Source: Streptococcus troglodytae (GTDB lineage Bacteria; Bacillota; Bacilli; Lactobacillales; Streptococcaceae). From it: DNA of 64,000 nt. How positions within the stretch are numbered: the first letter of the stretch is position 1; every line of letters begins with the position of its first letter. Where the stretch lies: the NCBI RefSeq assembly GCF_002355215.1, contig NZ_AP014612.1, positions 868,001 through 932,000 of the forward strand, in the 5' to 3' direction. Made by a program: the position numbers and the translations under genes. Positions 1-64,000 of this stretch are shown here, piece by piece. Below the pieces are notes generated by a model, which saw only the letters and a program-made list of their open reading frames with translations, had not been told where the DNA came from and searched no databases.

Positions 1-97
1 GTCAGTACAAGCAGCTAGCTTTTTGTTGTGATAAGACTTGCCAACTGATGAAAACTCAGGTAAACTGTTAATGGTAATCAAAATAAAAGGAGTTTGT

Positions 98-430
98 ATG
101 TCTTTACCTAATTGTCCTAAATGTCAGTCAGAGTATGTCTATGAAGATGGTATTCTATTGGTTTGTCCAGAATGTGCCTATGAATGGAATCCTGCAGAAG
201 TTGAGGAAGAAGAAGGACTTGTTGTCAGTGATGCTAATGGCAAACAATTAGCTGATGGTGATACAGTCACTCTTATTAAGGATCTTAAAGTTAAGGGCGC
301 ACCTAAAGATCTAAAACAAGGAACACGTGTTAAAAATATTCGCCTTGTTGAAGGTGATCACAATATTGATTGTAAAATTGATGGCTTTGGTGCTATGAAA
401 TTAAAGTCTGAATTTGTGAAAAAAATATAA
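98..430 (+). CDS. PhnA/YjdM-family zinc-ribbon protein
   Basis: A 110-residue protein of the PhnA-like (YjdM) family. The N-terminus carries a zinc ribbon with two Cys-x2-Cys pairs (CPKC near residue 6, CPEC near residue 25), followed by an acidic linker and a C-terminal PhnA beta-barrel domain. The ATG at 98 was chosen because AAAAGGAG lies just upstream; an in-frame extension to 38 would place that ribosome binding site inside the gene. Despite the name, the family has no proven role in phosphonate use, and no phosphonate genes are nearby. The gene stands alone, with a terminator-like hairpin after it. The family call is secure; the function is unknown. Confidence 0.85.
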
Positions 431-461
431 GAAGAAAGCAAGTTGAATTGTCTATCTTAGA

Positions 462-503
462 AACAAGAAATTAATGAAGATGGTTCATTCTTGTTCTTTT
501 TTT
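462..503 (+). terminator. Rho-independent terminator after the PhnA-like gene
   Basis: Two 6-bp stem segments (AACAAG/CTTGTT and AATGAA/TTCATT) are separated by a one-sided internal loop and followed by a run of T. Confidence 0.6.
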
Positions 504-585
504 GGTGATACAGAAATCTCCGCTTTGTTTTATGCTTATCTTTGGATGAAAATTCAATTCCATCTATAAAATTTTCTGAAAATTT

Positions 586-593
586 GATATAAT
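586..593 (+). promoter_or_regulatory. Promoter -10 box for the amino acid ABC operon
   Basis: TATAAT at 588-593 lies 28 bases before the first gene of the transporter operon. No convincing -35 box is visible. Confidence 0.5.
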
Positions 594-621
594 AAAAACG
601 ATTATTTTTTGAGGAGCGTGT

Positions 622-1263
622 ATGTCTTATATATCAGAAGTTTTACCGAGTCTTTTAGATGGGGCGCTGATTACTTTACAAGTCTTTTTTATTGTTATTC
701 TCTTTTCAATTCCTTTAGGAGCTATATTAGCTTTTCTTATGCAGATCCCTTTTAGACCTTTACGTTGGCTGTTAAATCTCTATGTTTGGATTATGCGTGG
801 GACACCGCTTCTTTTACAACTGATTTTTATTTATTATGTTTTGCCGAGTGCAGGAATCACTTTTGATCGTATGCCAGCAGCTATTTTAGCTTTTACTCTC
901 AACTATGCTGCCTATTTTGCAGAGATCTTCCGCGGTGGTATTGAGGCTATTCCTAAAGGGCAATATGAAGCTGCTAAGGTTCTTAAGTTAAGTCAGATAC
1001 AGACTGTCCGCTACATTATTTTGCCTCAGGTTGTCAAGATTGTTTTACCGAGTGTCTTTAATGAAATCATCAATCTTGTTAAAGATTCTTCTTTAGTCTA
1101 TGTACTTGGTGTTGGTGATTTGCTTTTAGCCAGTAAAACAGCGGCCAATCGTGACGCTACATTAGCACCAATGTTTATTGCCGGCGGTATTTATTTGATT
1201 TTAATTGGTGTTGTTACCATTTTATCGAAATACGTTGAGAAAAAATTTAGTTATTATAAGTAA
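622..1263 (+). CDS. Polar amino acid ABC transporter permease (HisM family)
   Basis: Membrane subunit of a polar amino acid ABC importer, 213 residues with about five hydrophobic segments. The conserved EAA loop (around residues 115-145, near EAAKVLKLSQIQTVRYIILPQ) contacts the ATPase, and the N-terminal MRGTPLLLQLIF stretch is typical of HisM/GlnP permeases. A GAGGAG ribosome binding site precedes the ATG. The ATPase gene follows after 8 bases and the binding-protein gene after that, so this is a complete three-gene importer. The substrate cannot be read from the sequence; cystine, glutamine and histidine types are all possible. Confidence 0.9.
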   Translation: MSYISEVLPSLLDGALITLQVFFIVILFSIPLGAILAFLMQIPFRPLRWLLNLYVWIMRGTPLLLQLIFIYYVLPSAGITFDRMPAAILAFTLNYAAYFAEIFRGGIEAIPKGQYEAAKVLKLSQIQTVRYIILPQVVKIVLPSVFNEIINLVKDSSLVYVLGVGDLLLASKTAANRDATLAPMFIAGGIYLILIGVVTILSKYVEKKFSYYK

Positions 1264-1271
1264 GGTGAATC

Positions 1272-1901
1272 ATGTTAGAGCTAAAAAACATTTCTAAGCA
1301 ATTTGGTCAGAAGGTGATTTTTGATCATTTTAATCTAAGCATCCCTGAAGGTAAAGTCTTATCTTTGGTTGGCCCATCTGGTGGCGGTAAAACGACTTTG
1401 TTGCGCATGCTTGCAGGGCTGGAAAAAATTGACTCTGGTCAAGTCATCTATGATGATGAAGTTATTGCTATTGAACATTTGGAGCATCGCAACTTATTAG
1501 GTTTTGTTTTTCAAGACTTTCAATTATTTCCGCATTTGACTGTTTTAGATAATTTGATTTTATCGCCCATAAAGTCTATGAATGCATCGAAAGAAGAAGC
1601 GATACAAAAAGCACGCGATCTCTTGAAACGTTTAGGGTTGGAGGAACATGAAAATGCTTATCCTTACTCTTTGTCAGGCGGTCAAAAACAGCGGGTAGCT
1701 TTGGCGCGTGCTATGATGGTTAATCCTAAAATTATCGGCTATGATGAACCTACTAGTGCCTTAGATCCAGAATTAAGGCAGGAAGTTGAAAAATTAATTT
1801 TACAAAATCAAAAATTGGGTATCACACAAATTGTCGTGACACACGATATGCAGTTTGCCCAAAATATTTCTGATGAGATTGTAAAAATCAATCCAAAATA
1901 A
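1272..1901 (+). CDS. Polar amino acid ABC transporter ATP-binding protein
   Basis: Cytoplasmic ATPase of the importer, 209 residues, slightly shorter than the roughly 240 usual for GlnQ/HisP proteins. Visible motifs in order: Walker A GPSGGGKTT (near residue 34), Q-loop FVFQDFQLFP, signature LSGGQKQRVALARA (near 136), Walker [14 protein letters not shown] and the H-loop VVTHD. All catalytic positions are present. It lies between the permease and the lipoprotein with short spacers, which implies one transcript. Confidence 0.92.
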   Translation: MLELKNISKQFGQKVIFDHFNLSIPEGKVLSLVGPSGGGKTTLLRMLAGLEKIDSGQVIYDDEVIAIEHLEHRNLLGFVFQDFQLFPHLTVLDNLILSPIKSMNASKEEAIQKARDLLKRLGLEEHENAYPYSLSGGQKQRVALARAMMVNPKIIGYDEPTSALDPELRQEVEKLILQNQKLGITQIVVTHDMQFAQNISDEIVKINPK

Positions 1902-1925
1902 AAAGAAAGTTTAGTAGGTGTTAAG

Positions 1926-2759
1926 ATGACAATCAAAAAAGCAGTAGCAGCTCTCCTTACTTTTCTAGCAGTAGTAACTTTGACAGCATGTGGTAAAAAA
2001 GGAGCTGATTCTCAAGATAATTGGAAAAAATTTGAGTCGAAAAAGTCTATTACTATTGGTTTTGATAATACCTTTGTTCCCATGGGGTTTAAAGATAAGA
2101 ATGGGAAAAATGTTGGATTTGACATTGACTTAGCAAATGCTGTCTTTAATGAATACGGTATCAAGGTGAAATGGCAGCCAATCAATTGGGATTTGAAAGA
2201 AACAGAGCTGAAAAATGGCAAAATTGATTTGATTTGGAATGGTTATTCCAAAACTAGGGAACGTGCCCGCAAGGTATCCTTTACCAAGCCTTATATGAAA
2301 AATGACCAAGTACTTGTCACTAAGAAGTCGTCTGGTATTACGAGCTTTGCTGATATGAAGGGTAAGGCGTTAGGTGCTCAATCAGGTTCATCTGGCTATG
2401 ATGCTTTCACAGCTAATCCTAAAATTTTAAAAGATATTGTTAAAGATAATGATGCCAGCCAATATGAAACCTTTACCCAAGCCTTCATTGACTTAAAGAA
2501 TGATCGTATTAATGGCCTTTTGATCGATCGAGTTTATGCTGATTATTATCTTAAGCAGGAAAAGGAACGTGATAATTATAATATTATCAAAGGAAAATAT
2601 GCCAGTGAAGATTTTTCTGTTGGAGTGCGCAAATCTGATAAAACCTTGAAGAAGAAAGTCAACCAAGCTTTCAAAAAGCTTTATAAAAATGGTAAATTCC
2701 AAGCAATCTCCCAAAAATGGTTTGGTCAAGATGTTGCTTCAAATGCGGTTAAGAAGTAA
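1926..2759 (+). CDS. Amino acid ABC transporter substrate-binding lipoprotein
   Basis: Extracellular solute-binding protein (SBP_bac_3 fold), 277 residues. The signal peptide ends in the lipobox LTAC, so the mature protein should be lipid-anchored at Cys22. Family features include ITIGFDNTFVPMGFKDKNGKNVGFDIDLA after the signal and a C-terminal KWFGQD. It delivers the amino acid to the permease and ATPase encoded upstream. It is the last gene of the operon and is followed by a terminator. The exact ligand is not decidable from the sequence. Confidence 0.92.
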   Translation: MTIKKAVAALLTFLAVVTLTACGKKGADSQDNWKKFESKKSITIGFDNTFVPMGFKDKNGKNVGFDIDLANAVFNEYGIKVKWQPINWDLKETELKNGKIDLIWNGYSKTRERARKVSFTKPYMKNDQVLVTKKSSGITSFADMKGKALGAQSGSSGYDAFTANPKILKDIVKDNDASQYETFTQAFIDLKNDRINGLLIDRVYADYYLKQEKERDNYNIIKGKYASEDFSVGVRKSDKTLKKKVNQAFKKLYKNGKFQAISQKWFGQDVASNAVKK

Positions 2760-2788
2760 GCACAATCACTCTTTCTTAAAGAGAGTTA

Positions 2789-2843
2789 AAAAACGAATGA
2801 TTTCAGATAAAGCTTATCGGCTTATCTAAAGTCATTCGTTTTT
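2789..2843 (+). terminator. Terminator of the amino acid ABC operon
   Basis: Long hairpin with outer stem AAACGAATGA / TCATTCGTTT and inner GATAAAGC/GGCTTATC pairing, followed by T-rich sequence. It may also stop transcripts arriving from the opposite strand. Confidence 0.8.
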
Positions 2844-2879
2844 GATTATCTTAGTTTTTTAATTATTTACTATATTATA

Positions 2880-4070
2880 TTAAAGAATAGGGGAGACTTG
2901 ATGGTAAATCATTTGCCATTTCTCATGCCGGCGCCAAAGACTGGTATGTCGATAGCTGTCTAATTCGTAAGTAATGAGTTTGGTCTTCTGGCTGATGGAA
3001 AGCATCTTAAAAGAGTTAAAATGTTTTGTTTCACTTGAGCGACTTTTTAGGAATGCTGCTTTTGTATTAACATGTCCTTTCTCATCAATTAAGATAAAAG
3101 TATCTGTTAGGAGTTGTTCATAGTCTGAAGTCTTAGTTAAAATGATTTTCTCATATTTATAAAGTTTATGATAGACATTTTCAAAAACTTCATCTTCTGG
3201 GATAGCTGCTGGCTCGACATGGATATCAATGTCATAAACATTAAACTGCTCATGTAAGAGTTTTTCGACTCTTTCTGTAATAGCATGACTTTCATAGACA
3301 GATAAATCAGGGTTCATTTCTAAAACCAAATCTAAATAAACATTGCTGCCATAAGTCCGTCCGCGTTGAGATTTTACGGCAGAAATTTTAGGGATCTCTA
3401 AAATAGCTTTTTCGTATTCTTGCAGCTGCTTATCATCAAAGCCATCAGAGAGACTAAAAGCGCTGGTCATAAAGATGTCATAAGCTGTTTTCAAAATAAG
3501 AAAGGTAATGATAATCGCAGTTATTTTATCAAGGATTAAGAGATTAAAGGTACTGGCAAGTATGGCGATAGATGTTCCTAGAGAAGTCAGGCCATCAGAG
3601 AGATTGTCTTTTGCTGCAGCCATCAGGGCGCCTGATTTTAACCTTTTTGACAACTGCTTATTGTAGAGGTAGAGAATAAACATAACAACAGCAGAGATTA
3701 TTCCAACCAGAGCGCCATAAGGATCAATCTGGGCACGACTGTTGTGAATAATGCCGTTAATCGTTTCCAGCAGAACCTGAAAACCGACAGTAAACATGAT
3801 AAATGAAGTGATTAAACTGGCTAGGTCTTCAATTTTCCAATGGCCAAATTTATGATCCTTATCAGCAGGCTTGCTGGCCAGATAAAGTCCAATTAAAATG
3901 GTGACATTGGCCACAATATCAGAAACATTGTTAAAGCCATCGGCTGTTAGTGAAGCAGAATGCAATAAATGCCCTGAAATCAGTTTAGCAAGTGCCAAAG
4001 TCAAATAAACAGAAATAGCGATTGTTGGACCACGCCGAGCAAGTTTAAGGTTATCAGCGGGTGTTGACAT
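2880..4070 (-). CDS. Cation diffusion facilitator (CDF) family metal transporter
   Basis: A 396-residue CDF-family efflux protein that would export a divalent metal (Zn, Mn, Fe or Co) in exchange for protons. The sequence shows about six membrane segments. The metal-site patterns are LTADGFNNVSDIVAN in TM2 (the HxxxD-type site here reads D-x3-N/D) and AAKDNLSDGLTSLG in TM5. A cytoplasmic ferredoxin-like C-terminal domain follows, with an extra tail of about 100 residues beyond the core. The start at 4070 (MSTPADN) was preferred over 4088 because AAGGAG lies 6 bases upstream. The metal is not predictable with confidence. Confidence 0.88.
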   Translation of the reverse strand: MSTPADNLKLARRGPTIAISVYLTLALAKLISGHLLHSASLTADGFNNVSDIVANVTILIGLYLASKPADKDHKFGHWKIEDLASLITSFIMFTVGFQVLLETINGIIHNSRAQIDPYGALVGIISAVVMFILYLYNKQLSKRLKSGALMAAAKDNLSDGLTSLGTSIAILASTFNLLILDKITAIIITFLILKTAYDIFMTSAFSLSDGFDDKQLQEYEKAILEIPKISAVKSQRGRTYGSNVYLDLVLEMNPDLSVYESHAITERVEKLLHEQFNVYDIDIHVEPAAIPEDEVFENVYHKLYKYEKIILTKTSDYEQLLTDTFILIDEKGHVNTKAAFLKSRSSETKHFNSFKMLSISQKTKLITYELDSYRHTSLWRRHEKWQMIYHQVSPIL

Positions 4071-4152
4071 ACAAAACTCCTTGGTCAATATAATAGGCTT
4101 ATTATAGCATGTTTTGCTGAATTACAAAAGAAGAGAGAAAATTTGAAAATAG

Positions 4153-4186
4153 AAAAACAAGGTTGGGATTATTCTAACCTTGTTTT
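4153..4186 (-). terminator. Terminator of the symporter gene
   Basis: AACAAGGTT / AACCTTGTT hairpin with A/T tracts on both sides, between the symporter stop and the CDF start. It should end the riboswitch-controlled transcript. Confidence 0.8.
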
Positions 4187-4202
4187 AGTTTTAATGAAGC
4201 TT

Positions 4203-5534
4203 TTATTTTTTACGTTTAAAATAGTTTCTTGTTTCTGCAATAATAATTGGTGATAAGGCTAATAAGGCAATAAGATTTGGTATAGCCATTAGTCCATTAA
4301 CGATATCGGCAATTGTCCAGATAAGATCTAATTCTAAGAAACCGCCTAAGGCGACCATGACAATGAAAATAGAGCGATAAATACTGATGTGTTTAACCCC
4401 AAATAAAAATTCAAAACAACGCTCACCATAATAAGACCAGCCTAAGATAGTTGTAAAAGCAAACAGAACCAAACACAAAGTCAACACTAGAACACCAATA
4501 TTGCCAAAGACAGTTGCAAAGGCTGATTGTGTCAGTGGAGCACCTTCAAGTCCTTTGACAGTCCATTTTCCAGTAACCAAGATAGAAAGACCAGTTAAAG
4601 TACAAATGACAAGAGTATCAATAAAGGTACCTGTCATTGAAATGAGGCCCTGTTCAGCAGGTTCATGCGTTTTAGCAGCTGCAGCAGCGATTGGAGCAGA
4701 ACCTAGACCAGATTCATTGGAGAAGACACCGCGAGCAATACCATTTTGAATGGCTTCTTTCACAACAGCACCAGCAAAACCACCAACTGCAGCTGTCCCT
4801 GTGAAAGCTCCAGAGAAGACTTGTTTAATGGCAGGAATGATATGATTGTAGTGCATGAAAATGACGATTAAGGTTGCGATGATATAAGCCGCAGCCATGA
4901 AAGGAACCAATTTCTCAGAAACTTTTGAGATGGATTGAATACCACCGAAAATAATAACAGCAACAACAATGGCAATTAAGATGCTGACAATCTGCGGTGA
5001 CCAATTAAAACTATTTTTCAGGGAAGCAGTAATTGAATTGACCTGAGAAAAGGTGCCGATTCCTAAAAATGCCACTAAGATACCTGCCAATGCAAAGAAG
5101 ACGGCTAAGGGTCTCCATTTTTTCCCCATACCGTTCATGATATAGTACATGGGTCCACCAGATACTTCTCCGTTAGCATCCTTAGTCCGGTATTTTATAG
5201 CCAAAAGACCTTCGGCATATTTAGTTGCCATACCAAAAAAAGCTGCTATCCACATCCAAAAGAGTGCCCCTGGTCCACCAGCTTTGATTGCAGTGGCAAC
5301 ACCGACGATATTTCCGGTTCCAACGGTGGCAGCAAGAGCAGTAGCTAAAGCCGCAAAACTCGAAATATCACCTTCTCCTTTGTCCTCGGCAAAGATGAGT
5401 TTAAAGGCTAAAGGGAGCTTCAACACCTGCAATAATCTTAAGCGAGTACTCAAATAAATTCCAGTGCCAACTAAAAGAACTAGTAGGGGAACACCCCAGA
5501 CAAGGCTGTCTAGAGCCTTAAAAAATGCTAACAT
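4203..5534 (-). CDS. Sodium:alanine/glycine symporter (AGCS family)
   Basis: A 443-residue integral membrane protein of the alanine-or-glycine:cation symporter family (AgcS/DagA type). It takes up small neutral amino acids with Na+. About ten hydrophobic helices are evident. Family signatures include the N-terminal GTGNIVGVATAIKAGGPGALFWMW stretch (near residues 73-96), GGPMYYIMNGMG and the GVFSNESGLGSAPIAAAAA loop in the middle. The glycine riboswitch upstream on the same strand strongly suggests that glycine is a substrate or signal. The gene is monocistronic, with a terminator after it. Confidence 0.93.
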   Translation of the reverse strand: MLAFFKALDSLVWGVPLLVLLVGTGIYLSTRLRLLQVLKLPLAFKLIFAEDKGEGDISSFAALATALAATVGTGNIVGVATAIKAGGPGALFWMWIAAFFGMATKYAEGLLAIKYRTKDANGEVSGGPMYYIMNGMGKKWRPLAVFFALAGILVAFLGIGTFSQVNSITASLKNSFNWSPQIVSILIAIVVAVIIFGGIQSISKVSEKLVPFMAAAYIIATLIVIFMHYNHIIPAIKQVFSGAFTGTAAVGGFAGAVVKEAIQNGIARGVFSNESGLGSAPIAAAAAKTHEPAEQGLISMTGTFIDTLVICTLTGLSILVTGKWTVKGLEGAPLTQSAFATVFGNIGVLVLTLCLVLFAFTTILGWSYYGERCFEFLFGVKHISIYRSIFIVMVALGGFLELDLIWTIADIVNGLMAIPNLIALLALSPIIIAETRNYFKRKK

Positions 5535-5572
5535 ATAAACTTACTTTTCTCCTCATAAACCGAAATGGAAAC

Positions 5573-5607
5573 AAAAAAAGAGGCTGTCAATACTTGACGA
5601 TACCTCT
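5573..5607 (-). terminator. Riboswitch expression-platform terminator
   Basis: On the minus strand AGAGG...GTCAA pairs with TTGAC...CCTCT and is followed by seven T residues. It sits between the glycine aptamer and the symporter start, as expected for transcriptional control by ligand binding. Confidence 0.8.
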
Positions 5608-5649
5608 AGAGTTAGAAGATAAGAATTGCTTCAACATTCAAGATTCTTT

Positions 5650-5750
5650 TTCTTTTCTGTCCTTTTGCCTGAGAGTTTGAGCAAACAGCCTTGCCCCTTC
5701 GGCGCCTAGTAGGTCTCTCCAGAAGTCCGTCAATTATCAGTTATCCTAAT
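5650..5750 (-). promoter_or_regulatory. Glycine riboswitch
   Basis: Minus-strand RNA carries the hallmark glycine aptamer elements: GGAGAGACC, GCGCCGAAGGGGCAA, and CTCTCAGGCAAAAGGACAGA just before the expression platform. Only one clear aptamer core is visible, so this looks like a singlet (or a degenerate tandem) form. It precedes an AGCS symporter, a common target. In this class glycine binding usually prevents terminator formation; the switch direction here is inferred. Confidence 0.93.
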
Positions 5751-5904
5751 AATGTCACTCGGTTTTATTATTTTATGCTTTTATTGTATAGAATTTTAAT
5801 AAAACTGTCAATCTTTTCTGAAAATTTCAAGAAAAGAATTTAACTTTTTTGAGGTCTAAAAAATGATATAATTTGAAAGTTAGATTGATAGTTTGGAGAA
5901 GAAG

Positions 5905-8181
5905 ATGAACCCTTTATTACATGGAATGAATGAAAAACAAGCACAAGCTGTGAAAACAACGGAAGGTCCGCTTTTGATTATGGCAGGTGCAGGGTCGGGT
6001 AAGACACGTGTTTTAACCCATCGTATTGCTTATTTAATTGATGAGAAGTTTGTCAATCCTTGGAATATTTTAGCCATTACCTTTACCAATAAAGCTGCGC
6101 GTGAAATGAAAGAGCGTGCTTTTGCTCTCAATGCTGCGACACAGGAGACTTTAATCGCGACTTTTCATTCTATGTGTGTACGAATTTTACGCCGTGATGC
6201 AGATCATATCGGTTATAATCGTAACTTTACCATTGTTGATCCCGGCGAACAACGCACGCTTATGAAGCGTATTTTTAAGAATTTTAATATCGATTCTAAA
6301 AAATGGAATGAGCGCGCTGTCTTAGCTACCATTTCCAATGCTAAAAATGATTTACTTGATGAAATCGCTTATGAAAATAGGGCGGGGGATCTGTATACGC
6401 AGCTTGTTGCTAAATGCTATAAGGCCTACCAAAGTGAACTGCGTCAATCGGAAGCTATGGACTTTGATGACCTCATTATGCTAACCTTGCGTCTTTTTGA
6501 TAAGAATCCTGATGTTTTGGCTTATTACCAGCAGCGTTATCAATACATTCATGTGGACGAGTACCAAGATACCAATCATGCCCAGTATCAGCTGGTTAAG
6601 CTTTTGGCTTCACGTTTTAAAAATATCTGTGTGGTTGGGGATGCTGATCAGTCTATTTATGGTTGGCGTGGTGCTGATATGCAGAATATCCTTGATTTTG
6701 AGAAGGATTATCCTGAGGCTAAGGTAGTGCTCTTGGAGGAGAATTATCGTTCTACCAAGAAAATTCTGCAAGCAGCCAATGATGTTATTAAAAATAATCG
6801 CAATCGCCGTGACAAAAAACTATGGACACAAAATGATGATGGAGAGCAGATCGTTTATTATCGGGCAGATAATGAACGCGATGAGGCTGTTTTTGTTGCC
6901 TCAACCATTGATAATATTGTTCGTGAAATGGGGAAAAATTTTAAGGATTTCGCAGTCCTTTACCGTACCAATGCGCAGTCACGTACCATTGAAGAGGCTC
7001 TGCTTAAGTCCAATATTCCCTACACTATGGTTGGCGGGACTAAGTTTTACAGCCGCAAGGAAATTCGTGATGTTATTGCTTATTTGAATGTGATTGCTAA
7101 CACTGCCGACAATATTTCCTTTGAACGTATTGTCAATGAACCCAAGCGAGGTGTTGGACCGGGAACTCTGGAAAAAATGCGTAACTTTGCCAATCTGCAG
7201 GGCATGAGTCTGTTAGAAGCTTCAGAAAACATCATGCTCTCCTCCATCAAGGGGAAGGCTGTACAAGCAGTTTATGAGCTGGCTAATATGATAATGGACT
7301 TGCGTTCTAAACTGGATCATTACAGTATTACAGAAGTTGTTGAAGCAGTTCTAGACAGATCTGGTTATCTTGAGGTTTTAGAGATTCAAAAGACTCTGGA
7401 AAGTCAGACTCGGATTGAAAATATAGAAGAGTTTCTTTCTGTTACTAAAAATTTTGACGATACGACTGATGATATTCCCGAAAACGAAACAGGTCTTGAA
7501 AGGCTAAGTCGCTTTCTTAATGATTTGGCCTTAATTGCTGATACAGATGATGCTGAAAGTGAGTCAGCTGAGGTTACCCTGATGACGCTGCATGCTGCTA
7601 AGGGACTGGAATTTCCAGTAGTTTTTCTTATTGGCCTTGAAGAAGGTGTATTTCCTTTGTCGCGTTCTATGGAAGAAGAAAGCGAACTGGAAGAAGAGCG
7701 CCGTCTGGCTTATGTTGGAATCACGCGAGCAGAACAAATGCTTTTTATCACCAACGCTAATTCTCGCACACTTTATGGCCGTACGAGCTATAATCGTGAG
7801 AGTCGCTTTATTCAGGAAATTTCGGAAGATTTGCTAGCGCATCAGGGATTGGCACGTCCAGCCAGAGCTTCCTTTAAGGTTAGTTATCAAGATAGCAATG
7901 AAACGAAATTTGGTCAAGGAATGAGTCTGGCTCAGGCTTTACAGGCTAGAAAAGCTGCCTCACAGCCTAAGAAGGCTCCATTTTTAAATAGCAAGGATGA
8001 TCAGAAAGAACACATTGATTGGCAAATTGGCGATACTGCTCATCATAAGAAATGGGGAGATGGCACTGTCTTAGACGTTTCGGGTAGCGGAAGTGCTCAG
8101 GAACTAAAAATTAAATTCCCAGAAATTGGCTTAAAAAAAGTCTTGGCTAGTGTAGCACCGCTTGAGAAAAAAGAGATGTAA
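5905..8181 (+). CDS. pcrA: ATP-dependent DNA helicase PcrA (UvrD/Rep family)
   Basis: A superfamily 1A 3'-5' DNA helicase of 758 residues, used in repair and in clearing replication-transcription conflicts. Motifs in order: Walker A MAGAGSGKT (near residue 30), TFTNKAAREM, Walker B VDEYQDTN (near 217), GDADQSIYGWRGA, LEENYRS, LMTLHAAKGLEF (near 560) and YVGITRA. The C-terminus has the Tudor-like PcrA tail (WQIGDTAHHKKWGDGTVL). The ATG at 5905 follows GGAGAAG; a longer reading from a TTG at 5893 would swallow the ribosome binding site. It is transcribed alone. Confidence 0.96.
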   Translation: MNPLLHGMNEKQAQAVKTTEGPLLIMAGAGSGKTRVLTHRIAYLIDEKFVNPWNILAITFTNKAAREMKERAFALNAATQETLIATFHSMCVRILRRDADHIGYNRNFTIVDPGEQRTLMKRIFKNFNIDSKKWNERAVLATISNAKNDLLDEIAYENRAGDLYTQLVAKCYKAYQSELRQSEAMDFDDLIMLTLRLFDKNPDVLAYYQQRYQYIHVDEYQDTNHAQYQLVKLLASRFKNICVVGDADQSIYGWRGADMQNILDFEKDYPEAKVVLLEENYRSTKKILQAANDVIKNNRNRRDKKLWTQNDDGEQIVYYRADNERDEAVFVASTIDNIVREMGKNFKDFAVLYRTNAQSRTIEEALLKSNIPYTMVGGTKFYSRKEIRDVIAYLNVIANTADNISFERIVNEPKRGVGPGTLEKMRNFANLQGMSLLEASENIMLSSIKGKAVQAVYELANMIMDLRSKLDHYSITEVVEAVLDRSGYLEVLEIQKTLESQTRIENIEEFLSVTKNFDDTTDDIPENETGLERLSRFLNDLALIADTDDAESESAEVTLMTLHAAKGLEFPVVFLIGLEEGVFPLSRSMEEESELEEERRLAYVGITRAEQMLFITNANSRTLYGRTSYNRESRFIQEISEDLLAHQGLARPARASFKVSYQDSNETKFGQGMSLAQALQARKAASQPKKAPFLNSKDDQKEHIDWQIGDTAHHKKWGDGTVLDVSGSGSAQELKIKFPEIGLKKVLASVAPLEKKEM

Positions 8182-8183
8182 AA

Positions 8184-8243
8184 AGAGAATAGGGTAGACA
8201 GCTATGATTGTTTATTGATCAGGGCTATCTAATCTATTCTTTT
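8184..8243 (+). terminator. Terminator after pcrA
   Basis: Imperfect long hairpin with outer AGAATAG / CTATTCT and a TAGA/TCTA step inside, ending in TTTT. The rest of 8244-8543 has no gene that I can support; it holds a short tandem repeat and the metY regulatory palindrome. Confidence 0.6.
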
Positions 8244-8324
8244 ATTGTGTTTAAGCTGAGGGCTTGTATTCATAATTTTTTGATAGCTTTCTTGGGTGGC
8301 AAGAATAAAAAATGAGACACAACG

Positions 8325-8356
8325 CTGGTTATTGGCAGCTTTCTGGTTATTGGCAG
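8325..8356. repeat. Two-copy 18-bp tandem repeat
   Basis: CTGGTTATTGGCAG occurs at 8325-8338 and again at 8343-8356, a period of 18 bp. It lies in the non-coding gap between pcrA and metY. No function is evident. Confidence 0.7.
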
Positions 8357-8444
8357 TTTTTTTGTACTGGCTCGGATATAAGGTGAAAGATTTTTTATCC
8401 TGCCTCCGCAAAGCTGATAAGGAAAAGTTTCATCGTTTTATTGT

Positions 8445-8461
8445 TATAGTTTATAACTATA
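8445..8461. promoter_or_regulatory. MetR/MtaR-type operator palindrome
   Basis: TATAGTTTATAACTATA is a near-perfect inverted repeat (TATAGTT / AACTATA), matching the box described for the streptococcal methionine regulator MetR/MtaR. It lies about 80 bases before the sulfhydrylase start, in the right place for activation. The regulator assignment rests on remembered consensus. Confidence 0.65.
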
Positions 8462-8543
8462 GGTCAGGATAAGTAATAGGAAATAGTCATTTGCCAAATA
8501 ATGGAGTAGAATGGAGCTAATTAATGATAAAAGGAGAGCTTCC

Positions 8544-9824
8544 ATGACTCGAGAATTTTCTTTTGAAACGTTACAATTACATGCGGGACAAAGTGTTGAA
8601 CCTACAACAAAATCGCGTGCAGTACCAATCTATCAGACGACTTCCTATGTATTTAATGATGCACAAGATGCTGAAGATTCTTTTGCCCTTCGGACACCTG
8701 GCAATATTTATACGCGGATCACTAATCCGACTACAGCCGTTTTTGAAGAACGGATGGCTGCTCTTGAAGGTGGTGTCGGTGCACTGGCAACAGCTTCTGG
8801 TATGGCAGCAGTAACTTATATTGCCTTGGCTCTTGCTCATGCAGGCGATCATATTGTGTCAGCAACGACAGTTTACGGTGGTACTTTTAATCTTCTTAAG
8901 GAGACTTTACCTCGCTATGGCATTACTACAAGTTTTGTTGATGTTGCTAATTTCGCTGAAATTGAAGCGGCTATTACAGACAAGACTAAGTTTATCATCG
9001 CTGAAACATTAGGGAATCCCCTTGGAAATGTCGCGGACCTTAAAAAACTAGCTGAGATTGCCCATCGGCATGCTATTCCTTTGGTTATTGACAATACCTT
9101 CGGTACCCCTTATTTGCTTAATGTCTTTTCTTACGGTGTTGATATTGCTGTTCATTCTGCCACTAAATTTATTGGTGGACATGGGACATCTATTGGTGGT
9201 GTCATTGTTGATTCTGGAAACTTTGATTGGGAGAAGTCAGGGAAATTCCCACAATTTGTAGAACCAGATCCTTCCTATCATGACATTAGTTATACACGTG
9301 ATATTGGCAAAGCAGCCTTTGTGACTGCGGTGCGTACGCAACTGCTGCGTGATACAGGTGCCTGCCTTTCACCTTTCAATGCCTTTCTTTTGTTGCAAGG
9401 TCTAGAAACCTTATCATTGCGTGTGGAGCGTCATGTGGAAAATGCTAAGAAAATTGCATACTATCTAGAAAATCATCCTAAAGTCACAAAAGTTAATTAT
9501 GCTAGTTTGCCATCAAGTCCTTATTATGACTTGGCTCAAAAATACTTGCCAAAAGGAGCTAGTTCTATCTTTACTTTTAATGTTGCAGGCGGTGCGCAAG
9601 CCGCCCGCAAGGTCATTGACAGTCTTGAAATCTTCTCTGATCTGGCAAATGTTGCTGATGCCAAATCACTAGTTGTTCATCCGGCAACAACCACTCATGG
9701 TCAAATGACTGAAGAAGATCTACGAGCTTGCGGTATTGAACCTGAACAAATCCGTGTTTCTATTGGCTTGGAAAATGCTGATGACTTAATCGAAGATTTG
9801 CGCCTAGCACTTGAAAAAATATAA
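8544..9824 (+). CDS. metY: O-acetylhomoserine sulfhydrylase (Cys/Met metabolism PLP enzyme)
   Basis: A 426-residue PLP enzyme of the Cys/Met metabolism family (also annotated cysD). It most likely makes homocysteine from O-acetylhomoserine and sulfide. The length (over 420) and motifs favour MetY over the roughly 380-residue cystathionine lyases. Visible features are YTRITNPTT near residue 63, ASGMAA, the PLP region VIDNTFGTPYL and the Schiff-base lysine in HSATKFIGGHG (near 207). The start at 8544 follows AAAGGAGAG; the upstream ATG at 8511 precedes that site. A MetR-like palindrome upstream and the coupled cyclase gene 11 bases downstream suggest a methionine-regulated operon. Confidence 0.9.
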   Translation: MTREFSFETLQLHAGQSVEPTTKSRAVPIYQTTSYVFNDAQDAEDSFALRTPGNIYTRITNPTTAVFEERMAALEGGVGALATASGMAAVTYIALALAHAGDHIVSATTVYGGTFNLLKETLPRYGITTSFVDVANFAEIEAAITDKTKFIIAETLGNPLGNVADLKKLAEIAHRHAIPLVIDNTFGTPYLLNVFSYGVDIAVHSATKFIGGHGTSIGGVIVDSGNFDWEKSGKFPQFVEPDPSYHDISYTRDIGKAAFVTAVRTQLLRDTGACLSPFNAFLLLQGLETLSLRVERHVENAKKIAYYLENHPKVTKVNYASLPSSPYYDLAQKYLPKGASSIFTFNVAGGAQAARKVIDSLEIFSDLANVADAKSLVVHPATTTHGQMTEEDLRACGIEPEQIRVSIGLENADDLIEDLRLALEKI

Positions 9825-9835
9825 GGGGGGAACCA

Positions 9836-10576
9836 ATGACAACACTTCAAGAAGCCTATCTTGCTTTTAAATCTGCCCAAATTATTGATTTAACCCATCA
9901 AATAAATGAAAATAGCCCTCATTTTCCTTTGTTGCCTGCTTTAGAGAAAAAAGATCTCTTTACCTTAAAAGATGGTTTTCATATCCAGCAATTTACGGTT
10001 GTTGGGCAATATGGCACGCATATTGATGCTCCTATTCATTTTGTTGAAGACGGTGCTTGGTTAGATGAACTTCCTTTGGAAGATCTTCTTTTACCGATGT
10101 ATGTCATAGATAAGTCACGGGCTGTTGCTGATAATCCCAACTATGAATTGAACAAGGCTGATATTCTTACCTTTGAGGAAGAGTTTGGTCAAATTGAAGA
10201 AGGGGCTTTTGTTGCTTTTCGCAGTGATTGGTCAAAACGCTGGCCTAGTCAAGATGAATTTAGAAATCTTGATGCTGCAGGTGCTCAGCAGACACCTGGA
10301 TGGAGTCATGAAGCCTTGGAATTTCTCATTCATGAACGTCATGTAAAAGCAGTAGGACACGAAACGTTTGATACAGACAGCGGCCAAGCAGCTGCTGAAA
10401 ATGGAAAATTAGTTGAGGAATATTATCTGCTGGATCAGGGAATTTATCAATTGGAAGTTTTAAACAATCTTAATCTCCTGCCTGCTACTGGTAGTTTCAT
10501 TTCGATTTCTTATCCTCATTGGGAAAAAGCAACAGGTTCTCCTGTTAGAGCTATAGCTTATATTGCGCGAAATTAG
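9836..10576 (+). CDS. Cyclase-family (kynurenine formamidase-like) metal hydrolase
   Basis: A 246-residue member of the cyclase family (PF04199), which includes kynurenine formamidase and other metal-dependent amide or lactone hydrolases. The metal-binding signature H-x-G-T-H-x-D-x-P-x-H is seen as YGTHIDAPIHF near residue 61. GHETFDTDS with a conserved His/Asp follows near 180. It begins 11 bases after metY with a strong GGGGG-type ribosome binding site, so it should be co-transcribed. The substrate is unknown; a link to sulfur amino acid metabolism is inferred only from position. Confidence 0.82.
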   Translation: MTTLQEAYLAFKSAQIIDLTHQINENSPHFPLLPALEKKDLFTLKDGFHIQQFTVVGQYGTHIDAPIHFVEDGAWLDELPLEDLLLPMYVIDKSRAVADNPNYELNKADILTFEEEFGQIEEGAFVAFRSDWSKRWPSQDEFRNLDAAGAQQTPGWSHEALEFLIHERHVKAVGHETFDTDSGQAAAENGKLVEEYYLLDQGIYQLEVLNNLNLLPATGSFISISYPHWEKATGSPVRAIAYIARN

Positions 10577-10578
10577 AA

Positions 10579-10629
10579 AAAAGAGAGTGGGCGAGCTGAC
10601 AGTTTTTGGATGGGCGCTCCACTCTTTTG
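10579..10629 (+). terminator. Terminator of the metY operon
   Basis: AAAGAG-AGTGGGCG pairs with CGC-T-CCACTCTTTT around a loop of about 20 bases, with a T run. The remaining gap to 10912 contains only the ccdA promoter; no gene is seen. Confidence 0.8.
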
Positions 10630-10800
10630 TATGAAATTATGCTTTTGTTTATATGATAACAGAGCAAAAAGGAACCGATAGCAATTTGTATTGTATTGGA
10701 TATAGAAATAAAATGATGTCAATTTGTTTAAAAAGATTCTGCTGTTGCTTTAAACTGTAATCTGCCTTTAAAATCTTTTTAAAGTTTAAAAGGGTATTTT

Positions 10801-10809
10801 TGCTATAAT
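10801..10809 (+). promoter_or_regulatory. Extended -10 promoter for ccdA-tlpA
   Basis: TGCTATAAT is a perfect extended -10 element, about 100 bases before the ccdA start. Confidence 0.65.
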
Positions 10810-10912
10810 GAAAAAGTAAGAATAACAGCTTGTAATGGTGATTAAAGGGAAGTGATTTTGTTTAATCCTTATTTTAATTCTATTGCATTTACAGAAACAG
10901 GTAGGAGAGCAT

Positions 10913-11624
10913 ATGAATTTTCAGCATATTACTATTTTGACACTGTTTATTGAAGGCCTTCTATCATTTTTCTCTCCTTGTGTTTTGTCTATTCTGCCAG
11001 TTTATATTGGCATCTTGGCTGGTCAAGGAGAAGAGAAGCAATCTGGAGAAATGATTTGGGATAGACGAAAAGTCTTTACCAATACATTCTTATTTATTTC
11101 TGGCATAGCAGCGACCTTTTTCATTCTGGCTTTTGCTAGCAGTTTTATTAGTCAATTTTTTCAAAGTCATATTCAATTTCTTCAAAATTTGGGCGGAATC
11201 TTGATTCTTATTATGGGACTAGTACAGGTAGGCCTCATTAAATCTCGCTTTTTTAATAGGGAATATTCAGCTAAGAATAAAGTCTATCAAGCAGGGCAAA
11301 AAGTAACCCCTCTCATTGCTTTTTTAATGGGGTTTACTTTAGTTTTCTTGGACACCTTGTATTGGTCCGATTTTAGCCAGTGTCTTCTTATATGCTAGCA
11401 CCCATCAAGGCATCTACAGTGTTTTACTCATTTTGATTTACTGTTTAGGATTTGTTATTCCCTTTGTTTTGATTGCGCTTTTCTCGCAGAGGGTAATGAT
11501 CATCTTTAAGAAACAAAAACGATTTTTAAAATACACCAAATTATTTTCAGGAATTCTTCTTATTCTCATTGGGATTTCTATCTTAACAGGATCATTTGCT
11601 AAAATAGCACACTTATTTAATTAA
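10913..11624 (+). pseudogene. ccdA: CcdA-type thiol-disulfide interchange membrane protein, frame broken as read
   Basis: A CcdA/DsbD-like membrane protein that passes electrons from cytosolic thioredoxin to extracytoplasmic thioredoxin-like partners. The N-terminal active-site segment FFSPCVLSILPVY holds the first redox Cys near residue 23. A T run at 11343-11346 has one T too many. Reading TTT instead restores SWTPCIGPILASV, with the second redox Cys, and joins the two open frames into a 236-residue protein of normal size. The start at 10913 follows TAGGAGAG. The partner thioredoxin-like gene lies 13 bases downstream. As read, the protein would stop at 11398 and lose the second half. Confidence 0.88.
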
Positions 11625-11637
11625 AAAGGAGATAGTT

Positions 11638-12201
11638 ATGAAAAAGATTATTTTACCATTAGCTCTCGGTGTTACCTTATTAGGAATTGGATTAACAAAT
11701 GAGACAACGTCTTTAGCACAAGGCAAGACATTTCCAAAAATAGTTCAAACGGCTAAAAATCCAGCACCTGTATTCAAATTAAAAAATAAAAAAGGCAAAA
11801 CAGTCAGTCTGTCCGACTATAAGGGGAAAAAAGTTTATATCAATGTTTGGGCAACTTGGTGCGAACCTTGTATGAGAGAAATTCCAGATTTAGAAAAAAT
11901 CTATCAGACTTATAAACATAAAAAAGATTTTGTCTTCTTGTCTGTAACATCGCCAAATGATTCCAAATATAAAAACAGTGATCCGATTGACAAGGATAAG
12001 AACACTATCTTATCTACAGCTAAAGATAAAGGCATTACTTATCCGATTCTCTATGATTATCAGGATAATTTTGTACAGGCATATGGTATTCGTTCTGTTC
12101 CAACCCATATTTTTATCAATAGTGATGGCAACCTGTCAAGAAAAATCGCTGGTGGTCTTGATGAGGACTCTCTTAAATATTACCTGAAAAAATTGAAGTA
12201 A
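11638..12201 (+). CDS. Secreted thioredoxin-like (TlpA/ResA-type) protein
   Basis: A 187-residue exported thiol-disulfide oxidoreductase. Residues 1-28 form a signal peptide without an obvious lipobox. A redoxin domain follows, with active site WATWCEPC near residue 75 and the cis-Pro region SVPTHIFINSDG near 160. It should act outside the membrane and be kept reduced by the CcdA encoded just upstream; such pairs reduce surface methionine sulfoxide reductases or other thiols in streptococci. The strong AAAAAGGAG ribosome binding site and short spacing imply co-transcription with ccdA. Confidence 0.9.
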   Translation: MKKIILPLALGVTLLGIGLTNETTSLAQGKTFPKIVQTAKNPAPVFKLKNKKGKTVSLSDYKGKKVYINVWATWCEPCMREIPDLEKIYQTYKHKKDFVFLSVTSPNDSKYKNSDPIDKDKNTILSTAKDKGITYPILYDYQDNFVQAYGIRSVPTHIFINSDGNLSRKIAGGLDEDSLKYYLKKLK

Positions 12202-12315
12202 CTAAATTCCCCTCTCTTTAGTAGGCGGGATGGGCCTTATTTGACTCTGATGTTTCTTTGTTATCAGGTGAAAATAGACAGCTGCTTGTTGAGTGAGTGA
12301 TAATAACTAAACTTT

Positions 12316-12873
12316 TCAAGTTTTTTGATAAAAACCTCGGATGACTAAGAACATATCCGCAAGTTCTTGAGGGGATTCTTGGGCACCAGTGCTAATCCAG
12401 TGTATGTAAAGGCTCTCAATGCTAGCAGCATAAGTGACAAGCATATATTCTTTTGATAATCCTAGACCAGAATTAATAGAATCATAAAAGAAACTAGGAT
12501 TTTCGGTTATCAGCTCTTTAATAAAATACCGTGTTCTCTGAGAAAAGTTAATCTGAATAATTCGAGATAAGGCATACATGAATTTCTGTTGACTTTGCAG
12601 ATAAGTTAGAGCTTGAATAAGATTTTCCCGAAGTCCTCCATTTGCCGAATTAAGCATTAAATACTCTTTAAAATCCCTTGTTACTTCATGAGCCAATTTA
12701 TCAACGAGGTCATACTTATCTTGGTAATGAAGGTAAAAAGTACTTCGATTGACTTGCGCCTTTTCAGTGATTTTTCGAATAGTAATGCTATTAAAATCTG
12801 AATTTTCCAGCAGCAGCTCTGTAATAGCTGCTTTTAATTTGGCTTTGCTTTGTGTCTGGCGTTTTTGAATCAT
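12316..12873 (-). CDS. TetR-family regulator of the adjacent ABC exporter
   Basis: A 185-residue TetR-like repressor. The N-terminal helix-turn-helix is clear (ITIRKITEKAQVNRSTFYLHYQDKYDL, residues about 25-51). The C-terminal ligand domain resembles the TetR_C type often found with FtsX-family transporters. The gene is divergent from an ABC ATPase/permease pair, and two similar dyads lie in the shared promoter region. One overlaps its own promoter and one the start of the transporter transcript. This supports autoregulation and repression of the transporter; the inducer is unknown. Confidence 0.88.
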   Translation of the reverse strand: MIQKRQTQSKAKLKAAITELLLENSDFNSITIRKITEKAQVNRSTFYLHYQDKYDLVDKLAHEVTRDFKEYLMLNSANGGLRENLIQALTYLQSQQKFMYALSRIIQINFSQRTRYFIKELITENPSFFYDSINSGLGLSKEYMLVTYAASIESLYIHWISTGAQESPQELADMFLVIRGFYQKT

Positions 12874-12886
12874 ATTTTCTCCTTAA

Positions 12887-12902
12887 ATAGACATTTGTCT
12901 AT
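12887..12902. promoter_or_regulatory. TetR operator 1 (regulator side)
   Basis: ATAGACA-TT-TGTCTAT is a perfect inverted repeat. It sits just downstream of the minus-strand -10 of the regulator (TTGCAA, 17-bp spacer, TTATAT), where bound repressor would block that promoter. Confidence 0.72.
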
Positions 12903-12912
12903 ATAATGATGC

Positions 12913-12941
12913 TTGTTTTTAACTTGCAATCATTATATACT
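12913..12941 (+). promoter_or_regulatory. Promoter of the ABC transporter pair
   Basis: TTGTTT, a 17-bp spacer, then TATACT. It lies about 47 bases before the ATPase start. Confidence 0.65.
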
Positions 12942-12955
12942 AAAACAAAAGTTAA

Positions 12956-12971
12956 ATCAACATATGTCTAG
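12956..12971. promoter_or_regulatory. TetR operator 2 (transporter side)
   Basis: ATCAACA-TA-TGTCTAG matches operator 1 at most positions with the same 2-bp centre. It lies just downstream of the transporter promoter, between the promoter and the ribosome binding site. Confidence 0.6.
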
Positions 12972-12987
12972 ATAAGGAGATTTTCTT

Positions 12988-13689
12988 ATGGCTTATATTG
13001 AAATGAAACATTCTTATAAACGTTATCAGATGGGTGAAACCCAAATCATTGCCAATGATGATATTAGTTTTGAAATTGAAAAGGGGGAACTTGTTATCAT
13101 TTTAGGTGCATCAGGTGCTGGAAAATCAACGGTTTTAAATATTTTGGGTGGAATGGATAATAATGATGAAGGTCAAGTCGTGATTGATGGTGTCAATATT
13201 GCAGACTATAATCAAAAGCAGATGACCGCTTATCGCCGCAACGATGTTGGCTTTGTCTTCCAGTTTTATAATTTGGTACCTAATTTAACTGCTAAGGAAA
13301 ATGTTGAGTTGGCTTCGGAAATCGTTAGTCATGCTAAAAATGCAGAAGAAAGCTTAAGAGAAGTAGGTTTGGGAGAGCGTTTAAATAACTTTCCGGCACA
13401 ATTATCTGGCGGTGAACAGCAACGAGTATCCATTGCGCGTGCCCTTGCTAAAAATCCTAAATTACTTTTATGTGATGAACCGACAGGTGCTCTGGATTAT
13501 CAGACAGGAAAACAAATTCTTAAACTCTTACAAGATATGTCTCGCCAGAAGGACTCAACTGTTGTTATTGTAACCCATAATTCTGCCTTAGCACCACTAG
13601 CTAATAGAGTTATTTATCTGCACGACGCTAAGGTAAAAGATGTGAAAATCAATGATCAGCCTCAAGATATTAGAACTCTGGAATATTAA
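12988..13689 (+). CDS. ABC transporter ATP-binding protein (MacB/LolD type)
   Basis: A 233-residue ATPase of the MacB/LolD/FtsE-like class, which partners FtsX-type permeases. Motifs: Walker [10 protein letters not shown] (near residue 39), Q-loop [10 protein letters not shown], signature [14 protein letters not shown] (near 139), Walker [15 protein letters not shown] and H-loop VTHN. The DEPTGALD wording is typical of mechanotransmission-type exporters. The permease gene follows after 15 bases. The pair is controlled by the divergent TetR; the substrate (peptide, lipid or drug) is not evident. Confidence 0.92.
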
Positions 13690-13704
13690 GGAGGTGTCTT
13701 CCTT

Positions 13705-16338
13705 ATGAAAAAGAGAATCTATTGGAAAACAATTTATGCAGCTTTGCTGCAATCTAAGGGACGCTTTATTTCCATCATGCTGTTGATGTTTTTAGGTTCC
13801 TTTACCTTTATTGGTTTGAAGGCAACGAAACCCAATATGCAAACTTTGGCAAGAAATTACCTGCAAACCCACCGAACGGCAGATTTGTTTGTCACAGCTA
13901 GCTCTGGTTTTAGTAAAGCCGATCAGACAGAACTGAATAACATCAAAAATGCCCAAATAGACTTTGGCCAAGTAACAGATATGACACTCGCAGGAAAAGA
14001 TGACGCCATGCGTGTCTTTTCTAAGACTCAAACCCTTTCAACTTATCATGTGAAGTCAGGACATTTACCTAAAAAGGCTGATGAAATCGCCTTAATTTCA
14101 ACCTTGAAAAAAGACTATAAAATAGGAGATACTTTGACTTTTCAATCTTCTGAGAAATCTCTTTTAAAGAGAAGAAAATTCAAAGTGGTTGGCTTTATCA
14201 ATTCATCGGAAATATGGTCCACTTTAAACTTAGGCTCATCAACAGCAGGTGATGGGACGCTATCAAGCTATGCTCTGGTCACCCCATCAGCCTTTGCTAA
14301 CAAGACCAATACCTTAGCGCGCATTCGTTACAATACCCTAAAGAATAGGAATCCTTTTTCTGATGATTACAGCTCAAAAGTTAGTCATTATCAAGATGAC
14401 TTAGATAAGTTGTTAGAAGATAATGGCAAGAAACGCTTAATAGAGTTAAAGAAAGCACCACAGGCAAAAGTTAATCAAAGTAAGCAAGCCTTATCAGCAG
14501 CTAAAGAGCAACTGCAAGAAAAGAAAGCAGCCATCAATGCCTTACCAGCCTATCAACAAGAGCGGGCACAAGCATCTCTTCAAGAGGCAAGTCAGCAAGT
14601 TGCTCAGAAAGAAAAGCAAATTCAAAATACTCAGACTAAAATTGATGCTATAGTGGAGCCTACTTACAGTACTTATACACGCTCCACCATGTTAGGTGGT
14701 GAAGGCTATACGGTTTACAATTCTAATGCCAATAGTATGGGAAATCTTGGCAATATCTTCCCTGTCGTCTTATACGCTGTTGCGGCTTTGGTTACCTTTA
14801 CGACCATGACACGTTTTGTGGATGAAGAAAGAACCAATTCAGGTGTTTTCAAAGCTTTAGGCTATTCAAATCAAGATGTGATTCGAAAATTTCTCGTTTA
14901 CGGTTTTGTGGCTAGTCTGCTAGGGACAACTCTAGGTATTCTCGGAGGCCATTATCTTTTGGCAAGAATCGTTGCTCAGATTTTTACAGGTAAAATGACA
15001 CTTGGCAGTCCTCATCTTGCTTTTTATTGGTCTTATAGTCTCCTTGCTATTCTCTTAAGTCTTATCAGCGCTGTCTTACCAGCTTATTTAATTGCCAGAC
15101 GAGAATTGAGTGAAAAACCCGCTCAGTTATTGCTCCCCAAGCCACCGATGAGAGGGGCAAAGATTTTTCTAGAGCGCTTGAGTTTTATTTGGAACCATTT
15201 GAGTTTTACTCATAAGGTGACGATACGGAATATCTTTCGCTATAAACAGCGGATGCTGATGACCATCTTTGGTGTTGCAGGTTCCGTTGCTCTGCTCTTT
15301 TCAGGACTTGGCATACAGTCTTCCTTAGGAACAGTTATTAAGGAACAATTTACGCAGTTAACACCTTATCATCTAGTAGTAAGCAAGAAGGATGGGACTG
15401 AGAATGATCAGGACTTGGCAGATTTTTTGAAATCAAAAGAGGTCTCTAGCTACCAAAGCCTTTATTATACCCATATCATGGAAGAAATCCCACGTATTAA
15501 GGATCGCCAGTCTATTGCCATTATGGCATCAGATAAAAAAGACTTTACGAATTTTGTCCATTTAAAGAATGTTGATTCTGGTCATTCGTTGACTTTGCCG
15601 AAAGAAGGTGTCCTAATTTCTGAAAAATTAGCTCATTTTTACAATGTTAAAGCAGGTGATAGCTTTAGACTCAAAGATAACAAGGGTGAGAAACGGCAAG
15701 TCAAAGTAGCGGCAGTGGTTAAGATGAATGCTGGCCATTATCTCTTCATGACCAAGTCTGCTTATCAAAAGGTTTTTGCTGAAAAGCCAGACAATAATGC
15801 TTATTTTATCAATCTAAAGAAGGATTCTGTTTCTCATATTAAAGATACAGCAACAAAGCTTTTAGCCATGACTGGTGTTGCCTCAGTCACGCAAAATACA
15901 GCCCGCATGAAGACAATCAAGACCATTGTGACATCGCTAAATGCTGCTATGACTGTCTTAGTTATTAATACCATTCTCTTAGCTCTTGTTATTCTTTATA
16001 ATTTAACCAATATCAATATTGCAGAACGTATTAGAGAACTCTCAACTATTAAGGTTCTTGGATTTTACAATGGAGAAGTAACACTCTATATCTATCGCGA
16101 AACCATTGTTCTTTCTTTAGTAGGAATTGTTCTCGGTTTACTGGCAGGACGTTATTTGCATCAATTTATTATGGAAATGATTGGTTCAGATAGTGTCATG
16201 TTTGGCACAACAGTTGATGGTACGGTTTATCTTATTCCTGCTTTCTTTATCCTGCTGATTTTGCTCATTTTGGGTTGGCTGGTCAATCGTCGTCTGAAAA
16301 ATCTCGATATGCTAGAAGCTTTGAAGTCAGTGGATTGA
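13705..16338 (+). CDS. FtsX-like ABC transporter permease with central coiled coil
   Basis: An 877-residue membrane protein. After the first TM helix (residues about 17-37) comes a large extracytoplasmic domain that includes an Ala/Gln/Lys-rich coiled coil (about residues 255-315). Then come an FtsX block of three TMs (about 345-480), a second extracytoplasmic domain, and a final FtsX block of three TMs (about 745-865). The layout fits the large single-subunit permeases that pair with one MacB-like ATPase. The ribosome binding site is AAGGAGGTG. A strong terminator follows, so the ATPase and permease form a two-gene operon. Confidence 0.9.
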   Translation: MKKRIYWKTIYAALLQSKGRFISIMLLMFLGSFTFIGLKATKPNMQTLARNYLQTHRTADLFVTASSGFSKADQTELNNIKNAQIDFGQVTDMTLAGKDDAMRVFSKTQTLSTYHVKSGHLPKKADEIALISTLKKDYKIGDTLTFQSSEKSLLKRRKFKVVGFINSSEIWSTLNLGSSTAGDGTLSSYALVTPSAFANKTNTLARIRYNTLKNRNPFSDDYSSKVSHYQDDLDKLLEDNGKKRLIELKKAPQAKVNQSKQALSAAKEQLQEKKAAINALPAYQQERAQASLQEASQQVAQKEKQIQNTQTKIDAIVEPTYSTYTRSTMLGGEGYTVYNSNANSMGNLGNIFPVVLYAVAALVTFTTMTRFVDEERTNSGVFKALGYSNQDVIRKFLVYGFVASLLGTTLGILGGHYLLARIVAQIFTGKMTLGSPHLAFYWSYSLLAILLSLISAVLPAYLIARRELSEKPAQLLLPKPPMRGAKIFLERLSFIWNHLSFTHKVTIRNIFRYKQRMLMTIFGVAGSVALLFSGLGIQSSLGTVIKEQFTQLTPYHLVVSKKDGTENDQDLADFLKSKEVSSYQSLYYTHIMEEIPRIKDRQSIAIMASDKKDFTNFVHLKNVDSGHSLTLPKEGVLISEKLAHFYNVKAGDSFRLKDNKGEKRQVKVAAVVKMNAGHYLFMTKSAYQKVFAEKPDNNAYFINLKKDSVSHIKDTATKLLAMTGVASVTQNTARMKTIKTIVTSLNAAMTVLVINTILLALVILYNLTNINIAERIRELSTIKVLGFYNGEVTLYIYRETIVLSLVGIVLGLLAGRYLHQFIMEMIGSDSVMFGTTVDGTVYLIPAFFILLILLILGWLVNRRLKNLDMLEALKSVD

Positions 16339-16398
16339 TCTGGAAATGATATAAACAGTATGATTTTACAGAAAAAAAGAATGCTTTTCTTGTTTTGT

Positions 16399-16441
16399 AA
16401 TACAAACAGTTTCTTAAGACTGTTTGTATTATCATTTTTTG
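16399..16441 (+). terminator. Terminator after the FtsX permease gene
   Basis: Perfect 12-bp stem AATACAAACAGT / ACTGTTTGTATT with an 8-base loop, then ATCATTTTTT. Confidence 0.9.
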
Positions 16442-16480
16442 AATTTAAACTAAAATAGTATTTAAAAAAAGCCGAGCTTC

Positions 16481-16516
16481 TGATATAATGGTATCAATAT
16501 GATAACAGTGTTATCA
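16481..16516 (+). promoter_or_regulatory. Promoter and TetR operator of the heterodimeric exporter operon
   Basis: An extended -10 element (TGATATAAT, 16481-16489) is followed by a perfect dyad TGATAACA-G-TGTTATCA at 16500-16516. A second overlapping dyad, TATCA-ATA-TGATA, lies at 16492-16504. The dyads cover the likely transcription start, a classical repressor position for the TetR encoded first in the operon. Confidence 0.68.
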
Positions 16517-16531
16517 AAAAGGAGATGATCT

Positions 16532-17143
16532 ATGGTTAAAAAAGATGAAACCTTAAATTTGGAAATTTTAAATAGTGCCAAGAAAGAATTTCTAACATAT
16601 GGCTATCAAGAAGCTTCTTTACGTCGAATTTGTAAAAATGCTGGTGTAACAACAGGAGCTCTCTATAAACGCTATTCAGGGAAAGAAGCTTTGTTTGGTA
16701 CCCTTCTTGAACCTACTGTGCAAGCAATAGAGATGATGAAACAAAAGTATCTGCAAAATGATTATCAATTGTTAAGAGAAAATAGGCTGTCACAAATGTG
16801 GAACAAATCTTTAGATGAATTGACTGACATCATGCATTTCATCTATGACCACGAAGATAGCATGCGTTTATTACTCTTTAAATCTCATGGGTCAACATTT
16901 GAAACTTTTCAGCAGCAAATGATTGAAGAGTTGACCGATAGCACCTATCATTATCTTGAGCAAGCTCATCAAGAAGGAAAAATTTCTCATGTCCTTGACA
17001 AGTCCCAGCTTCGTTTAACCATGACTGCCTATTATAAGGCTATTATCCAGCCTTTGGAGCAGGGATGGTCTTATCAAGAAGCGCTTTTGGCTTGTCAAAC
17101 CATTATTAAACTCTTTAATTGGTCTCGCTTACTAGGCTTTTAA
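16532..17143 (+). CDS. TetR-family regulator, first gene of an ABC exporter operon
   Basis: A 203-residue TetR-like protein with a clear N-terminal helix-turn-helix (ASLRRICKNAGVTTGALYKRYSGKEAL, about residues 28-54) and a helical C-terminal domain of no recognised subclass. It is preceded by AAAGGAG and followed after 10 bases by the first ABC exporter gene. It probably represses its own operon through the GATAACA dyad upstream. The inducer is unknown. Confidence 0.88.
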   Translation: MVKKDETLNLEILNSAKKEFLTYGYQEASLRRICKNAGVTTGALYKRYSGKEALFGTLLEPTVQAIEMMKQKYLQNDYQLLRENRLSQMWNKSLDELTDIMHFIYDHEDSMRLLLFKSHGSTFETFQQQMIEELTDSTYHYLEQAHQEGKISHVLDKSQLRLTMTAYYKAIIQPLEQGWSYQEALLACQTIIKLFNWSRLLGF

Positions 17144-17153
17144 AGGAGGTACT

Positions 17154-18926
17154 ATGAAGAAAAAATCAACAATGGCATGGATTTCTGAGTTCATTGCCCC
17201 CTATAGATTTTATTACATAGCAAGTGTGCTTTTGGCCTTTGCTTCGGTTATTTTTGGTTTTCTGCCTTATTTTTATATTGGACAGATTATTCGTAATTTG
17301 CTCAATGGGCTTAAAGATGAGCAAGTTTATTTACAGGCATGTCTGTGGATGGCAGTCTTTTGGCTAGTTTATGCCATCTGCCATGCCTTGTCAACCGCCC
17401 TTTCTCACAAGGCTACTTTTGTTGTCCTAGCAGATATTCGTTTTCGTTTAACAGAGAAATTAGCTAAGATTCCTTTAGGCTCTGTTCTTGGACAATCATC
17501 TGGATCCTACAAAAATATTATCGTTGAGCGGGTTGATGCTGCTGAAACAACTTTAGCTCACATTATTCCGGAATTTACAGCAGCTTTAATTGGTCCCTTA
17601 ATTGCCCTTTTCTATATGATGAAGTTGGATTGGCGGTTGACCCTTTTGTCTCTTTTAACGCTGCCAATTGGCATTTTATTTTATGCTAATATGCTGCGCA
17701 AAAGTAAAGGTGATTACGAAAATACAGTGGTCAAGACCAAGGCTTTGAACGATACAGCCGTTGAATATATCAATGGTATTGAAGTGATCAAGGTATTTGG
17801 GAAGGAAAAATTCTCCTATCAAAAATTTGTCACAGCAGCTAAGGAAGGAGCTGATTGTTTTATTGAATGGATGCGTAAGTGTCAATTTGATATGGCGGCA
17901 GTCACTGTTATTATGCCCTCTGTCTTTATGATTCTTTTGCCTGTTGGCACTTACTTTGTTTACAGTGGTAGTTTATCCCAAGACAATTTCATTTTACTGT
18001 TGATTTTATCAATGGGGCTTTTAACTCCTTTAATAACGCTGGGGAGTTATATGGATGATATCAGAAAAGTCCATACCATTTTTGGTGAAATTACCGAAAT
18101 TTTAGAACGTCCGGATTTAAAGCGTCCACAAGAATTGTCTCAGGAGTTACATGAAAGAGATATTATTTTGAAAAACGTTTCTTTCGCCTATGAAAAAGGC
18201 AAAGAGGTTCTACACGATATTTCTTTGACCATCAAGTCAGGAACCGTTAATGCTTTGGTCGGCCCTTCAGGATCTGGTAAGTCTACTCTGGCCAAATTAA
18301 TGGCTTCTTTCTGGGATGTTAAATCAGGCAGCATTTCCTTTGGTGGGCTGGATATCAGAAAAATTCCGTTAGAAGATTACAGTCAATGGATTGCCTATGT
18401 TTCTCAAGATAATTTTCTTTTTAATGACAGTATTTTGGAGAATATTCGCTTGGGAAAACCCTCTGCAAGTGATGAAGAAGTTTACCAAGTTGCTAAAGAT
18501 TGCGGTTGTTATGATTTTATTATGGATCTGGAAAATGGTTTTGCAACGCAGGTTGGTAGTTCTGGTGGCAGTCTATCTGGCGGTGAACGCCAAAGAATAG
18601 CTATTGCCAGAGCTATGCTAAAGGATGCCCCTGTTGTTATTTTGGATGAAGCGACTGCTTATACAGATCCCGAAAATGAAGCGCTGGTGCAATCAAGCAT
18701 CGTACAGTTGGTTAAAGATAAGACCTTGATTGTGATTGCCCATCGCCTCTCAACCATTGCCGATGCGGATCAGATTGTTTTGGTAAATGAAGGGCATCTA
18801 GAGGCAACAGGTACACAAGAAGAATTATTAAGTTCAAGTGACCTCTATCAAAAGATGTGGCAAGCGCATTTATCAGTCAGAGATACAGACCAAGATGAAA
18901 AGATAGGAGGTCTGGCTCATGCTTAG
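17154..18926 (+). CDS. ABC exporter half-transporter, subunit 1 (siderophore/drug-type)
   Basis: A 590-residue fused transmembrane-ATPase half-transporter: six TM helices in residues about 15-300 and an ABC domain from about 330. Motifs: Walker [10 protein letters not shown], signature LSGGERQRIAIARA, Walker B VVILDEATAYTDPENE, H-loop IAHRLS. The ATAYTDPENE wording recalls the YbtP/IrtA group of metal-siderophore transporters, but multidrug exporters also fit. Its stop overlaps the start of the second subunit by 8 bases, indicating translational coupling and a heterodimer. Confidence 0.9.
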   Translation: MKKKSTMAWISEFIAPYRFYYIASVLLAFASVIFGFLPYFYIGQIIRNLLNGLKDEQVYLQACLWMAVFWLVYAICHALSTALSHKATFVVLADIRFRLTEKLAKIPLGSVLGQSSGSYKNIIVERVDAAETTLAHIIPEFTAALIGPLIALFYMMKLDWRLTLLSLLTLPIGILFYANMLRKSKGDYENTVVKTKALNDTAVEYINGIEVIKVFGKEKFSYQKFVTAAKEGADCFIEWMRKCQFDMAAVTVIMPSVFMILLPVGTYFVYSGSLSQDNFILLLILSMGLLTPLITLGSYMDDIRKVHTIFGEITEILERPDLKRPQELSQELHERDIILKNVSFAYEKGKEVLHDISLTIKSGTVNALVGPSGSGKSTLAKLMASFWDVKSGSISFGGLDIRKIPLEDYSQWIAYVSQDNFLFNDSILENIRLGKPSASDEEVYQVAKDCGCYDFIMDLENGFATQVGSSGGSLSGGERQRIAIARAMLKDAPVVILDEATAYTDPENEALVQSSIVQLVKDKTLIVIAHRLSTIADADQIVLVNEGHLEATGTQEELLSSSDLYQKMWQAHLSVRDTDQDEKIGGLAHA

Positions 18927-20664
18927 TATTTTAAAACGTTTTTTTGATTTTTGTACAGAAGAAGATCGTAAAAAATTCTATACTTCCCTTGTTTTAGGAC
19001 TGCTAAAAGCGATGATAGGAGCCATGCGGATACCAGCCATAGCCCTTGTTTTGAATGCTTTGATTATCAATAAACTGTCAATGACGGTTATTTGGCAGGC
19101 AACAGGTATTTTGCTGCTGTCTCTTGTGCTCAATATCTTTGTCACCTTAAAGATAACCATGCTGCAAACTGAAGCTGGCTATCATACCTGTGCGCAAAAG
19201 CGCATTGAGATTGCTGAGCACATTCGTTATCTGCCTATGGGTTATTTCAATCAAAATAGTTTGGGAAAAATTACCAGCATTACAACCAATACTTTGGAAA
19301 GTTTATCTAATATTGCCACACGAGTGGTGATGGTAACGACACAAGGATTCTTGACAACTGCCGTTATTACACTTTTTGTTTTGCTTTATGATTGGCGGAT
19401 TGGCTTGATTTTAATTGCAGGCTTGGCAGTCTTTCTCCTGCCTAATGGCTTAATGCGCAAGCAGGCTAGTGCTGTAACTCCTATTAAGCAAAAAGCCGAT
19501 ACTGACTTAGTGGATGTTGTTTTAGAATATGTTCAAGGTATCGCCGAGGTAAAAAGTTTCAACATTACCAAACAATCGTCTAAAAAGTTGTCAGCAACCA
19601 TTTTTGCCAAAAGAGATGCAGATATAAAAATGACCCTAGTCACTGTTCCTTGGATTGCTGTTCAAAACATCATTACCAAATTAACAGGAGTTGCCATGTG
19701 CGGGGCAGCTATTTGGTTTTATTTACAAGGCAGCATGGACTTGCTGATCTGTATAATGATGGTTATCAGTGCTTATATGGTTTATGAAAGTTTGGATGGT
19801 GTTAGCGGTTTTTCTTCCCTCTTAAGGGCTGTTGATTTGGCGGTGGAACTGGTCCAAGAAGTCTTCAATTTGCAACCAATGAACACCAAAGGACAAGATA
19901 TCCAACCACAAACCAGCACTCTGCAACTCGATCAGGTCACTTTTTCTTATGGAAAACGTCCAATCATCGAAAACCTTTCCCTGACTATTCCTGAAAAAAC
20001 ACGAACAGCCATTATCGGCCCTTCAGGTTCTGGTAAGACGACCCTTTGTCATCTGATGGCGCGTTTTTGGGACCTTGACAGCGGCAGTATTCGTTTGGAT
20101 GGACACCTACTGACAGACTATAGTTATGATAGTTTGATTCGCAATTTCAGTTTTGTTTTCCAAAATGTCTATCTTTTTGAAGATACGATTGAAAATAATA
20201 TCAAATTCGGACGGCAAGAGGCCAGTCATGAAGACGTCGTTGCGATTGCCAAAAAAGCTAGATGTCATGATTTTATTATGAACTTGCCAAATGGCTATGA
20301 AACTGTTGTTGGTGAAGCAGGAGCCAGTCTGTCTGGAGGTGAAAAACAGAGAATTTCCATTGCGCGTGCCATGATGAAAGATGCACCAATCATTATTCTT
20401 GATGAAGCTACGGCCAATATAGATCCTGAAAATGAAGCAGAACTCATGACAGCTATTGATGAATTGACTCAAGGTAAAACCATTATCATGATTGCCCACC
20501 GTCTGAAAACTGTTGAAAATGCAGATCAAATTGTTGTCCTTGACAAAGGGCAGATTGTCCAACAAGGCAAGCATGATGAATTGGCCCAACAAGCAGGCCT
20601 CTATCGTGACTTTATCACAACAAAAAAAGAAGCTCTTTCATGGAAACTAGCAACGGAAAGTTAG
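18919..20664 (+). CDS. ABC exporter half-transporter, subunit 2
   Basis: A 581-residue half-transporter and the predicted partner of the preceding gene. The TM domain spans residues about 15-300. The ABC domain has Walker A GPSGSGKTT, signature LSGGEKQRISIARA, Walker B IIILDEATANIDPENE and H-loop IAHRLKT. Both halves keep catalytic Glu and His, so there is no obvious degenerate ATP site. The pair resembles YbtPQ/IrtAB-like transporters; the direction of transport cannot be proven from the sequence. A terminator follows. Confidence 0.9.
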   Translation: MLSILKRFFDFCTEEDRKKFYTSLVLGLLKAMIGAMRIPAIALVLNALIINKLSMTVIWQATGILLLSLVLNIFVTLKITMLQTEAGYHTCAQKRIEIAEHIRYLPMGYFNQNSLGKITSITTNTLESLSNIATRVVMVTTQGFLTTAVITLFVLLYDWRIGLILIAGLAVFLLPNGLMRKQASAVTPIKQKADTDLVDVVLEYVQGIAEVKSFNITKQSSKKLSATIFAKRDADIKMTLVTVPWIAVQNIITKLTGVAMCGAAIWFYLQGSMDLLICIMMVISAYMVYESLDGVSGFSSLLRAVDLAVELVQEVFNLQPMNTKGQDIQPQTSTLQLDQVTFSYGKRPIIENLSLTIPEKTRTAIIGPSGSGKTTLCHLMARFWDLDSGSIRLDGHLLTDYSYDSLIRNFSFVFQNVYLFEDTIENNIKFGRQEASHEDVVAIAKKARCHDFIMNLPNGYETVVGEAGASLSGGEKQRISIARAMMKDAPIIILDEATANIDPENEAELMTAIDELTQGKTIIMIAHRLKTVENADQIVVLDKGQIVQQGKHDELAQQAGLYRDFITTKKEALSWKLATES

Positions 20665-20696
20665 CTGCCAAAAGAGTGACTAGATAGTGAAACAAA

Positions 20697-20738
20697 AAGG
20701 AGAGAACCATGAAAAACATGCTTCTCTCCTTCTTTTTA
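20697..20738 (+). terminator. Terminator of the TetR/ABC exporter operon
   Basis: AAGGAGAGAA / TTCTCTCCTT, a 10-bp stem with a 15-base loop, then CTTTTT. Confidence 0.9.
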
Positions 20739-20860
20739 TGAGCAAGCAAATGCAAAACGTTTTTAAATGTCAACTGACATTAAGGCGGAATTTTTGAATA
20801 ACGGTCAAAAATAAATTTACATTAGATTAATTTTTTATGATGGATAACATTAATAGCATC

Positions 20861-20904
20861 AAAGCACCAACCCCAGTGCTTTTTTGCCTTGATTGGGGTA
20901 TAAT
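20861..20904 (+). promoter_or_regulatory. Hairpin plus -10 box before the Abi-like gene
   Basis: AAAGCAC / GTGCTTT with a T run (20861-20885) looks like a terminator. It is directly followed by TATAAT at 20899-20904, about 39 bases before the gene. Upstream insulation followed by a promoter is a plausible reading. Confidence 0.45.
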
Positions 20905-20942
20905 AGGAGTGTTTGAAACTATTATGATATAGGGAGTATATA

Positions 20943-21734
20943 ATGGAATACAAAATTTCCCCAGTTTACAGAATGAAATTATTAGAAAAAGTAGAAAAAG
21001 AAATTTGGAATCGGTATAAAAGTTATAAAGATGTTGAGCAGTATATGAAACTTAATCAGATATACGATGGGTTTGGGCAAGTTGATTTTGATATTTCTTA
21101 TTTCAGTGAAGGGAAGAATAAGGAGAAAATTAACCTAATTGAAACATTAAGGGTGATTGCTCAAGATATACCAGATAAATTATTAAAAATGGCCATTGAC
21201 TTAGGGATTGAAACACCGGACTACATTCCATCTATTCCTACTTTTCGAAATGAACTGAAAGCAGACTATAAAAATGCTTCGACAAGTTTTGAAAAAGCAT
21301 TCCAAAATATAGAGGAAGACCCTGCTGAATCGGTAGGATATGCAAACTCGGTTCTTGAGAGCATTATCAAGGAAATTTTAAAAGATCAGAGATTTGATAT
21401 TGATGCGACAAAATTAACAAATGGTAAATTAGTAAAAGCAATTTTAAAGGAATTTGGATTAAATCCTAATAGTCCTCAAATGCCTGATGAAATAAAGAGT
21501 ATTGGAAGTTCTCTTACGACTGTTTCAAAAGCTATTGAGGATTTGCGGAGTGATAAGACATCATTTCATGGTCATGATTCGGAGAAGTATCTTATTGATG
21601 AACCTTTATATGCTTATTTTATTGTCAATGCCTGTGCAACTGTTGGGTTATTTTTGATAAATTTTTACGAAAAGAAATTTCCAAAGGAAGTAGAGCTTGT
21701 TAACAATGATGAATGGGATGATTTGCCGTTTTAA
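20943..21734 (+). CDS. Abortive-infection family protein (Abi_C-like)
   Basis: A 263-residue protein. The C-terminal half (about residues 110-245) has the pattern I associate with the abortive infection C-terminal domain (Abi_C): a helix with NSVLESIIKEIL, LTNGKLVKAILKEF, then FHGHDSEKY near residue 203 and a final helix. The N-terminal half is unrecognised. It opens an AT-rich accessory island and precedes a GmrSD-like restriction gene, so a phage-defence role is likely but inferred. It has its own -10 box. The family call is moderate. Confidence 0.65.
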   Translation: MEYKISPVYRMKLLEKVEKEIWNRYKSYKDVEQYMKLNQIYDGFGQVDFDISYFSEGKNKEKINLIETLRVIAQDIPDKLLKMAIDLGIETPDYIPSIPTFRNELKADYKNASTSFEKAFQNIEEDPAESVGYANSVLESIIKEILKDQRFDIDATKLTNGKLVKAILKEFGLNPNSPQMPDEIKSIGSSLTTVSKAIEDLRSDKTSFHGHDSEKYLIDEPLYAYFIVNACATVGLFLINFYEKKFPKEVELVNNDEWDDLPF

Positions 21735-21846
21735 CAAATATCATTAAATAATTATTTATCTAGTTCTCAATGAAGAAAGTGTATAATTTAGTATTTTATA
21801 CTCAAGCAAATTAATAATAACAGTATAGAAACGAGAGGAAAAATTA

Positions 21847-23705
21847 ATGACTTTTACAACAGAAACTCGAACAATAAGTGATATTTTCCAAAGATCAGTT
21901 GAATACAGTATTCCTAGATATCAAAGAAACTACGTATGGAAGGAAATAAATTGGAAAGAATTACTAGTAGATATCAGATTTACAATGGATAATGGAAGTG
22001 ATATTTCTTGGTCACATTTTTTAGGAACTATAGTTCTTAACAAAATCGATAGTGAGAAAGGGATTGATAGATATGAAATAATTGATGGTCAACAGAGACT
22101 AACTACAATTTATATCTTAATAATAGCAATTTATAATAGATTAAATCTGATTAATGATGAAGTATCCAAAAATAGAGGGAAATATATTTTCGATTCATTT
22201 ATATCAAGTTTGAATAATGAATCAACGAGGATTCCCGTGATAAAAAATGAGGATTTTGATAAGGATATCAAGGAAATAATCGATTCTGCTCGACCCAAAA
22301 ATAATATAAGGATTCCCAAAACAATAACTATTATAAATTATATACCTATTTCGTAAATAGCTTTAAGGAGAAAGATTATTCAGAGATTTCTAGATTTCTA
22401 GATAAATTATTAAGTGCTAATGTCGTTGAAATTATCTCTGGGCAAGAAGAAGAAATTTACAATATATTTGAAGTACTAAATGCAAGAGGACAAAAATTAA
22501 AACAAATTGAATTGTTAAAAAATCATATTATGAAATATATACAGCCAAGAAATGAAGATTTTATTGATAAGGCTAAAGTGCAATGGAAAACTGTAGAAGA
22601 TAATGCTAATAAGTTGAATAATCCAGATATTCTTATCAACCATTTTGCTAAATGCTATATTAGAAAACAAGCTGATAAATCTGATCTAGTTTATCGGCTT
22701 ATAAAAGAAGAAGTTGCGATTAGAGAATTATCTCTATTTTTAAATAAATTATCGGAATATTCAAAAGTATATATAAAGATTTCTGATAAAAATTCCACAG
22801 ATCGTACTATTAAATATTTTAATATTAAAAGGAACCAACAGGTTAGACCACTATTAAGTGCAATATATTTACTTGAAAATAGGAATATTATTAACAGTGA
22901 AATAAGAGAACAGTCAACAATTATGATAAGAAACTATTTTTTTGCATTTAATACATATAGGTTATCAAGTAATAGAATGGAAAAAACAATCAATAAATTA
23001 TCATATGATATTTATCATTCTAAATACGAAGCCGAGTTTAAAATGTATCTTACTGATTTTTTCTGTTCTGCAAAAGATATCTTACCTGATGGAGATATTA
23101 AGAATGCTTTCTTTGAAAATAAGACATTTCGTTTCTCAAACAAGGATGAAACTCTTTCTAAAAATAGGAATATCATAAGATATATTTTAAGCGAACTTTA
23201 TAGTTTAGAACAGTTTGACACGAATATTCCAACTCATTCTATAACAATTGAACATTTATTAGGTGATGATGGATATACAGACAATTCGTTATTGCAAAAT
23301 TTAACTTTAACAACTGCCGAAATAAATTCAGATGATCTTGGAAACAAAGATTTATCAACAAAATTGGAAATACTGGCAGATAAGTCAACTATTCGTTCTA
23401 ATCAGAAATTAAAAGATTATCTTAACGAAAATGGGGATTTTGATTTTGAATCAAGAAAAAATGATATTTTAAATCAACTTTTTCAAAGGGTGTTTGTATT
23501 CAATCCATATTTATTCCATATAAATGAATATGATACTAAGGAATTTTTTGAAATCTACAAACTTTTAGAGGAAAAAGATCAGCAAGAGTTACTTGATTTG
23601 CTTAGGAAGAATGGTAAGAATTTTGAAAATGTGCTACAGAATGATCCTGATTTAAAAGATGAGCTAGCTATTTATGAAGAACTAAGAGAAAATAAGAAAA
23701 TTTAA
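21847..23705 (+). pseudogene. DUF262/DUF1524 GmrSD-like restriction protein, frame broken as read
   Basis: One T missing near 22331 splits the gene. Restoring it gives a 619-residue protein. The N-terminal DUF262 (GmrS) domain shows IPRYQRNYVW near residue 23, GTIVL and DGQQRLTT near 80, and after the repair FEVLNARGQKL. The C-terminal DUF1524 (GmrD, HNH-like nuclease) region shows ITIEHLL near 465 and LQNLTLTT...IN. GmrSD enzymes are nucleotide-dependent type IV restriction systems that attack modified phage DNA. All key motifs are present, so a working enzyme is likely if the indel is an artefact. It lies between an Abi-like gene and an unknown gene. Confidence 0.82.
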
Positions 23706-23804
23706 AGGGAATATTATCATATTTAACGATTAAATATCTCGAAATAGTTAAGATTTGATAGATCAAATTATTTTCAAAAGAGTAATAAAGCAAGGAAGAA
23801 CAAT

Positions 23805-24606
23805 ATGAGTATCAATAAACCAAAAAGTTTTGAGGATTTTTTCTATTCTAAAAATAATACTATCAAAAATGTGGAAGAAGTAAGTGATTATGCGGATAAA
23901 CACAACAATTCTATTGAGCCATATGATAATTACATGTTTTGTCCAGAGTGCCATGTAGCAAAGCTATCTTTTGTGCATAAAACTTTGCAAAAAAGGGCAT
24001 TTTTAAGAAAAATTCCATCAACTGATCATGGGAGGAAATGCTCTTACAGATATGATTATGCTTCTAAGAAGACAACGATAGAATATTTTACCCAATTACA
24101 GAATTATCAAGTGAAAGATAAGATTGATTCAATGATGAGATTGTTATTTAAAAGTCATAATTCAGAAGATGAACTCAGTAATTTTACGGGAAAACGATCT
24201 ACTGATTTTGAAGACAATCCGATGACTATAACCAATGTGTCAAAAGATAATAAAGTTTTAAAAAGTCTGAGAAGAAAAAGATTTTCTGTTTGGTTTGACA
24301 AGGCAGACATTAATAATTTATATGTTTTTTATGGTAAAGTAAAATTAAAAGTTATTAAAAAAGAAAAGAAATAAGTTTGGGAAAGAATATATATTTTATA
24401 ATTTAAATATATATACCCAAAATAAAAAAGGGGATTGGAACTATAAGACCTCAATCTACCGTGGTGGTTGGGAAGATCGTAATATTCAAGAAGATAAAGT
24501 GTATAAGGTAGTTGCTATAGGGAAGTTAAATTTTGATTATGGTAAGTTTCCTCAAATTGAATTGGTCAATAAAAATAAAGATGCCTTCCTCTATAAAGAA
24601 ATCTAA
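23805..24606 (+). pseudogene. Unrecognised zinc-ribbon protein in the defence island, frame broken as read
   Basis: I do not recognise this family. As read the frame stops at 24374. One extra base in the A-rich stretch 24357-24373 accounts for the break, and the +1 frame then continues with clear coding sense (GGWEDRNIQEDKVYKVVAIGKLNF) to a stop at 24604-24606, giving 266 residues. A likely metal site is formed by CPEC near residue 46 with a later His and Cys (HGRKC near 78). The C-terminus looks beta-rich. An AAGGAAG ribosome binding site precedes the start. It follows the GmrSD-like gene by 100 bases and may be an accessory defence gene. Confidence 0.7.
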
Positions 24607-24707
24607 AATTATTAGTCTGATTAGTTATAATAACATCTAAGCATCGCTTTGTTCTTCTACCAAATAACATGGGTCTATTGTAATGTGTTTCTTTATAGGT
24701 AATCGGT

Positions 24708-24990
24708 AACCAAAGCAACAATTCAAATTCTTTTATCGAATTTATATTGGAAGCTATTTTAGAGACCTTGCCAGGAGTATTCGCTCAAGGAAGTGAGCGA
24801 TAAAGAAGAAAAAGTCTTTAAACAGGTTCAGGCATATCTTAACTAGTCACGATTTTATAAGGGGTAAAGATTTGCAAGAGCTGACAAGATTGAGTCTTGT
24901 AAGTGCTAGACGTTGCTTGGTAGGGTTTACTTAGTTAGGTTTATTGGATTCTAAAATCAGTAAGGATAGAAGGTATCAATCAAAGGAGAA
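24708..24990 (+). pseudogene. Decayed C-terminal remnant of a Fic-family gene
   Basis: Three short reading segments in different frames, or separated by stops, resemble the end of a Fic/DOC-type protein in order. The first is NSFIEFILEAILETL (24708-24803), the second SDKEEKVFKQVQAYLN (to about 24848), and the third a winged-helix-like stretch LQELTRLSLVSARRCLV followed by a stop and LGLLDSKISKDRRY. The catalytic Fic motif is absent. The segments need several frame changes and stops, so this is true decay rather than a single read error. 24607-24707 holds nothing I can name. Confidence 0.5.
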
Positions 24991-24993
24991 ATT

Positions 24994-26247
24994 ATGAACG
25001 AAATCAAATGTCCGCACTGCGGAACAGTTTTTACTATTAATGAAACAGAGTATAGTCAGCTTTTGGCTCAGGTGCGAGGGGCAGAGTTTGAAAAGGAGAT
25101 CCATGAGCGTCTGCAGCGGGAAACGGCGCTTTTGGAGGAAAAATCCAAGAATGAATTGCAGGTTAATCTTAATGATAAGGACAAGGAGATTGCTGATTTA
25201 CGGGCGCAATTAGATAAGTTATCCGACAAGAATGCGCTGGAACTTGCTAATGCCTTATCTGAGAAAGACAAGGAAGTGCAGAGTCTGCAAAATCAAGTGG
25301 ATAAATTGCGTTTGGAGCATGAAAATCAGCTGCAAAAAACAGTCGCTCAGGTTGAAAAGGAACGCGATGAAGCCCAAAATCAATTGGTGGTGCAGGAAAA
25401 AGAATCTGAACTATCCTTAGCTGCGGTGCGCAGCGATTACGAAGTGCAGCTCAAGGCTGCCAATGAACAAGTTGAGTTCTACAAAAACTTTAAGGCACAG
25501 CAATCGACCAAGGCCATTGGTGAAAGTTTGGAAACATACGCTGAAAGTGAGTTTAACAAGGTCCGCTCTTACGCCTTTCCTAATGCTTATTTTGGCAAGG
25601 ATAATGAGGTGTCATCTGCTTCTGGTTCCAAGGGGGACTTTATCTTTCGTGAAGCTGATGAGAATGGGGTTGAGGTTCTTTCTATCATGTTTGAGATGAA
25701 AAACGAGGCTGATACGACCAAGACCAAGCATAAAAACAGTGACTTTTATAAGGAATTGGACAAAGATCGCAGAGAGAAAAAGTGTGAGTATGCCGTTCTT
25801 GTGACCATGTTGGAGGCTGATAATGATTACTTTAACACAGGCATTGTTGATGTCAGCCATGAGTATGAGAAAATGTACGTAGTGCGGCCGCAGTTCTTTA
25901 TTCAGTTGATTGGACTTTTGCGCAATGCGGCGCTCAATTCGCTTAAGTATAAGCAGGAGTTAGCTTTAGTCCGTGAACAAAACATTGACATTACGCATTT
26001 TGAAGATGATTTGGAAACCTTTAAGAATGCCTTTGCCAAGAACTACAATTCAGCTAGTAAAAATTTCCAAAAGGCCATTGATGAAATTGATAAGGCCATT
26101 AAGCGTATGGAAGCGGTTAAGTCCGCTTTGACTACCAGTGAAAATCAGCTGCGCCTAGCCAACAATAAACTGGACGATGTCTCTGTTAAAAAACTAACCC
26201 GCAAAAATCCAACCATGAAGGCTAAATTTGAAGCACTAAAGGAATAA
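24994..26247 (+). CDS. DUF2130 domain protein with zinc ribbon and coiled coil
   Basis: A 417-residue protein. It opens with a zinc-ribbon motif CPHCGTVF (residues 5-12). A long charged coiled coil runs from about residue 25 to 170, then comes the DUF2130 domain (about 170-330; note KGDFIFRE, MFEMKNEADTTKTKHKNSDFYKELDKDR and YAVLVTMLE). The domain resembles nuclease-like folds, and its E-x-K motif (MFEMKNE) would be consistent with that, but no activity is established to my knowledge. It is followed after 6 bases by a GNAT gene, likely co-transcribed. An AAAGGAG ribosome binding site supports the start. Confidence 0.85.
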   Translation: MNEIKCPHCGTVFTINETEYSQLLAQVRGAEFEKEIHERLQRETALLEEKSKNELQVNLNDKDKEIADLRAQLDKLSDKNALELANALSEKDKEVQSLQNQVDKLRLEHENQLQKTVAQVEKERDEAQNQLVVQEKESELSLAAVRSDYEVQLKAANEQVEFYKNFKAQQSTKAIGESLETYAESEFNKVRSYAFPNAYFGKDNEVSSASGSKGDFIFREADENGVEVLSIMFEMKNEADTTKTKHKNSDFYKELDKDRREKKCEYAVLVTMLEADNDYFNTGIVDVSHEYEKMYVVRPQFFIQLIGLLRNAALNSLKYKQELALVREQNIDITHFEDDLETFKNAFAKNYNSASKNFQKAIDEIDKAIKRMEAVKSALTTSENQLRLANNKLDDVSVKKLTRKNPTMKAKFEALKE

Positions 26248-26253
26248 GTTCTT

Positions 26254-26685
26254 ATGGAAATTAGAAATTATCAGGCTTCCGATATTGAAGAACTAGTACC
26301 TTTGTATGCTGATTTAGGTTATCCAACAACTGCTGAGGTTCTAAGAAAAAGACTGGGTATCTTGTTACATCAGCCTAGTTATCAGCTGCTAGTGGCAGTT
26401 CTTGACGGAAAACTAGTTGGTTTGATTGGCTTTTCAAAAATGTATTTTTTTGAGCGTGATGGCTTTTATTATCGTATTCTTGCCTTAGTTGTCGGTACAA
26501 ACTATCGCAATCAGGGTGTGGCCAGTTGCTTGATTGATGAAGTCAGGGAACAGGCTTGTCTTAAAGGCGCTTTCGCCTTGGTATTGAATAGCGGTATCAC
26601 AGCTGAACGTAGCGAGGCACACCAGTTTTACCAAAATTATGGCTTTAAAAAGGCAAGTTACGGTTTTGCTTTGGAGTTGCCTTAG
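26254..26685 (+). CDS. GNAT-family N-acetyltransferase
   Basis: A 143-residue GNAT acetyltransferase with the typical core. The acetyl-CoA loop reads VGTNYRNQGVASCLIDEV (near residue 87, Q/R-x-x-G-x-G/A form), and a C-terminal FYQNYGFKKAS motif closes the fold. The acceptor is unknown. The stop of the DUF2130 gene is 6 bases upstream. Confidence 0.88.
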   Translation: MEIRNYQASDIEELVPLYADLGYPTTAEVLRKRLGILLHQPSYQLLVAVLDGKLVGLIGFSKMYFFERDGFYYRILALVVGTNYRNQGVASCLIDEVREQACLKGAFALVLNSGITAERSEAHQFYQNYGFKKASYGFALELP

Positions 26686-26846
26686 TTAGGGTGGTATAGA
26701 AATTGCTGGTTAAGAGGCTGATTTATGAAATCTTGAAAAAGTGATAAGGGAGTAGCGACAGCAATAATAAAGTAAGTTTAAGAGAGTTTATAGTATTAGG
26801 TCAAGATAAGTTCTGTTCTCATCAGCTTTCAAACAAGGAGATTTCA

Positions 26847-27758
26847 ATGAAAAGACCATTTCGCCTGCTAATAATTAGCTTATTTTGTTTATCTATTCTT
26901 ATGTTTATTGGGATTTTTGCCAGCAAAGTGAGACCAACGAAGGCAACATTAAAGAAGGATGTGCAGCTCTATGGTATCACAATAGATGATTCTTGGTATG
27001 ATAGGGTTAAAACGGATGATATTGTAGCAGCGCTAAAGGCTATGCCTGTCAAGCCAACGGTCAGAATTGTCATGTCAAAGGACAGTTCTCCAAAGTCTTA
27101 TGTTAATTTGTTCCGAAAGCTTCATCGGGTGGCTTATGTTATGGCCTGTCCAGTTGATTCCTATGAGATGAACTTATATAAGGATGTCAATACTTATCAA
27201 AAGCGTTTTGCGGATGCTTATCACTATTTGTCATCTTATACGGATATTTGGGAAATTGGCAATGAAATTAACGGTACTGACTGGATAAAGCAGAAGGATA
27301 CCTTGATTACCAAGAAAATAAAGGCAGTTTACCAAACAATCTCTTCTGCTGGTGGCAAGACTGCTTTGACCTTTTATTATGAAAATCCTAAGTATGACCA
27401 TGATATGATAGCTTGGATTAAGAAAAATATTCCTCCTGAGATGCGCTCAGGTGTTGATTATAGTTTTGTTAGTTATTATGAAGATGATAATGAAGGTTAT
27501 CAACCAGATTGGCAGAGTGTTTTTAATCAGCTACAGAATCTGTTTCCAAATTCAAATGTCGGTATGGGTGAATGCGGCAATACAGCGGATAATGCGACCG
27601 AAAACAGTAAAATTGCGATGGCAAAGAGGTATTATACCATGCCTAAATATACCAAACATTATGTTGGTGGCTATTTCTGGTGGGAATGGGTACAAGATTG
27701 TGTGCCCCATGACAATAATCCCATTTATGATGCCATTAACAAGAGTTTGAAAAAGTAA
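26847..27758 (+). CDS. Secreted or membrane-anchored glycoside hydrolase-like protein
   Basis: A 303-residue protein with an N-terminal signal anchor (residues about 5-27). The rest reads as a clan-A-like TIM barrel. The putative acid/base Asn-Glu pair is in WEIGNEING near residue 134, the putative nucleophile Glu in GMGECG near 239, and an aromatic end-strand GGYFWWEW lies near 275. These are the positions expected of retaining GH-A enzymes, but I cannot name the family or substrate. It would act outside the membrane. It is a single gene with AAGGAG upstream; no clear promoter or terminator was found. Confidence 0.68.
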   Translation: MKRPFRLLIISLFCLSILMFIGIFASKVRPTKATLKKDVQLYGITIDDSWYDRVKTDDIVAALKAMPVKPTVRIVMSKDSSPKSYVNLFRKLHRVAYVMACPVDSYEMNLYKDVNTYQKRFADAYHYLSSYTDIWEIGNEINGTDWIKQKDTLITKKIKAVYQTISSAGGKTALTFYYENPKYDHDMIAWIKKNIPPEMRSGVDYSFVSYYEDDNEGYQPDWQSVFNQLQNLFPNSNVGMGECGNTADNATENSKIAMAKRYYTMPKYTKHYVGGYFWWEWVQDCVPHDNNPIYDAINKSLKK

Positions 27759-27890
27759 TAGTTTTAGAAAAGAGCGGCCTTGGTTCTTTTGTATCTCCCA
27801 AGAAGACCTTTGTTATAAAAGATCCGAAAACCATTGAGAGACAAATGAAAGCAGTAAAAAAATTAATGTTTTCTGGCTTTTTCACCATTT

Positions 27891-27901
27891 TCCGTTATAA
27901 T
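27891..27901 (+). promoter_or_regulatory. -10 box for the DUF1858/DUF438 pair
   Basis: TATAAT at 27896-27901, 36 bases before the first gene. The -35 region is weak. Confidence 0.5.
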
Positions 27902-27937
27902 AAAGTTATCAAAAATATGAGAATATGAGGTATTCTT

Positions 27938-28171
27938 ATGAATAATACAATAGATTTATCAAAACCAGTTGCACAAACGATCAAAGAACATCCCGAAGTC
28001 AAGGATATTCTGGTGGAACTGGGCTTTAAACCTTTGGCAAATCCTGCCATGCTCAATACAGTCGGTAAAGTAACAACCTTGTTGGCTGGCTCAAAAATGA
28101 CACGAATTCCTTTGGAAAAAATTAAACAAACTTTGGAATTTAATGGCTATGAAGTGATTGGAGACGAATGA
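27938..28171 (+). CDS. DUF1858 domain protein
   Basis: A 77-residue protein, essentially one DUF1858 domain (IDLSKPVAQTIKEHPEVKDILVELGF, residues 4-29). In other proteins this domain is found next to hybrid-cluster or hemerythrin-type redox proteins. Its TGA stop overlaps the ATG of the DUF438-hemerythrin gene (ATGA), so the two are translationally coupled. A role in nitric oxide or oxygen stress is inferred from the partner. Confidence 0.85.
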   Translation: MNNTIDLSKPVAQTIKEHPEVKDILVELGFKPLANPAMLNTVGKVTTLLAGSKMTRIPLEKIKQTLEFNGYEVIGDE

Positions 28172-29534
28172 TGGCAGATGAAAGAATTGAAGTCTTAAAA
28201 GACATTTTATTGGATCTTCATCACGGTGCTAGTGAAGAGTCTGTTCAAGAGCGTTTTAATCAGCATTTCAAGGGCGTTTCCGCTATTGAGATTTCCATGA
28301 TGGAACATGAGCTCATGAATGCTGATACGGGCATTACCTTTGAAGATGTTATGGGACTTTGCAATGTTCATGCCAAACTTTTTAAAGGTGCTATTGCCGA
28401 TGTTGATGTGCCAGATGCTGAGCAAGAAGGGCATCCTGTCAAGGTTTTCAAGGATGAGAATTTAGCTTTACGCGCAGCTATCATGCGTATCCGTCGTATT
28501 ATTGAAAATTATGCCAAACCCGAAAACGAGGACTTTCATCAGGAAATTCTGAAGGGGCTTAAGCATCAATTTGATTTACTGGGACAATTTCATCATCATT
28601 ATACCCGCAAGGAAAAACTCTTTTTCCCAATCATGGAGCGCTATGGGCACGATTCACCACCTAAGGTTATGTGGGGTGTTGATGATGATATTCGTGATCT
28701 TTTTAAAGATGCCAAAGCGGCTTTAGCTAAATTGCCTGATGGCTCTATTGAAGAACTTTCTCAAAAACTTGAAGCCTTTGCCAAGGAATTTGAAGAGATG
28801 ATTTTCAAGGAAGAAGCTATTCTCCTCATGATTCTCTTGGAATCTTTCACTCAGGACGATTGGCTGCAGATTGCTAGCGAGAGTGACGCTTACGGTTATG
28901 CCATTCTCAAGCCGACTGAAAAATGGATTCCTCACCGTGAGTCTTTTGAACAATCAGCTGGCGCAGACACTTCTGACAATCAACTGGCTGACGCTCTAAA
29001 TCAAGTGCAAGATGACAATTCACCTGAGGGGACCAATACAAAAATCATCAACACACCAGAAGGTCAATTTACTATCACTTTTAAACCGAAAGAAAAGAAG
29101 AAGCGGTAGACCGTAGGACTCAACAGCCCTTTGGCAATGGTTATCTATCTGTTGATCAGGCTAATCTCATTCTCAATCATCTGCCCCTAGAAATTACCTT
29201 TGTCAATAAAGATGATATTTTCCAATATTATAATGACAGTGTCCCTGCAGCAGAAATGGTTTTTAAACGCACACCAAGCCAAGTTGGCCGCAATGTGGAG
29301 CTCTGCCATCCGCCAAAAGTCTTGGATAAGGTTAAGAAGGTTTTTGAACTCCTGCGCAGCGGTCAGCGCGATAAAGTGGAAATGTGGTTTCAATCTGAAC
29401 GCCTAGGTAAATTTGTCTATGTGACCTATGCGGCTGTTCGTGACCAAGCAGGTGATTTTCAAGGTGTCCTTGAGTACGTGCAAGACATCAAACCATTCTT
29501 TGAACTAGATAGTGATTTCAATCGAGATATATAG
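28168..29534 (+). pseudogene. DUF438-hemerythrin (HHE)-PAS protein, frame broken as read
   Basis: As read the protein ends at residue 313. One G missing at 29105-29106 explains this: restored, the frame continues to 29534 for 455 residues. Domains: DUF438 (about residues 1-75); hemerythrin/HHE iron site with H-rich helices (HQFDLLGQFHHHYTRKEKLFFPI, about 130-155, and later E/H helices); and a C-terminal PAS-like domain (from about 335, EITFVNKDDIFQYYN). Such proteins are thought to sense or buffer NO or O2 through a di-iron site. It is coupled to the DUF1858 gene by ATGA overlap. Confidence 0.85.
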
Positions 29535-29544
29535 GTGGAACGAC

Positions 29545-29635
29545 AAAAGGTCTGAGATCAGACAGTATGTCTCTCAGTTGTTGGATACTTGTTCAACAAT
29601 TGGAAGATATATCATTATGATCCAGACTTTTTGTT
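29545..29635. terminator. Possible bidirectional terminator between convergent genes
   Basis: ACAAAAGGTCTG-AGATC pairs with GATC-CAGACTTTTTGT over a long structured loop. It lies between the convergent DUF438 and lctG genes. Confidence 0.45.
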
Positions 29636-29659
29636 TTATTGTTGTGAAATAAATGCCAA

Positions 29660-30388
29660 TCAAATAAATCTCTTTTTAAGCTGTCTGACTGCTAAGCCAT
29701 AAAAGAGAATAATGTAGATGACATTAAGTCCTAGAAATAAGGCTAATTCTGGCAGGGTAAAAGGTATTAAGGTGCGAGCTCGAAGACCTACAGCAACTTG
29801 GTCATAAGGAAAGATAGTAAATAGACTGTTCCCAATAAAGAGGGTCATGAGACCAGCCATAGACAAAATAGCAGAGATGAGAATAGGCACTGCAAAGTTT
29901 TTCAGGCGAATACCGATAAAAATTTGAATGGTAACAATAGTAATGGTAGCCAGCCAGCCTGTAATAGACCAGAGTAAAAAGTCTGGCAGAAAACTGACAA
30001 AAGATACTTTCAAAAGGACAGCGCTAAGCATGTAAAAACATAGCACCAATAATTGACTGATAGCCATAACCACCGATAAACTAGCGATCTTTGCTAAAAC
30101 AATGCGACTAGATTTGATAGGAATGGTCAAGAGCCGCTGCCAGTTTTTGTTACTTTCCTCAAAGTGACAGCTGATGGAACAGATGGTTCCAATGAGGATA
30201 GGGGTAAAAATTTGTGAGGCATAGAAAATCGTTTGTCCCCAGAGGATAGAAGCTTCTGTACCATCAACAAGGTAGTTACGATTAAGGGCAAACAGCATTG
30301 TTCCTAATAAGGTCCCGACAAGATTGAAGAAGATAAGTGTTATCGGAATAGCACTTTTCCTGATTTTTTTAAATTCAAATGTTATCAT
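29660..30388 (-). CDS. lctG: Lantibiotic-resistance ABC permease LctG-type
   Basis: A 242-residue ABC-2-type permease with six hydrophobic segments, one of two membrane subunits of a LanFEG-like exporter that removes lantibiotics from the membrane. It contains the SISCHFEESNKNWQRLLTIPIKSSRIVLAK segment typical of this class. It overlaps the preceding permease by 4 bases, and all three transporter genes are tightly packed. The symbol follows the S. mutans LctFEG naming as I remember it; E and G could be swapped. Confidence 0.8.
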   Translation of the reverse strand: MITFEFKKIRKSAIPITLIFFNLVGTLLGTMLFALNRNYLVDGTEASILWGQTIFYASQIFTPILIGTICSISCHFEESNKNWQRLLTIPIKSSRIVLAKIASLSVVMAISQLLVLCFYMLSAVLLKVSFVSFLPDFLLWSITGWLATITIVTIQIFIGIRLKNFAVPILISAILSMAGLMTLFIGNSLFTIFPYDQVAVGLRARTLIPFTLPELALFLGLNVIYIILFYGLAVRQLKKRFI

Positions 30389-31125
30389 AATAAGTTCGCC
30401 TTTCCGATAAGTTTTTTACTGACAAAAATAGCTAAAAGAACGATAAGCAGCAGAGCCACTAATTTTAAGGGATAGCTACTATCGTATTGGAAAAGGTAAG
30501 TATGGGCTCCAGTTATCCGCTTAGCAATTCCCATCATTGAGAAGTATTGCCAAGGAACAAAGAAACGAATAGGTAGGGGTAGAGCACTGATACCGACAAA
30601 TGATAGGAAGGCACCAATTAGACCTGTAACTACCGTCACACTTGCTTTTTGGTAGATAAATGCCAAGCAAAGATGAAGGCAAGATAAGAACATACAGACT
30701 AAAAAAGTTGTCAGCAAAGAGAGACTTAATTGAGGAGGTGTTACCTTGACTTGCGCAGCTTGAATGATGAATTTTAAGAAGATGGTTTGTAGCCAACTGA
30801 CCATAAAGGCAAAAATGGCCATCAAGCTTAGCTTGGCTTTAAAAAGTTGCCAAGGACTTTCATTGCTGGTTTGCAACAGCTTAAAAGTCTTTCCCAAGTG
30901 CTCCATTTCTAGTAGTCTGGATGCCAAAACAGAAATAAAAAGCGGTAGGATAAGGTCATTTATGTAGGCCATGTCAAAGATGGCATTGTAGGCTTCATGT
31001 GTATTAGCCAGCTCATGAGTGATAACAACACTGATCCAGACTAATTCCACAACAATAATGACAATCAAGGACAGCAAGAAAGAGCGTCTTTTTAATTTAG
31101 TAAATTCTAAGCCTAAATTAAGCAT
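30385..31125 (-). CDS. lctE: Lantibiotic-resistance ABC permease LctE-type
   Basis: A 246-residue ABC-2-type permease with about six TM helices and the segment ASRLLEMEHLGKTFKLLQTSNESPWQLFKAKL, which parallels that of its partner and is typical of LanE/LanG (MutE/SpaE-like) immunity subunits. Its start overlaps the ATPase stop by one base, and its stop overlaps the next permease start. Confidence 0.8.
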   Translation of the reverse strand: MLNLGLEFTKLKRRSFLLSLIVIIVVELVWISVVITHELANTHEAYNAIFDMAYINDLILPLFISVLASRLLEMEHLGKTFKLLQTSNESPWQLFKAKLSLMAIFAFMVSWLQTIFLKFIIQAAQVKVTPPQLSLSLLTTFLVCMFLSCLHLCLAFIYQKASVTVVTGLIGAFLSFVGISALPLPIRFFVPWQYFSMMGIAKRITGAHTYLFQYDSSYPLKLVALLLIVLLAIFVSKKLIGKANLL

Positions 31126-32033
31126 TACAAGACACCTCCTTCCCGCCCTGTCATATCAAGAAAGATATCTTCCAGCGATTTACGTACCATGCGGACTTGG
31201 TAAATATCAATATTATTTGCCACTAAAAGTTTGACGGCCGCTGCAATGTTAGCTTTGTTGTAATCTTTGAGTACCAAGTCCTGATTTTCTTCTAATTCAA
31301 AACCTTTTCGCATCAACAGCTGTTCAGCGAATGCATCATCACTAGTCTCAAAAAGGTATTTTTCATCTTCTTCCAACTTAGTAAGTTGCCCTTCAAAAAG
31401 TAGTTTTCCTTTGTTAATAATACCGACAGTGGTAGCCATCTGTTCAATCTCTGACAAGATGTGGCTGGAAATGATGATGGTCATGTCGTATTTTTGTGGC
31501 AAAGACTTGATGAGTTTACGGATTTCCTGAATACCAGCAGGATCTAGTCCATTGGTGGGCTCGTCTAAAATCAGTAGTTTAGGGAATTTGACAATGGCTA
31601 AGGCAATACCTAAACGTTGCTTCATGCCTAGCGAATAGTTTTTAACTAGCTTATCTTTTTGCTCATAGAGTTTGACAATTTTCAAAACCTTGTCAATATT
31701 TTCCTTGGGGAGTTTAAGCAAACGTTGAATAATCTCTAAATTTTCATAACCGGTCAAATTAGCATAGTAGGATGGTTCTTCAATGAGAGAGCCTACATTT
31801 GAAAGTAGTGCAATTTGATTGCTGTCGAAATTTTTGCCAAAGAGCTTAATAGAGCCATGCGTTGGTTGCAGCAGTCCTAAGAGCATTTTCATAGCCGTAC
31901 TTTTGCCAGCACCGTTGGGTCCTAAAAAACCGTAAATTTCATTTTTTCTAACATGAATTGAAAGCTGATTAACGGCTGACTCACCTGAAAAATCCTTGCT
32001 TAACTGCTTGGTCTCAATAATGTAATTGTTCAT
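31125..32033 (-). CDS. lctF: Lantibiotic-resistance ABC ATPase LctF-type
   Basis: A 302-residue ATPase of the BcrA/LanF group: Walker A GPNGAGKST (near residue 38), a signature in variant form YSLGMKQRLGIALAI (near 135), Walker B LLILDEPTNGLDP, and H-loop ISSHIL. A C-terminal extension of about 80 residues is typical of LanF. It powers the two downstream permeases and confers resistance to lacticin-481/nukacin-type peptides in the known S. mutans locus. It is divergent from the LcrRS regulators, which control it. Confidence 0.88.
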   Translation of the reverse strand: MNNYIIETKQLSKDFSGESAVNQLSIHVRKNEIYGFLGPNGAGKSTAMKMLLGLLQPTHGSIKLFGKNFDSNQIALLSNVGSLIEEPSYYANLTGYENLEIIQRLLKLPKENIDKVLKIVKLYEQKDKLVKNYSLGMKQRLGIALAIVKFPKLLILDEPTNGLDPAGIQEIRKLIKSLPQKYDMTIIISSHILSEIEQMATTVGIINKGKLLFEGQLTKLEEDEKYLFETSDDAFAEQLLMRKGFELEENQDLVLKDYNKANIAAAVKLLVANNIDIYQVRMVRKSLEDIFLDMTGREGGVL

Positions 32034-32088
32034 TTTGCTTCTCCTTTAAATCATTTAGGGTCCTGTCGTTCCCTTCTTGACACTTTTC

Positions 32089-32184
32089 ATTATAGTGAAG
32101 CTTCTTTATCGCAACCTACTCTCTTCCTTAATTCTTTCTTAATTTTGTTTTGAATTCCTTGGCTCAGAAAACGTATGTTATACT
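32089..32184. promoter_or_regulatory. Divergent lctFEG / lcrRS control region with direct repeats
   Basis: Minus-strand TATAAT (32089-32094) serves lctF. A plus-strand extended -10 TGTTATACT (32176-32184) serves lcrR. Between them CTTAATT is repeated at 32127-32133 and 32138-32144, an 11-bp period, as expected for an OmpR-type response regulator. Its distance upstream of the lctF -10 suits activation. LcrR binding is inferred. Confidence 0.6.
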
Positions 32185-32204
32185 AATTTTATCGAGGTAA
32201 TAGC

Positions 32205-32894
32205 ATGAATTATAAAGAGAAAGAAATCTTAATTTTAGATGACAATCCAGAAATTTTAGAAATGGTGCAAGAGTCTTTAAGCATTGCTGGCTTTAACAAT
32301 CTAACAAGTGTGCAATCACAAAAGGAAGCTTTGGAACAATTTGGAGAAAAATCCTTTGATTTAGCCATTTTAGATATCATGTTACCTGAAGGTTCAGGCT
32401 TTGAAGTTCTAAAAGACATCCGTAAGACCTCTACAATTCCTGTTTTGTTTTTGTCGGCAATTTCAGATATTGAAAAACAATATCAAGGTTTTGAGTTGGG
32501 AGCTGACGATTATATTGTTAAGCCTTTTCGACCAAGAGATTTGGAACTACGAATCCTTTCTATTTTAAAAAGATCCTATCCTGAAAAGGATGATACCCTT
32601 ATTTTACCTACGTGTCAGGTCAACTTTGGTCAAGCTTTGATTACCAAAGGAGAATTGGAAATTCAGTTGACAGCTAAGGAATACAGTATTCTTAAGGTCT
32701 TATATGACAATCAAAATCGCATTGTTACCTTTGATCAACTCTTAGAAAAGGTTTGGGGCTTGCAATATCAAGGTTATGAAAATACTATGATGGCACATAT
32801 TCGCAAAATTCGACAAAAGATTGAAGCCAATCCTTCTAAACCAGTCAGTCTTATTACTATTAAGGGGCTGGGCTACCAGTTACGGGTGGATTAG
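32205..32894 (+). CDS. lcrR: Response regulator LcrR (OmpR/PhoB family)
   Basis: A 229-residue response regulator. The receiver domain has acidic DD near residues 12-13, the phosphoacceptor Asp in LAILDIMLPEGSG (near 57), and Lys in YIVKPF (near 106). A winged-helix output domain occupies about residues 130-228 (GLGYQLRVD end). It pairs with the kinase gene that starts immediately after its stop. In the known S. mutans system, LcrRS induces LctFEG in response to lantibiotics. The name rests on synteny with the lct genes. Confidence 0.88.
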   Translation: MNYKEKEILILDDNPEILEMVQESLSIAGFNNLTSVQSQKEALEQFGEKSFDLAILDIMLPEGSGFEVLKDIRKTSTIPVLFLSAISDIEKQYQGFELGADDYIVKPFRPRDLELRILSILKRSYPEKDDTLILPTCQVNFGQALITKGELEIQLTAKEYSILKVLYDNQNRIVTFDQLLEKVWGLQYQGYENTMMAHIRKIRQKIEANPSKPVSLITIKGLGYQLRVD

Positions 32895-34204
32895 ATGACA
32901 ACCTTTAAGTATTTTTCCAAGGTGTTATTAACCTATTTTGCAACCGTGGTTTTTCTGGGGCTGACTGCTATCTTTATCTTTTTATTTGGCAGCTACCACA
33001 TCATTGACAATATGAGGCAAGGTCAAGAAAAACCTACTGCCCTAGTGCAGACTATTGTCAGTCATGGCCAGTTGCAGTTAAGCACTAAAATAAAAAAACT
33101 TTAGATAAGCAAAAGATTTGGCTCATGCTCCTATCTGAGCAGGGAGAGATAAAGAAGTCTTATCGCTTACCAGATAAACTCAATCGCCATTATACTATGG
33201 CAGATATTGCTCGCTCATCACGCTGGTATCTGAATGACTATCCTGTCTTTACCTTTGTGGTTGGCAAAGATATCCTTATCCTTGGCTACCCTAAAAGCGC
33301 TTATGATAAATTCCCAGCCAACTATTACAATGTGCAGAATTTCTTTGACATTGCCAAGCTAGCTCTAGGTATTTTCTTAGGAACCCTCATGATTTTGCTC
33401 CTTATCTACCTTCGTTCCCAGTGGCGCTTTCGCAGGGAATTTAAGCCCATTACTCAGGCCTTATCAGATCTGTCTGATAACCAGCCAGTCGTTCTTGATG
33501 AAAAGGGTAACCTGTCTGAAATTAAGGCAGCTCTTAACCAGACTTCCCAGCTCCTTATTGAGAACAAAGAGCTGCGTAGCCATTGGGTCCGCGGCATCAG
33601 CCATGATTTGCGCAATCCCCTGACCCTTATCCTAGGCTACACCAGTCAGCTAGAGAGTCTCAATGGCAGCAGCCAGCAGACCCGACAGATTGAGGCCAAT
33701 ATCCATAAGATGGAGCACATTATTTCCAATCTTAACATGAGTTATCTCCTAGAAAACCAAGATATTGAGCAGGAGATGACCATCTTTGACCTCAATAGCC
33801 TTCTCAGACAAATCATTGCCGACCTTTACAACACTTACGAAGACCTAGACTTGACTTTTGACCTGCCAGAAGAGGCAACCGTGATTTCTGGCAACAAGAC
33901 CTTGATGACTCGTGCGGTTAATAATCTGCTCCTCAACAGTCTTACGCATAATAATGAGCCTCAGCTAAGTCTGTCCCTGACTCATAACAATCAGCAAGCC
34001 CTGCTGACCATCTCGGATAGAGGTGCTATCACTGATGAGAAAATCCTTGAACTCAACCAGAAATCTCGCAACTATGACACCCATGGCATGGGCACTGTTA
34101 TCACTAAGCAAATCATAACACTTCATCAAGGTGAGACTGTCTTTTCGGACAATCATCCAGGCTTGAAGGTAACCATTACTTTGCCTTTAAAAGATGACTT
34201 TTAG
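32895..34204 (+). pseudogene. lcrS: Sensor histidine kinase LcrS, frame broken as read
   Basis: A run of seven A at 33092-33098 should be eight; with that base restored the two open frames join into a 436-residue kinase. Features: TM1 at about residues 12-36, a short extracytoplasmic loop of about 110 residues, TM2, then HisKA with the H-box HDLRNPLT, an N-box NNLLLNSLTHN and a C-terminal glycine patch HGMGTVI. It senses lantibiotics in the known system and phosphorylates LcrR. As read, the sensor would end after about 69 residues. Confidence 0.88.
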
Positions 34205-34314
34205 ACTTAAGCATTATGTTAGTCACTTTTAAATTATTATTTAAGAATGTTAGCAAACTTCTGACCTTTATCTTTTCATTGAATCGTTTTGATTAACCAC
34301 CCTTTAGCAATCTA

Positions 34315-34323
34315 TGCTATAAT
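34315..34323 (+). promoter_or_regulatory. Extended -10 promoter of the hydrolase-truB-ribF group
   Basis: TGCTATAAT (34315-34323), 50 bases upstream of the hydrolase start. Confidence 0.6.
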
Positions 34324-34373
34324 GAAATTTATGACTTCTAACATCAGTGATTAAAAAACGAAGGATCCCTATT

Positions 34374-35209
34374 ATGGTATATGGTGCGAAAAATAAAATC
34401 TTGTATTTTAATGGTAAAAGTATGGATTATGCCATGTTTGGTTATGGTGAAGAATCTTTACTGATTATTCCTGGGCTAGGTGATGGTATCGCTACGGTCA
34501 AAGGGATGGCTCAAACTTTGTCACTTTCTTATCGAACACTTGCTAGACGATATAAAGTCTATGTCTTCAGTCGAATCTATGAATTGCCGGAAAAGTATAG
34601 TACTAAAGAAATGGCTGCTGACATTGCTGAAGCGATGGAAGTCTTGAATATCAGTCAGGTTAATGTGTTAGGAGTTTCACAAGGCGGTATGATTGCTCAG
34701 TATCTTGCTTTGGATTTTCCGGATAAGATTCAAAAATTAATTTTAGCAGTGACAACAGGCTCTATGAATGCCTTAAGTAAAAAAGAATTGAACATTGGCT
34801 AGACTTAAGTCAGAATGGCTCCTATCAGGAACTAATGCTAGATATTGCTTATCATTCTTACACAGCTGAGAGCTTTGCCTACCTCAAATATGTTTACAAG
34901 ATTCTGGGAGTTTTTGGTAAAATTAAACATAAAAGACGAATAGTTACTCAGTCTCAATCTTGTTTACGTCACAATACTTTAGCCAGACTGCAAGAGCTTC
35001 ATTGTCAAACTCTGATTATCGGTGCAGAAGAAGATGATGTACTTAGCGTGGCATCTTCTAAAGAATTGGCAGCAGTTATTAAAGACAGCCGTATAGAAAT
35101 TTTAAAGCATTGCGGACATGCTCTCTTTGAAAAAAATAAAGATTTTCAAAAACTTGTTTTAGAGTTCTTAGAGAATAAAAATATGCTATACAAAAAGGGA
35201 AGACAATGA
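34374..35209 (+). pseudogene. Alpha/beta hydrolase, frame broken as read
   Basis: One A missing in AA at 34791-34792 breaks the frame; restored it gives 278 residues. Alpha/beta hydrolase features: oxyanion loop IIPGLGDG, the nucleophile elbow GVSQGG (Ser near residue 106), and late in the second half a Asp-containing IGAEEDDVLSV strand and HCGHALFEKN with the catalytic His (near 255). The substrate is unknown. The stop is only two bases before the truB start, implying co-transcription. An upstream in-frame GTG at 34347 is possible, but the ATG fits homologues better. Confidence 0.82.
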
Positions 35210-35210
35210 A

Positions 35211-36088
35211 ATGAACGGAATTATCAATTTAAAAAAAGAAGCAGGGATGACCTCCCATGATGCGGTTTTTAAGCTTCGTAAAATATTAAAAGAAAAAAGA
35301 TTGGACACGGGGGAACCTTGGATCCTGATGTTGTCGGGGTCCTGCCAATTGCAGTTGGCAAAGCCACACGGGTTCTGGAATACATGACAGAAGCTGGTAA
35401 GGTTTATGAAGGCCAAATAACACTCGGTTTTTCGACAACGACTGAAGATGCCAGTGGTGATCTTATACATCGAACACCAGTTGATGAGACTTTGTCTATG
35501 GATCTTATTGATCAGGCGATGACATGTTTTATAGGCCAAATAACACAGGTTCCGCCCATGTATTCGGCTGTTAAAGTTAATGGAAAAGAATTATACGAAT
35601 ATGCGCGTGCAGGTCAGGAAGTAGAACGTCCTCAGCGCCAAGTCAGGATTTATGATTTTAAGCGAACTAGTGAGCTGGTTTTTGAAGATGAATGTTGTCG
35701 CTTTGATTTTAGGGTTTCTTGCAGCAAGGGAACTTATATCAGAACCTTGGCGGTTGATTTGGGTCAAAAACTTGGCTATGCCAGTCATATGTCTTTTCTC
35801 AAACGAACAGCGTCAGCTGGTTTAGATTTCAGTCAAGCTTTGACATTAGCTGAAATCGCTGAGAAAGTTGAAAAGAAGGATTTTTCCTTTATTTTACCAA
35901 TGGAATATGGTGTTCTCGATTTACCAAGAATAGACTTAAATCAAAAACAAACCAAAGAAGTTTCTTTTGGAAGACGCCTTACACTGCACCATCAGGAAAA
36001 ATTGTTAGCAGCTTTTTTTGAAGATCAACTGATTGCAGTTTTAGAAAAAAGAGATACCTCTTACAAACCTAAAAAGGTTTTTCTTTGA
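35211..36088 (+). pseudogene. truB: tRNA pseudouridine-55 synthase TruB, frame broken as read
   Basis: TruB makes pseudouridine 55 in the T-loop of tRNAs. The start [24 protein letters not shown] is canonical. One A missing near 35300 breaks the frame just before the catalytic motif. Restored, it reads [24 protein letters not shown] with the catalytic Asp, giving a 292-residue protein of normal length. [13 protein letters not shown] and a PUA-like C-terminal end are present. Losing the first 35 residues would remove the catalytic loop, so a read error is more likely than real loss. ribF follows, a common pairing. Confidence 0.9.
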
Positions 36089-36118
36089 GAGTGATGTTAG
36101 AAAGTACTGGATATCTAA

Positions 36119-37051
36119 ATGGAAATAATAAAAATAGATAGTTATAATGATATTGAGCAGCAAGAAGATTCGGTCTTGGTTTTGGGCTATTTTGATGGGC
36201 TTCATAGAGGGCATAAGGAACTTTTTAATCAAGCCAGAGAAATAGCCCAAAAAATGCAACTGAAAATAGTTGTCTTGACCTTCCCAGAGTCTCCTCAGTT
36301 AGCTTTCGCACGTTTTGAGCCCGATTTACTTAATCATATTAATTACCCAGAAAAACGCTATCGTAAGTTTGCAGAGTACGGAGTTGACTGTCTTTATTTG
36401 ACAGACTTTACTTCTTCCTTTGCAAAGATTAGTTCTGATGATTTTATCAAAAACTATATTCAAGCTCTGAAAGCTAAGGCTGTTGTTATGGGGTTTGACT
36501 ATAAATTCAGTCATAATAAAACGAATTCTGATTATCTTAAGCGTCATTTCACGGGGCAAGTTATTACTGTTCCTGAAGTACAGTATGACGGGAAGAAGAT
36601 TAGTTCAACGCGCGTGCGCCAGCTCATTAATCAAGGTGATATGACTCAAGTTAATCGTCTTTTAGGTTATGAGTTTTCAACACGAGGACTAGTGGTACAC
36701 GGTGATGCTAGGGGACGTACAATTGGTTTTCCAACTGCTAATCTTGCACCGCTGGATCGGACTTATTTACCAGCCGATGGTGTTTATGTGGCTGATGTTA
36801 TTGTCGGCAGGAAGCGTTATCGTTCCATGACCAGCATTGGTAAAAATATCACCTTTGGAGGAACAGAATTGCGTCTTGAAGCTAATATATTTGACTTTGA
36901 CGATGATATTTACGGCGAGACAATTGAAATCTTCTGGTTAAATAAAATTCGCGATATGATTAAATTCAATGGCGTTAATGATTTGGTTGAACAATTAAAA
37001 TCTGATAAAGAAATTGCGATAAATTGGGAAAATCATAGCCAAGTGCTTTAA
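36119..37051 (+). CDS. ribF: Bifunctional riboflavin kinase / FAD synthetase RibF
   Basis: A 310-residue enzyme that converts riboflavin to FMN and FMN to FAD. The N-terminal nucleotidyltransferase domain has GYFDGLHRGHKELF (near residue 22) and ISSTRVRQLI (near 160). The C-terminal flavokinase domain has GDARGRTIGFPTANL (near 197). The length is standard. The ribosome binding site is weak (GAAAG, spaced far), which may lower expression. It lies 30 bases after truB. Confidence 0.94.
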   Translation: MEIIKIDSYNDIEQQEDSVLVLGYFDGLHRGHKELFNQAREIAQKMQLKIVVLTFPESPQLAFARFEPDLLNHINYPEKRYRKFAEYGVDCLYLTDFTSSFAKISSDDFIKNYIQALKAKAVVMGFDYKFSHNKTNSDYLKRHFTGQVITVPEVQYDGKKISSTRVRQLINQGDMTQVNRLLGYEFSTRGLVVHGDARGRTIGFPTANLAPLDRTYLPADGVYVADVIVGRKRYRSMTSIGKNITFGGTELRLEANIFDFDDDIYGETIEIFWLNKIRDMIKFNGVNDLVEQLKSDKEIAINWENHSQVL

Positions 37052-37098
37052 AATCTTGTATAATAAGAGGCAAGTATGAATAAAGGGGTAGTAGATTT

Positions 37099-37512
37099 AT
37101 GGTTACCTTATTTTTATCACCTAGCTGTACGAGCTGCCGTAAAGCTAGAGCTTGGCTGAATAGGCATGATGTTGTTTTTCAGGAGCACAATATTATGACT
37201 AGTCCTTTGAGCCGTGATGAACTATTAAAAATTTTATCTTATACAGAAAACGGGACAGAAGATATTATTTCGACACGTTCCAAGGTTTTTCAGAAATTAG
37301 ACATTGATGTAGATGAATTATCCGTCTCGGAATTAATCAACCTTATTTCCAAGAATCCGGGTTTGCTTCGCCGTCCTATTATCATGGATGATAAACGTAT
37401 GCAAATTGGTTTTAATGAAGATGAGATTCGTGCTTTTTTACCACGAGACTATCGCAAACAAGAACTGCGTCAGGCGACAATCAGAGCGGAAGTTGAGGGA
37501 GAAGATGACTAA
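37099..37512 (+). CDS. spxA1: Transcriptional regulator SpxA1
   Basis: A 137-residue Spx/ArsC-family protein that binds the RNA polymerase alpha C-terminal domain and activates oxidative-stress genes. The redox switch CTSC is at residues 10-13, and the RPI motif lies at LLRRPIIMD near 92. Of the two streptococcal Spx paralogues, this context (ribF side, followed by UPF0223 and an inositol phosphatase) fits SpxA1. Its last 8 bases overlap the start of the next gene. Confidence 0.9.
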
Positions 37513-37782
37513 GAATTACGCTTACCCTTTGGATTTGTCGTGGAGCACTGAAGAGATGACCTCAGTGCTTTCTTTTTTAAATCTGGTAGAAAAGGCTTAT
37601 GAAAGCAAAGTTGAAGCTGTTCTTTTATTAAAAGTTATCAGAATTACAAAACGATTGTTAGCAGCAAGTCGCAAGAAAAGCAAATCGATCGTAATTTTGA
37701 AAAGGTTAGTGGTTATTCTACCTATCGAGCTGTTCAAGCCGCAAAAGCTAAAGAGAAAGGATTCATCTCTCTTGGAAACTAA
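37505..37782 (+). pseudogene. UPF0223 family protein, frame broken as read
   Basis: Small UPF0223 (DUF1447) protein: [18 protein letters not shown] is the canonical start. One A missing in AAAA at 37630-37633 shifts the frame; restored it runs [20 protein letters not shown]... to a TAA at 37780-37782 for 92 residues, the usual size. The break makes a false fusion with the downstream phosphatase. It overlaps spxA1 by 8 bases. The function of the family is unknown. Confidence 0.82.
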
Positions 37783-38530
37783 ATTTCAATTTGCTAAAGA
37801 ACTTATTTATGAAGCAGGGAGTTATATTCGTGATAATATGACAAAAGACCTTGCCATTGAAGAAAAGTCGACTTTTGATGATCTGGTAACCAACTTAGAT
37901 AAAGCTGTTCAATCCTTGATGGTTGAACGAATCCGTAAGGTTTATTCTCAAGACCATATCTTTGCAGAAGAGAATGGCCTTGTAGCTGATATCAATGATG
38001 GTGCCGTTTGGGTTTTGGATCCTATTGATGGAACCATTAATTTTATTGTGCAGGGTTGTGACTTTGCTGTTATGATTGCATATTATGAGAAGGGAATAGG
38101 ACAATTTGGACTTATTTATGATGTTATGAATGACCTTCTTTACAGTGGCGGCGGTCAATTTGAGGTTAAGGTTAATGATAAGGCTTTAAAACCATTTCAA
38201 GACAGACCTTTCAATCGCTCTTTGATTGGTGCTAATAATGGTATGTGTGCCCAAAATGTTATGGGGATTGCCAATCTCGGTCGTCAAACCTTAGGCGTTC
38301 GCGGCATTGGCAGTGCAGGCCTCAGTATTTGCCGTGTCTTAGAAGGACGTTTTATAGCATATTTTTCTAATGTTTCACCTTGGGATTATGCTGCTGGTAG
38401 TATTATGGGAGAAAAATTAGGTTATGTCACTCTTGATTTGCAGGGTCAAAAGCCTGATTACAAAACAAGACAAAAAATCATGTTTGTTCCTAAAATAAAG
38501 TTGAAAGAAATTCAAAAGTATATCAAATAA
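37772..38530 (+). CDS. suhB: Inositol monophosphatase family protein (SuhB-like)
   Basis: A 252-residue member of the inositol monophosphatase family, Mg-dependent. Metal-site motifs: EENG (near residue 66), [12 protein letters not shown] (near 82) and SPWDYAAG (near 205). The start is proposed as TTG at 37772, overlapping the UPF0223 stop and preceded by AAAGGA. The apparent 380-residue reading that begins inside spxA1 is an artefact of the upstream frameshift. The substrate could be inositol phosphate or PAP; the symbol is by family only. Confidence 0.82.
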
Positions 38531-38562
38531 AGACCTCATTTGTTAAGTCAATTAGGTCTTTG
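38529..38562 (+). terminator. Hairpin after the suhB-like gene
   Basis: AAAGACCT / AGGTCTTT around a loop of about 17 bases. The T run after it is weak, so partial read-through into rsmF is possible. Confidence 0.55.
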
Positions 38563-38591
38563 GCTGTTTATAAAAGAAACAATTGAAAAAT

Positions 38592-39896
38592 ATGTTATTA
38601 CCTGATAAATTTGTAGAAAAATATCAAACCATTTTAGGCTCTAAAGCTAAAGCTTTTTTAAAGAGTTTTGATCAAGAACCTATTTGGGCTTTTCGGACAA
38701 ATCCCTTAAAAAAAGAGCAATTTCCTTTTGAGAATGCTATCGCCAATACCGTTTGGGGACATTATGGTAAAATTTCTGGGAAATCAGCCGAGCATGTTTC
38801 TGGTTTAGTTTATTCGCAGGAACCTGCAGCTCAGATGGTTGGTCAAGTAGCAGCGCCGAAAAGAGGGATGAAAGTTCTTGATTTAGCAGCAGCACCGGGC
38901 GGCAAAACGACTCATCTTTTATCCTATCTTGACAATAGTGGTATTTTAGTAAGTAACGATATTTCAAAAAAACGCAGTAAGATTCTTGTTGAAAATGTTG
39001 AGCGCTTTGGTGCTCGAAATGTTGTTGTTACCAATGAAAGTCCCAAAAATCTCGCTAGAGTTTTTGAGCATTATTTTGATTTGATTGTTTTGGATGCTCC
39101 TTGTTCAGGTGAAGGCATGTTTCGGAAAGACCCAGCGGCCATTCAGTACTGGCATGAAGACTATCCAATGGAATGTGCAAGTCTTCAAAAAGAAATCTTA
39201 GTGGAAGCCATGAAAATGCTGGCAATAGGTGGTAGTATCGTTTATTCTACTTGCACTTGGGCGCCTGAAGAAAATGAAGCGGTTATCAGGTGGCTGCTTT
39301 CTCAATACGATTATTTAGAATTGGTAAATGTTCCTAAGTTAAATGGTATGGTTCAAGGTATTGATATGCCACAAGTGGCTCGTATGTATCCCCATCTTTT
39401 CAAAGGAGAAGGTCAGTTTATAGCTAAATTATCAGATAGACGCGCTCCTCAAACTAGGGCTATTAAACCTAATAAAAATCAATTAAAAAAAGAGCAGGAG
39501 CAGTTGTGGCAGGAGTTTGCTCATAAACATCTTAACGTTAAATTAGATGGTTTTTATCAGACTTTTGGTGATAATCTGTATCTCTTGCCGCATGGTTTAC
39601 CCGATATGTCTCAATTAAAAATTGCTCGAAATGGTTTGCATTTGGGGACTTTTAAGAAAAATCGTTTTGAACCCTCCTTTGCTTTAGGAATTGCCCTAAG
39701 AAAGGGTGAGGTTGTTCAATCAATAGAAATTGATATAGAACAGTTCAAGGTGTATACTTCTGGAAATATTATTCCCCTTACTACAAATTATGAAAATGGC
39801 TGGTATCAAATTCTTATAAATGGTAATGGCCTAGGTTTTGCAAAAGTAGTTGGCAACACTATCAAAAATTATTTCCCTAAGGGCCTTCGTTTTTAA
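38592..39896 (+). CDS. rsmF: rRNA cytosine-C5 methyltransferase (RsmF/NOL1-NOP2-Sun family)
   Basis: A 434-residue SAM-dependent RNA m5C methyltransferase. Motifs: SAM loop [15 protein letters not shown] (near residue 97), [13 protein letters not shown] (near 175, one catalytic Cys) and [12 protein letters not shown] (near 222, the second catalytic Cys). A C-terminal RNA-binding extension follows, as in RsmF. The ATG at 38592 is chosen over a TTG at 38583. Methylation of 16S rRNA is the likely role; the exact position is not deducible. Confidence 0.9.
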
Positions 39897-39965
39897 TCCT
39901 GAATGTTATAGAATACATTTTGCGGAAAAGCTAAGAATTGCAAACCGTTTGATTTATTTTATTGT

Positions 39966-39971
39966 TATAAT
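39966..39971 (+). promoter_or_regulatory. -10 box of the pst operon
   Basis: TATAAT 24 bases before the pstS start. I could not identify a clear Pho box or -35 element. Confidence 0.5.
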
Positions 39972-39994
39972 TGATAAAGAAAGGAAAGCGGGTA

Positions 39995-40856
39995 ATGAAA
40001 AAGAAAAAGTAACTTTATTCGCAATGCTAGCCTTAGCTAGTCTTGTCTTAGCGGCATGTTCCAATTGGATTGATAAAGGGCAGTCAATTACCAGTGTTGG
40101 TTCTACGGCTTTGCAGCCCTTAGTTGAAGCTTCTTCGGATGAATTTGGACATGCTAACATTGGCAAAACAGTTAATGTTCAAGGTGGAGGTTCTGGTACA
40201 GGACTCTCCCAAGTTCAATCAGGTGCTATTCAAATTGGGAATAGCGATCTTTTTGCTGAAGAAAAAGATGGTATTGATGCCAGTAAGTTAGTCGACCATC
40301 AAGTTGCTGTTGCAGGCATTGCCGTCATTACTAACAAAAAAGTTAAAGCATCAAATTTGACCCTTGATCAATTAAGAAAAATTTTCACGGGAGAATATAC
40401 AAACTGGAAACAGCTTGGCGGACAAGATTTGGAAATTTCGATTATCAATCGTGCTGCTAGTTCGGGTTCACGTGCTACCTTTGACAGTGTCGTCATGAAA
40501 GGAAAAAGTGCCAGACAAAGTCAAGAACAAGATTCAAATGGAATGGTGAAGTCAATTGTTTCACAGACACCGGGCGCTATTTCTTACCTCGCTTTTGCTT
40601 ACGTTGATAAGTCCGTGAAAACTTTAAAATTAAATGGTTATGAACCAACCGTTAAGAATGTCACAACTAATAATTGGCCACTCTGGTCTTATGAACATAT
40701 GTATACTAAAGGAGAAGCCAAAGGTTTAACCAAAGAATTTTTAAAATTCATGATGAGTGACAAGATTCAAAAGGTGTTGTGACCAGAATGGGTTATATTT
40801 CTGTTAATGATATGAAAGTTGTTAAGCGTGCAGATGGTACTGTAACTGCTAAATAA
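39995..40856 (+). pseudogene. pstS: Phosphate ABC transporter binding lipoprotein PstS, frame broken twice as read
   Basis: A high-affinity phosphate-binding lipoprotein. The ATG at 39995 follows AAAGGAAAG. Two single-base losses disrupt it: an A within 39998-40008, which would stop translation after five codons, and a G at 40773-40774 near the end. Both restored, the protein has 287 residues with lipobox LAAC near residue 22, GSTALQPL and GSGTGLSQV phosphate-site loops and [10 protein letters not shown]. It begins the pstSCABB-phoU cluster. Confidence 0.9.
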
Positions 40857-40867
40857 ATTGCATAGAG

Positions 40868-40893
40868 AAGAAAATAAGATTTCTATTTTTCTT
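40868..40893 (+). terminator. Weak hairpin between pstS and pstC
   Basis: AAGAAAATA / TATTTTTCTT stem with one bulge and a 7-base loop. It could reduce transcription past pstS, favouring binding protein over permease. Confidence 0.4.
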
Positions 40894-40928
40894 GTTTGAG
40901 TTCTTTTATCTTGATGTATGGAGGAATC

Positions 40929-41864
40929 ATGAAAAATCAAGAACTTGCTAAAAAGCTGACATCGCCTTCCAAAAATTCTCGTTTGGAAAAATTCGGAAAG
41001 TTGATTACGCTTTTCTGCTTAATCTTAATTGTTATTATTGTAGCAATGATTCTTATTTTTGTTGCCCAAAAGGGATTGTCAACCTTTTTTGTGAATAAAA
41101 TCAATCCTCTTAAATTCTTGTTTGGGACAGAGTGGCAGCCAAATGTTAAGGGAGCTGATGGTAAACCATTACTTGGGGCTTTGCCGATGATTTTAGGTTC
41201 TTTTATTGTAACTATTTTATCTGCTGTTATTGCGACTCCTTTTGCTATTGGAGCAGCAGTCTTTATGACTGAAATTTCACCTAAGTACGGTGCCAAAATT
41301 TTACAACCTGTCGTTGAGCTTTTGGTGGGGATTCCTTCAGTTGTTTATGGATTTATTGGCTTGCAAATGGTGGTTCCTTTTGTGAGATCTATTTTTGGTG
41401 GGACTGGTTTTGGGATTTTATCAGGGGTTTTTGTCCTCTTTGTTATGATTTTACCGACAGTAACCTTTATGACAGTTGATAGTTTAAAAGCTGTTCCCAG
41501 ACATTATAAGGAAGCCAGTCTTGCTATGGGAGCTACTCGCTGGCAAACGATTTGGCGTGTGATTTTAAATGCTGCTAAATCTGGGATTTTTACGGCTGTT
41601 GTTTTTGGAATGGCACGGGCATTTGGCGAAGCCTTAGCCATCCAAATGGTTGTGGGCAACTCAGCTGTTATTCCAACTTCCTTGACAACACCTGCGTCAA
41701 CTCTGACTTCAGTTTTAACAATGGGAATCGGTAATACCGTTATGGGAACCGTTCAAAATAATGTCCTTTGGTCTTTAGCTTTAGTTCTTCTTGTTATGAG
41801 CTTGGGCTTTAATTTGTTGATGAGATTTATTACAAGGGAAGGTAAGAAAAATTATGAGCGCTAA
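40929..41864 (+). CDS. pstC: Phosphate ABC transporter permease PstC
   Basis: A 311-residue permease with six TM helices, one of two membrane subunits of the phosphate importer. It shows the long N-terminal cytoplasmic segment typical of PstC and the EAA-type loop EASLAMGATRWQTIWRVILNAAKSGI (about residues 197-222). The start at 40929 follows GGAGGA; longer frame extensions lack a ribosome binding site. Its end overlaps the pstA start by 11 bases. Confidence 0.92.
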   Translation: MKNQELAKKLTSPSKNSRLEKFGKLITLFCLILIVIIVAMILIFVAQKGLSTFFVNKINPLKFLFGTEWQPNVKGADGKPLLGALPMILGSFIVTILSAVIATPFAIGAAVFMTEISPKYGAKILQPVVELLVGIPSVVYGFIGLQMVVPFVRSIFGGTGFGILSGVFVLFVMILPTVTFMTVDSLKAVPRHYKEASLAMGATRWQTIWRVILNAAKSGIFTAVVFGMARAFGEALAIQMVVGNSAVIPTSLTTPASTLTSVLTMGIGNTVMGTVQNNVLWSLALVLLVMSLGFNLLMRFITREGKKNYER

Positions 41865-42739
41865 GAAACTTGATAAATTAGCTACAGGTATTCTTTATAC
41901 AATTGCAGGTATTATTGTTGCCATCTTGGCTTCGCTTTTACTCTTTATTCTTGTACGGGGGTTGCCTAAGGTCAGTTGGCACTTTTTGACCGGCCGTTCT
42001 TCTTCTTATGAAGCTGGTGGTGGTATTGGTATTCAGCTTTATAATTCTTTCTTTCTTTTGGTCGTGACATTAATTATTTCCATACCCTTGTCTATGGGAG
42101 CAGGGATTTATTTATCGGAATATGCTAAAAAAGGGCGTTTGACAGATTTTATACGTACTTGTATTGAAATTTTGTCTTCTCTCCCATCAGTTGTTGTTGG
42201 ACTTTTTGGTTATTTAATTTTGTTGTTCAATTTCAATATGGCTTTTCCATTATTTCAGGTGCTTTGGCTTTAACTGTTTTAATTTACCGCAAATGACACG
42301 CAATATTGAAGATAGTTTGCGCAATGTGCATCATACTCAACGCGAGGCTGGTCTTGCTTTAGGCATTTCTCGGTGGGAAACTGTTTTACATGTTGTCATT
42401 CCCGAAGCACTTCCGGGGATTGTGACGGGGATTGTCTTGGCTTCTGGTCGGATTTTTGGTGAAGCAGCGGCACTTATCTATACAGCAGGTCAATCGGCAC
42501 CTGCTCTTGATTGGGGTAATTGGAATCCACTTAGTGTTACCAGCCCGATTTCCATCTTTCGTCAATCTGAAACTCTTGCCGTTCATATTTGGAAAGTTAA
42601 TAGTGAAGGCACTATTCCGGATGCGACCAAAGTATCAGAAGGAAGCGCAGCAGTTTTACTTATTTTTATTTTGATTTTCAATCTGTCTGCTCGTTATATT
42701 GGTAAAAAATTACATGCTAAGTTGACATCAGCAGCTTAA
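41854..42739 (+). pseudogene. pstA: Phosphate ABC transporter permease PstA, frame broken twice as read
   Basis: The second permease of the phosphate importer. Two T residues are missing 34 bases apart, in the runs at 42243-42246 and 42277-42280. Restoring both joins the two open frames through SIISGALALTVFNLPQMTRNIEDSL into 295 residues. The EAA loop (REAGLALGISRWETVLHVVIPEALPGI) lies just after the break. As read, the protein ends before the EAA loop, so phosphate import by this system would fail. Two such losses so close together suggest local sequence error. Confidence 0.9.
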
Positions 42740-42754
42740 AGGAGAAGAAAATTA

Positions 42755-43558
42755 ATGACTGAATATAATTGGAATGAAAGACATATCATTACTTTTCCTG
42801 AAGAAATCTTGGCTTTGTCAACGAAAGATCTTCATGTTTATTACGGCGAAAAGGAAGCCATTAAAGGAATTGATATGCAATTTGAAAAAAAGAAGATCAC
42901 TGCTTTAATTGGCCCTTCTGGCTGTGGGAAATCTACTTTTCTTCGTAGTTTAAATCGCATGAATGACACTATTGATATTGCTAAAGTGACTGGTCAAATT
43001 TTATTTGAAGGTATTGATGTCAATGCTGCTAATATTAATGTTTATGAAATGCGCAAACACATTGGTATGGTCTTTCAAAGACCAAATCCGTTTGCGAAAT
43101 CCATCTATAAAAATATTACCTTTGCTTACGAACGCGCTGGTGTTAAAGATAAACAATTTCTTGACGAAGTTGTTGAAACCTCTTTAAAACAAGCAGCTCT
43201 TTGGGAACAGGTGAAAGATGATCTTCATAAATCCGCTTTTACACTTTCGGGTGGACAGCAGCAGCGACTCTGTATTGCGCGTGCCATTGCTGTTAAGCCG
43301 GATATCCTTTTGATGGACGAACCGGCTTCTGCTTTGGATCCAATTGCAACTATGCAGCTAGAAGAGACTATGTCTGAACTTAAAGAAAACTATACTATTA
43401 TTATCGTTACGCATAATATGCAGCAGGCGGCCCGTGCTAGTGATTATACCGCTTTCTTCTATCTAGGAGATTTGATTGAGTACGATAAGACAAATAATAT
43501 TTTTCAAAATGCTAAATTGCAATCGACAAGTGACTATGTATCTGGACACTTTGGATAG
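42755..43558 (+). CDS. pstB1: Phosphate ABC transporter ATPase PstB (copy 1)
   Basis: A 267-residue ATPase of the phosphate importer with all catalytic elements: Walker [10 protein letters not shown] (near residue 51), signature [14 protein letters not shown] (near 164), Walker [13 protein letters not shown] and H-loop [10 protein letters not shown] with its histidine. It has about 15 extra residues at the N-terminus relative to copy 2. The pst gene order with two adjacent pstB genes is normal for streptococci. Confidence 0.92.
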
Positions 43559-43569
43559 AAAGGAAAGAG

Positions 43570-44328
43570 ATGACAGAACCTATTTTAAAAGTAAACGATC
43601 TTTCTGTTTACTATGGTAAAAAAAAGGCACTTCATAATGTATCTATTGATTTTTATCCTAATGAAATCACTTCGTTAATTGGACCATCAGGATCTGGTAA
43701 GTCAACTTTGTTACGTGCTATAAATAGAATGGGTGATCTGAATCCCGAGGTGACAGTTACAGGTTCGATTATATATAATGGTCACAATATCTACAGCCCT
43801 CGAACAGATACAGTTGAGTTACGTAAGGAAATTGGTATGGTTTTCCAGCAACCTAATCCCTTTCCAATGACTATTTATGAAAATGTTGTTTACGGTCTTC
43901 GTTTAAAAGGTGTTAAAGATAAGAAAATTTTGGATGAAGCTGTTGAAAAATCTTTGATAGGGGCTTCCATTTGGGATGAGGTTAAAGACCGTTTACATGA
44001 TTCAGCAATTGGTTTATCAGGGGGGCAGCAGCAACGTGTTTGTATTGCTAGAGTGTTAGCAACAAGCCCTAAGATTATTTTGTTAGATGAACCAACTTCA
44101 GCCTTAGATCCTATTTCAGCAGGAAAAATTGAGGATACACTTTATGGTTTGAAAGAAAAATACACAATGCTTGTGGTGACACGTTCTATGCAGCAAGCTT
44201 CACGTATTTCTAATCGTACAGGATTTTTCTTAGCTGGTGATTTGGTAGAATATGGAAATACCAAAGAAATGTTTATGAATCCGCAAAAGCAGGAAACCGA
44301 AGATTATATTACAGGTAAATTTGGATAG
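43570..44328 (+). CDS. pstB2: Phosphate ABC transporter ATPase PstB (copy 2)
   Basis: A 252-residue PstB paralogue. Walker [10 protein letters not shown] (near residue 39), signature [14 protein letters not shown] (near 147) and Walker [13 protein letters not shown] are intact. However, the H-loop reads [11 protein letters not shown]: the switch histidine is replaced by Arg (near 198). With copy 1 keeping its His, a heterodimer with one standard and one altered ATP site is possible. It lies 11 bases after pstB1. Confidence 0.9.
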
Positions 44329-44359
44329 ATAAATTTAGAGATAGAAAAGAGATGAGAAC

Positions 44360-45013
44360 ATGTTAAGAACACAATTTGAGGAAGAGTTAGATAAGCTGCA
44401 CAATCAATTCTACGCTATGGGAACAGAGGTGCTGGCACAAATTAATAAAACAGTTCGCGCTTTTGTCAGTCATGATCGTGATTTGGCAAAAGAAGTTATT
44501 GCTGAAGATGATGTTGTCAATGAATATGAAACGAAACTGGAAAAGAAATCTCTTGAAATTATTGCACTGCAGCAACCTGTTTCTAATGACTTAAGAACAG
44601 TAATCACTGTCCTTAAGGCCTCAAGTGACATTGAACGTATGGGTGATCACGCCTCATCTATAGCTAAAGCAACTATCCGAATGAAAGGTGAGGAACGCCT
44701 TTTAGATGTTGAAAAGCAAATCAGTGAGATGGGAAAGGCTGTTAAACATATAGTGGAAGATGCTTTAAATGCTTATATTAATGGCGATGATAAAAAAGCA
44801 TATGAAATTGCGGCAACAGATGAGATTATTGATAATTACTTTAAAGATATTCAAAATTTAGCTGTTGAAGAAATTAAGAAAGCACCTAATGCGGCTTTTG
44901 CAGGAAAGGAATATTTCCAAGTTCTGATGTATCTTGAACGTATTGGTGATTATGCAAGAAATATCTGTGAATGGATTGTTTATCTTAAAACTGGCAAAAT
45001 CATTGAATTATGA
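44360..45013 (+). CDS. phoU: Phosphate transport regulator PhoU
   Basis: A 217-residue all-helical protein with two PhoU repeats, each holding the E/D-x3-D metal-binding pattern (SSDIERMGDHA near residue 89; LERIGDYARNI near 193). PhoU restrains Pst transport and the PhoR kinase when phosphate is plentiful. Standard length; last gene of the pst cluster. Confidence 0.93.
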   Translation: MLRTQFEEELDKLHNQFYAMGTEVLAQINKTVRAFVSHDRDLAKEVIAEDDVVNEYETKLEKKSLEIIALQQPVSNDLRTVITVLKASSDIERMGDHASSIAKATIRMKGEERLLDVEKQISEMGKAVKHIVEDALNAYINGDDKKAYEIAATDEIIDNYFKDIQNLAVEEIKKAPNAAFAGKEYFQVLMYLERIGDYARNICEWIVYLKTGKIIEL

Positions 45014-45019
45014 TATAAT
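45011..45019 (+). promoter_or_regulatory. Extended -10 promoter of pepN
   Basis: TGATATAAT begins within the phoU stop codon (tail of phoU at 45011-45013), 36 bases before the pepN start. Confidence 0.55.
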
Positions 45020-45054
45020 ATATTCTTAGAATTTTGAAATAATTGAGGAGATAC

Positions 45055-47604
45055 ATGGAAACTGTAGAACACCTTATTGAAAAGTTTGTACCTGAAAATT
45101 ATAATATTTTCCTTGATATTAACCGTCAGGAAAAGGTTTTTTCAGGAAATGTTGCTATTAATGGAGAAGCGCTAGATAATGTTATTTCCTTCCATCAGAA
45201 GGATTTAACGATTCATTCAGTTCTTTTAGATAATAATGAATTAACTTATCATATTGATAATGAAAATGAGGCTGTTCGGATTGAACTGCCTGAGACAGGC
45301 AGTATGACCCTTGTTCTTGAATTTTCAGGTAAGATTACAGACAATATGACAGGAATATATCCTTCCTATTACACGGTTGAAAATGTTAAAAAAGATATTA
45401 TTTCAACACAATTTGAAAGTCACTTTGCCCGTGAAGTTTTTCCAAGTATTGATGAACCAGAAGCCAAGGCAACCTTTGATTTGGCTTTAAAATTTGATCA
45501 GGAAGAAGGAGACATTGCTCTTTCGAACATGCCAGAAATTAATGCTAATCGTCGTCAAGAAACGGGTGTCTGGACCTTTGAAACAACTCCAAGAATGTCT
45601 TCGTATCTGCTGGCTTTTACCTTAGGTAATCTTCATGGTAAAACGGCCTATACAAAAGGCGGAACAGAAGTAGGTGTTTTTGCAACCTGCGCCCATAATA
45701 TCGATTCGGTTGATTTTGCTTTAGATATTGCTGTTCGTGTTATTGATTTTTATGAAGATTATTATGGTATTAAGTATCCTATTGCACAGGCTTATCATGT
45801 TGCCTTACCGGATTTTTCAGCAGGTGCTATGGAGAACTGGGGATTAATCACTTATCGTGAGGTTTATCTTCTTGTTGATGAAAATTCTACCGTTAGCAGC
45901 CGCCAGCAGGTTGCACTTGTTGTTGCCCATGAACTGGCGCATCAATGGTTTGGTAATCTGGTAACCATGAAGTGGTGGGATGACCTTTGGCTAAATGAAA
46001 GTTTTGCCAATATGATGGAATATGTTGCTATTGATGCTATTGAACCAAACTGGCATATTTTTGAAGACTTTCAAACCAGCGGTGTTCCTCATGCTTTGAA
46101 GCGTGATGCAACTGATGGTGTTCAATCTGTCCATGTCGCAGTTAACCATCCTGATGAAATCAATACACTTTTTGATGCTGCTATTGTCTATGCTAAAGGA
46201 AGCCGACTGATGCATATGTTGCGTCGCTGGTTAGGTGACAGAGCTTTTGCTGCTGGACTGAAATTTTACTTTGAAAAGCATCAATACAATAACACTGTTG
46301 GGCGTGATCTGTGGAACGCTTTGTCAACCGCTTCTGGTAAGGATGTTGCCAGTTTCATGGACGCTTGGCTTGAACAACCAGGTTACCCTTTAGTGACACT
46401 TAAACTTGAAGGAGATAGCCTGCAACTATCTCAAAAACAATTTTTCATCGGGGAATATGAGGAGCAAGATCGTCTTTGGCCAATTCCTCTTAACAGCAAT
46501 TGGTCGGGTTTACCGGAAATATTATCGGAAAAAACGATTGCAATTCCTAATTTTAGTCAATTAGCTGCTGTAAATAAAGAAAAGGGATCATTACGCTTAA
46601 ATACAGGTAATACAGCTCATTATATTATTAATTATGAAGGTCAGCTGTTAAAATCAATCTTATCTGATTTTGAGAATCTTGATAAAACCTCCAAGCTGCA
46701 AATTATTCAGGAACGTCGCCTTCTAGCAGAAAGCGGTCAGATTTCTTATGCTGAATTAGTAGAATTGTTAACACAATTATCTCACGAAACGTCTTACATG
46801 GTTGCTTCAGCTAGCGATCAATTAATTACTGGTTTAAAACGATTTTTGGATGAAGACAGCCAATCAGAATCAATGTTTAAAGTTCTTGTTCGTGATGTTT
46901 ATCGTACGAATTATCAGCGCCTAGGTTTTGAAAAGTCCGTGGAGGAAATGGATGAGGACGAAAAGGTTCGTCAAATTACTATTTCTAATATGATTTATGC
47001 TGATGATCCTGATGCCAATGAAAAAGCACAAGCGATTTTTGCAAATTATAAGGAAAATATTGAAGCCATTCCAGCCGCTATTCGTCTTGATGTTTTAACG
47101 AATCAAATAAAGCATGCCGAAACCGATGATTTAGTAAGTCTTTATTTAGATTCATACGTTAAAACGAATGACAGTAATTTTCGCAGGCAATTAGCCAGTG
47201 CTCTGGCAAATACAAAATCGCAAATAACGCTTGATCGTATTCTAGCTCAATTGTCTAATAGAGATGTTATTAAGCCTCAAGATTTGTCATTATGGTATGG
47301 ACTTTTCTTGAGAAAATCATTTGCACAAGAAATCTTTTGGACTTGGGCGCGTGAGAATTGGGCTTGGATTAAGGCCACACTTGGTGGTGATATGAGTTTT
47401 GATAGTTTTGTAATTATTCCAGCAAATGTCTTTAAGACACCAGAACGTCTGGCAGAATACAAAGATTTCTTTGAGCCTCAATTAGATGATTTATCCATCA
47501 GCCGTAATATTACTATGGGAATTAAAGAAATAGCAGCTCGCATAACGCTGATTGAAAAAGAAAAAACTGCTGTTGAACAAACTATTGTCAATACTTTTTT
47601 GTAA
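45055..47604 (+). CDS. pepN: Aminopeptidase N (M1 family, lysyl aminopeptidase)
   Basis: An 849-residue zinc aminopeptidase that removes N-terminal residues from peptides in the cytoplasm. Motifs: exopeptidase GAMENWG (near residue 259) and HELAHQW-x18-E zinc site (near 294), with NESFANMMEY after it. The start at 45055 follows GAGGAG; a TTG 12 bases upstream would include that site. Its length matches lactic acid bacterial PepN. It is monocistronic with a terminator. Confidence 0.95.
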   Translation: METVEHLIEKFVPENYNIFLDINRQEKVFSGNVAINGEALDNVISFHQKDLTIHSVLLDNNELTYHIDNENEAVRIELPETGSMTLVLEFSGKITDNMTGIYPSYYTVENVKKDIISTQFESHFAREVFPSIDEPEAKATFDLALKFDQEEGDIALSNMPEINANRRQETGVWTFETTPRMSSYLLAFTLGNLHGKTAYTKGGTEVGVFATCAHNIDSVDFALDIAVRVIDFYEDYYGIKYPIAQAYHVALPDFSAGAMENWGLITYREVYLLVDENSTVSSRQQVALVVAHELAHQWFGNLVTMKWWDDLWLNESFANMMEYVAIDAIEPNWHIFEDFQTSGVPHALKRDATDGVQSVHVAVNHPDEINTLFDAAIVYAKGSRLMHMLRRWLGDRAFAAGLKFYFEKHQYNNTVGRDLWNALSTASGKDVASFMDAWLEQPGYPLVTLKLEGDSLQLSQKQFFIGEYEEQDRLWPIPLNSNWSGLPEILSEKTIAIPNFSQLAAVNKEKGSLRLNTGNTAHYIINYEGQLLKSILSDFENLDKTSKLQIIQERRLLAESGQISYAELVELLTQLSHETSYMVASASDQLITGLKRFLDEDSQSESMFKVLVRDVYRTNYQRLGFEKSVEEMDEDEKVRQITISNMIYADDPDANEKAQAIFANYKENIEAIPAAIRLDVLTNQIKHAETDDLVSLYLDSYVKTNDSNFRRQLASALANTKSQITLDRILAQLSNRDVIKPQDLSLWYGLFLRKSFAQEIFWTWARENWAWIKATLGGDMSFDSFVIIPANVFKTPERLAEYKDFFEPQLDDLSISRNITMGIKEIAARITLIEKEKTAVEQTIVNTFL

Positions 47605-47655
47605 TTAAGAATATAGATTTATAGGACTTTAAAAGTTAAATAATAATTTGAGATG

Positions 47656-47697
47656 AAGATTTAGTTTTGTATGGAAACAGGACTAAATCTTTTTTGT
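47656..47697 (+). terminator. Terminator of pepN
   Basis: AAGATTTAGT / ACTAAATCTT, loop of 16 bases, then TTTTTG. Confidence 0.85.
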
Positions 47698-47821
47698 TTT
47701 ATCGAAAGCCTGTAGGCATACCCGCTACAGATACTAGAGTGTTTGGATATCTTAAATAGTAATATTCAATGTTACTTTAGAGGTTATATCAAAGAGTGTC
47801 TTCCATAACAGCAAATTCTAT

Positions 47822-47838
47822 ATTAAGTCTCTTTTAAG
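47822..47838 (+). promoter_or_regulatory. CiaR-binding direct repeat
   Basis: ATTAAG-TCTCT-TTTAAG matches the CiaR box (NTTAAG, 5 bases, TTTAAG). It lies in the leader of the ciaX-ciaR-ciaH genes, so it probably mediates autoregulation. The nearby -10 is unclear (TATCCT at 47860 or TATAAG at 47865). Confidence 0.72.
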
Positions 47839-47888
47839 CATGGTTGGTTAGACTAAGCATATCCTATAAGAAAGACGAGGTCTATCAC

Positions 47889-47978
47889 ATGAAAAAAATA
47901 ATAGTTAACCCCATTTTTCTGTCGTTGGCAACAAAAACTGTATTAACCAGTTTAATTATTATTGTTGCGAAGGGATAA
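47889..47978 (+). CDS. Possible 29-residue hydrophobic leader peptide of the cia operon
   Basis: A small frame: ATG at 47889, stop TAA at 47976-47978, preceded by GACGAGG. The peptide begins MKKIIVNP and is mainly hydrophobic after that (FLSL... LTSLIIIVAKG), like a short membrane peptide. It lies between the CiaR box and ciaX, so it would be the first cistron of the cia transcript. There is no recognised homologue. Chance occurrence is possible. Confidence 0.35.
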   Translation: MKKIIVNPIFLSLATKTVLTSLIIIVAKG

Positions 47979-48004
47979 TAATCTAGTGTTTAGAAAGGTT
48001 AATT

Positions 48005-48271
48005 ATGAAAATTTTTAAATCAAAATGGATGATGGCTTTTTTGGCTGTCCTAGGTATGGCACTTTGCTTTTCTGGAGGCTATGCCACGGCAAAACTAACT
48101 CAGGCGAAGCCTGTCATGCCCAAAAATGTTAAAAAGGGTACTCCGCCTCAAGGTGCTCCGGAAGGTACTCCGCCGAGTGGCGGTTCAAGTGATTCATCGC
48201 AATCGGATAGTGATTCCGATTCTAATAGTAGCAGCAATTCAAATTCAAATTCTTCCATAACAAATGGCTAG
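48005..48271 (+). CDS. ciaX: CiaX secreted SD-rich peptide
   Basis: An 88-residue exported peptide: signal segment residues 1-30, a Pro/Gly-rich middle (GTPPQGAPEGTPPSGG), and an Ser/Asp/Asn repeat tail (SDSDSDSNSSSNSN). The Ser-Asp tail is reported to bind calcium and to modulate the CiaRH system in S. mutans. The gene precedes ciaR by 50 bases. The low-complexity tail may vary in length between strains. Confidence 0.88.
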   Translation: MKIFKSKWMMAFLAVLGMALCFSGGYATAKLTQAKPVMPKNVKKGTPPQGAPEGTPPSGGSSDSSQSDSDSDSNSSSNSNSNSSITNG

Positions 48272-48321
48272 TCGAAACATCCCAAGTCATGCTATAATAG
48301 AAAGTAAAAAAGGAGTAAAAT

Positions 48322-48996
48322 ATGATAAAGTTATTATTAGTAGAAGACGATTTGAGTCTATCTAACTCTATCTTTGACTTTCTGGATGATTTTGCTGATG
48401 TCATGCAGGTTTTTGATGGTGAAGAAGGACTGTATGAAGCAGAGAGCGGCGTTTATGATTTAATCCTATTAGACTTGATGCTTCCTGAAAAAAATGGTTT
48501 TCAAGTTTTAAAAGAACTGCGTGAAAAAGGGATAACAACGCCTGTTTTGATTATGACAGCTAAAGAAGGTTTGGATGACAAAGGGCATGGTTTTGAATTA
48601 GGAGCTGATGATTATCTGACAAAACCATTCTATCTTGAAGAATTAAAAATGCGTATTCAAGCCCTTCTCAAACGTTCAGGCAAGTTCAACGAAAATAATC
48701 TGACTTACGGTGAATTAACCGTTGATACAGCAACTAATACAACAATGGTAAACGGAAAAGAAGTTGAGATGCTCGGCAAAGAGTTTGACTTATTAGTTTA
48801 TTTCTTGCAAAATCAAAACGTCATTTTACCTAAGTCACAAATTTTTGATCGTATCTGGGGCTTTGATAGTGATACGACAATTTCGGTTGTTGAAGTCTAT
48901 GTTTCTAAAATCAGAAAAAAATTAAAAGACACCACATTTGGAAAAAATTTACAGACATTACGCAGTGTAGGATATATTTTGAAGGATGCTAATTAA
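48322..48996 (+). CDS. ciaR: Response regulator CiaR
   Basis: A 224-residue OmpR-family regulator. Receiver acidic pair EDD near residue 8-10, phosphoacceptor Asp in [13 protein letters not shown] (near 51), Lys in YLTKPF (near 101), and a winged-helix output ending GYILKDAN. It controls stress tolerance, competence and biofilm genes. The 11-base overlap with ciaH implies translational coupling; the direct repeat upstream of ciaX fits autoregulation. Confidence 0.94.
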
Positions 48997-50292
48997 ATTA
49001 AGAAAACAAAAGCAGGATGAGAATATTTCATTTTTTAGCCATTTCTTTGCTGTTTTTACCGGGATATTCTTTGTTATGACAGTTATTATTATTCAGGTGA
49101 TGCATTTTGGTATTTATTCTTCAGTTGATAATAGTCTAAAAATAGCAACTGAGAATGTCAATGATTATGTCAATATGACTCTGTCGCGTAATAATCCTAT
49201 TGCTGAAGCTGAAAATGGAGATGCCTCTTTTAAAGTAAAATCAAATGGCCAGATGGCTGCTAATACAGATACGATTCTTTATGATAAAAAGCATAACGTC
49301 ATCAATAATGTCAATGCCTTCTCTTCTTTGTATCATATTCGCCCTAAACTGAAAGATATTGGTGATATTATTGAACAAGAAGCTAAGAATATTTACGGTC
49401 AGACCGAAAAGTATCGGACAGTAACAGTTAAAGTAAATAATGATTTTTACCCACAGATAAAATTTGCAACGATTGTTATTAATACAACACAGCTTGAAGA
49501 GGCTAATACGCGTTATGTTACGATTATTATCAGTGTGATGATTGTTTTTTGGCTTATATCAGTTGTTGCCAGTGTTTATTTAGCGAAGTGGAGTCAAAAA
49601 CCGATTCTGGAAAATTATGAAAAGCAAAAATCATTTGTTGAAAATGCCAGTCATGAGTTACGTACTCCTTTGGCTGTTTTGCAAAATCGCTTGGAGAGTT
49701 TGTTTCGAAAACCAGAGGCTACTATCTTAGAGTCATCGGAATCTATCGCTTCTAGTTTGGAAGAGGTCAGAAACATGAGAATGCTGACAGCAAATCTCCT
49801 TAATTTAGCCCGTCGAGATGATGGTATCAAACCAGAAATAACAGAAATCCAACCTCGTTTTTTTGATGATACTTTTAAAAATTATGAGATGATCGCTCGA
49901 GAAAACGGGAAGAAATTGCATATTGCTAATAAGGTTAACCGTCAAATTAAGACAGATAAGACGTTGCTGAAGCAATTAATGACCATTCTTTTTGATAATG
50001 CTGTCAAATATACAGATAACGACGGGGAGATTTGGCTGGACGTCAAGACAACTGATCGCAGTTTAATTTTTCAGTTGCGGACAATGGTCAAGGTATTTCA
50101 GACGAGGATAAGAAGAAAATTTTTGATCGTTTTTATCGGGTTGATAGAGCCAGAACACGACAAAAGGGTGGCTTCGGACTTGGTTTGTCTTTGGCAAAAC
50201 AAATAACAGACAGCTTAAAAGGCAGTATAATTGTTAAAGATAGAAAACCACAAGGAGTAATGTTTGAAGCTCGCCTACTGGCTAATAAATAA
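48986..50292 (+). pseudogene. ciaH: Sensor histidine kinase CiaH, frame broken as read
   Basis: A T run at 50067-50071 is one short; restored, the kinase has 435 residues. TM1 about residues 18-42, extracytoplasmic sensor about 43-170, TM2 about 172-195, HisKA H-box ASHELRTPLA (near 225), N-box DNAVKYT. After the repair come ADNGQGI (G1) and GGFGLGLSLAKQI (G2). As read, the ATP-binding half loses its glycine boxes, so the kinase would be inactive. In view of the many similar breaks, an artefact is likelier than a real loss. Confidence 0.9.
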
Positions 50293-50355
50293 AGTGTTAT
50301 AAAAAACAGATTCGGTTCAGTATGATTAGAAGATGTTATTAATCTTTAATAAATA

Positions 50356-50380
50356 AAAAACCTCAAAATCGAGGTTTTTT
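50356..50380. terminator. Bidirectional terminator between ciaH and rpsT
   Basis: AAAAAACCTC / GAGGTTTTTT with a 6-base loop; T runs on both strands serve the convergent genes. Confidence 0.92.
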
Positions 50381-50614
50381 ATTTGGCTAATTTGCTTGCA
50401 AGACGTGCTTTATCGCGGCTTGCCTTATTTTTGTGAATCAAACCTTTTGATTTAGCTTTGTCAATACTTGAAGAAGCAGCACGGAAAAGCTCTTCATTAG
50501 GGTTTGCTTCAAAAGCTTTAATAGCTGAGCGCATAGCTGATTTTTGAGCTGAATTGCGGTTATTTGTTTAACGTTAAGTTCAGCACGTTTAATAGCTGAT
50601 TTAATATTTGCCAA
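50379..50614 (-). pseudogene. rpsT: Ribosomal protein S20, frame broken as read
   Basis: 30S ribosomal protein S20. One A (T on the plus strand, at 50563-50565) is missing. Restored, the frame reads [20 protein letters not shown] ... [16 protein letters not shown] and ends at 50379. The start is proposed as TTG at 50614 (M-ANIKSAIKRAELN), giving the usual 78 residues; an ATG at 50632 would put the GGAGG ribosome binding site inside the gene. S20 is important for growth, so the frameshift is very probably a read error. Confidence 0.88.
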
Positions 50615-50649
50615 TGTCTTTATTACCTCCATATTATAATAACTATACC

Positions 50650-50678
50650 ATTATATAGAAAATTAAAGTATTTGGCAA
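50650..50678 (-). promoter_or_regulatory. Promoter of rpsT
   Basis: TTGCCA, 17-bp spacer, TATAAT on the minus strand: a near-consensus sigma-A promoter 36 bases upstream of the proposed start. Confidence 0.82.
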
Positions 50679-50685
50679 GTCTTTC

Positions 50686-51606
50686 TCACTTTTTAAGGTA
50701 AATTTCATCTATTTTATGATTTTTAGTCTTATGAAGAATAAGCTCAGCACGGCTTCGTGTTGGTTCAATATATTTTTCTAGATTAACTAAATTAATATCT
50801 TTCCAAATATCTCGGGCAAAGTCAAGAGCACCTTTTTTCCCTAATTTTAAGAAACGGTTGTAGTAATTTTGCTTGTCATTTTTAGCTAAATCAAGCAGAG
50901 TCGCAAAGCGCTCTAGATACCAATCCTCAATATGGTCACTGTCAGCATCAATATAAATAGAAAAATCAAAAAAATCACTCATATAAAGACGATTATTTTG
51001 AGGGTTTTGAAAAACATTGATTCCTTCTATGATAAGAAAGTCAGGTGCTTCAATTATTTGACTTTTATTCGGTACAATATCGTAAATTTCGTGTGAGTAA
51101 ACAGGAATTTCAGCTGTCTGTCCATTTTTGATAGTATCTAAGAAATTCAGCAGACGTTCCATATCATAGCTTTCAGGGAAGCCTTTTTTATTCAACATAT
51201 GCCTTGAAGACAAAACAGCATTGGGATATAAAAAGCCATCTGTAGTCATTAGTTCAACAGCAGCATTTTTAAATGTTCTGGCTAGCAATAATTGCAAAAG
51301 ACGACTGGTCGTTGACTTTCCTACAGCAACAGAACCTGATACGCCAATAATGAAAGGGCGGTTGCTGATATTTTTTTGTAAAAAAATACTTTTAGAAAAA
51401 GAAAGATTTTCCTGAGATTTTTTATAAATTTGAATCAAGCTAATAAGTGGTAAATAAATGTCAATCACATCTTTAATGCTTATTCTATCGTTGAGACTTT
51501 TGATGGAATTTAATTCATTTTCATTTAAGGGTGGTTGTGATTCTTGATGTAAGTGCTGCCAAGTTTTACGGGAAATTTTTTCAAAATTAATAAACTCGTT
51601 TGCCAT
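50686..51606 (-). CDS. coaA: Pantothenate kinase CoaA (type I)
   Basis: A 306-residue type I pantothenate kinase that catalyses the first step of coenzyme A synthesis. Motifs: P-loop [15 protein letters not shown] (near residue 93), TTDGFLYPN (near 125), KGFPESYD, and [10 protein letters not shown] (near 180). Standard length. The ATG at 51606 is preceded by AAAGGAG. It is divergent from the methyltransferase gene; rpsT is the next gene downstream but has its own promoter. Confidence 0.94.
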
Positions 51607-51642
51607 GAAATTCTCCTTTGAAAAATATTATACCACATTGAA

Positions 51643-51671
51643 TTGAAAACCGTTTCAAAGTGTGCTAAAAT
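51643..51671 (+). promoter_or_regulatory. Promoter of the methyltransferase gene
   Basis: TTGAAA, 17-bp spacer, TAAAAT. Confidence 0.7.
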
Positions 51672-51701
51672 TGATTAGCACAAAACAGGAGTGAAGTTAA
51701 A

Positions 51702-52298
51702 ATGAATAATATGTACTATACAGAAAATCCTGATAGTAAACACGATATTAGAAAAATAAAGGTTGAATTACTGGGACAGTCTTTTCATTTTTTAACAGAT
51801 TCAGGTGTCTTTAGTAAAAACATGGTTGACTATGGCAGTCAGACTCTTTTAAAAAGCCTTGATTTTGCTAAGGGGAAAACATTATTAGATCTTGGCTGTG
51901 GCTATGGACCGCTTGGCATTGCCTTGGCTAAGGTTCAACAACTTGACGTTACTATGGTTGATATTAATAACCGTGCCCTTGATTTGGCCCGTCAAAATGC
52001 TGAAATTAATGGAGAGGCTGTTAATATTTTCCAATCTGATATCTATGAAAATGTTTTTGATAGTTTTGATTATATTATTAGCAATCCGCCCATTAGATCT
52101 GGTAAGAAAGTTGTTCACACTATTATTGAGGAAAGTATTAATCATTTAAAAGAAAATGGCAGTTTGACTATTGTCATCCAAAAAAAGCAAGGTGCTCCTA
52201 GTGCTAAAGCTAAGATGGAAGAGGTTTTTGGCAATGTGACTGTTTTAAAAAAAGATAAAGGCTACTATGTCCTTAGAAGTATGAAAGAAAGGGATTGA
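51702..52298 (+). CDS. RsmC-like class I SAM methyltransferase
   Basis: A 198-residue protein with one MTS (methyltransferase small) domain: SAM loop LLDLGCGYGPLGIAL (near residue 63), acidic VDINNRAL (near 86) and the NPP motif ISNPPIRSGK (near 126), typical of guanine- or adenine-N methyltransferases such as RsmC. It is half the length of E. coli RsmC (only the catalytic half), as is usual in Firmicutes. rRNA guanine methylation is likely but unproven. Confidence 0.86.
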   Translation: MNNMYYTENPDSKHDIRKIKVELLGQSFHFLTDSGVFSKNMVDYGSQTLLKSLDFAKGKTLLDLGCGYGPLGIALAKVQQLDVTMVDINNRALDLARQNAEINGEAVNIFQSDIYENVFDSFDYIISNPPIRSGKKVVHTIIEESINHLKENGSLTIVIQKKQGAPSAKAKMEEVFGNVTVLKKDKGYYVLRSMKERD

Positions 52299-52354
52299 AC
52301 ACAAGTAGAAAGCTTGAATTTAGTTGGATAGTTTGCATCAGCAATTAGGATTTT

Positions 52355-52384
52355 AGCAAGCTTTTAACATTCACTTGCTTTTTA
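52355..52384 (+). terminator. Weak terminator before pdp
   Basis: AGCAAG / CTTGCT stem with a 13-base loop, then TTTTTA. It may separate the methyltransferase from the nucleoside operon. Confidence 0.5.
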
Positions 52385-52403
52385 TAGCGTTCTTGGTATC
52401 TGT

Positions 52404-53680
52404 ATGAGAGCAGTTGATTTAATTCAGAAAAAACGTGATGGGTTGGCATTGGCACAGGAAGAAATTTCTTGGCTCATTGAAGGATATGTTAATGGCCAAG
52501 TTCCTGATTATCAAATATCAGCACTTGCTATGGCTATCTATTTTAAAGGAATGAGCGCTAGAGAGACGCAAGATTTGACCATGGCTATGGTTAAGTCTGG
52601 TCAGCAAATTGATTTATCAGCTATTACTGGAATAAAGGTTGATAAGCATTCCACAGGTGGTGTTGGTGATAAGGTTACCCTAATTTTAGTGCCATTGGTA
52701 GCCAGTTTTGGAGTGCCGGTTGCTAAAATGAGTGGTCGCGGATTGGGACATACTGGCGGGACTCTTGATAAATTGGAATCAATTAAGGGTTATCAAGTTG
52801 AGCGTTCACAAGCAGATTTTATTAAGCAGGTAAAAGATATTGGTTTGGCTGTTATTGGTCAATCTAATGATTTGGTCAAAGCCGATAAGTTATTATATGC
52901 CTTGCGTGACGTCACGGCAACAGTTGATACGATACCTTTGATTGCTAGTTCAATTATGAGCAAGAAAATTGCCGCAGGGGCGGATCGTATTTTACTGGAT
53001 GTGACAGTAGGTGATGGTGCTTTTATGAAAACTTTAAAAGAAGCTGAAGACTTATCTCAAACCATGGTTAACCTAGGTAAAGAAGTGGATCGTCAGACCA
53101 TTGCTGTCATTACAGATATGAGTCAGCCTTTGGGGCAAGCTATTGGCAATCGTTTAGAAGTTTTAGAAGCCTTGCAAATTATGCAGGGGAAAGGCCGTCA
53201 GGATATTATTGATTTTATTTGTCAGCTGGCTCAATTACTTTTAGAATTGGCAGGACAAAAGAGAAGTCTGACTGAAATCAAGGAACATTTGACCAATGGG
53301 CAGGCTCTTCAAAAATTTGAAGATATGATTGTTTATCAAGGTGGTGACTTAAATGATCTCCATCGTCCTTCAGCTGCAAAATTTGTGACCAAGATTCTTG
53401 CTGATAAAAACGGCTATATCAAGGAATTACCTGCTCTAACTTTTGGCCTTTTTGCTATGCGTTTGGGGGCTGGACGAGCAGTCAAAACGGATCAACTTGA
53501 CTATGAGACAGGAATCGTTTTTTATAGAAAAGTTGGCGATCGAATCCAAAAGGGTGATTTGCTAGCAGAGATTTATTCCAATGAAAAATTATCGGAAAAC
53601 TTACTTACAGAATTCAAAAAAATGTTAAAATAGATAAGGATGAAATGAAAGTAACTGAAATTTTAAAAATCATTACTTGA
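52404..53680 (+). pseudogene. pdp: Pyrimidine-nucleoside phosphorylase, last segment out of frame as read
   Basis: Splits uridine, thymidine and deoxyuridine into base and (deoxy)ribose 1-phosphate. Motifs: VDKHSTGGVGDKVTL (near residue 79), SGRGLGHTGGTLDKLE (near 112), and MSKKIAAGAD. As read it has 409 residues. An A run at 53616-53622 is one short; restored, the end continues NVKIDKDEMKVTEILKII to 53680 for 425 residues, the family norm. As read only about 16 terminal residues would be lost, so activity might survive. deoC follows 18 bases later. Confidence 0.9.
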
Positions 53681-53698
53681 TTGTTAAGAAAGGATAAC

Positions 53699-54361
53699 AT
53701 GGAAATCAATCAATATATTGACCATACTTTATTAAAACCAGAAAGTAGGCAAGATCAGATTGATAAACTGATTCGAGAAGCTAAGACATATAATTTTGCC
53801 AGTGTCTGTATCAATCCAACTTGGGTTTCTTATGCGGCTAAAGCTCTTGAAGGAACAGACATTAAAGTTTGCACTGTTATTGGTTTTCCTTTAGGAGCAA
53901 CGACTAGTGCTGTAAAAGCTTTTGAAACCAAGGATGCTATTAGTCATGGAGCTGACGAAGTTGATATGGTTATCAATATTGGCCAAGCTAAATCCGGTCA
54001 TTTTGCTTTTGTTGAAGAAGATATTCGGGCAGTTGTTGAAGCCAGTGGTGACAAATTGGTGAAAGTCATTATTGAAACTTGCCTCCTCACAGATGAAGAA
54101 AAGTTTAAAGCTTGTCAAGCTGCAGTAGCAGCAGGTGCTGATTTCGTTAAAACATCAACTGGTTTTTCAATTGCTGGGGCTAAGTTAGAAGATGTTCGTC
54201 TTATGCGTCAAACGGTAGGACCTGATGTTGGAGTAAAGGCAGCAGGAGGAACACGATCTTTAGAAGATGCGCAAGCTTTTATTGAAGCAGGTGCAACACG
54301 CATTGGGACATCTGCTGGAGTTACTATTATGGAAGGAAAGCAAACAAACAGTGGTTATTGA
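53699..54361 (+). CDS. deoC: Deoxyribose-phosphate aldolase DeoC
   Basis: A 220-residue class I aldolase that splits deoxyribose 5-phosphate to acetaldehyde and glyceraldehyde 3-phosphate. The Schiff-base lysine is in FVKTSTGF (near residue 151); [10 protein letters not shown] at the start and [10 protein letters not shown] near 180 are typical. The ATG at 53699 follows AAGAAAGG. It overlaps cdd by 11 bases. Confidence 0.95.
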
Positions 54362-54737
54362 TTTAATCAGTTCAGCTATTGAAGCTAGTAAAAATGCTTA
54401 TGTTCCTTATTCACGTTTTCCGATTGGAGCGGCACTTAAGACCAAATCGGGTAAAATCTATCAAGGCTGTAACATTGAAAATGCCAGTTTTGGATTGACC
54501 AATTGCGGTGAACGAACAGCAATTTTCAAAGCTATTTCTGAAGGTTATCATGACTTAGAAGAAATTGCTATTTATGGTGAGACGCAAAAGCCTATTTCGC
54601 CTTGTGGTGCTTGCCGTCAAGTAATGGCTGAATTTTTTGAACCATCTGCAAAAGTCACTTTAATTGCAAAGGGTGGTAAGACGGTCGTGATGACAGTCGA
54701 AGAGTTACTTCCTTATTCCTTTAGAGAATTAAAGTAG
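54351..54737 (+). CDS. cdd: Cytidine deaminase
   Basis: A 128-residue zinc enzyme that deaminates cytidine and deoxycytidine. Zinc and catalytic motifs: NCGERTA (Cys and catalytic Glu near residue 53) and PCGACRQV (two Cys near 84). The start is proposed as GTG at 54351, inside the end of deoC, with GGAAAG upstream; earlier in-frame codons would overlap deoC too far. Coupled to deoC and followed by the nucleoside importer genes. Confidence 0.9.
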
Positions 54738-54756
54738 TTCTATTTTAATTTGTCTG

Positions 54757-54799
54757 TTAAACCTTTAGGTTTAATATAAAATGTTACAACAGTTGTTGT
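54757..54799. promoter_or_regulatory. Two inverted repeats between cdd and rnsB
   Basis: TTAAACCT-TT-AGGTTTAA (54757-54774) is a perfect dyad and ACAACA-GT-TGTTGT (54786-54799) another. They precede the rnsB start by 28-70 bases and could be operator or attenuator sites. No known consensus was recognised. Confidence 0.45.
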
Positions 54800-54826
54800 T
54801 TATAAAATTTAGGAGGGTTCATCTTC

Positions 54827-55874
54827 ATGAACAAGAAAATTATTGGTTTAGGGTTAACTGCAGTAGCAGTATTGGGACTTGCTGCTTGTGGAAACCGTGC
54901 AGCTAGGGAAAAAGGTAAGGCAAAGACAGACTTAAAAGTCGCTATTGTCACTGATACTGGCGGTGTTGATGACAAATCATTTAATCAATCAGCTTGGGAA
55001 GGTTTACAGGCTTGGGGCAAAGATAACGGTCTTAGCAAAGGAAATGGTTTTGATTACTTCCAATCAGCTAGTGAATCTGATTATGCTACTAATCTTGATA
55101 CAGCTTCATCAAGCGGTTATAAATTAATATTTGGTATTGGCTATGCTTTGCATGATGCTATCGAAAAAACAGCAGCAGATAATAAGAATATCCATTACGT
55201 TATTATTGATGATGTTATCCAAGAGAAAAACAATGTCGCTAGTGTTACCTTTGCTGATAATGAAGCTGCTTACCTTGCAGGAATCGCTGCAGCAAAAACA
55301 ACTAAATCAAAGAAGGTCGGCTTTGTAGGCGGTGTGAAATCTGAAGTGATTACTCGTTTTGAAAAAGGTTTTGAAGCTGGTGTGAAATCAGTTGATAGTT
55401 CTATTCAAATTCAAGTTGATTACGCTGGTTCGTTTGGAGATGCAGCCAAAGGTAAGACAATCGCTGCTGCACAATATGCTAGCGGTGCAGATGTTATTTA
55501 CCAAGCTGCTGGCGGTACTGGTGCAGGGGTATTTAGTGAAGCCAAAGCTGTTAATGAAAAGAAAAAGAAACAAAAAAGTTTGGGTCATTGGAGTTGACCG
55601 AGATCAAGCTGCTGAAGGTAAATATACTTCTAAGGATGGTAAGAAGTCTAACTTTGTTCTTGCTTCTTCCTTAAAAGAAGTTGGTAAGGCTGTTCAGTTG
55701 ATTTCAACAAACACTTCTAAGAAAAAATTCCCGGGCGGTAAAGTGACAACTTATGGTCTTAAAGATAAAGGGGTTGATTTAGTACCAACACATTTGTCTA
55801 AAGAGGGTAAAAAGGCTGTTGATGATGCTAAGAAGAAAATTGTATCTGGTGATGTTAAAGTTCCAGAGAAATAA
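54827..55874 (+). pseudogene. rnsB: Ribonucleoside-binding lipoprotein RnsB (BMP family), frame broken as read
   Basis: Lipoprotein of the basic membrane protein (TmpC/BmpA) family that binds nucleosides for import. Signal peptide with lipobox LAAC (Cys near residue 21), DTGGVDDKSFNQSAWEG (near 43), and YQAAGGTGAGVF (near 225). The A run at 55572-55577 appears to hold one A too many (or two too few); corrected, the frame continues VWVIGVDRDQAAEGKYTS to 55874 for about 348 residues. It heads the rnsBACD genes; the name follows the published S. mutans transporter as I remember it. Confidence 0.88.
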
Positions 55875-55879
55875 ACTTT

Positions 55880-55908
55880 TAAAGGCGATCGTGTCGGTCG
55901 CTTTTTTC
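55880..55908 (+). terminator. Terminator after rnsB
   Basis: GCGATC / GGTCGC stem with a 5-base loop, then TTTTTT. It is probably partial, since the partner transporter genes lie downstream. Confidence 0.75.
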
Positions 55909-55911
55909 AAG

Positions 55912-55962
55912 CTGAGATATTTGTATCTCAGTAAAATCTACTAATTTTAGTAGATTTTACTG
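55912..55962. repeat. Two overlapping strong hairpins between rnsB and rnsA
   Basis: CTGAGATA / TATCTCAG (55912-55931) and CAGTAAAATCTACT / AGTAGATTTTACTG (55929-55962). The second is a perfect 14-bp stem with a 6-base loop. They share the bases CAG and so compete at their join. Confidence 0.75.
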
Positions 55963-55991
55963 AAGTATAAAATTTCTGAAAGGAAAAGATT

Positions 55992-57524
55992 ATGGCGCAA
56001 CATGTCATTGAAATGAGAGAGATTACTAAAAAATTTGATGATTTTGTGGCTAATGATCATATCAATCTTGATCTCAGAAAAGGTGAGATTCATGCTTTGC
56101 TTGGTGAAAATGGAGCAGGGAAATCAACTTTGATGAATATGCTTGCAGGTTTGCTTGAACCTACTAGTGGTAGCATTAAGATTAATGGTTCGGCTGTTAC
56201 GATTGATTCGCCCTCTAAATCAGCTCAATTAGGTATCGGGATGGTTCACCAACATTTTATGTTAGTTGAAGCATTTACGGTCACTGAAAATATCATTTTG
56301 GGAAATGAAGTTGTCAAAAATGGCATATTAGATCTTAAAAAAGCTAGTCAAGAAATTAAAGCACTTTCTGAAAAGTATGGTTTAGCTGTAGATCCCAATG
56401 CTAAGATTGCCGATATTTCTGTCGGTGCTCAGCAACGTGTTGAAATTCTTAAGACACTTTATCGTGGTGCTGATATTTTGATTTTTGATGAACCAACCGC
56501 TGTTTTGACACCTTCTGAAATTCAGGAATTGATGACTATTATGAAGAGTCTTGTCAAAGAAGGCAAATCTATTATTTTGATTACTCATAAGTTGGATGAA
56601 ATTAGGTCAGTAGCTGATCGTGTTACTGTAATTCGTCGTGGTAAGAGTATTGAGACAGTTGAGGTCTCTGGCACCACTTCACAGGATTTAGCTGAAATGA
56701 TGGTTGGTCGTTCTGTTTCATTTACAATAGAAAAAACACCAACAAAATCTAAAGAAACCATTTTGTCTATCAAAGATCTGATAGTCAATGAAAACAGAGG
56801 AATCCCTGCTGTTAAGGGCTTGTCTTTGGAGGTTAAGGCTGGTGAAATTATCGGTATTGCTGGTATTGATGGCAATGGGCAAAGTGAATTAGTTCAAGCT
56901 ATCACAGGGTTACGGAAGATAAAGTCTGGTCGTTTAACGATCAAAGGTCAAGATGTCAGCAGACTATCAACACGTCAAATTACAGAACTCAGTGTTGGTC
57001 ATGTTCCTGAAGACCGTCATCGTGATGGTCTGATTCTTGAGTTAACTATGGCAGAAAACCTCGCTCTTCAAACGTATTATAAGGACCCCTTAAGTCATAA
57101 TGGTGTTTTGAATTATCGTAAAATCAATGAACATGGTCGTCGCTTAATGCAGGAATTTGATGTTCGCGGAGCTAATGAACTTATTCCAGCCAAAGGATTT
57201 TCAGGAGGCAATCAGCAAAAAGCTATCATTGCTCGTGAGGTTGACCGTGATCCAGACTTATTAATTGTGAGTCAGCCGACACGAGGTCTTGATGTTGGAG
57301 CTATTGAATATATTCATAAACGTTTAATTGCAGAGCGTGATGAAGGCAAGGCTGTTCTATTAGTCAGTTTTGAACTTGATGAAATTCTCAACCTGTCAGA
57401 TCGTATTGCTGTTATTCATGATGGTCAAATCCAAGGTATTGTCACACCAGAAACAACTAATAAACAAGAACTAGGAATTTTAATGGCTGGTGGCAATATT
57501 GAAAAGGAGGAAGTAAATGTCTAA
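55992..57524 (+). CDS. rnsA: Ribonucleoside ABC transporter ATPase RnsA
   Basis: A 510-residue double-ABC ATPase of the CUT2/nucleoside uptake class. The N-terminal domain has a normal Walker A (GENGAGKST near residue 37) and DEPTAVLTP. The C-terminal domain has a degenerate Walker A (GIDGNGQSE near 292, Lys replaced by Gln) and Walker B reading VSQPTRGLD (Glu replaced by Gln), so only one active ATP site is expected, as is usual for the class. It overlaps the first permease gene by 8 bases. Confidence 0.92.
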   Translation: MAQHVIEMREITKKFDDFVANDHINLDLRKGEIHALLGENGAGKSTLMNMLAGLLEPTSGSIKINGSAVTIDSPSKSAQLGIGMVHQHFMLVEAFTVTENIILGNEVVKNGILDLKKASQEIKALSEKYGLAVDPNAKIADISVGAQQRVEILKTLYRGADILIFDEPTAVLTPSEIQELMTIMKSLVKEGKSIILITHKLDEIRSVADRVTVIRRGKSIETVEVSGTTSQDLAEMMVGRSVSFTIEKTPTKSKETILSIKDLIVNENRGIPAVKGLSLEVKAGEIIGIAGIDGNGQSELVQAITGLRKIKSGRLTIKGQDVSRLSTRQITELSVGHVPEDRHRDGLILELTMAENLALQTYYKDPLSHNGVLNYRKINEHGRRLMQEFDVRGANELIPAKGFSGGNQQKAIIAREVDRDPDLLIVSQPTRGLDVGAIEYIHKRLIAERDEGKAVLLVSFELDEILNLSDRIAVIHDGQIQGIVTPETTNKQELGILMAGGNIEKEEVNV

Positions 57525-58593
57525 GAAAACACAAAAGCTGGTAGTTCCTCTGATTTCAGTTGTCTTGGGGATTATACTAGGTGCCATTATCATGGTGATT
57601 TTTGGTTATGATCCTATTTGGGCTTATGAAGGGTTATTTCAAAAAGCCTTTGGCAGTCTCAAGGATATTGGCGAAATTTTTCGCGCTATGAGCCCTTTGA
57701 TTTTAATTGCTCTTGGTTTTGCTGTTGCAAGCCGTGCAGGTTTTTTCAATATTGGTTTATCTGGTCAAGCCTATGCTGGTTGGATTGCTGCTGGATGGTT
57801 TGCTCTAGCTAATCCTAGCCTGCCTCGTCCCCTGATGATTCTAATGACAGTGCTTATTGGAGCAGTAGCAGGAGGTGTTGTTGGTGCTATTCCTGGCTTC
57901 TTACGAGCTTATTTAGGAACCAGTGAAGTCATTGTAACGATTATGGTGAATTACATTGTTCTTTATATTGGTAACGCTATTATTCAAGACGGCTTTGCTA
58001 AGAATATCATGAGAAATGCAGACTCTAGTATCTATGTTGGTCATAATGCCAGCTATCAGACAGAATGGCTGCGCGCCTTGACAAATAATTCACGAATGAA
58101 TATCGGCTTTTTCTTGGCAATCATTGCTATTGCAGTTGTCTGGTATTTACTCAATAAGACGACTCTGGGATTTGAAGTCCGTTCAGTAGGGCTCAATCCG
58201 CATGCTAGTGAATATGCTGGTATGTCAGCTAAAAGAACCATCGTTCTTTCAATGATTATTTCAGGTGCTCTTGCTGGATTGGGTGGAGTTGTTGAAGGAT
58301 TGGGAACCTTTGGCAATGTTTATGTACAAACAAGTTCCTTGGCTATTGGTTTTGACGGAATGGCGGTCAGTCTTTTGGCGTCTAATTCTCCAATTGGTAT
58401 CTTCCTTTCAGCCTTTTTATTTGGGGCACTCAGTGTTGGTGCACCGGGTATGAGTATTAGTGACGCCACTCATGTTGGCACACCGCCTGAATTGATAAAA
58501 GTAGTGACTGCTTTGATAATTTTCTTCGTCGGAGCTCACTATATTATTGAACATTACATTAAACCTAGAAAAAAAGTGGAGGGTGGTCAGTAA
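57517..58593 (+). CDS. rnsC: Ribonucleoside ABC transporter permease RnsC
   Basis: A 358-residue permease of the BPD_transp_2 (YufP-like) family with about nine hydrophobic segments and GFFNIGLSGQAYAGWIAAGW (near residue 72) and FEVRSVGLNPHASEYAGM (near 215), typical of CUT2 nucleoside permeases. It overlaps rnsA; rnsD starts two bases after its stop. Confidence 0.91.
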   Translation: MSKKTQKLVVPLISVVLGIILGAIIMVIFGYDPIWAYEGLFQKAFGSLKDIGEIFRAMSPLILIALGFAVASRAGFFNIGLSGQAYAGWIAAGWFALANPSLPRPLMILMTVLIGAVAGGVVGAIPGFLRAYLGTSEVIVTIMVNYIVLYIGNAIIQDGFAKNIMRNADSSIYVGHNASYQTEWLRALTNNSRMNIGFFLAIIAIAVVWYLLNKTTLGFEVRSVGLNPHASEYAGMSAKRTIVLSMIISGALAGLGGVVEGLGTFGNVYVQTSSLAIGFDGMAVSLLASNSPIGIFLSAFLFGALSVGAPGMSISDATHVGTPPELIKVVTALIIFFVGAHYIIEHYIKPRKKVEGGQ

Positions 58594-58594
58594 A

Positions 58595-59551
58595 ATGAGT
58601 TTAGAAAATATGTTGGCTCTTTTGATATCGTCAATGCTGGTTTATGCGACCCCTCTTATTTTTACAAGTATAGGTGGCGTCTTTTCTGAAAGATCAGGTG
58701 TTGTTAATGTAGGTCTTGAAGGTATTATGGTTATGGGAGCTTTTGCTGGTGTTGTTTTCAATATCGAATTTGCTCACTCTTTTGGCAAGGCTACTCCCTG
58801 GATTGCTGCTCTTGTAGGGGGCTTAGTTGGCTTACTTTTTTCCTTACTTCATGCTCTAGCAACAATTAATTTTCGAGCAGATCATATTGTTTCTGGTACT
58901 GTGCTTAATCTGTTAGCTCCTTCTTTAGCTGTTTTCTTTGTTAAAGCACTGTATAACAAGGGACAGACAGATAATATCAGTCAATCTTTTGGTAAATTTG
59001 ATTTTCCAATTTTGTCACATATTCCTTTTTTGGGTTCCATCTTCTTTCAAGGGACTAGTTTAGTAGCCTATCTAGCTATTCTCTTTTCGGTTTTTGCTTG
59101 GTTCATACTTACCAAAACGAAATTCGGTTTGCGATTGCGTTCAGTTGGTGAACATCCACAAGCCGCAGACACTTTAGGAATCAATGTTTATTTGATGCGT
59201 TATCTTGGTGTTATGATTTCAGGTCTTCTGGGTGGAATAGGCGGAGCGATTTATGCACAGTCTATCTCTGTGAACTTTGCTGGAACAACCATTTTGGGAC
59301 CAGGTTTCATTGCCTTGGCAGCCATGATTTTTGGAAAATGGAATCCAATCGGTGCTATGTTATCAAGTCTCTTCTTTGGTCTTTCACAGAGTTTGGCAGT
59401 TATTGGCGGTCAATTACCTTTTTTATCAAAAATTCCAACAGTTTATCTGCAAATTGCCCCTTATGTTTTAACGATTCTTGTATTAGCAGTCTTCTTTGGA
59501 CAAGCAGTTGCTCCAAAAGCAGATGGTATCAATTATATTAAATCAAAATAA
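58595..59551 (+). CDS. rnsD: Ribonucleoside ABC transporter permease RnsD
   Basis: A 318-residue permease of the YufQ-like family with about nine TM helices; GVVNVGLEGIMVMGAFAGV (near residue 36) and LRLRSVGEHPQAADTLGI (near 195) parallel its partner. The ATG at 58595 follows GGAGGG; an earlier in-frame ATG at 58547 lies inside rnsC and lacks a ribosome binding site. Last gene of the nucleoside transporter. Confidence 0.91.
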   Translation: MSLENMLALLISSMLVYATPLIFTSIGGVFSERSGVVNVGLEGIMVMGAFAGVVFNIEFAHSFGKATPWIAALVGGLVGLLFSLLHALATINFRADHIVSGTVLNLLAPSLAVFFVKALYNKGQTDNISQSFGKFDFPILSHIPFLGSIFFQGTSLVAYLAILFSVFAWFILTKTKFGLRLRSVGEHPQAADTLGINVYLMRYLGVMISGLLGGIGGAIYAQSISVNFAGTTILGPGFIALAAMIFGKWNPIGAMLSSLFFGLSQSLAVIGGQLPFLSKIPTVYLQIAPYVLTILVLAVFFGQAVAPKADGINYIKSK

Positions 59552-59556
59552 AATTT

Positions 59557-59633
59557 AAAATCACTCATGTCTAATCTTGTTTAATAAGCCTCTTAAAAGC
59601 TAACAAACAGGAAAATAGATTGAGTGATTTTTT
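59557..59633 (+). terminator. Terminator of the nucleoside operon
   Basis: AAAATCACTCA pairs with TGAGTGATTTTTT across a structured loop of 53 bases. Confidence 0.75.
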
Positions 59634-59717
59634 GCTTCCTTATCAATTGTAAATTATAGTAGAGAAGCCTATTCTGGAGATTATAGAGTTACTTTTTATG
59701 AAAGCTGAGCATATTCT

Positions 59718-59746
59718 TTGTAAGCGTTTCAACCTCATGCTATACT
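59718..59746 (+). promoter_or_regulatory. nox promoter with a near-cre sequence
   Basis: TTGTAA, 17-bp spacer, TATACT with the extended -10 TGC. The bases TGTAAGCGTTTCAA (59719-59732) resemble a catabolite-responsive element with two mismatches near its end, overlapping the -35/spacer. Confidence 0.65.
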
Positions 59747-59788
59747 AATGAAGTAACAATTAGATTATATTGAAAAGAGGATTTGCTT

Positions 59789-61162
59789 ATGAGTAAAATC
59801 GTTGTTGTTGGAGCTAATCATGCAGGTACAGCTGCCATTAATACTATTCTAGATAATTACGGTAATGAAAACGAAGTTGTCGTTTTCGACCAAAATTCTA
59901 ATATTTCATTCTTGGGTTGTGGAATGGCACTTTGGATTGGGAAACAAATATCAGGTCCTCAAGGTCTTTTTTATGCCGATAAGGAATCGTTAGAAGCAAA
60001 AGGTGCTAAAATTTATATGGAATCGCCAGTGACAGCCATTGACTATGATACTAAGACGGTTACTGCCTTAGTTAATGGTCAAGAACATGTTGAAAGCTAT
60101 GAGAAGCTTATTTTGGCAACAGGATCAACACCAATCTTACCGCCTATCAAAGGTGCAGCTATCAAAGAAGGTAGTCGTGATTTTGAAGCAACTTTGAAAA
60201 ACCTTCAATTTGTTAAATTGTATCAAAATGCAGAAGATGTTATTAATAAATTGCAGGATAAGAGTCAAAATCTGAATCGTATTGCTGTTGTTGGTGCTGG
60301 TTATATTGGTGTAGAACTTGCTGAAGCCTTTAAACGACTTGGAAAAGAAGTGATTCTTATTGATGTTGTTGATACTTGCTTAGCTGGTTATTATGATCAG
60401 GATCTTTCAGAAATGATGCGCCAAAATTTGGAAGATCATGGTATTGAATTAGCCTTCGGAGAAACTGTCAAAGCCATTGAAGGTGATGGTAAAGTCGAAC
60501 GTATTGTAACTGATGAAGCGAGCCGTGATGTGGATATGGTTATTTTAGCTGTCGGTTTCCATCCCAATACTGCGCTTGGCAATGCTAAACTCAAAACCTT
60601 TCGTAATGGTGCCTTCCTTGTTGATAAACATCAGAAAACAAGCGTTCCTGATGTTTATGCTATCGGCGATTGCGCGACTGTTTATGACAATGCCATTAAA
60701 GATACCAATTATATTGCTTTGGCTTCAAATGCTCTTCGCTCAGGTATTGTAGCTGGTCATAATGCAGCAGGTCATGAATTAGAATCTCTTGGTGTCCAAG
60801 GTTCAAATGGTATTTCAATTTTTGGTCTCAATATGGTTTCAACTGGGTTAACTCAAGAAAAAGCAAAGCGTTTTGGCTATAATCCAGAAGTCACTACATT
60901 TACAGATTTACAGAAGGCTAGTTTTATTGAACATGATAATTACCCTGTTACACTTAAAATTGTCTATGATAAAGACAGCCGACTGGTTCTTGGTGCGCAA
61001 ATGGCGTCTAAAGAAGATATGTCAATGGGGATTCATATGTTTTCATTGGCTATTCAGGAAAAAGTTACCATTGAACGTTTAGCTCTGCTGGATTATTTCT
61101 TTCTTCCTCATTTCAATCAACCCTATAATTATATAACTAAAGCAGCATTAAAAGCTAAATGA
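59789..61162 (+). CDS. nox: Water-forming NADH oxidase (Nox-2)
   Basis: A 457-residue FAD-dependent NADH oxidase of the CoA-disulfide-reductase-like family. It reduces O2 to water and regenerates NAD+, supporting aerobic survival and acetate formation. N-terminal FAD site [10 protein letters not shown], redox-active Cys44 in FLGCGMALW, central NADH loop [15 protein letters not shown] (near residue 165), and second FAD motif [13 protein letters not shown] (near 285). The ATG at 59789 follows AAAAGAGG. It is monocistronic, with no clear terminator visible. Confidence 0.95.
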
Positions 61163-61328
61163 TCATGAATGAAACAGTGAAAAGTAATTTTTTGTCAGTT
61201 TAATCGTTTTTCAAGAAAACTCTTGAATTATCTTTATCTATCAAACTCTCATACTTTTATCATTAGGTGTATTGCTGTCTGAAAGTGATTATTATATAAT
61301 AAAAGTGAAAAGGAGGCGATAGAAAGAT

Positions 61329-62463
61329 ATGTCGAATCAAGATTTCACTAGGAAAAATACAAAACCGACGGCACATGATAAGCAAAAGAGATTGGCTGAA
61401 GAAGAATTAGGGAAAAGAATTTCTCGTCTTCAGTTAGCTTTGAAAAAAGAAAAGATCCTAAATTGAGACAAGAAATTTCTCTTTTGCTGCAACAGTACGA
61501 AACAGAGTATAAAAATTTATTGCAGAAAAAACGTTTTCGCACTTATTTAATAGCGTCAGTATGTATTATAGGAGTAATCATAGTTGTTCTCTTTCTTATG
61601 TTTTTAAAAGACAGCTCTCGACCTATCTCTAATATTTCAACTTCTAAGAGAACCACAGCAACTTCATCTCTCCAAAAGAAAGATAAAACTAACAAGACAA
61701 AGTCTGATCGTAGTCAAGGCCAGAAAACTGCAGCTGTTTTCCCAGTAAAGTTAAGAGGAACGTGGTATGGTTATGTTGATAATCTTCAAAAAGATATTCA
61801 AATGACTTTTTCTAAAAATGGTGTGATAAAAACGGTTATCGGTTCAGAAAATTACACAAGTAGAATTAAAAATATAGAGAGAGTGGGCGTTAATACTTAC
61901 TGTTATCATTTTGTTAAGGGGACGCAGCCAAATGGTTTGGTGGCAGGAGCACAACTAGGGGGAGTTTATGTTAGATATGCTTATGGTGTTTATATTGGAG
62001 ATGGCTATATAAAACCCTTAGTTTGGCAAGCAGGTGTTGACAGCGATTTTGATTATTCTCAACCTTTAACTAATATTGGGTTGGATTACCAATTGCAAAA
62101 GGGAAGTCCTTCATCACAGAAGTCTCCTCATAGAAAGAGTAGTGACAGTCAAGTAGATACAAGAAATCTTACTACCCAACAGGTTGAGGATTGGGTTATT
62201 GCAAATTATCTGGAAAATCGTAAGGATAATCGTTTTACTAAAAAGATTTCACTATTGAAAGTTGGAAAGCTAATACAGATGGTTTAGTTTATGCTACTAT
62301 TAAGGAAAATCATCAGTCTGATGCGATGAGACAAGCAGGGGCAGAGCCTAATACCAACCCAACAGTTGCCCATTATCGTATTAATGCTAATGGAGAGTTG
62401 GAAAAGTCATCAGATGGTCTCAACAATTGGGCTGTTGTTAGTAAGACTTACTATAGTGACTAA
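61329..62463 (+). pseudogene. Unknown single-TM extracytoplasmic protein, frame broken twice as read
   Basis: I do not recognise the family. The true start is ATG 61329 (after AGGAGG). A runs at 61450-61453 and 62240-62244 are each one A short; both restored give 378 residues. Layout: charged cytoplasmic N-terminus with a helical stretch (residues 20-70), one TM helix (about 78-97), a Ser/Thr/Lys linker, then an extracytoplasmic domain beginning KLRGTWYGYVDNLQKDI. A second C-terminal domain contains LTTQQVEDWVIANYL and ends TYYSD, like the DUF4767-type repeats of streptococcal lipoproteins. Location next to ldh is not informative. Confidence 0.72.
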
Positions 62464-62482
62464 AAAATGCGTTAGAAACGAT

Positions 62483-62513
62483 AAAAAGCCAATCCATTCG
62501 GAAAGGCTTTTTT
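62483..62513. terminator. Bidirectional terminator between the unknown gene and ldh
   Basis: AAAAAGCC / GGCTTTTTT with inner TCC/GGA pairing; serves both convergent genes. Confidence 0.92.
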
Positions 62514-62519
62514 CGTATC

Positions 62520-63509
<990 letters not shown>

Positions 63510-63556
63510 CTAAACATCTCCTTATAATTTATTAAGTATATATTCTATACATTTTC

Positions 63557-63585
63557 ATTCTAACACTTTTTGTTAAGAAAGTCAC
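63557..63585 (-). promoter_or_regulatory. Promoter of ldh
   Basis: Minus strand GTGACT, 17-bp spacer, TAGAAT with upstream TGT (extended -10 form), about 50 bases before the start. Confidence 0.6.
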
Positions 63586-63645
63586 TAATATTTACCTTTC
63601 TCAGCGGAAAACTATAGTAGAATAGCTGAAAAAAAGCCTTATTTG

Positions 63646-63654
63646 TGATATAAT
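63646..63654 (+). promoter_or_regulatory. Extended -10 promoter of gyrA
   Basis: TGATATAAT, 37 bases before the gyrA start. Confidence 0.65.
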
Positions 63655-63691
63655 ATAAAAGAGTTTTAGACTAGAAATGAGGCATTTTTTA

Positions 63692-64000
63692 ATGCAAGAT
63701 AGAAATTTAGTAGATGTCAATTTAACAAGTGAAATGAAGACGAGTTTTATTGACTATGCTATGAGTGTTATTGTTGCTCGGGCTCTTCCAGATGTTCGCG
63801 ATGGACTAAAACCTGTTCATCGCCGTATTTTATATGGCATGAATGAATTGGGGGTTACTCCTGATAAGCCGCATAAAAAATCAGCGCGTATTACAGGTGA
63901 TGTCATGGGTAAATACCATCCGCATGGAGATTCATCTATTTACGAAGCCATGGTTCGTATGGCACAATGGTGGTCTTACCGTCACATGTTGGTTGATGGT
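63692..64000 (+). CDS. gyrA: DNA gyrase subunit A, 5' part only
   Basis: The first 103 codons of GyrA; the gene runs off the window. [26 protein letters not shown] and [20 protein letters not shown] are canonical. The quinolone-resistance-determining region reads [13 protein letters not shown], with Ser at the usual first hotspot and Glu at the second, i.e. the susceptible-type residues. ATG 63692 was chosen as the first methionine in frame; the ribosome binding site is only GAGG, about 10 bases upstream. Confidence 0.96.

Follow-up and report, generated by a model that had tools for sequence, protein, structure and literature searches.

Indel errors that fragment genes have been described in long-read or other homopolymer-limited assemblies, and in passages of the Kastor paper (PMC12007338) the deletions among them are associated with homopolymers two to eight bases long. 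Passages of two further papers (PMC9241761, PMC9638458) indicate that the S. troglodytae TKU31 genome, which has been published as complete, has already been used in comparisons; if TKU31 is the assembly studied here, as is likely, these passages show no conclusion built on a broken gene. No paper connecting S. troglodytae with PacBio sequencing turned up in the literature search.

The S. troglodytae chromosome investigated here is a single contig of 2,097,874 bases with a completeness score of 99.99%, and the window comprises 64,000 nucleotides of it (bases 868001-932000). Membership in the mutans group is indicated by one 877-aa window protein, which shows identities of 83% with S. ratti, 80% with S. 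orisasini and 75% with S. sobrinus. Among 283 other Streptococcus genomes searched, the nearest relative is a genome of 2,018,796 bases in one contig (hereafter G164), 97% identical to the window in one long gene and 91.4-95.5% over the aligned window parts. Judging from comparison with relatives, the frameshifts described below are very probably homopolymer-length errors in the assembled consensus, and thus an artefact.

In the window, the first-pass annotation had listed fifteen broken genes, and for 14 of these we found broken frames with intact relatives. The exception is a zinc-ribbon gene, which could not be located: the only window ORF of at least 25 aa with two CxxC motifs lies at 38-430 and is equally long in G164. 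The frames of the 14 genes are split, truncated or run on into the next gene, while those of the relatives are open. Eleven genes were aligned as DNA to G164. The ccdA-like gene (DsbD_TM; 10918..11624, forward strand, as are all the following unless stated) has a broken frame and corresponds to a single ORF in G164, and the DUF438/hemerythrin/PAS gene (28168..29534) is distributed over two frames, being open along 455 aa in G164. In truB (35217..36088), the frame is broken near the 5' end, the G164 ORF being open with 302 aa, and in the UPF0223 gene (approximately 37502..37790) the broken frame leads to fusion with the next gene, the two being separate ORFs in G164. The pstS-like gene (PBP_like_2; 39973..40856) is broken near both ends and the pstA-like permease gene (BPD_transp_1; 41854..42739) is in two pieces; each is open with 295 aa in G164. 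The histidine kinase gene ciaH (48986..50292), open along 435 aa in G164, has a break in its C-terminal frame, and rpsT (S20; 50379..50632, reverse strand) also has a broken frame. About the last 5 percent of the pyrimidine nucleoside phosphorylase gene pdp (52401..53680) is out of frame. The nucleoside-binding lipoprotein gene (Bmp; rnsB, 54827..55874) shows a two-base loss, with 349 aa open in G164, and the gene at 61329..62463 has two breaks, with 378 aa in G164; the longest piece of the latter gave no Pfam match. The names lcrS, ciaH, UPF0223 and rnsB are putative labels taken over from the first-pass annotation.

The remaining three genes were compared with other relatives. For the DUF262 gene (21847..23705), which lies in two frames, the partner was an intact 619-aa database protein labelled Streptococcus mutans; one piece aligns with residues 1-159 of this protein (97%) and the other with residues 223-619 (94%). 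The histidine kinase gene lcrS (32895..34204), also in two frames, has an open frame of 371 aa, while the close orthologues in the 6 other genomes, from 278, matching at E 1e-120 or better are all open, with 433-437 aa. The alpha/beta hydrolase gene (34347..35209) is likewise in two frames, and its open frame of 155 aa compares with 248-292 aa in 57 of the 58 other genomes, from 278, matching at E 1e-30 or better (one with an internal stop counted). Pfam supports the following domain assignments in the pieces (DsbD_TM, DUF438, histidine kinase domains, alpha/beta hydrolase, TruB, substrate-binding and permease domains, pyrimidine phosphorylase and Bmp).

The direction of the changes is the same throughout. 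Every gap in the 11 aligned genes is a loss in S. troglodytae, and in the DUF262, lcrS and hydrolase genes the spacing between the pieces is one base short of that in the relatives. The earlier count of about 15 losses and 3 gains does not hold, since all the frame changes are losses and gains were found in none of the 14 genes. Neither are all the indels of a single base, as had been assumed, rnsB being short of two. Besides the single losses, the alignments of pstS and pdp include others, which in pdp are located at the 5' edge of the gene. A further loss, absent from the earlier list, is found at the 3' end of a flavokinase/FAD synthetase gene (36119..37051, forward strand), which is changed only there (310 vs 306 aa).

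For the genome-wide survey, we analyzed 13 blocks sampled from the genome, the window and its flanks included, and tested those G164 ORFs that encode 100 aa or more and are wholly covered by an alignment (n=364). Sixty-five of them (about 18%, roughly one in six) are frameshifted in S. troglodytae. The events comprise 75 losses and 7 gains of a single base, plus 11 indels of other sizes; the disproportion between single losses and single gains is far beyond chance. The window contributes 9 frameshifted genes from 47, against 56 from 317 in the other blocks, and no difference in gene-level frequency was found among blocks (p=0.42). Damage restricted to the window is therefore rejected, because the window is no worse than the other blocks. 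The 47 genes do not include rpsT and UPF0223, which are shorter than 100 aa, nor truB, lcrS, the hydrolase and the DUF262 genes, which are not wholly aligned to G164. In the reverse test, 22 of 371 S. troglodytae ORFs have a frameshift in G164 that is due to events other than those assigned to S. troglodytae (13 single gains, 6 single losses and 11 others). Premature stops lacking a counted frameshift are balanced, with 15 from 364 genes and 13 from 371 in the reverse direction.

These numbers come from a strict assignment of events, which replaced two looser schemes; the data of one of these were kept for the run-length and block rates. Under this looser assignment, S. troglodytae received 82 losses and 19 gains and G164 received 20 and 9, and the sign ratios of the two genomes do not differ significantly (Fisher p=0.20). 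We think that this result is caused by ORF fragments of broken S. troglodytae genes, which make G164 look broken. At the event level, the loss rates are uneven among blocks (p=1.6e-5), ranging from 0 to 14 losses per block. The tested genes add up to 358 kb and contain 75 losses; by extrapolation, the whole chromosome would contain some 400 loss sites, and errors are probably present at a few hundred places in its 2.10 Mb.

The losses depend strongly on run length. Per G164 run in genes, the loss rate is 0.01% at length 1 (18/183,521), 0.6% at length 5 (13/2,094), 3.7% at length 6 (25/679), 6.1% at length 7 (13/213) and 15% at length 8 (4/26), with 1 loss in 5 runs of length 9. Long runs were counted from both genomes, which avoids the bias of picking long runs in only one. 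Among coding runs of 6 or more, 63 of 966 are one base shorter in S. troglodytae and 2 of 917 in G164, and no gain was found at the former (0/966). Among noncoding runs of this length, 52 of 275 are shorter by one base in S. troglodytae and 17 of 251 in G164. Short runs of 1-3 bases show similar numbers of losses and gains (35 and 33 in coding DNA, 110 and 101 in noncoding DNA; 49 and 33, and 96 and 87, respectively, under another definition of coding). The counts made in both directions thus separate a near-symmetric background of indels, much rarer in genes, from a one-way excess in long runs that lies on top of it. The excess of losses per run is greater in noncoding than in coding DNA, and this holds separately for lengths 5, 6 and 7. 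Since a pure error blind to genes would not give a larger noncoding excess, the noncoding surplus may partly have a natural origin, or some of the errors in genes may have been corrected, for example by hand.

Several of the affected genes belong to central functions. The S. troglodytae genome has one match to rpsT, and it contains an internal stop. Among 117 other Streptococcus genomes, 116 match 82 of the 83 positions with no stops, the other one being a draft in which no match was found. The genes for dTMP kinase (tmk) and tryptophan--tRNA ligase (trpS) have one open locus each in G164 and are found here as two adjacent pieces. Family searches of the whole genome revealed no second copy of rpsT, tmk or trpS. 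The genes for DNA polymerase III delta' and phosphopantothenate--cysteine ligase are also broken in the sample (these two names, as well as those of dTMP kinase and tryptophan--tRNA ligase, come from NCBIfam on the G164 proteins). In Firmicutes, tmk, trpS, holB and coaB are required for growth, and S20 is of great importance at the least. The combined loss of S20, thymidylate kinase and tryptophanyl-tRNA synthetase would hardly be compatible with a living cell.

The genes broken only by single losses retain the signature of constraint, which was tested in genes with more than 90% identity. In genes with single losses only, the third-position share of substitutions is 71.1% (n=52), against 72.2% in intact genes (n=271; p=0.31). 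Relaxed selection is rejected for these single-loss genes, in which codon-position constraint is normal. When all 63 broken genes above 90% identity are considered, changes outside the third position show a slight excess over intact genes (odds ratio 1.14, p=0.007), and because of this we suggest that a few of the broken genes are probably true pseudogenes.

The rRNA operons were compared over alignment columns 474 to 5269. The five copies of G164 are identical to each other, while among the five of S. troglodytae there are 3 copy-specific losses, together with 1 gain and 5 substitutions. These differences are compatible with a modest error rate, but they could also have a natural origin, the substitutions included. 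A tRNA scan of the ten stretches containing rRNA operons gave nothing useful.

The main biological alternative is that these are genuine pseudogenes, slippage in homopolymers having inactivated them in the lineage or in the cultured strain. Natural breakage probably exists, as the 22 of 371 S. troglodytae genes that are frameshifted in G164 indicate, and the unevenness among blocks at the event level, the slightly raised non-third-position changes over all broken genes and the presence of several indels or of other sizes in some genes (six events in one, four in another) also point in this direction. On the other hand, dispensable or redundant genes would be expected to be affected rather than single-copy genes of central function such as rpsT, trpS and tmk, the excess consists of losses in longer runs, and the constraint is unchanged in single-loss genes. 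We consider this explanation very improbable for the frameshifts as a whole. Real and recent homopolymer slips in a strain deficient in mismatch repair would account for the slippage-like dependence on run length. However, a mutS defect is rejected, as this gene is open over its full length of 850 aa, the same as in G164; selection would still purge hits in trpS and tmk, and a mutator does not fit either with the 966 coding runs of at least 6 bases, none of which has gained a base. Only a minimal chance is left to it.

It is also conceivable that the frameshifts are real and that slippage during transcription or translation restores the frame, a mechanism described for the poly(A) tracts of insect endosymbionts. 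This explanation would predict both the unchanged constraint in broken genes and the hits in central functions. Nevertheless, the remaining runs are short: among 120 coding losses, 5 bases are left in 40, 4 in 16, at most 3 in 41, 6 or 7 in 22, and 8 in a single one, with none longer. These lengths are below those known for efficient slipping, and the loss excess is observed in noncoding DNA too. Slippage rescue, by which a free-living streptococcus with hundreds of true one-base contractions, trpS, tmk and rpsT included, would obtain functional proteins in spite of the shortness of its runs, is given hardly any weight.

We infer that sequencing, instead of biology, is the cause of the frameshifts. 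The homopolymer read error proposed by the first-pass annotation finds support in the genome-wide excess of losses, spread over the sampled blocks, in its dependence on run length, in the hits to single-copy central genes and in the unchanged constraint of single-loss genes, and also in the absence of surplus premature stops and in the near equality of losses and gains at runs of 1-3. Most likely, the base caller or the consensus step would undercount run length, an unreliably read run leaving a consensus one base too short, mostly at runs of five or more, while the real genes of the organism would be intact.

The completeness score of 99.99% gave no hint of the frameshifts in about 18% of the sampled genes, and the assembly probably leads to counts of pseudogenes, two-component systems and gene losses that are too high. 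The earlier caution about any claim of missing phosphate uptake, CiaH or LcrS was right, and the absence of Pst, of these proteins or of other genes cannot safely be claimed from this assembly before a read check. The finding itself is an ordinary artefact, well supported by comparison with relatives and useful for curation.

Compared with known systems, the frameshifts resemble those of lineage-fixed pseudogenes in that a small indel splits a gene into two frames. They differ from them because central single-copy genes are hit, the single-loss genes are under constraint and the events are mostly losses in long runs. The closer likeness is with the errors described in passages of the Kastor paper (PMC12007338). 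Unlike in those passages, the evidence here comes from comparison with relatives. In both cases, indels in runs of identical bases split genes of small genomes that look finished.

The histidine kinase termed lcrS by the first-pass annotation, split into two frames at 32895-34204 (+), shares 76-77% identity, in the comparison of window positions 32205-34204, with orthologues of S. ratti, G215 and G185, the last two being genomes from the genus-wide searches, one of which may be S. ratti itself. The identity falls to only 52% against the counterpart in G164, the nearest other Streptococcus genome searched, whereas the adjoining response regulator is 90% identical to that of G164. This disparity between neighboring genes suggests allele replacement in one lineage.

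The alpha/beta hydrolase gene (34347-35209) gave no tblastn match within the G164 stretches compared, and its closest relative among the genus genomes searched is found in G140, with 73% identity. No alignment to the compared G164 stretches was obtained for positions 21733-24733, which include the DUF262 gene and sit inside a low-GC part of the window. At 24744-24909, G164 contains a pair of short ORFs that overlap and lie in different frames, and S. troglodytae is devoid of ORFs of at least 40 aa on the corresponding strand; a gene may have decayed here in both genomes alike.

Among the five rRNA operons of S. troglodytae, L081 (G000:C1:386150-391850) carries copy-specific differences, its 16S copy scoring 1586.3 bits versus 1590 bits for the other four.
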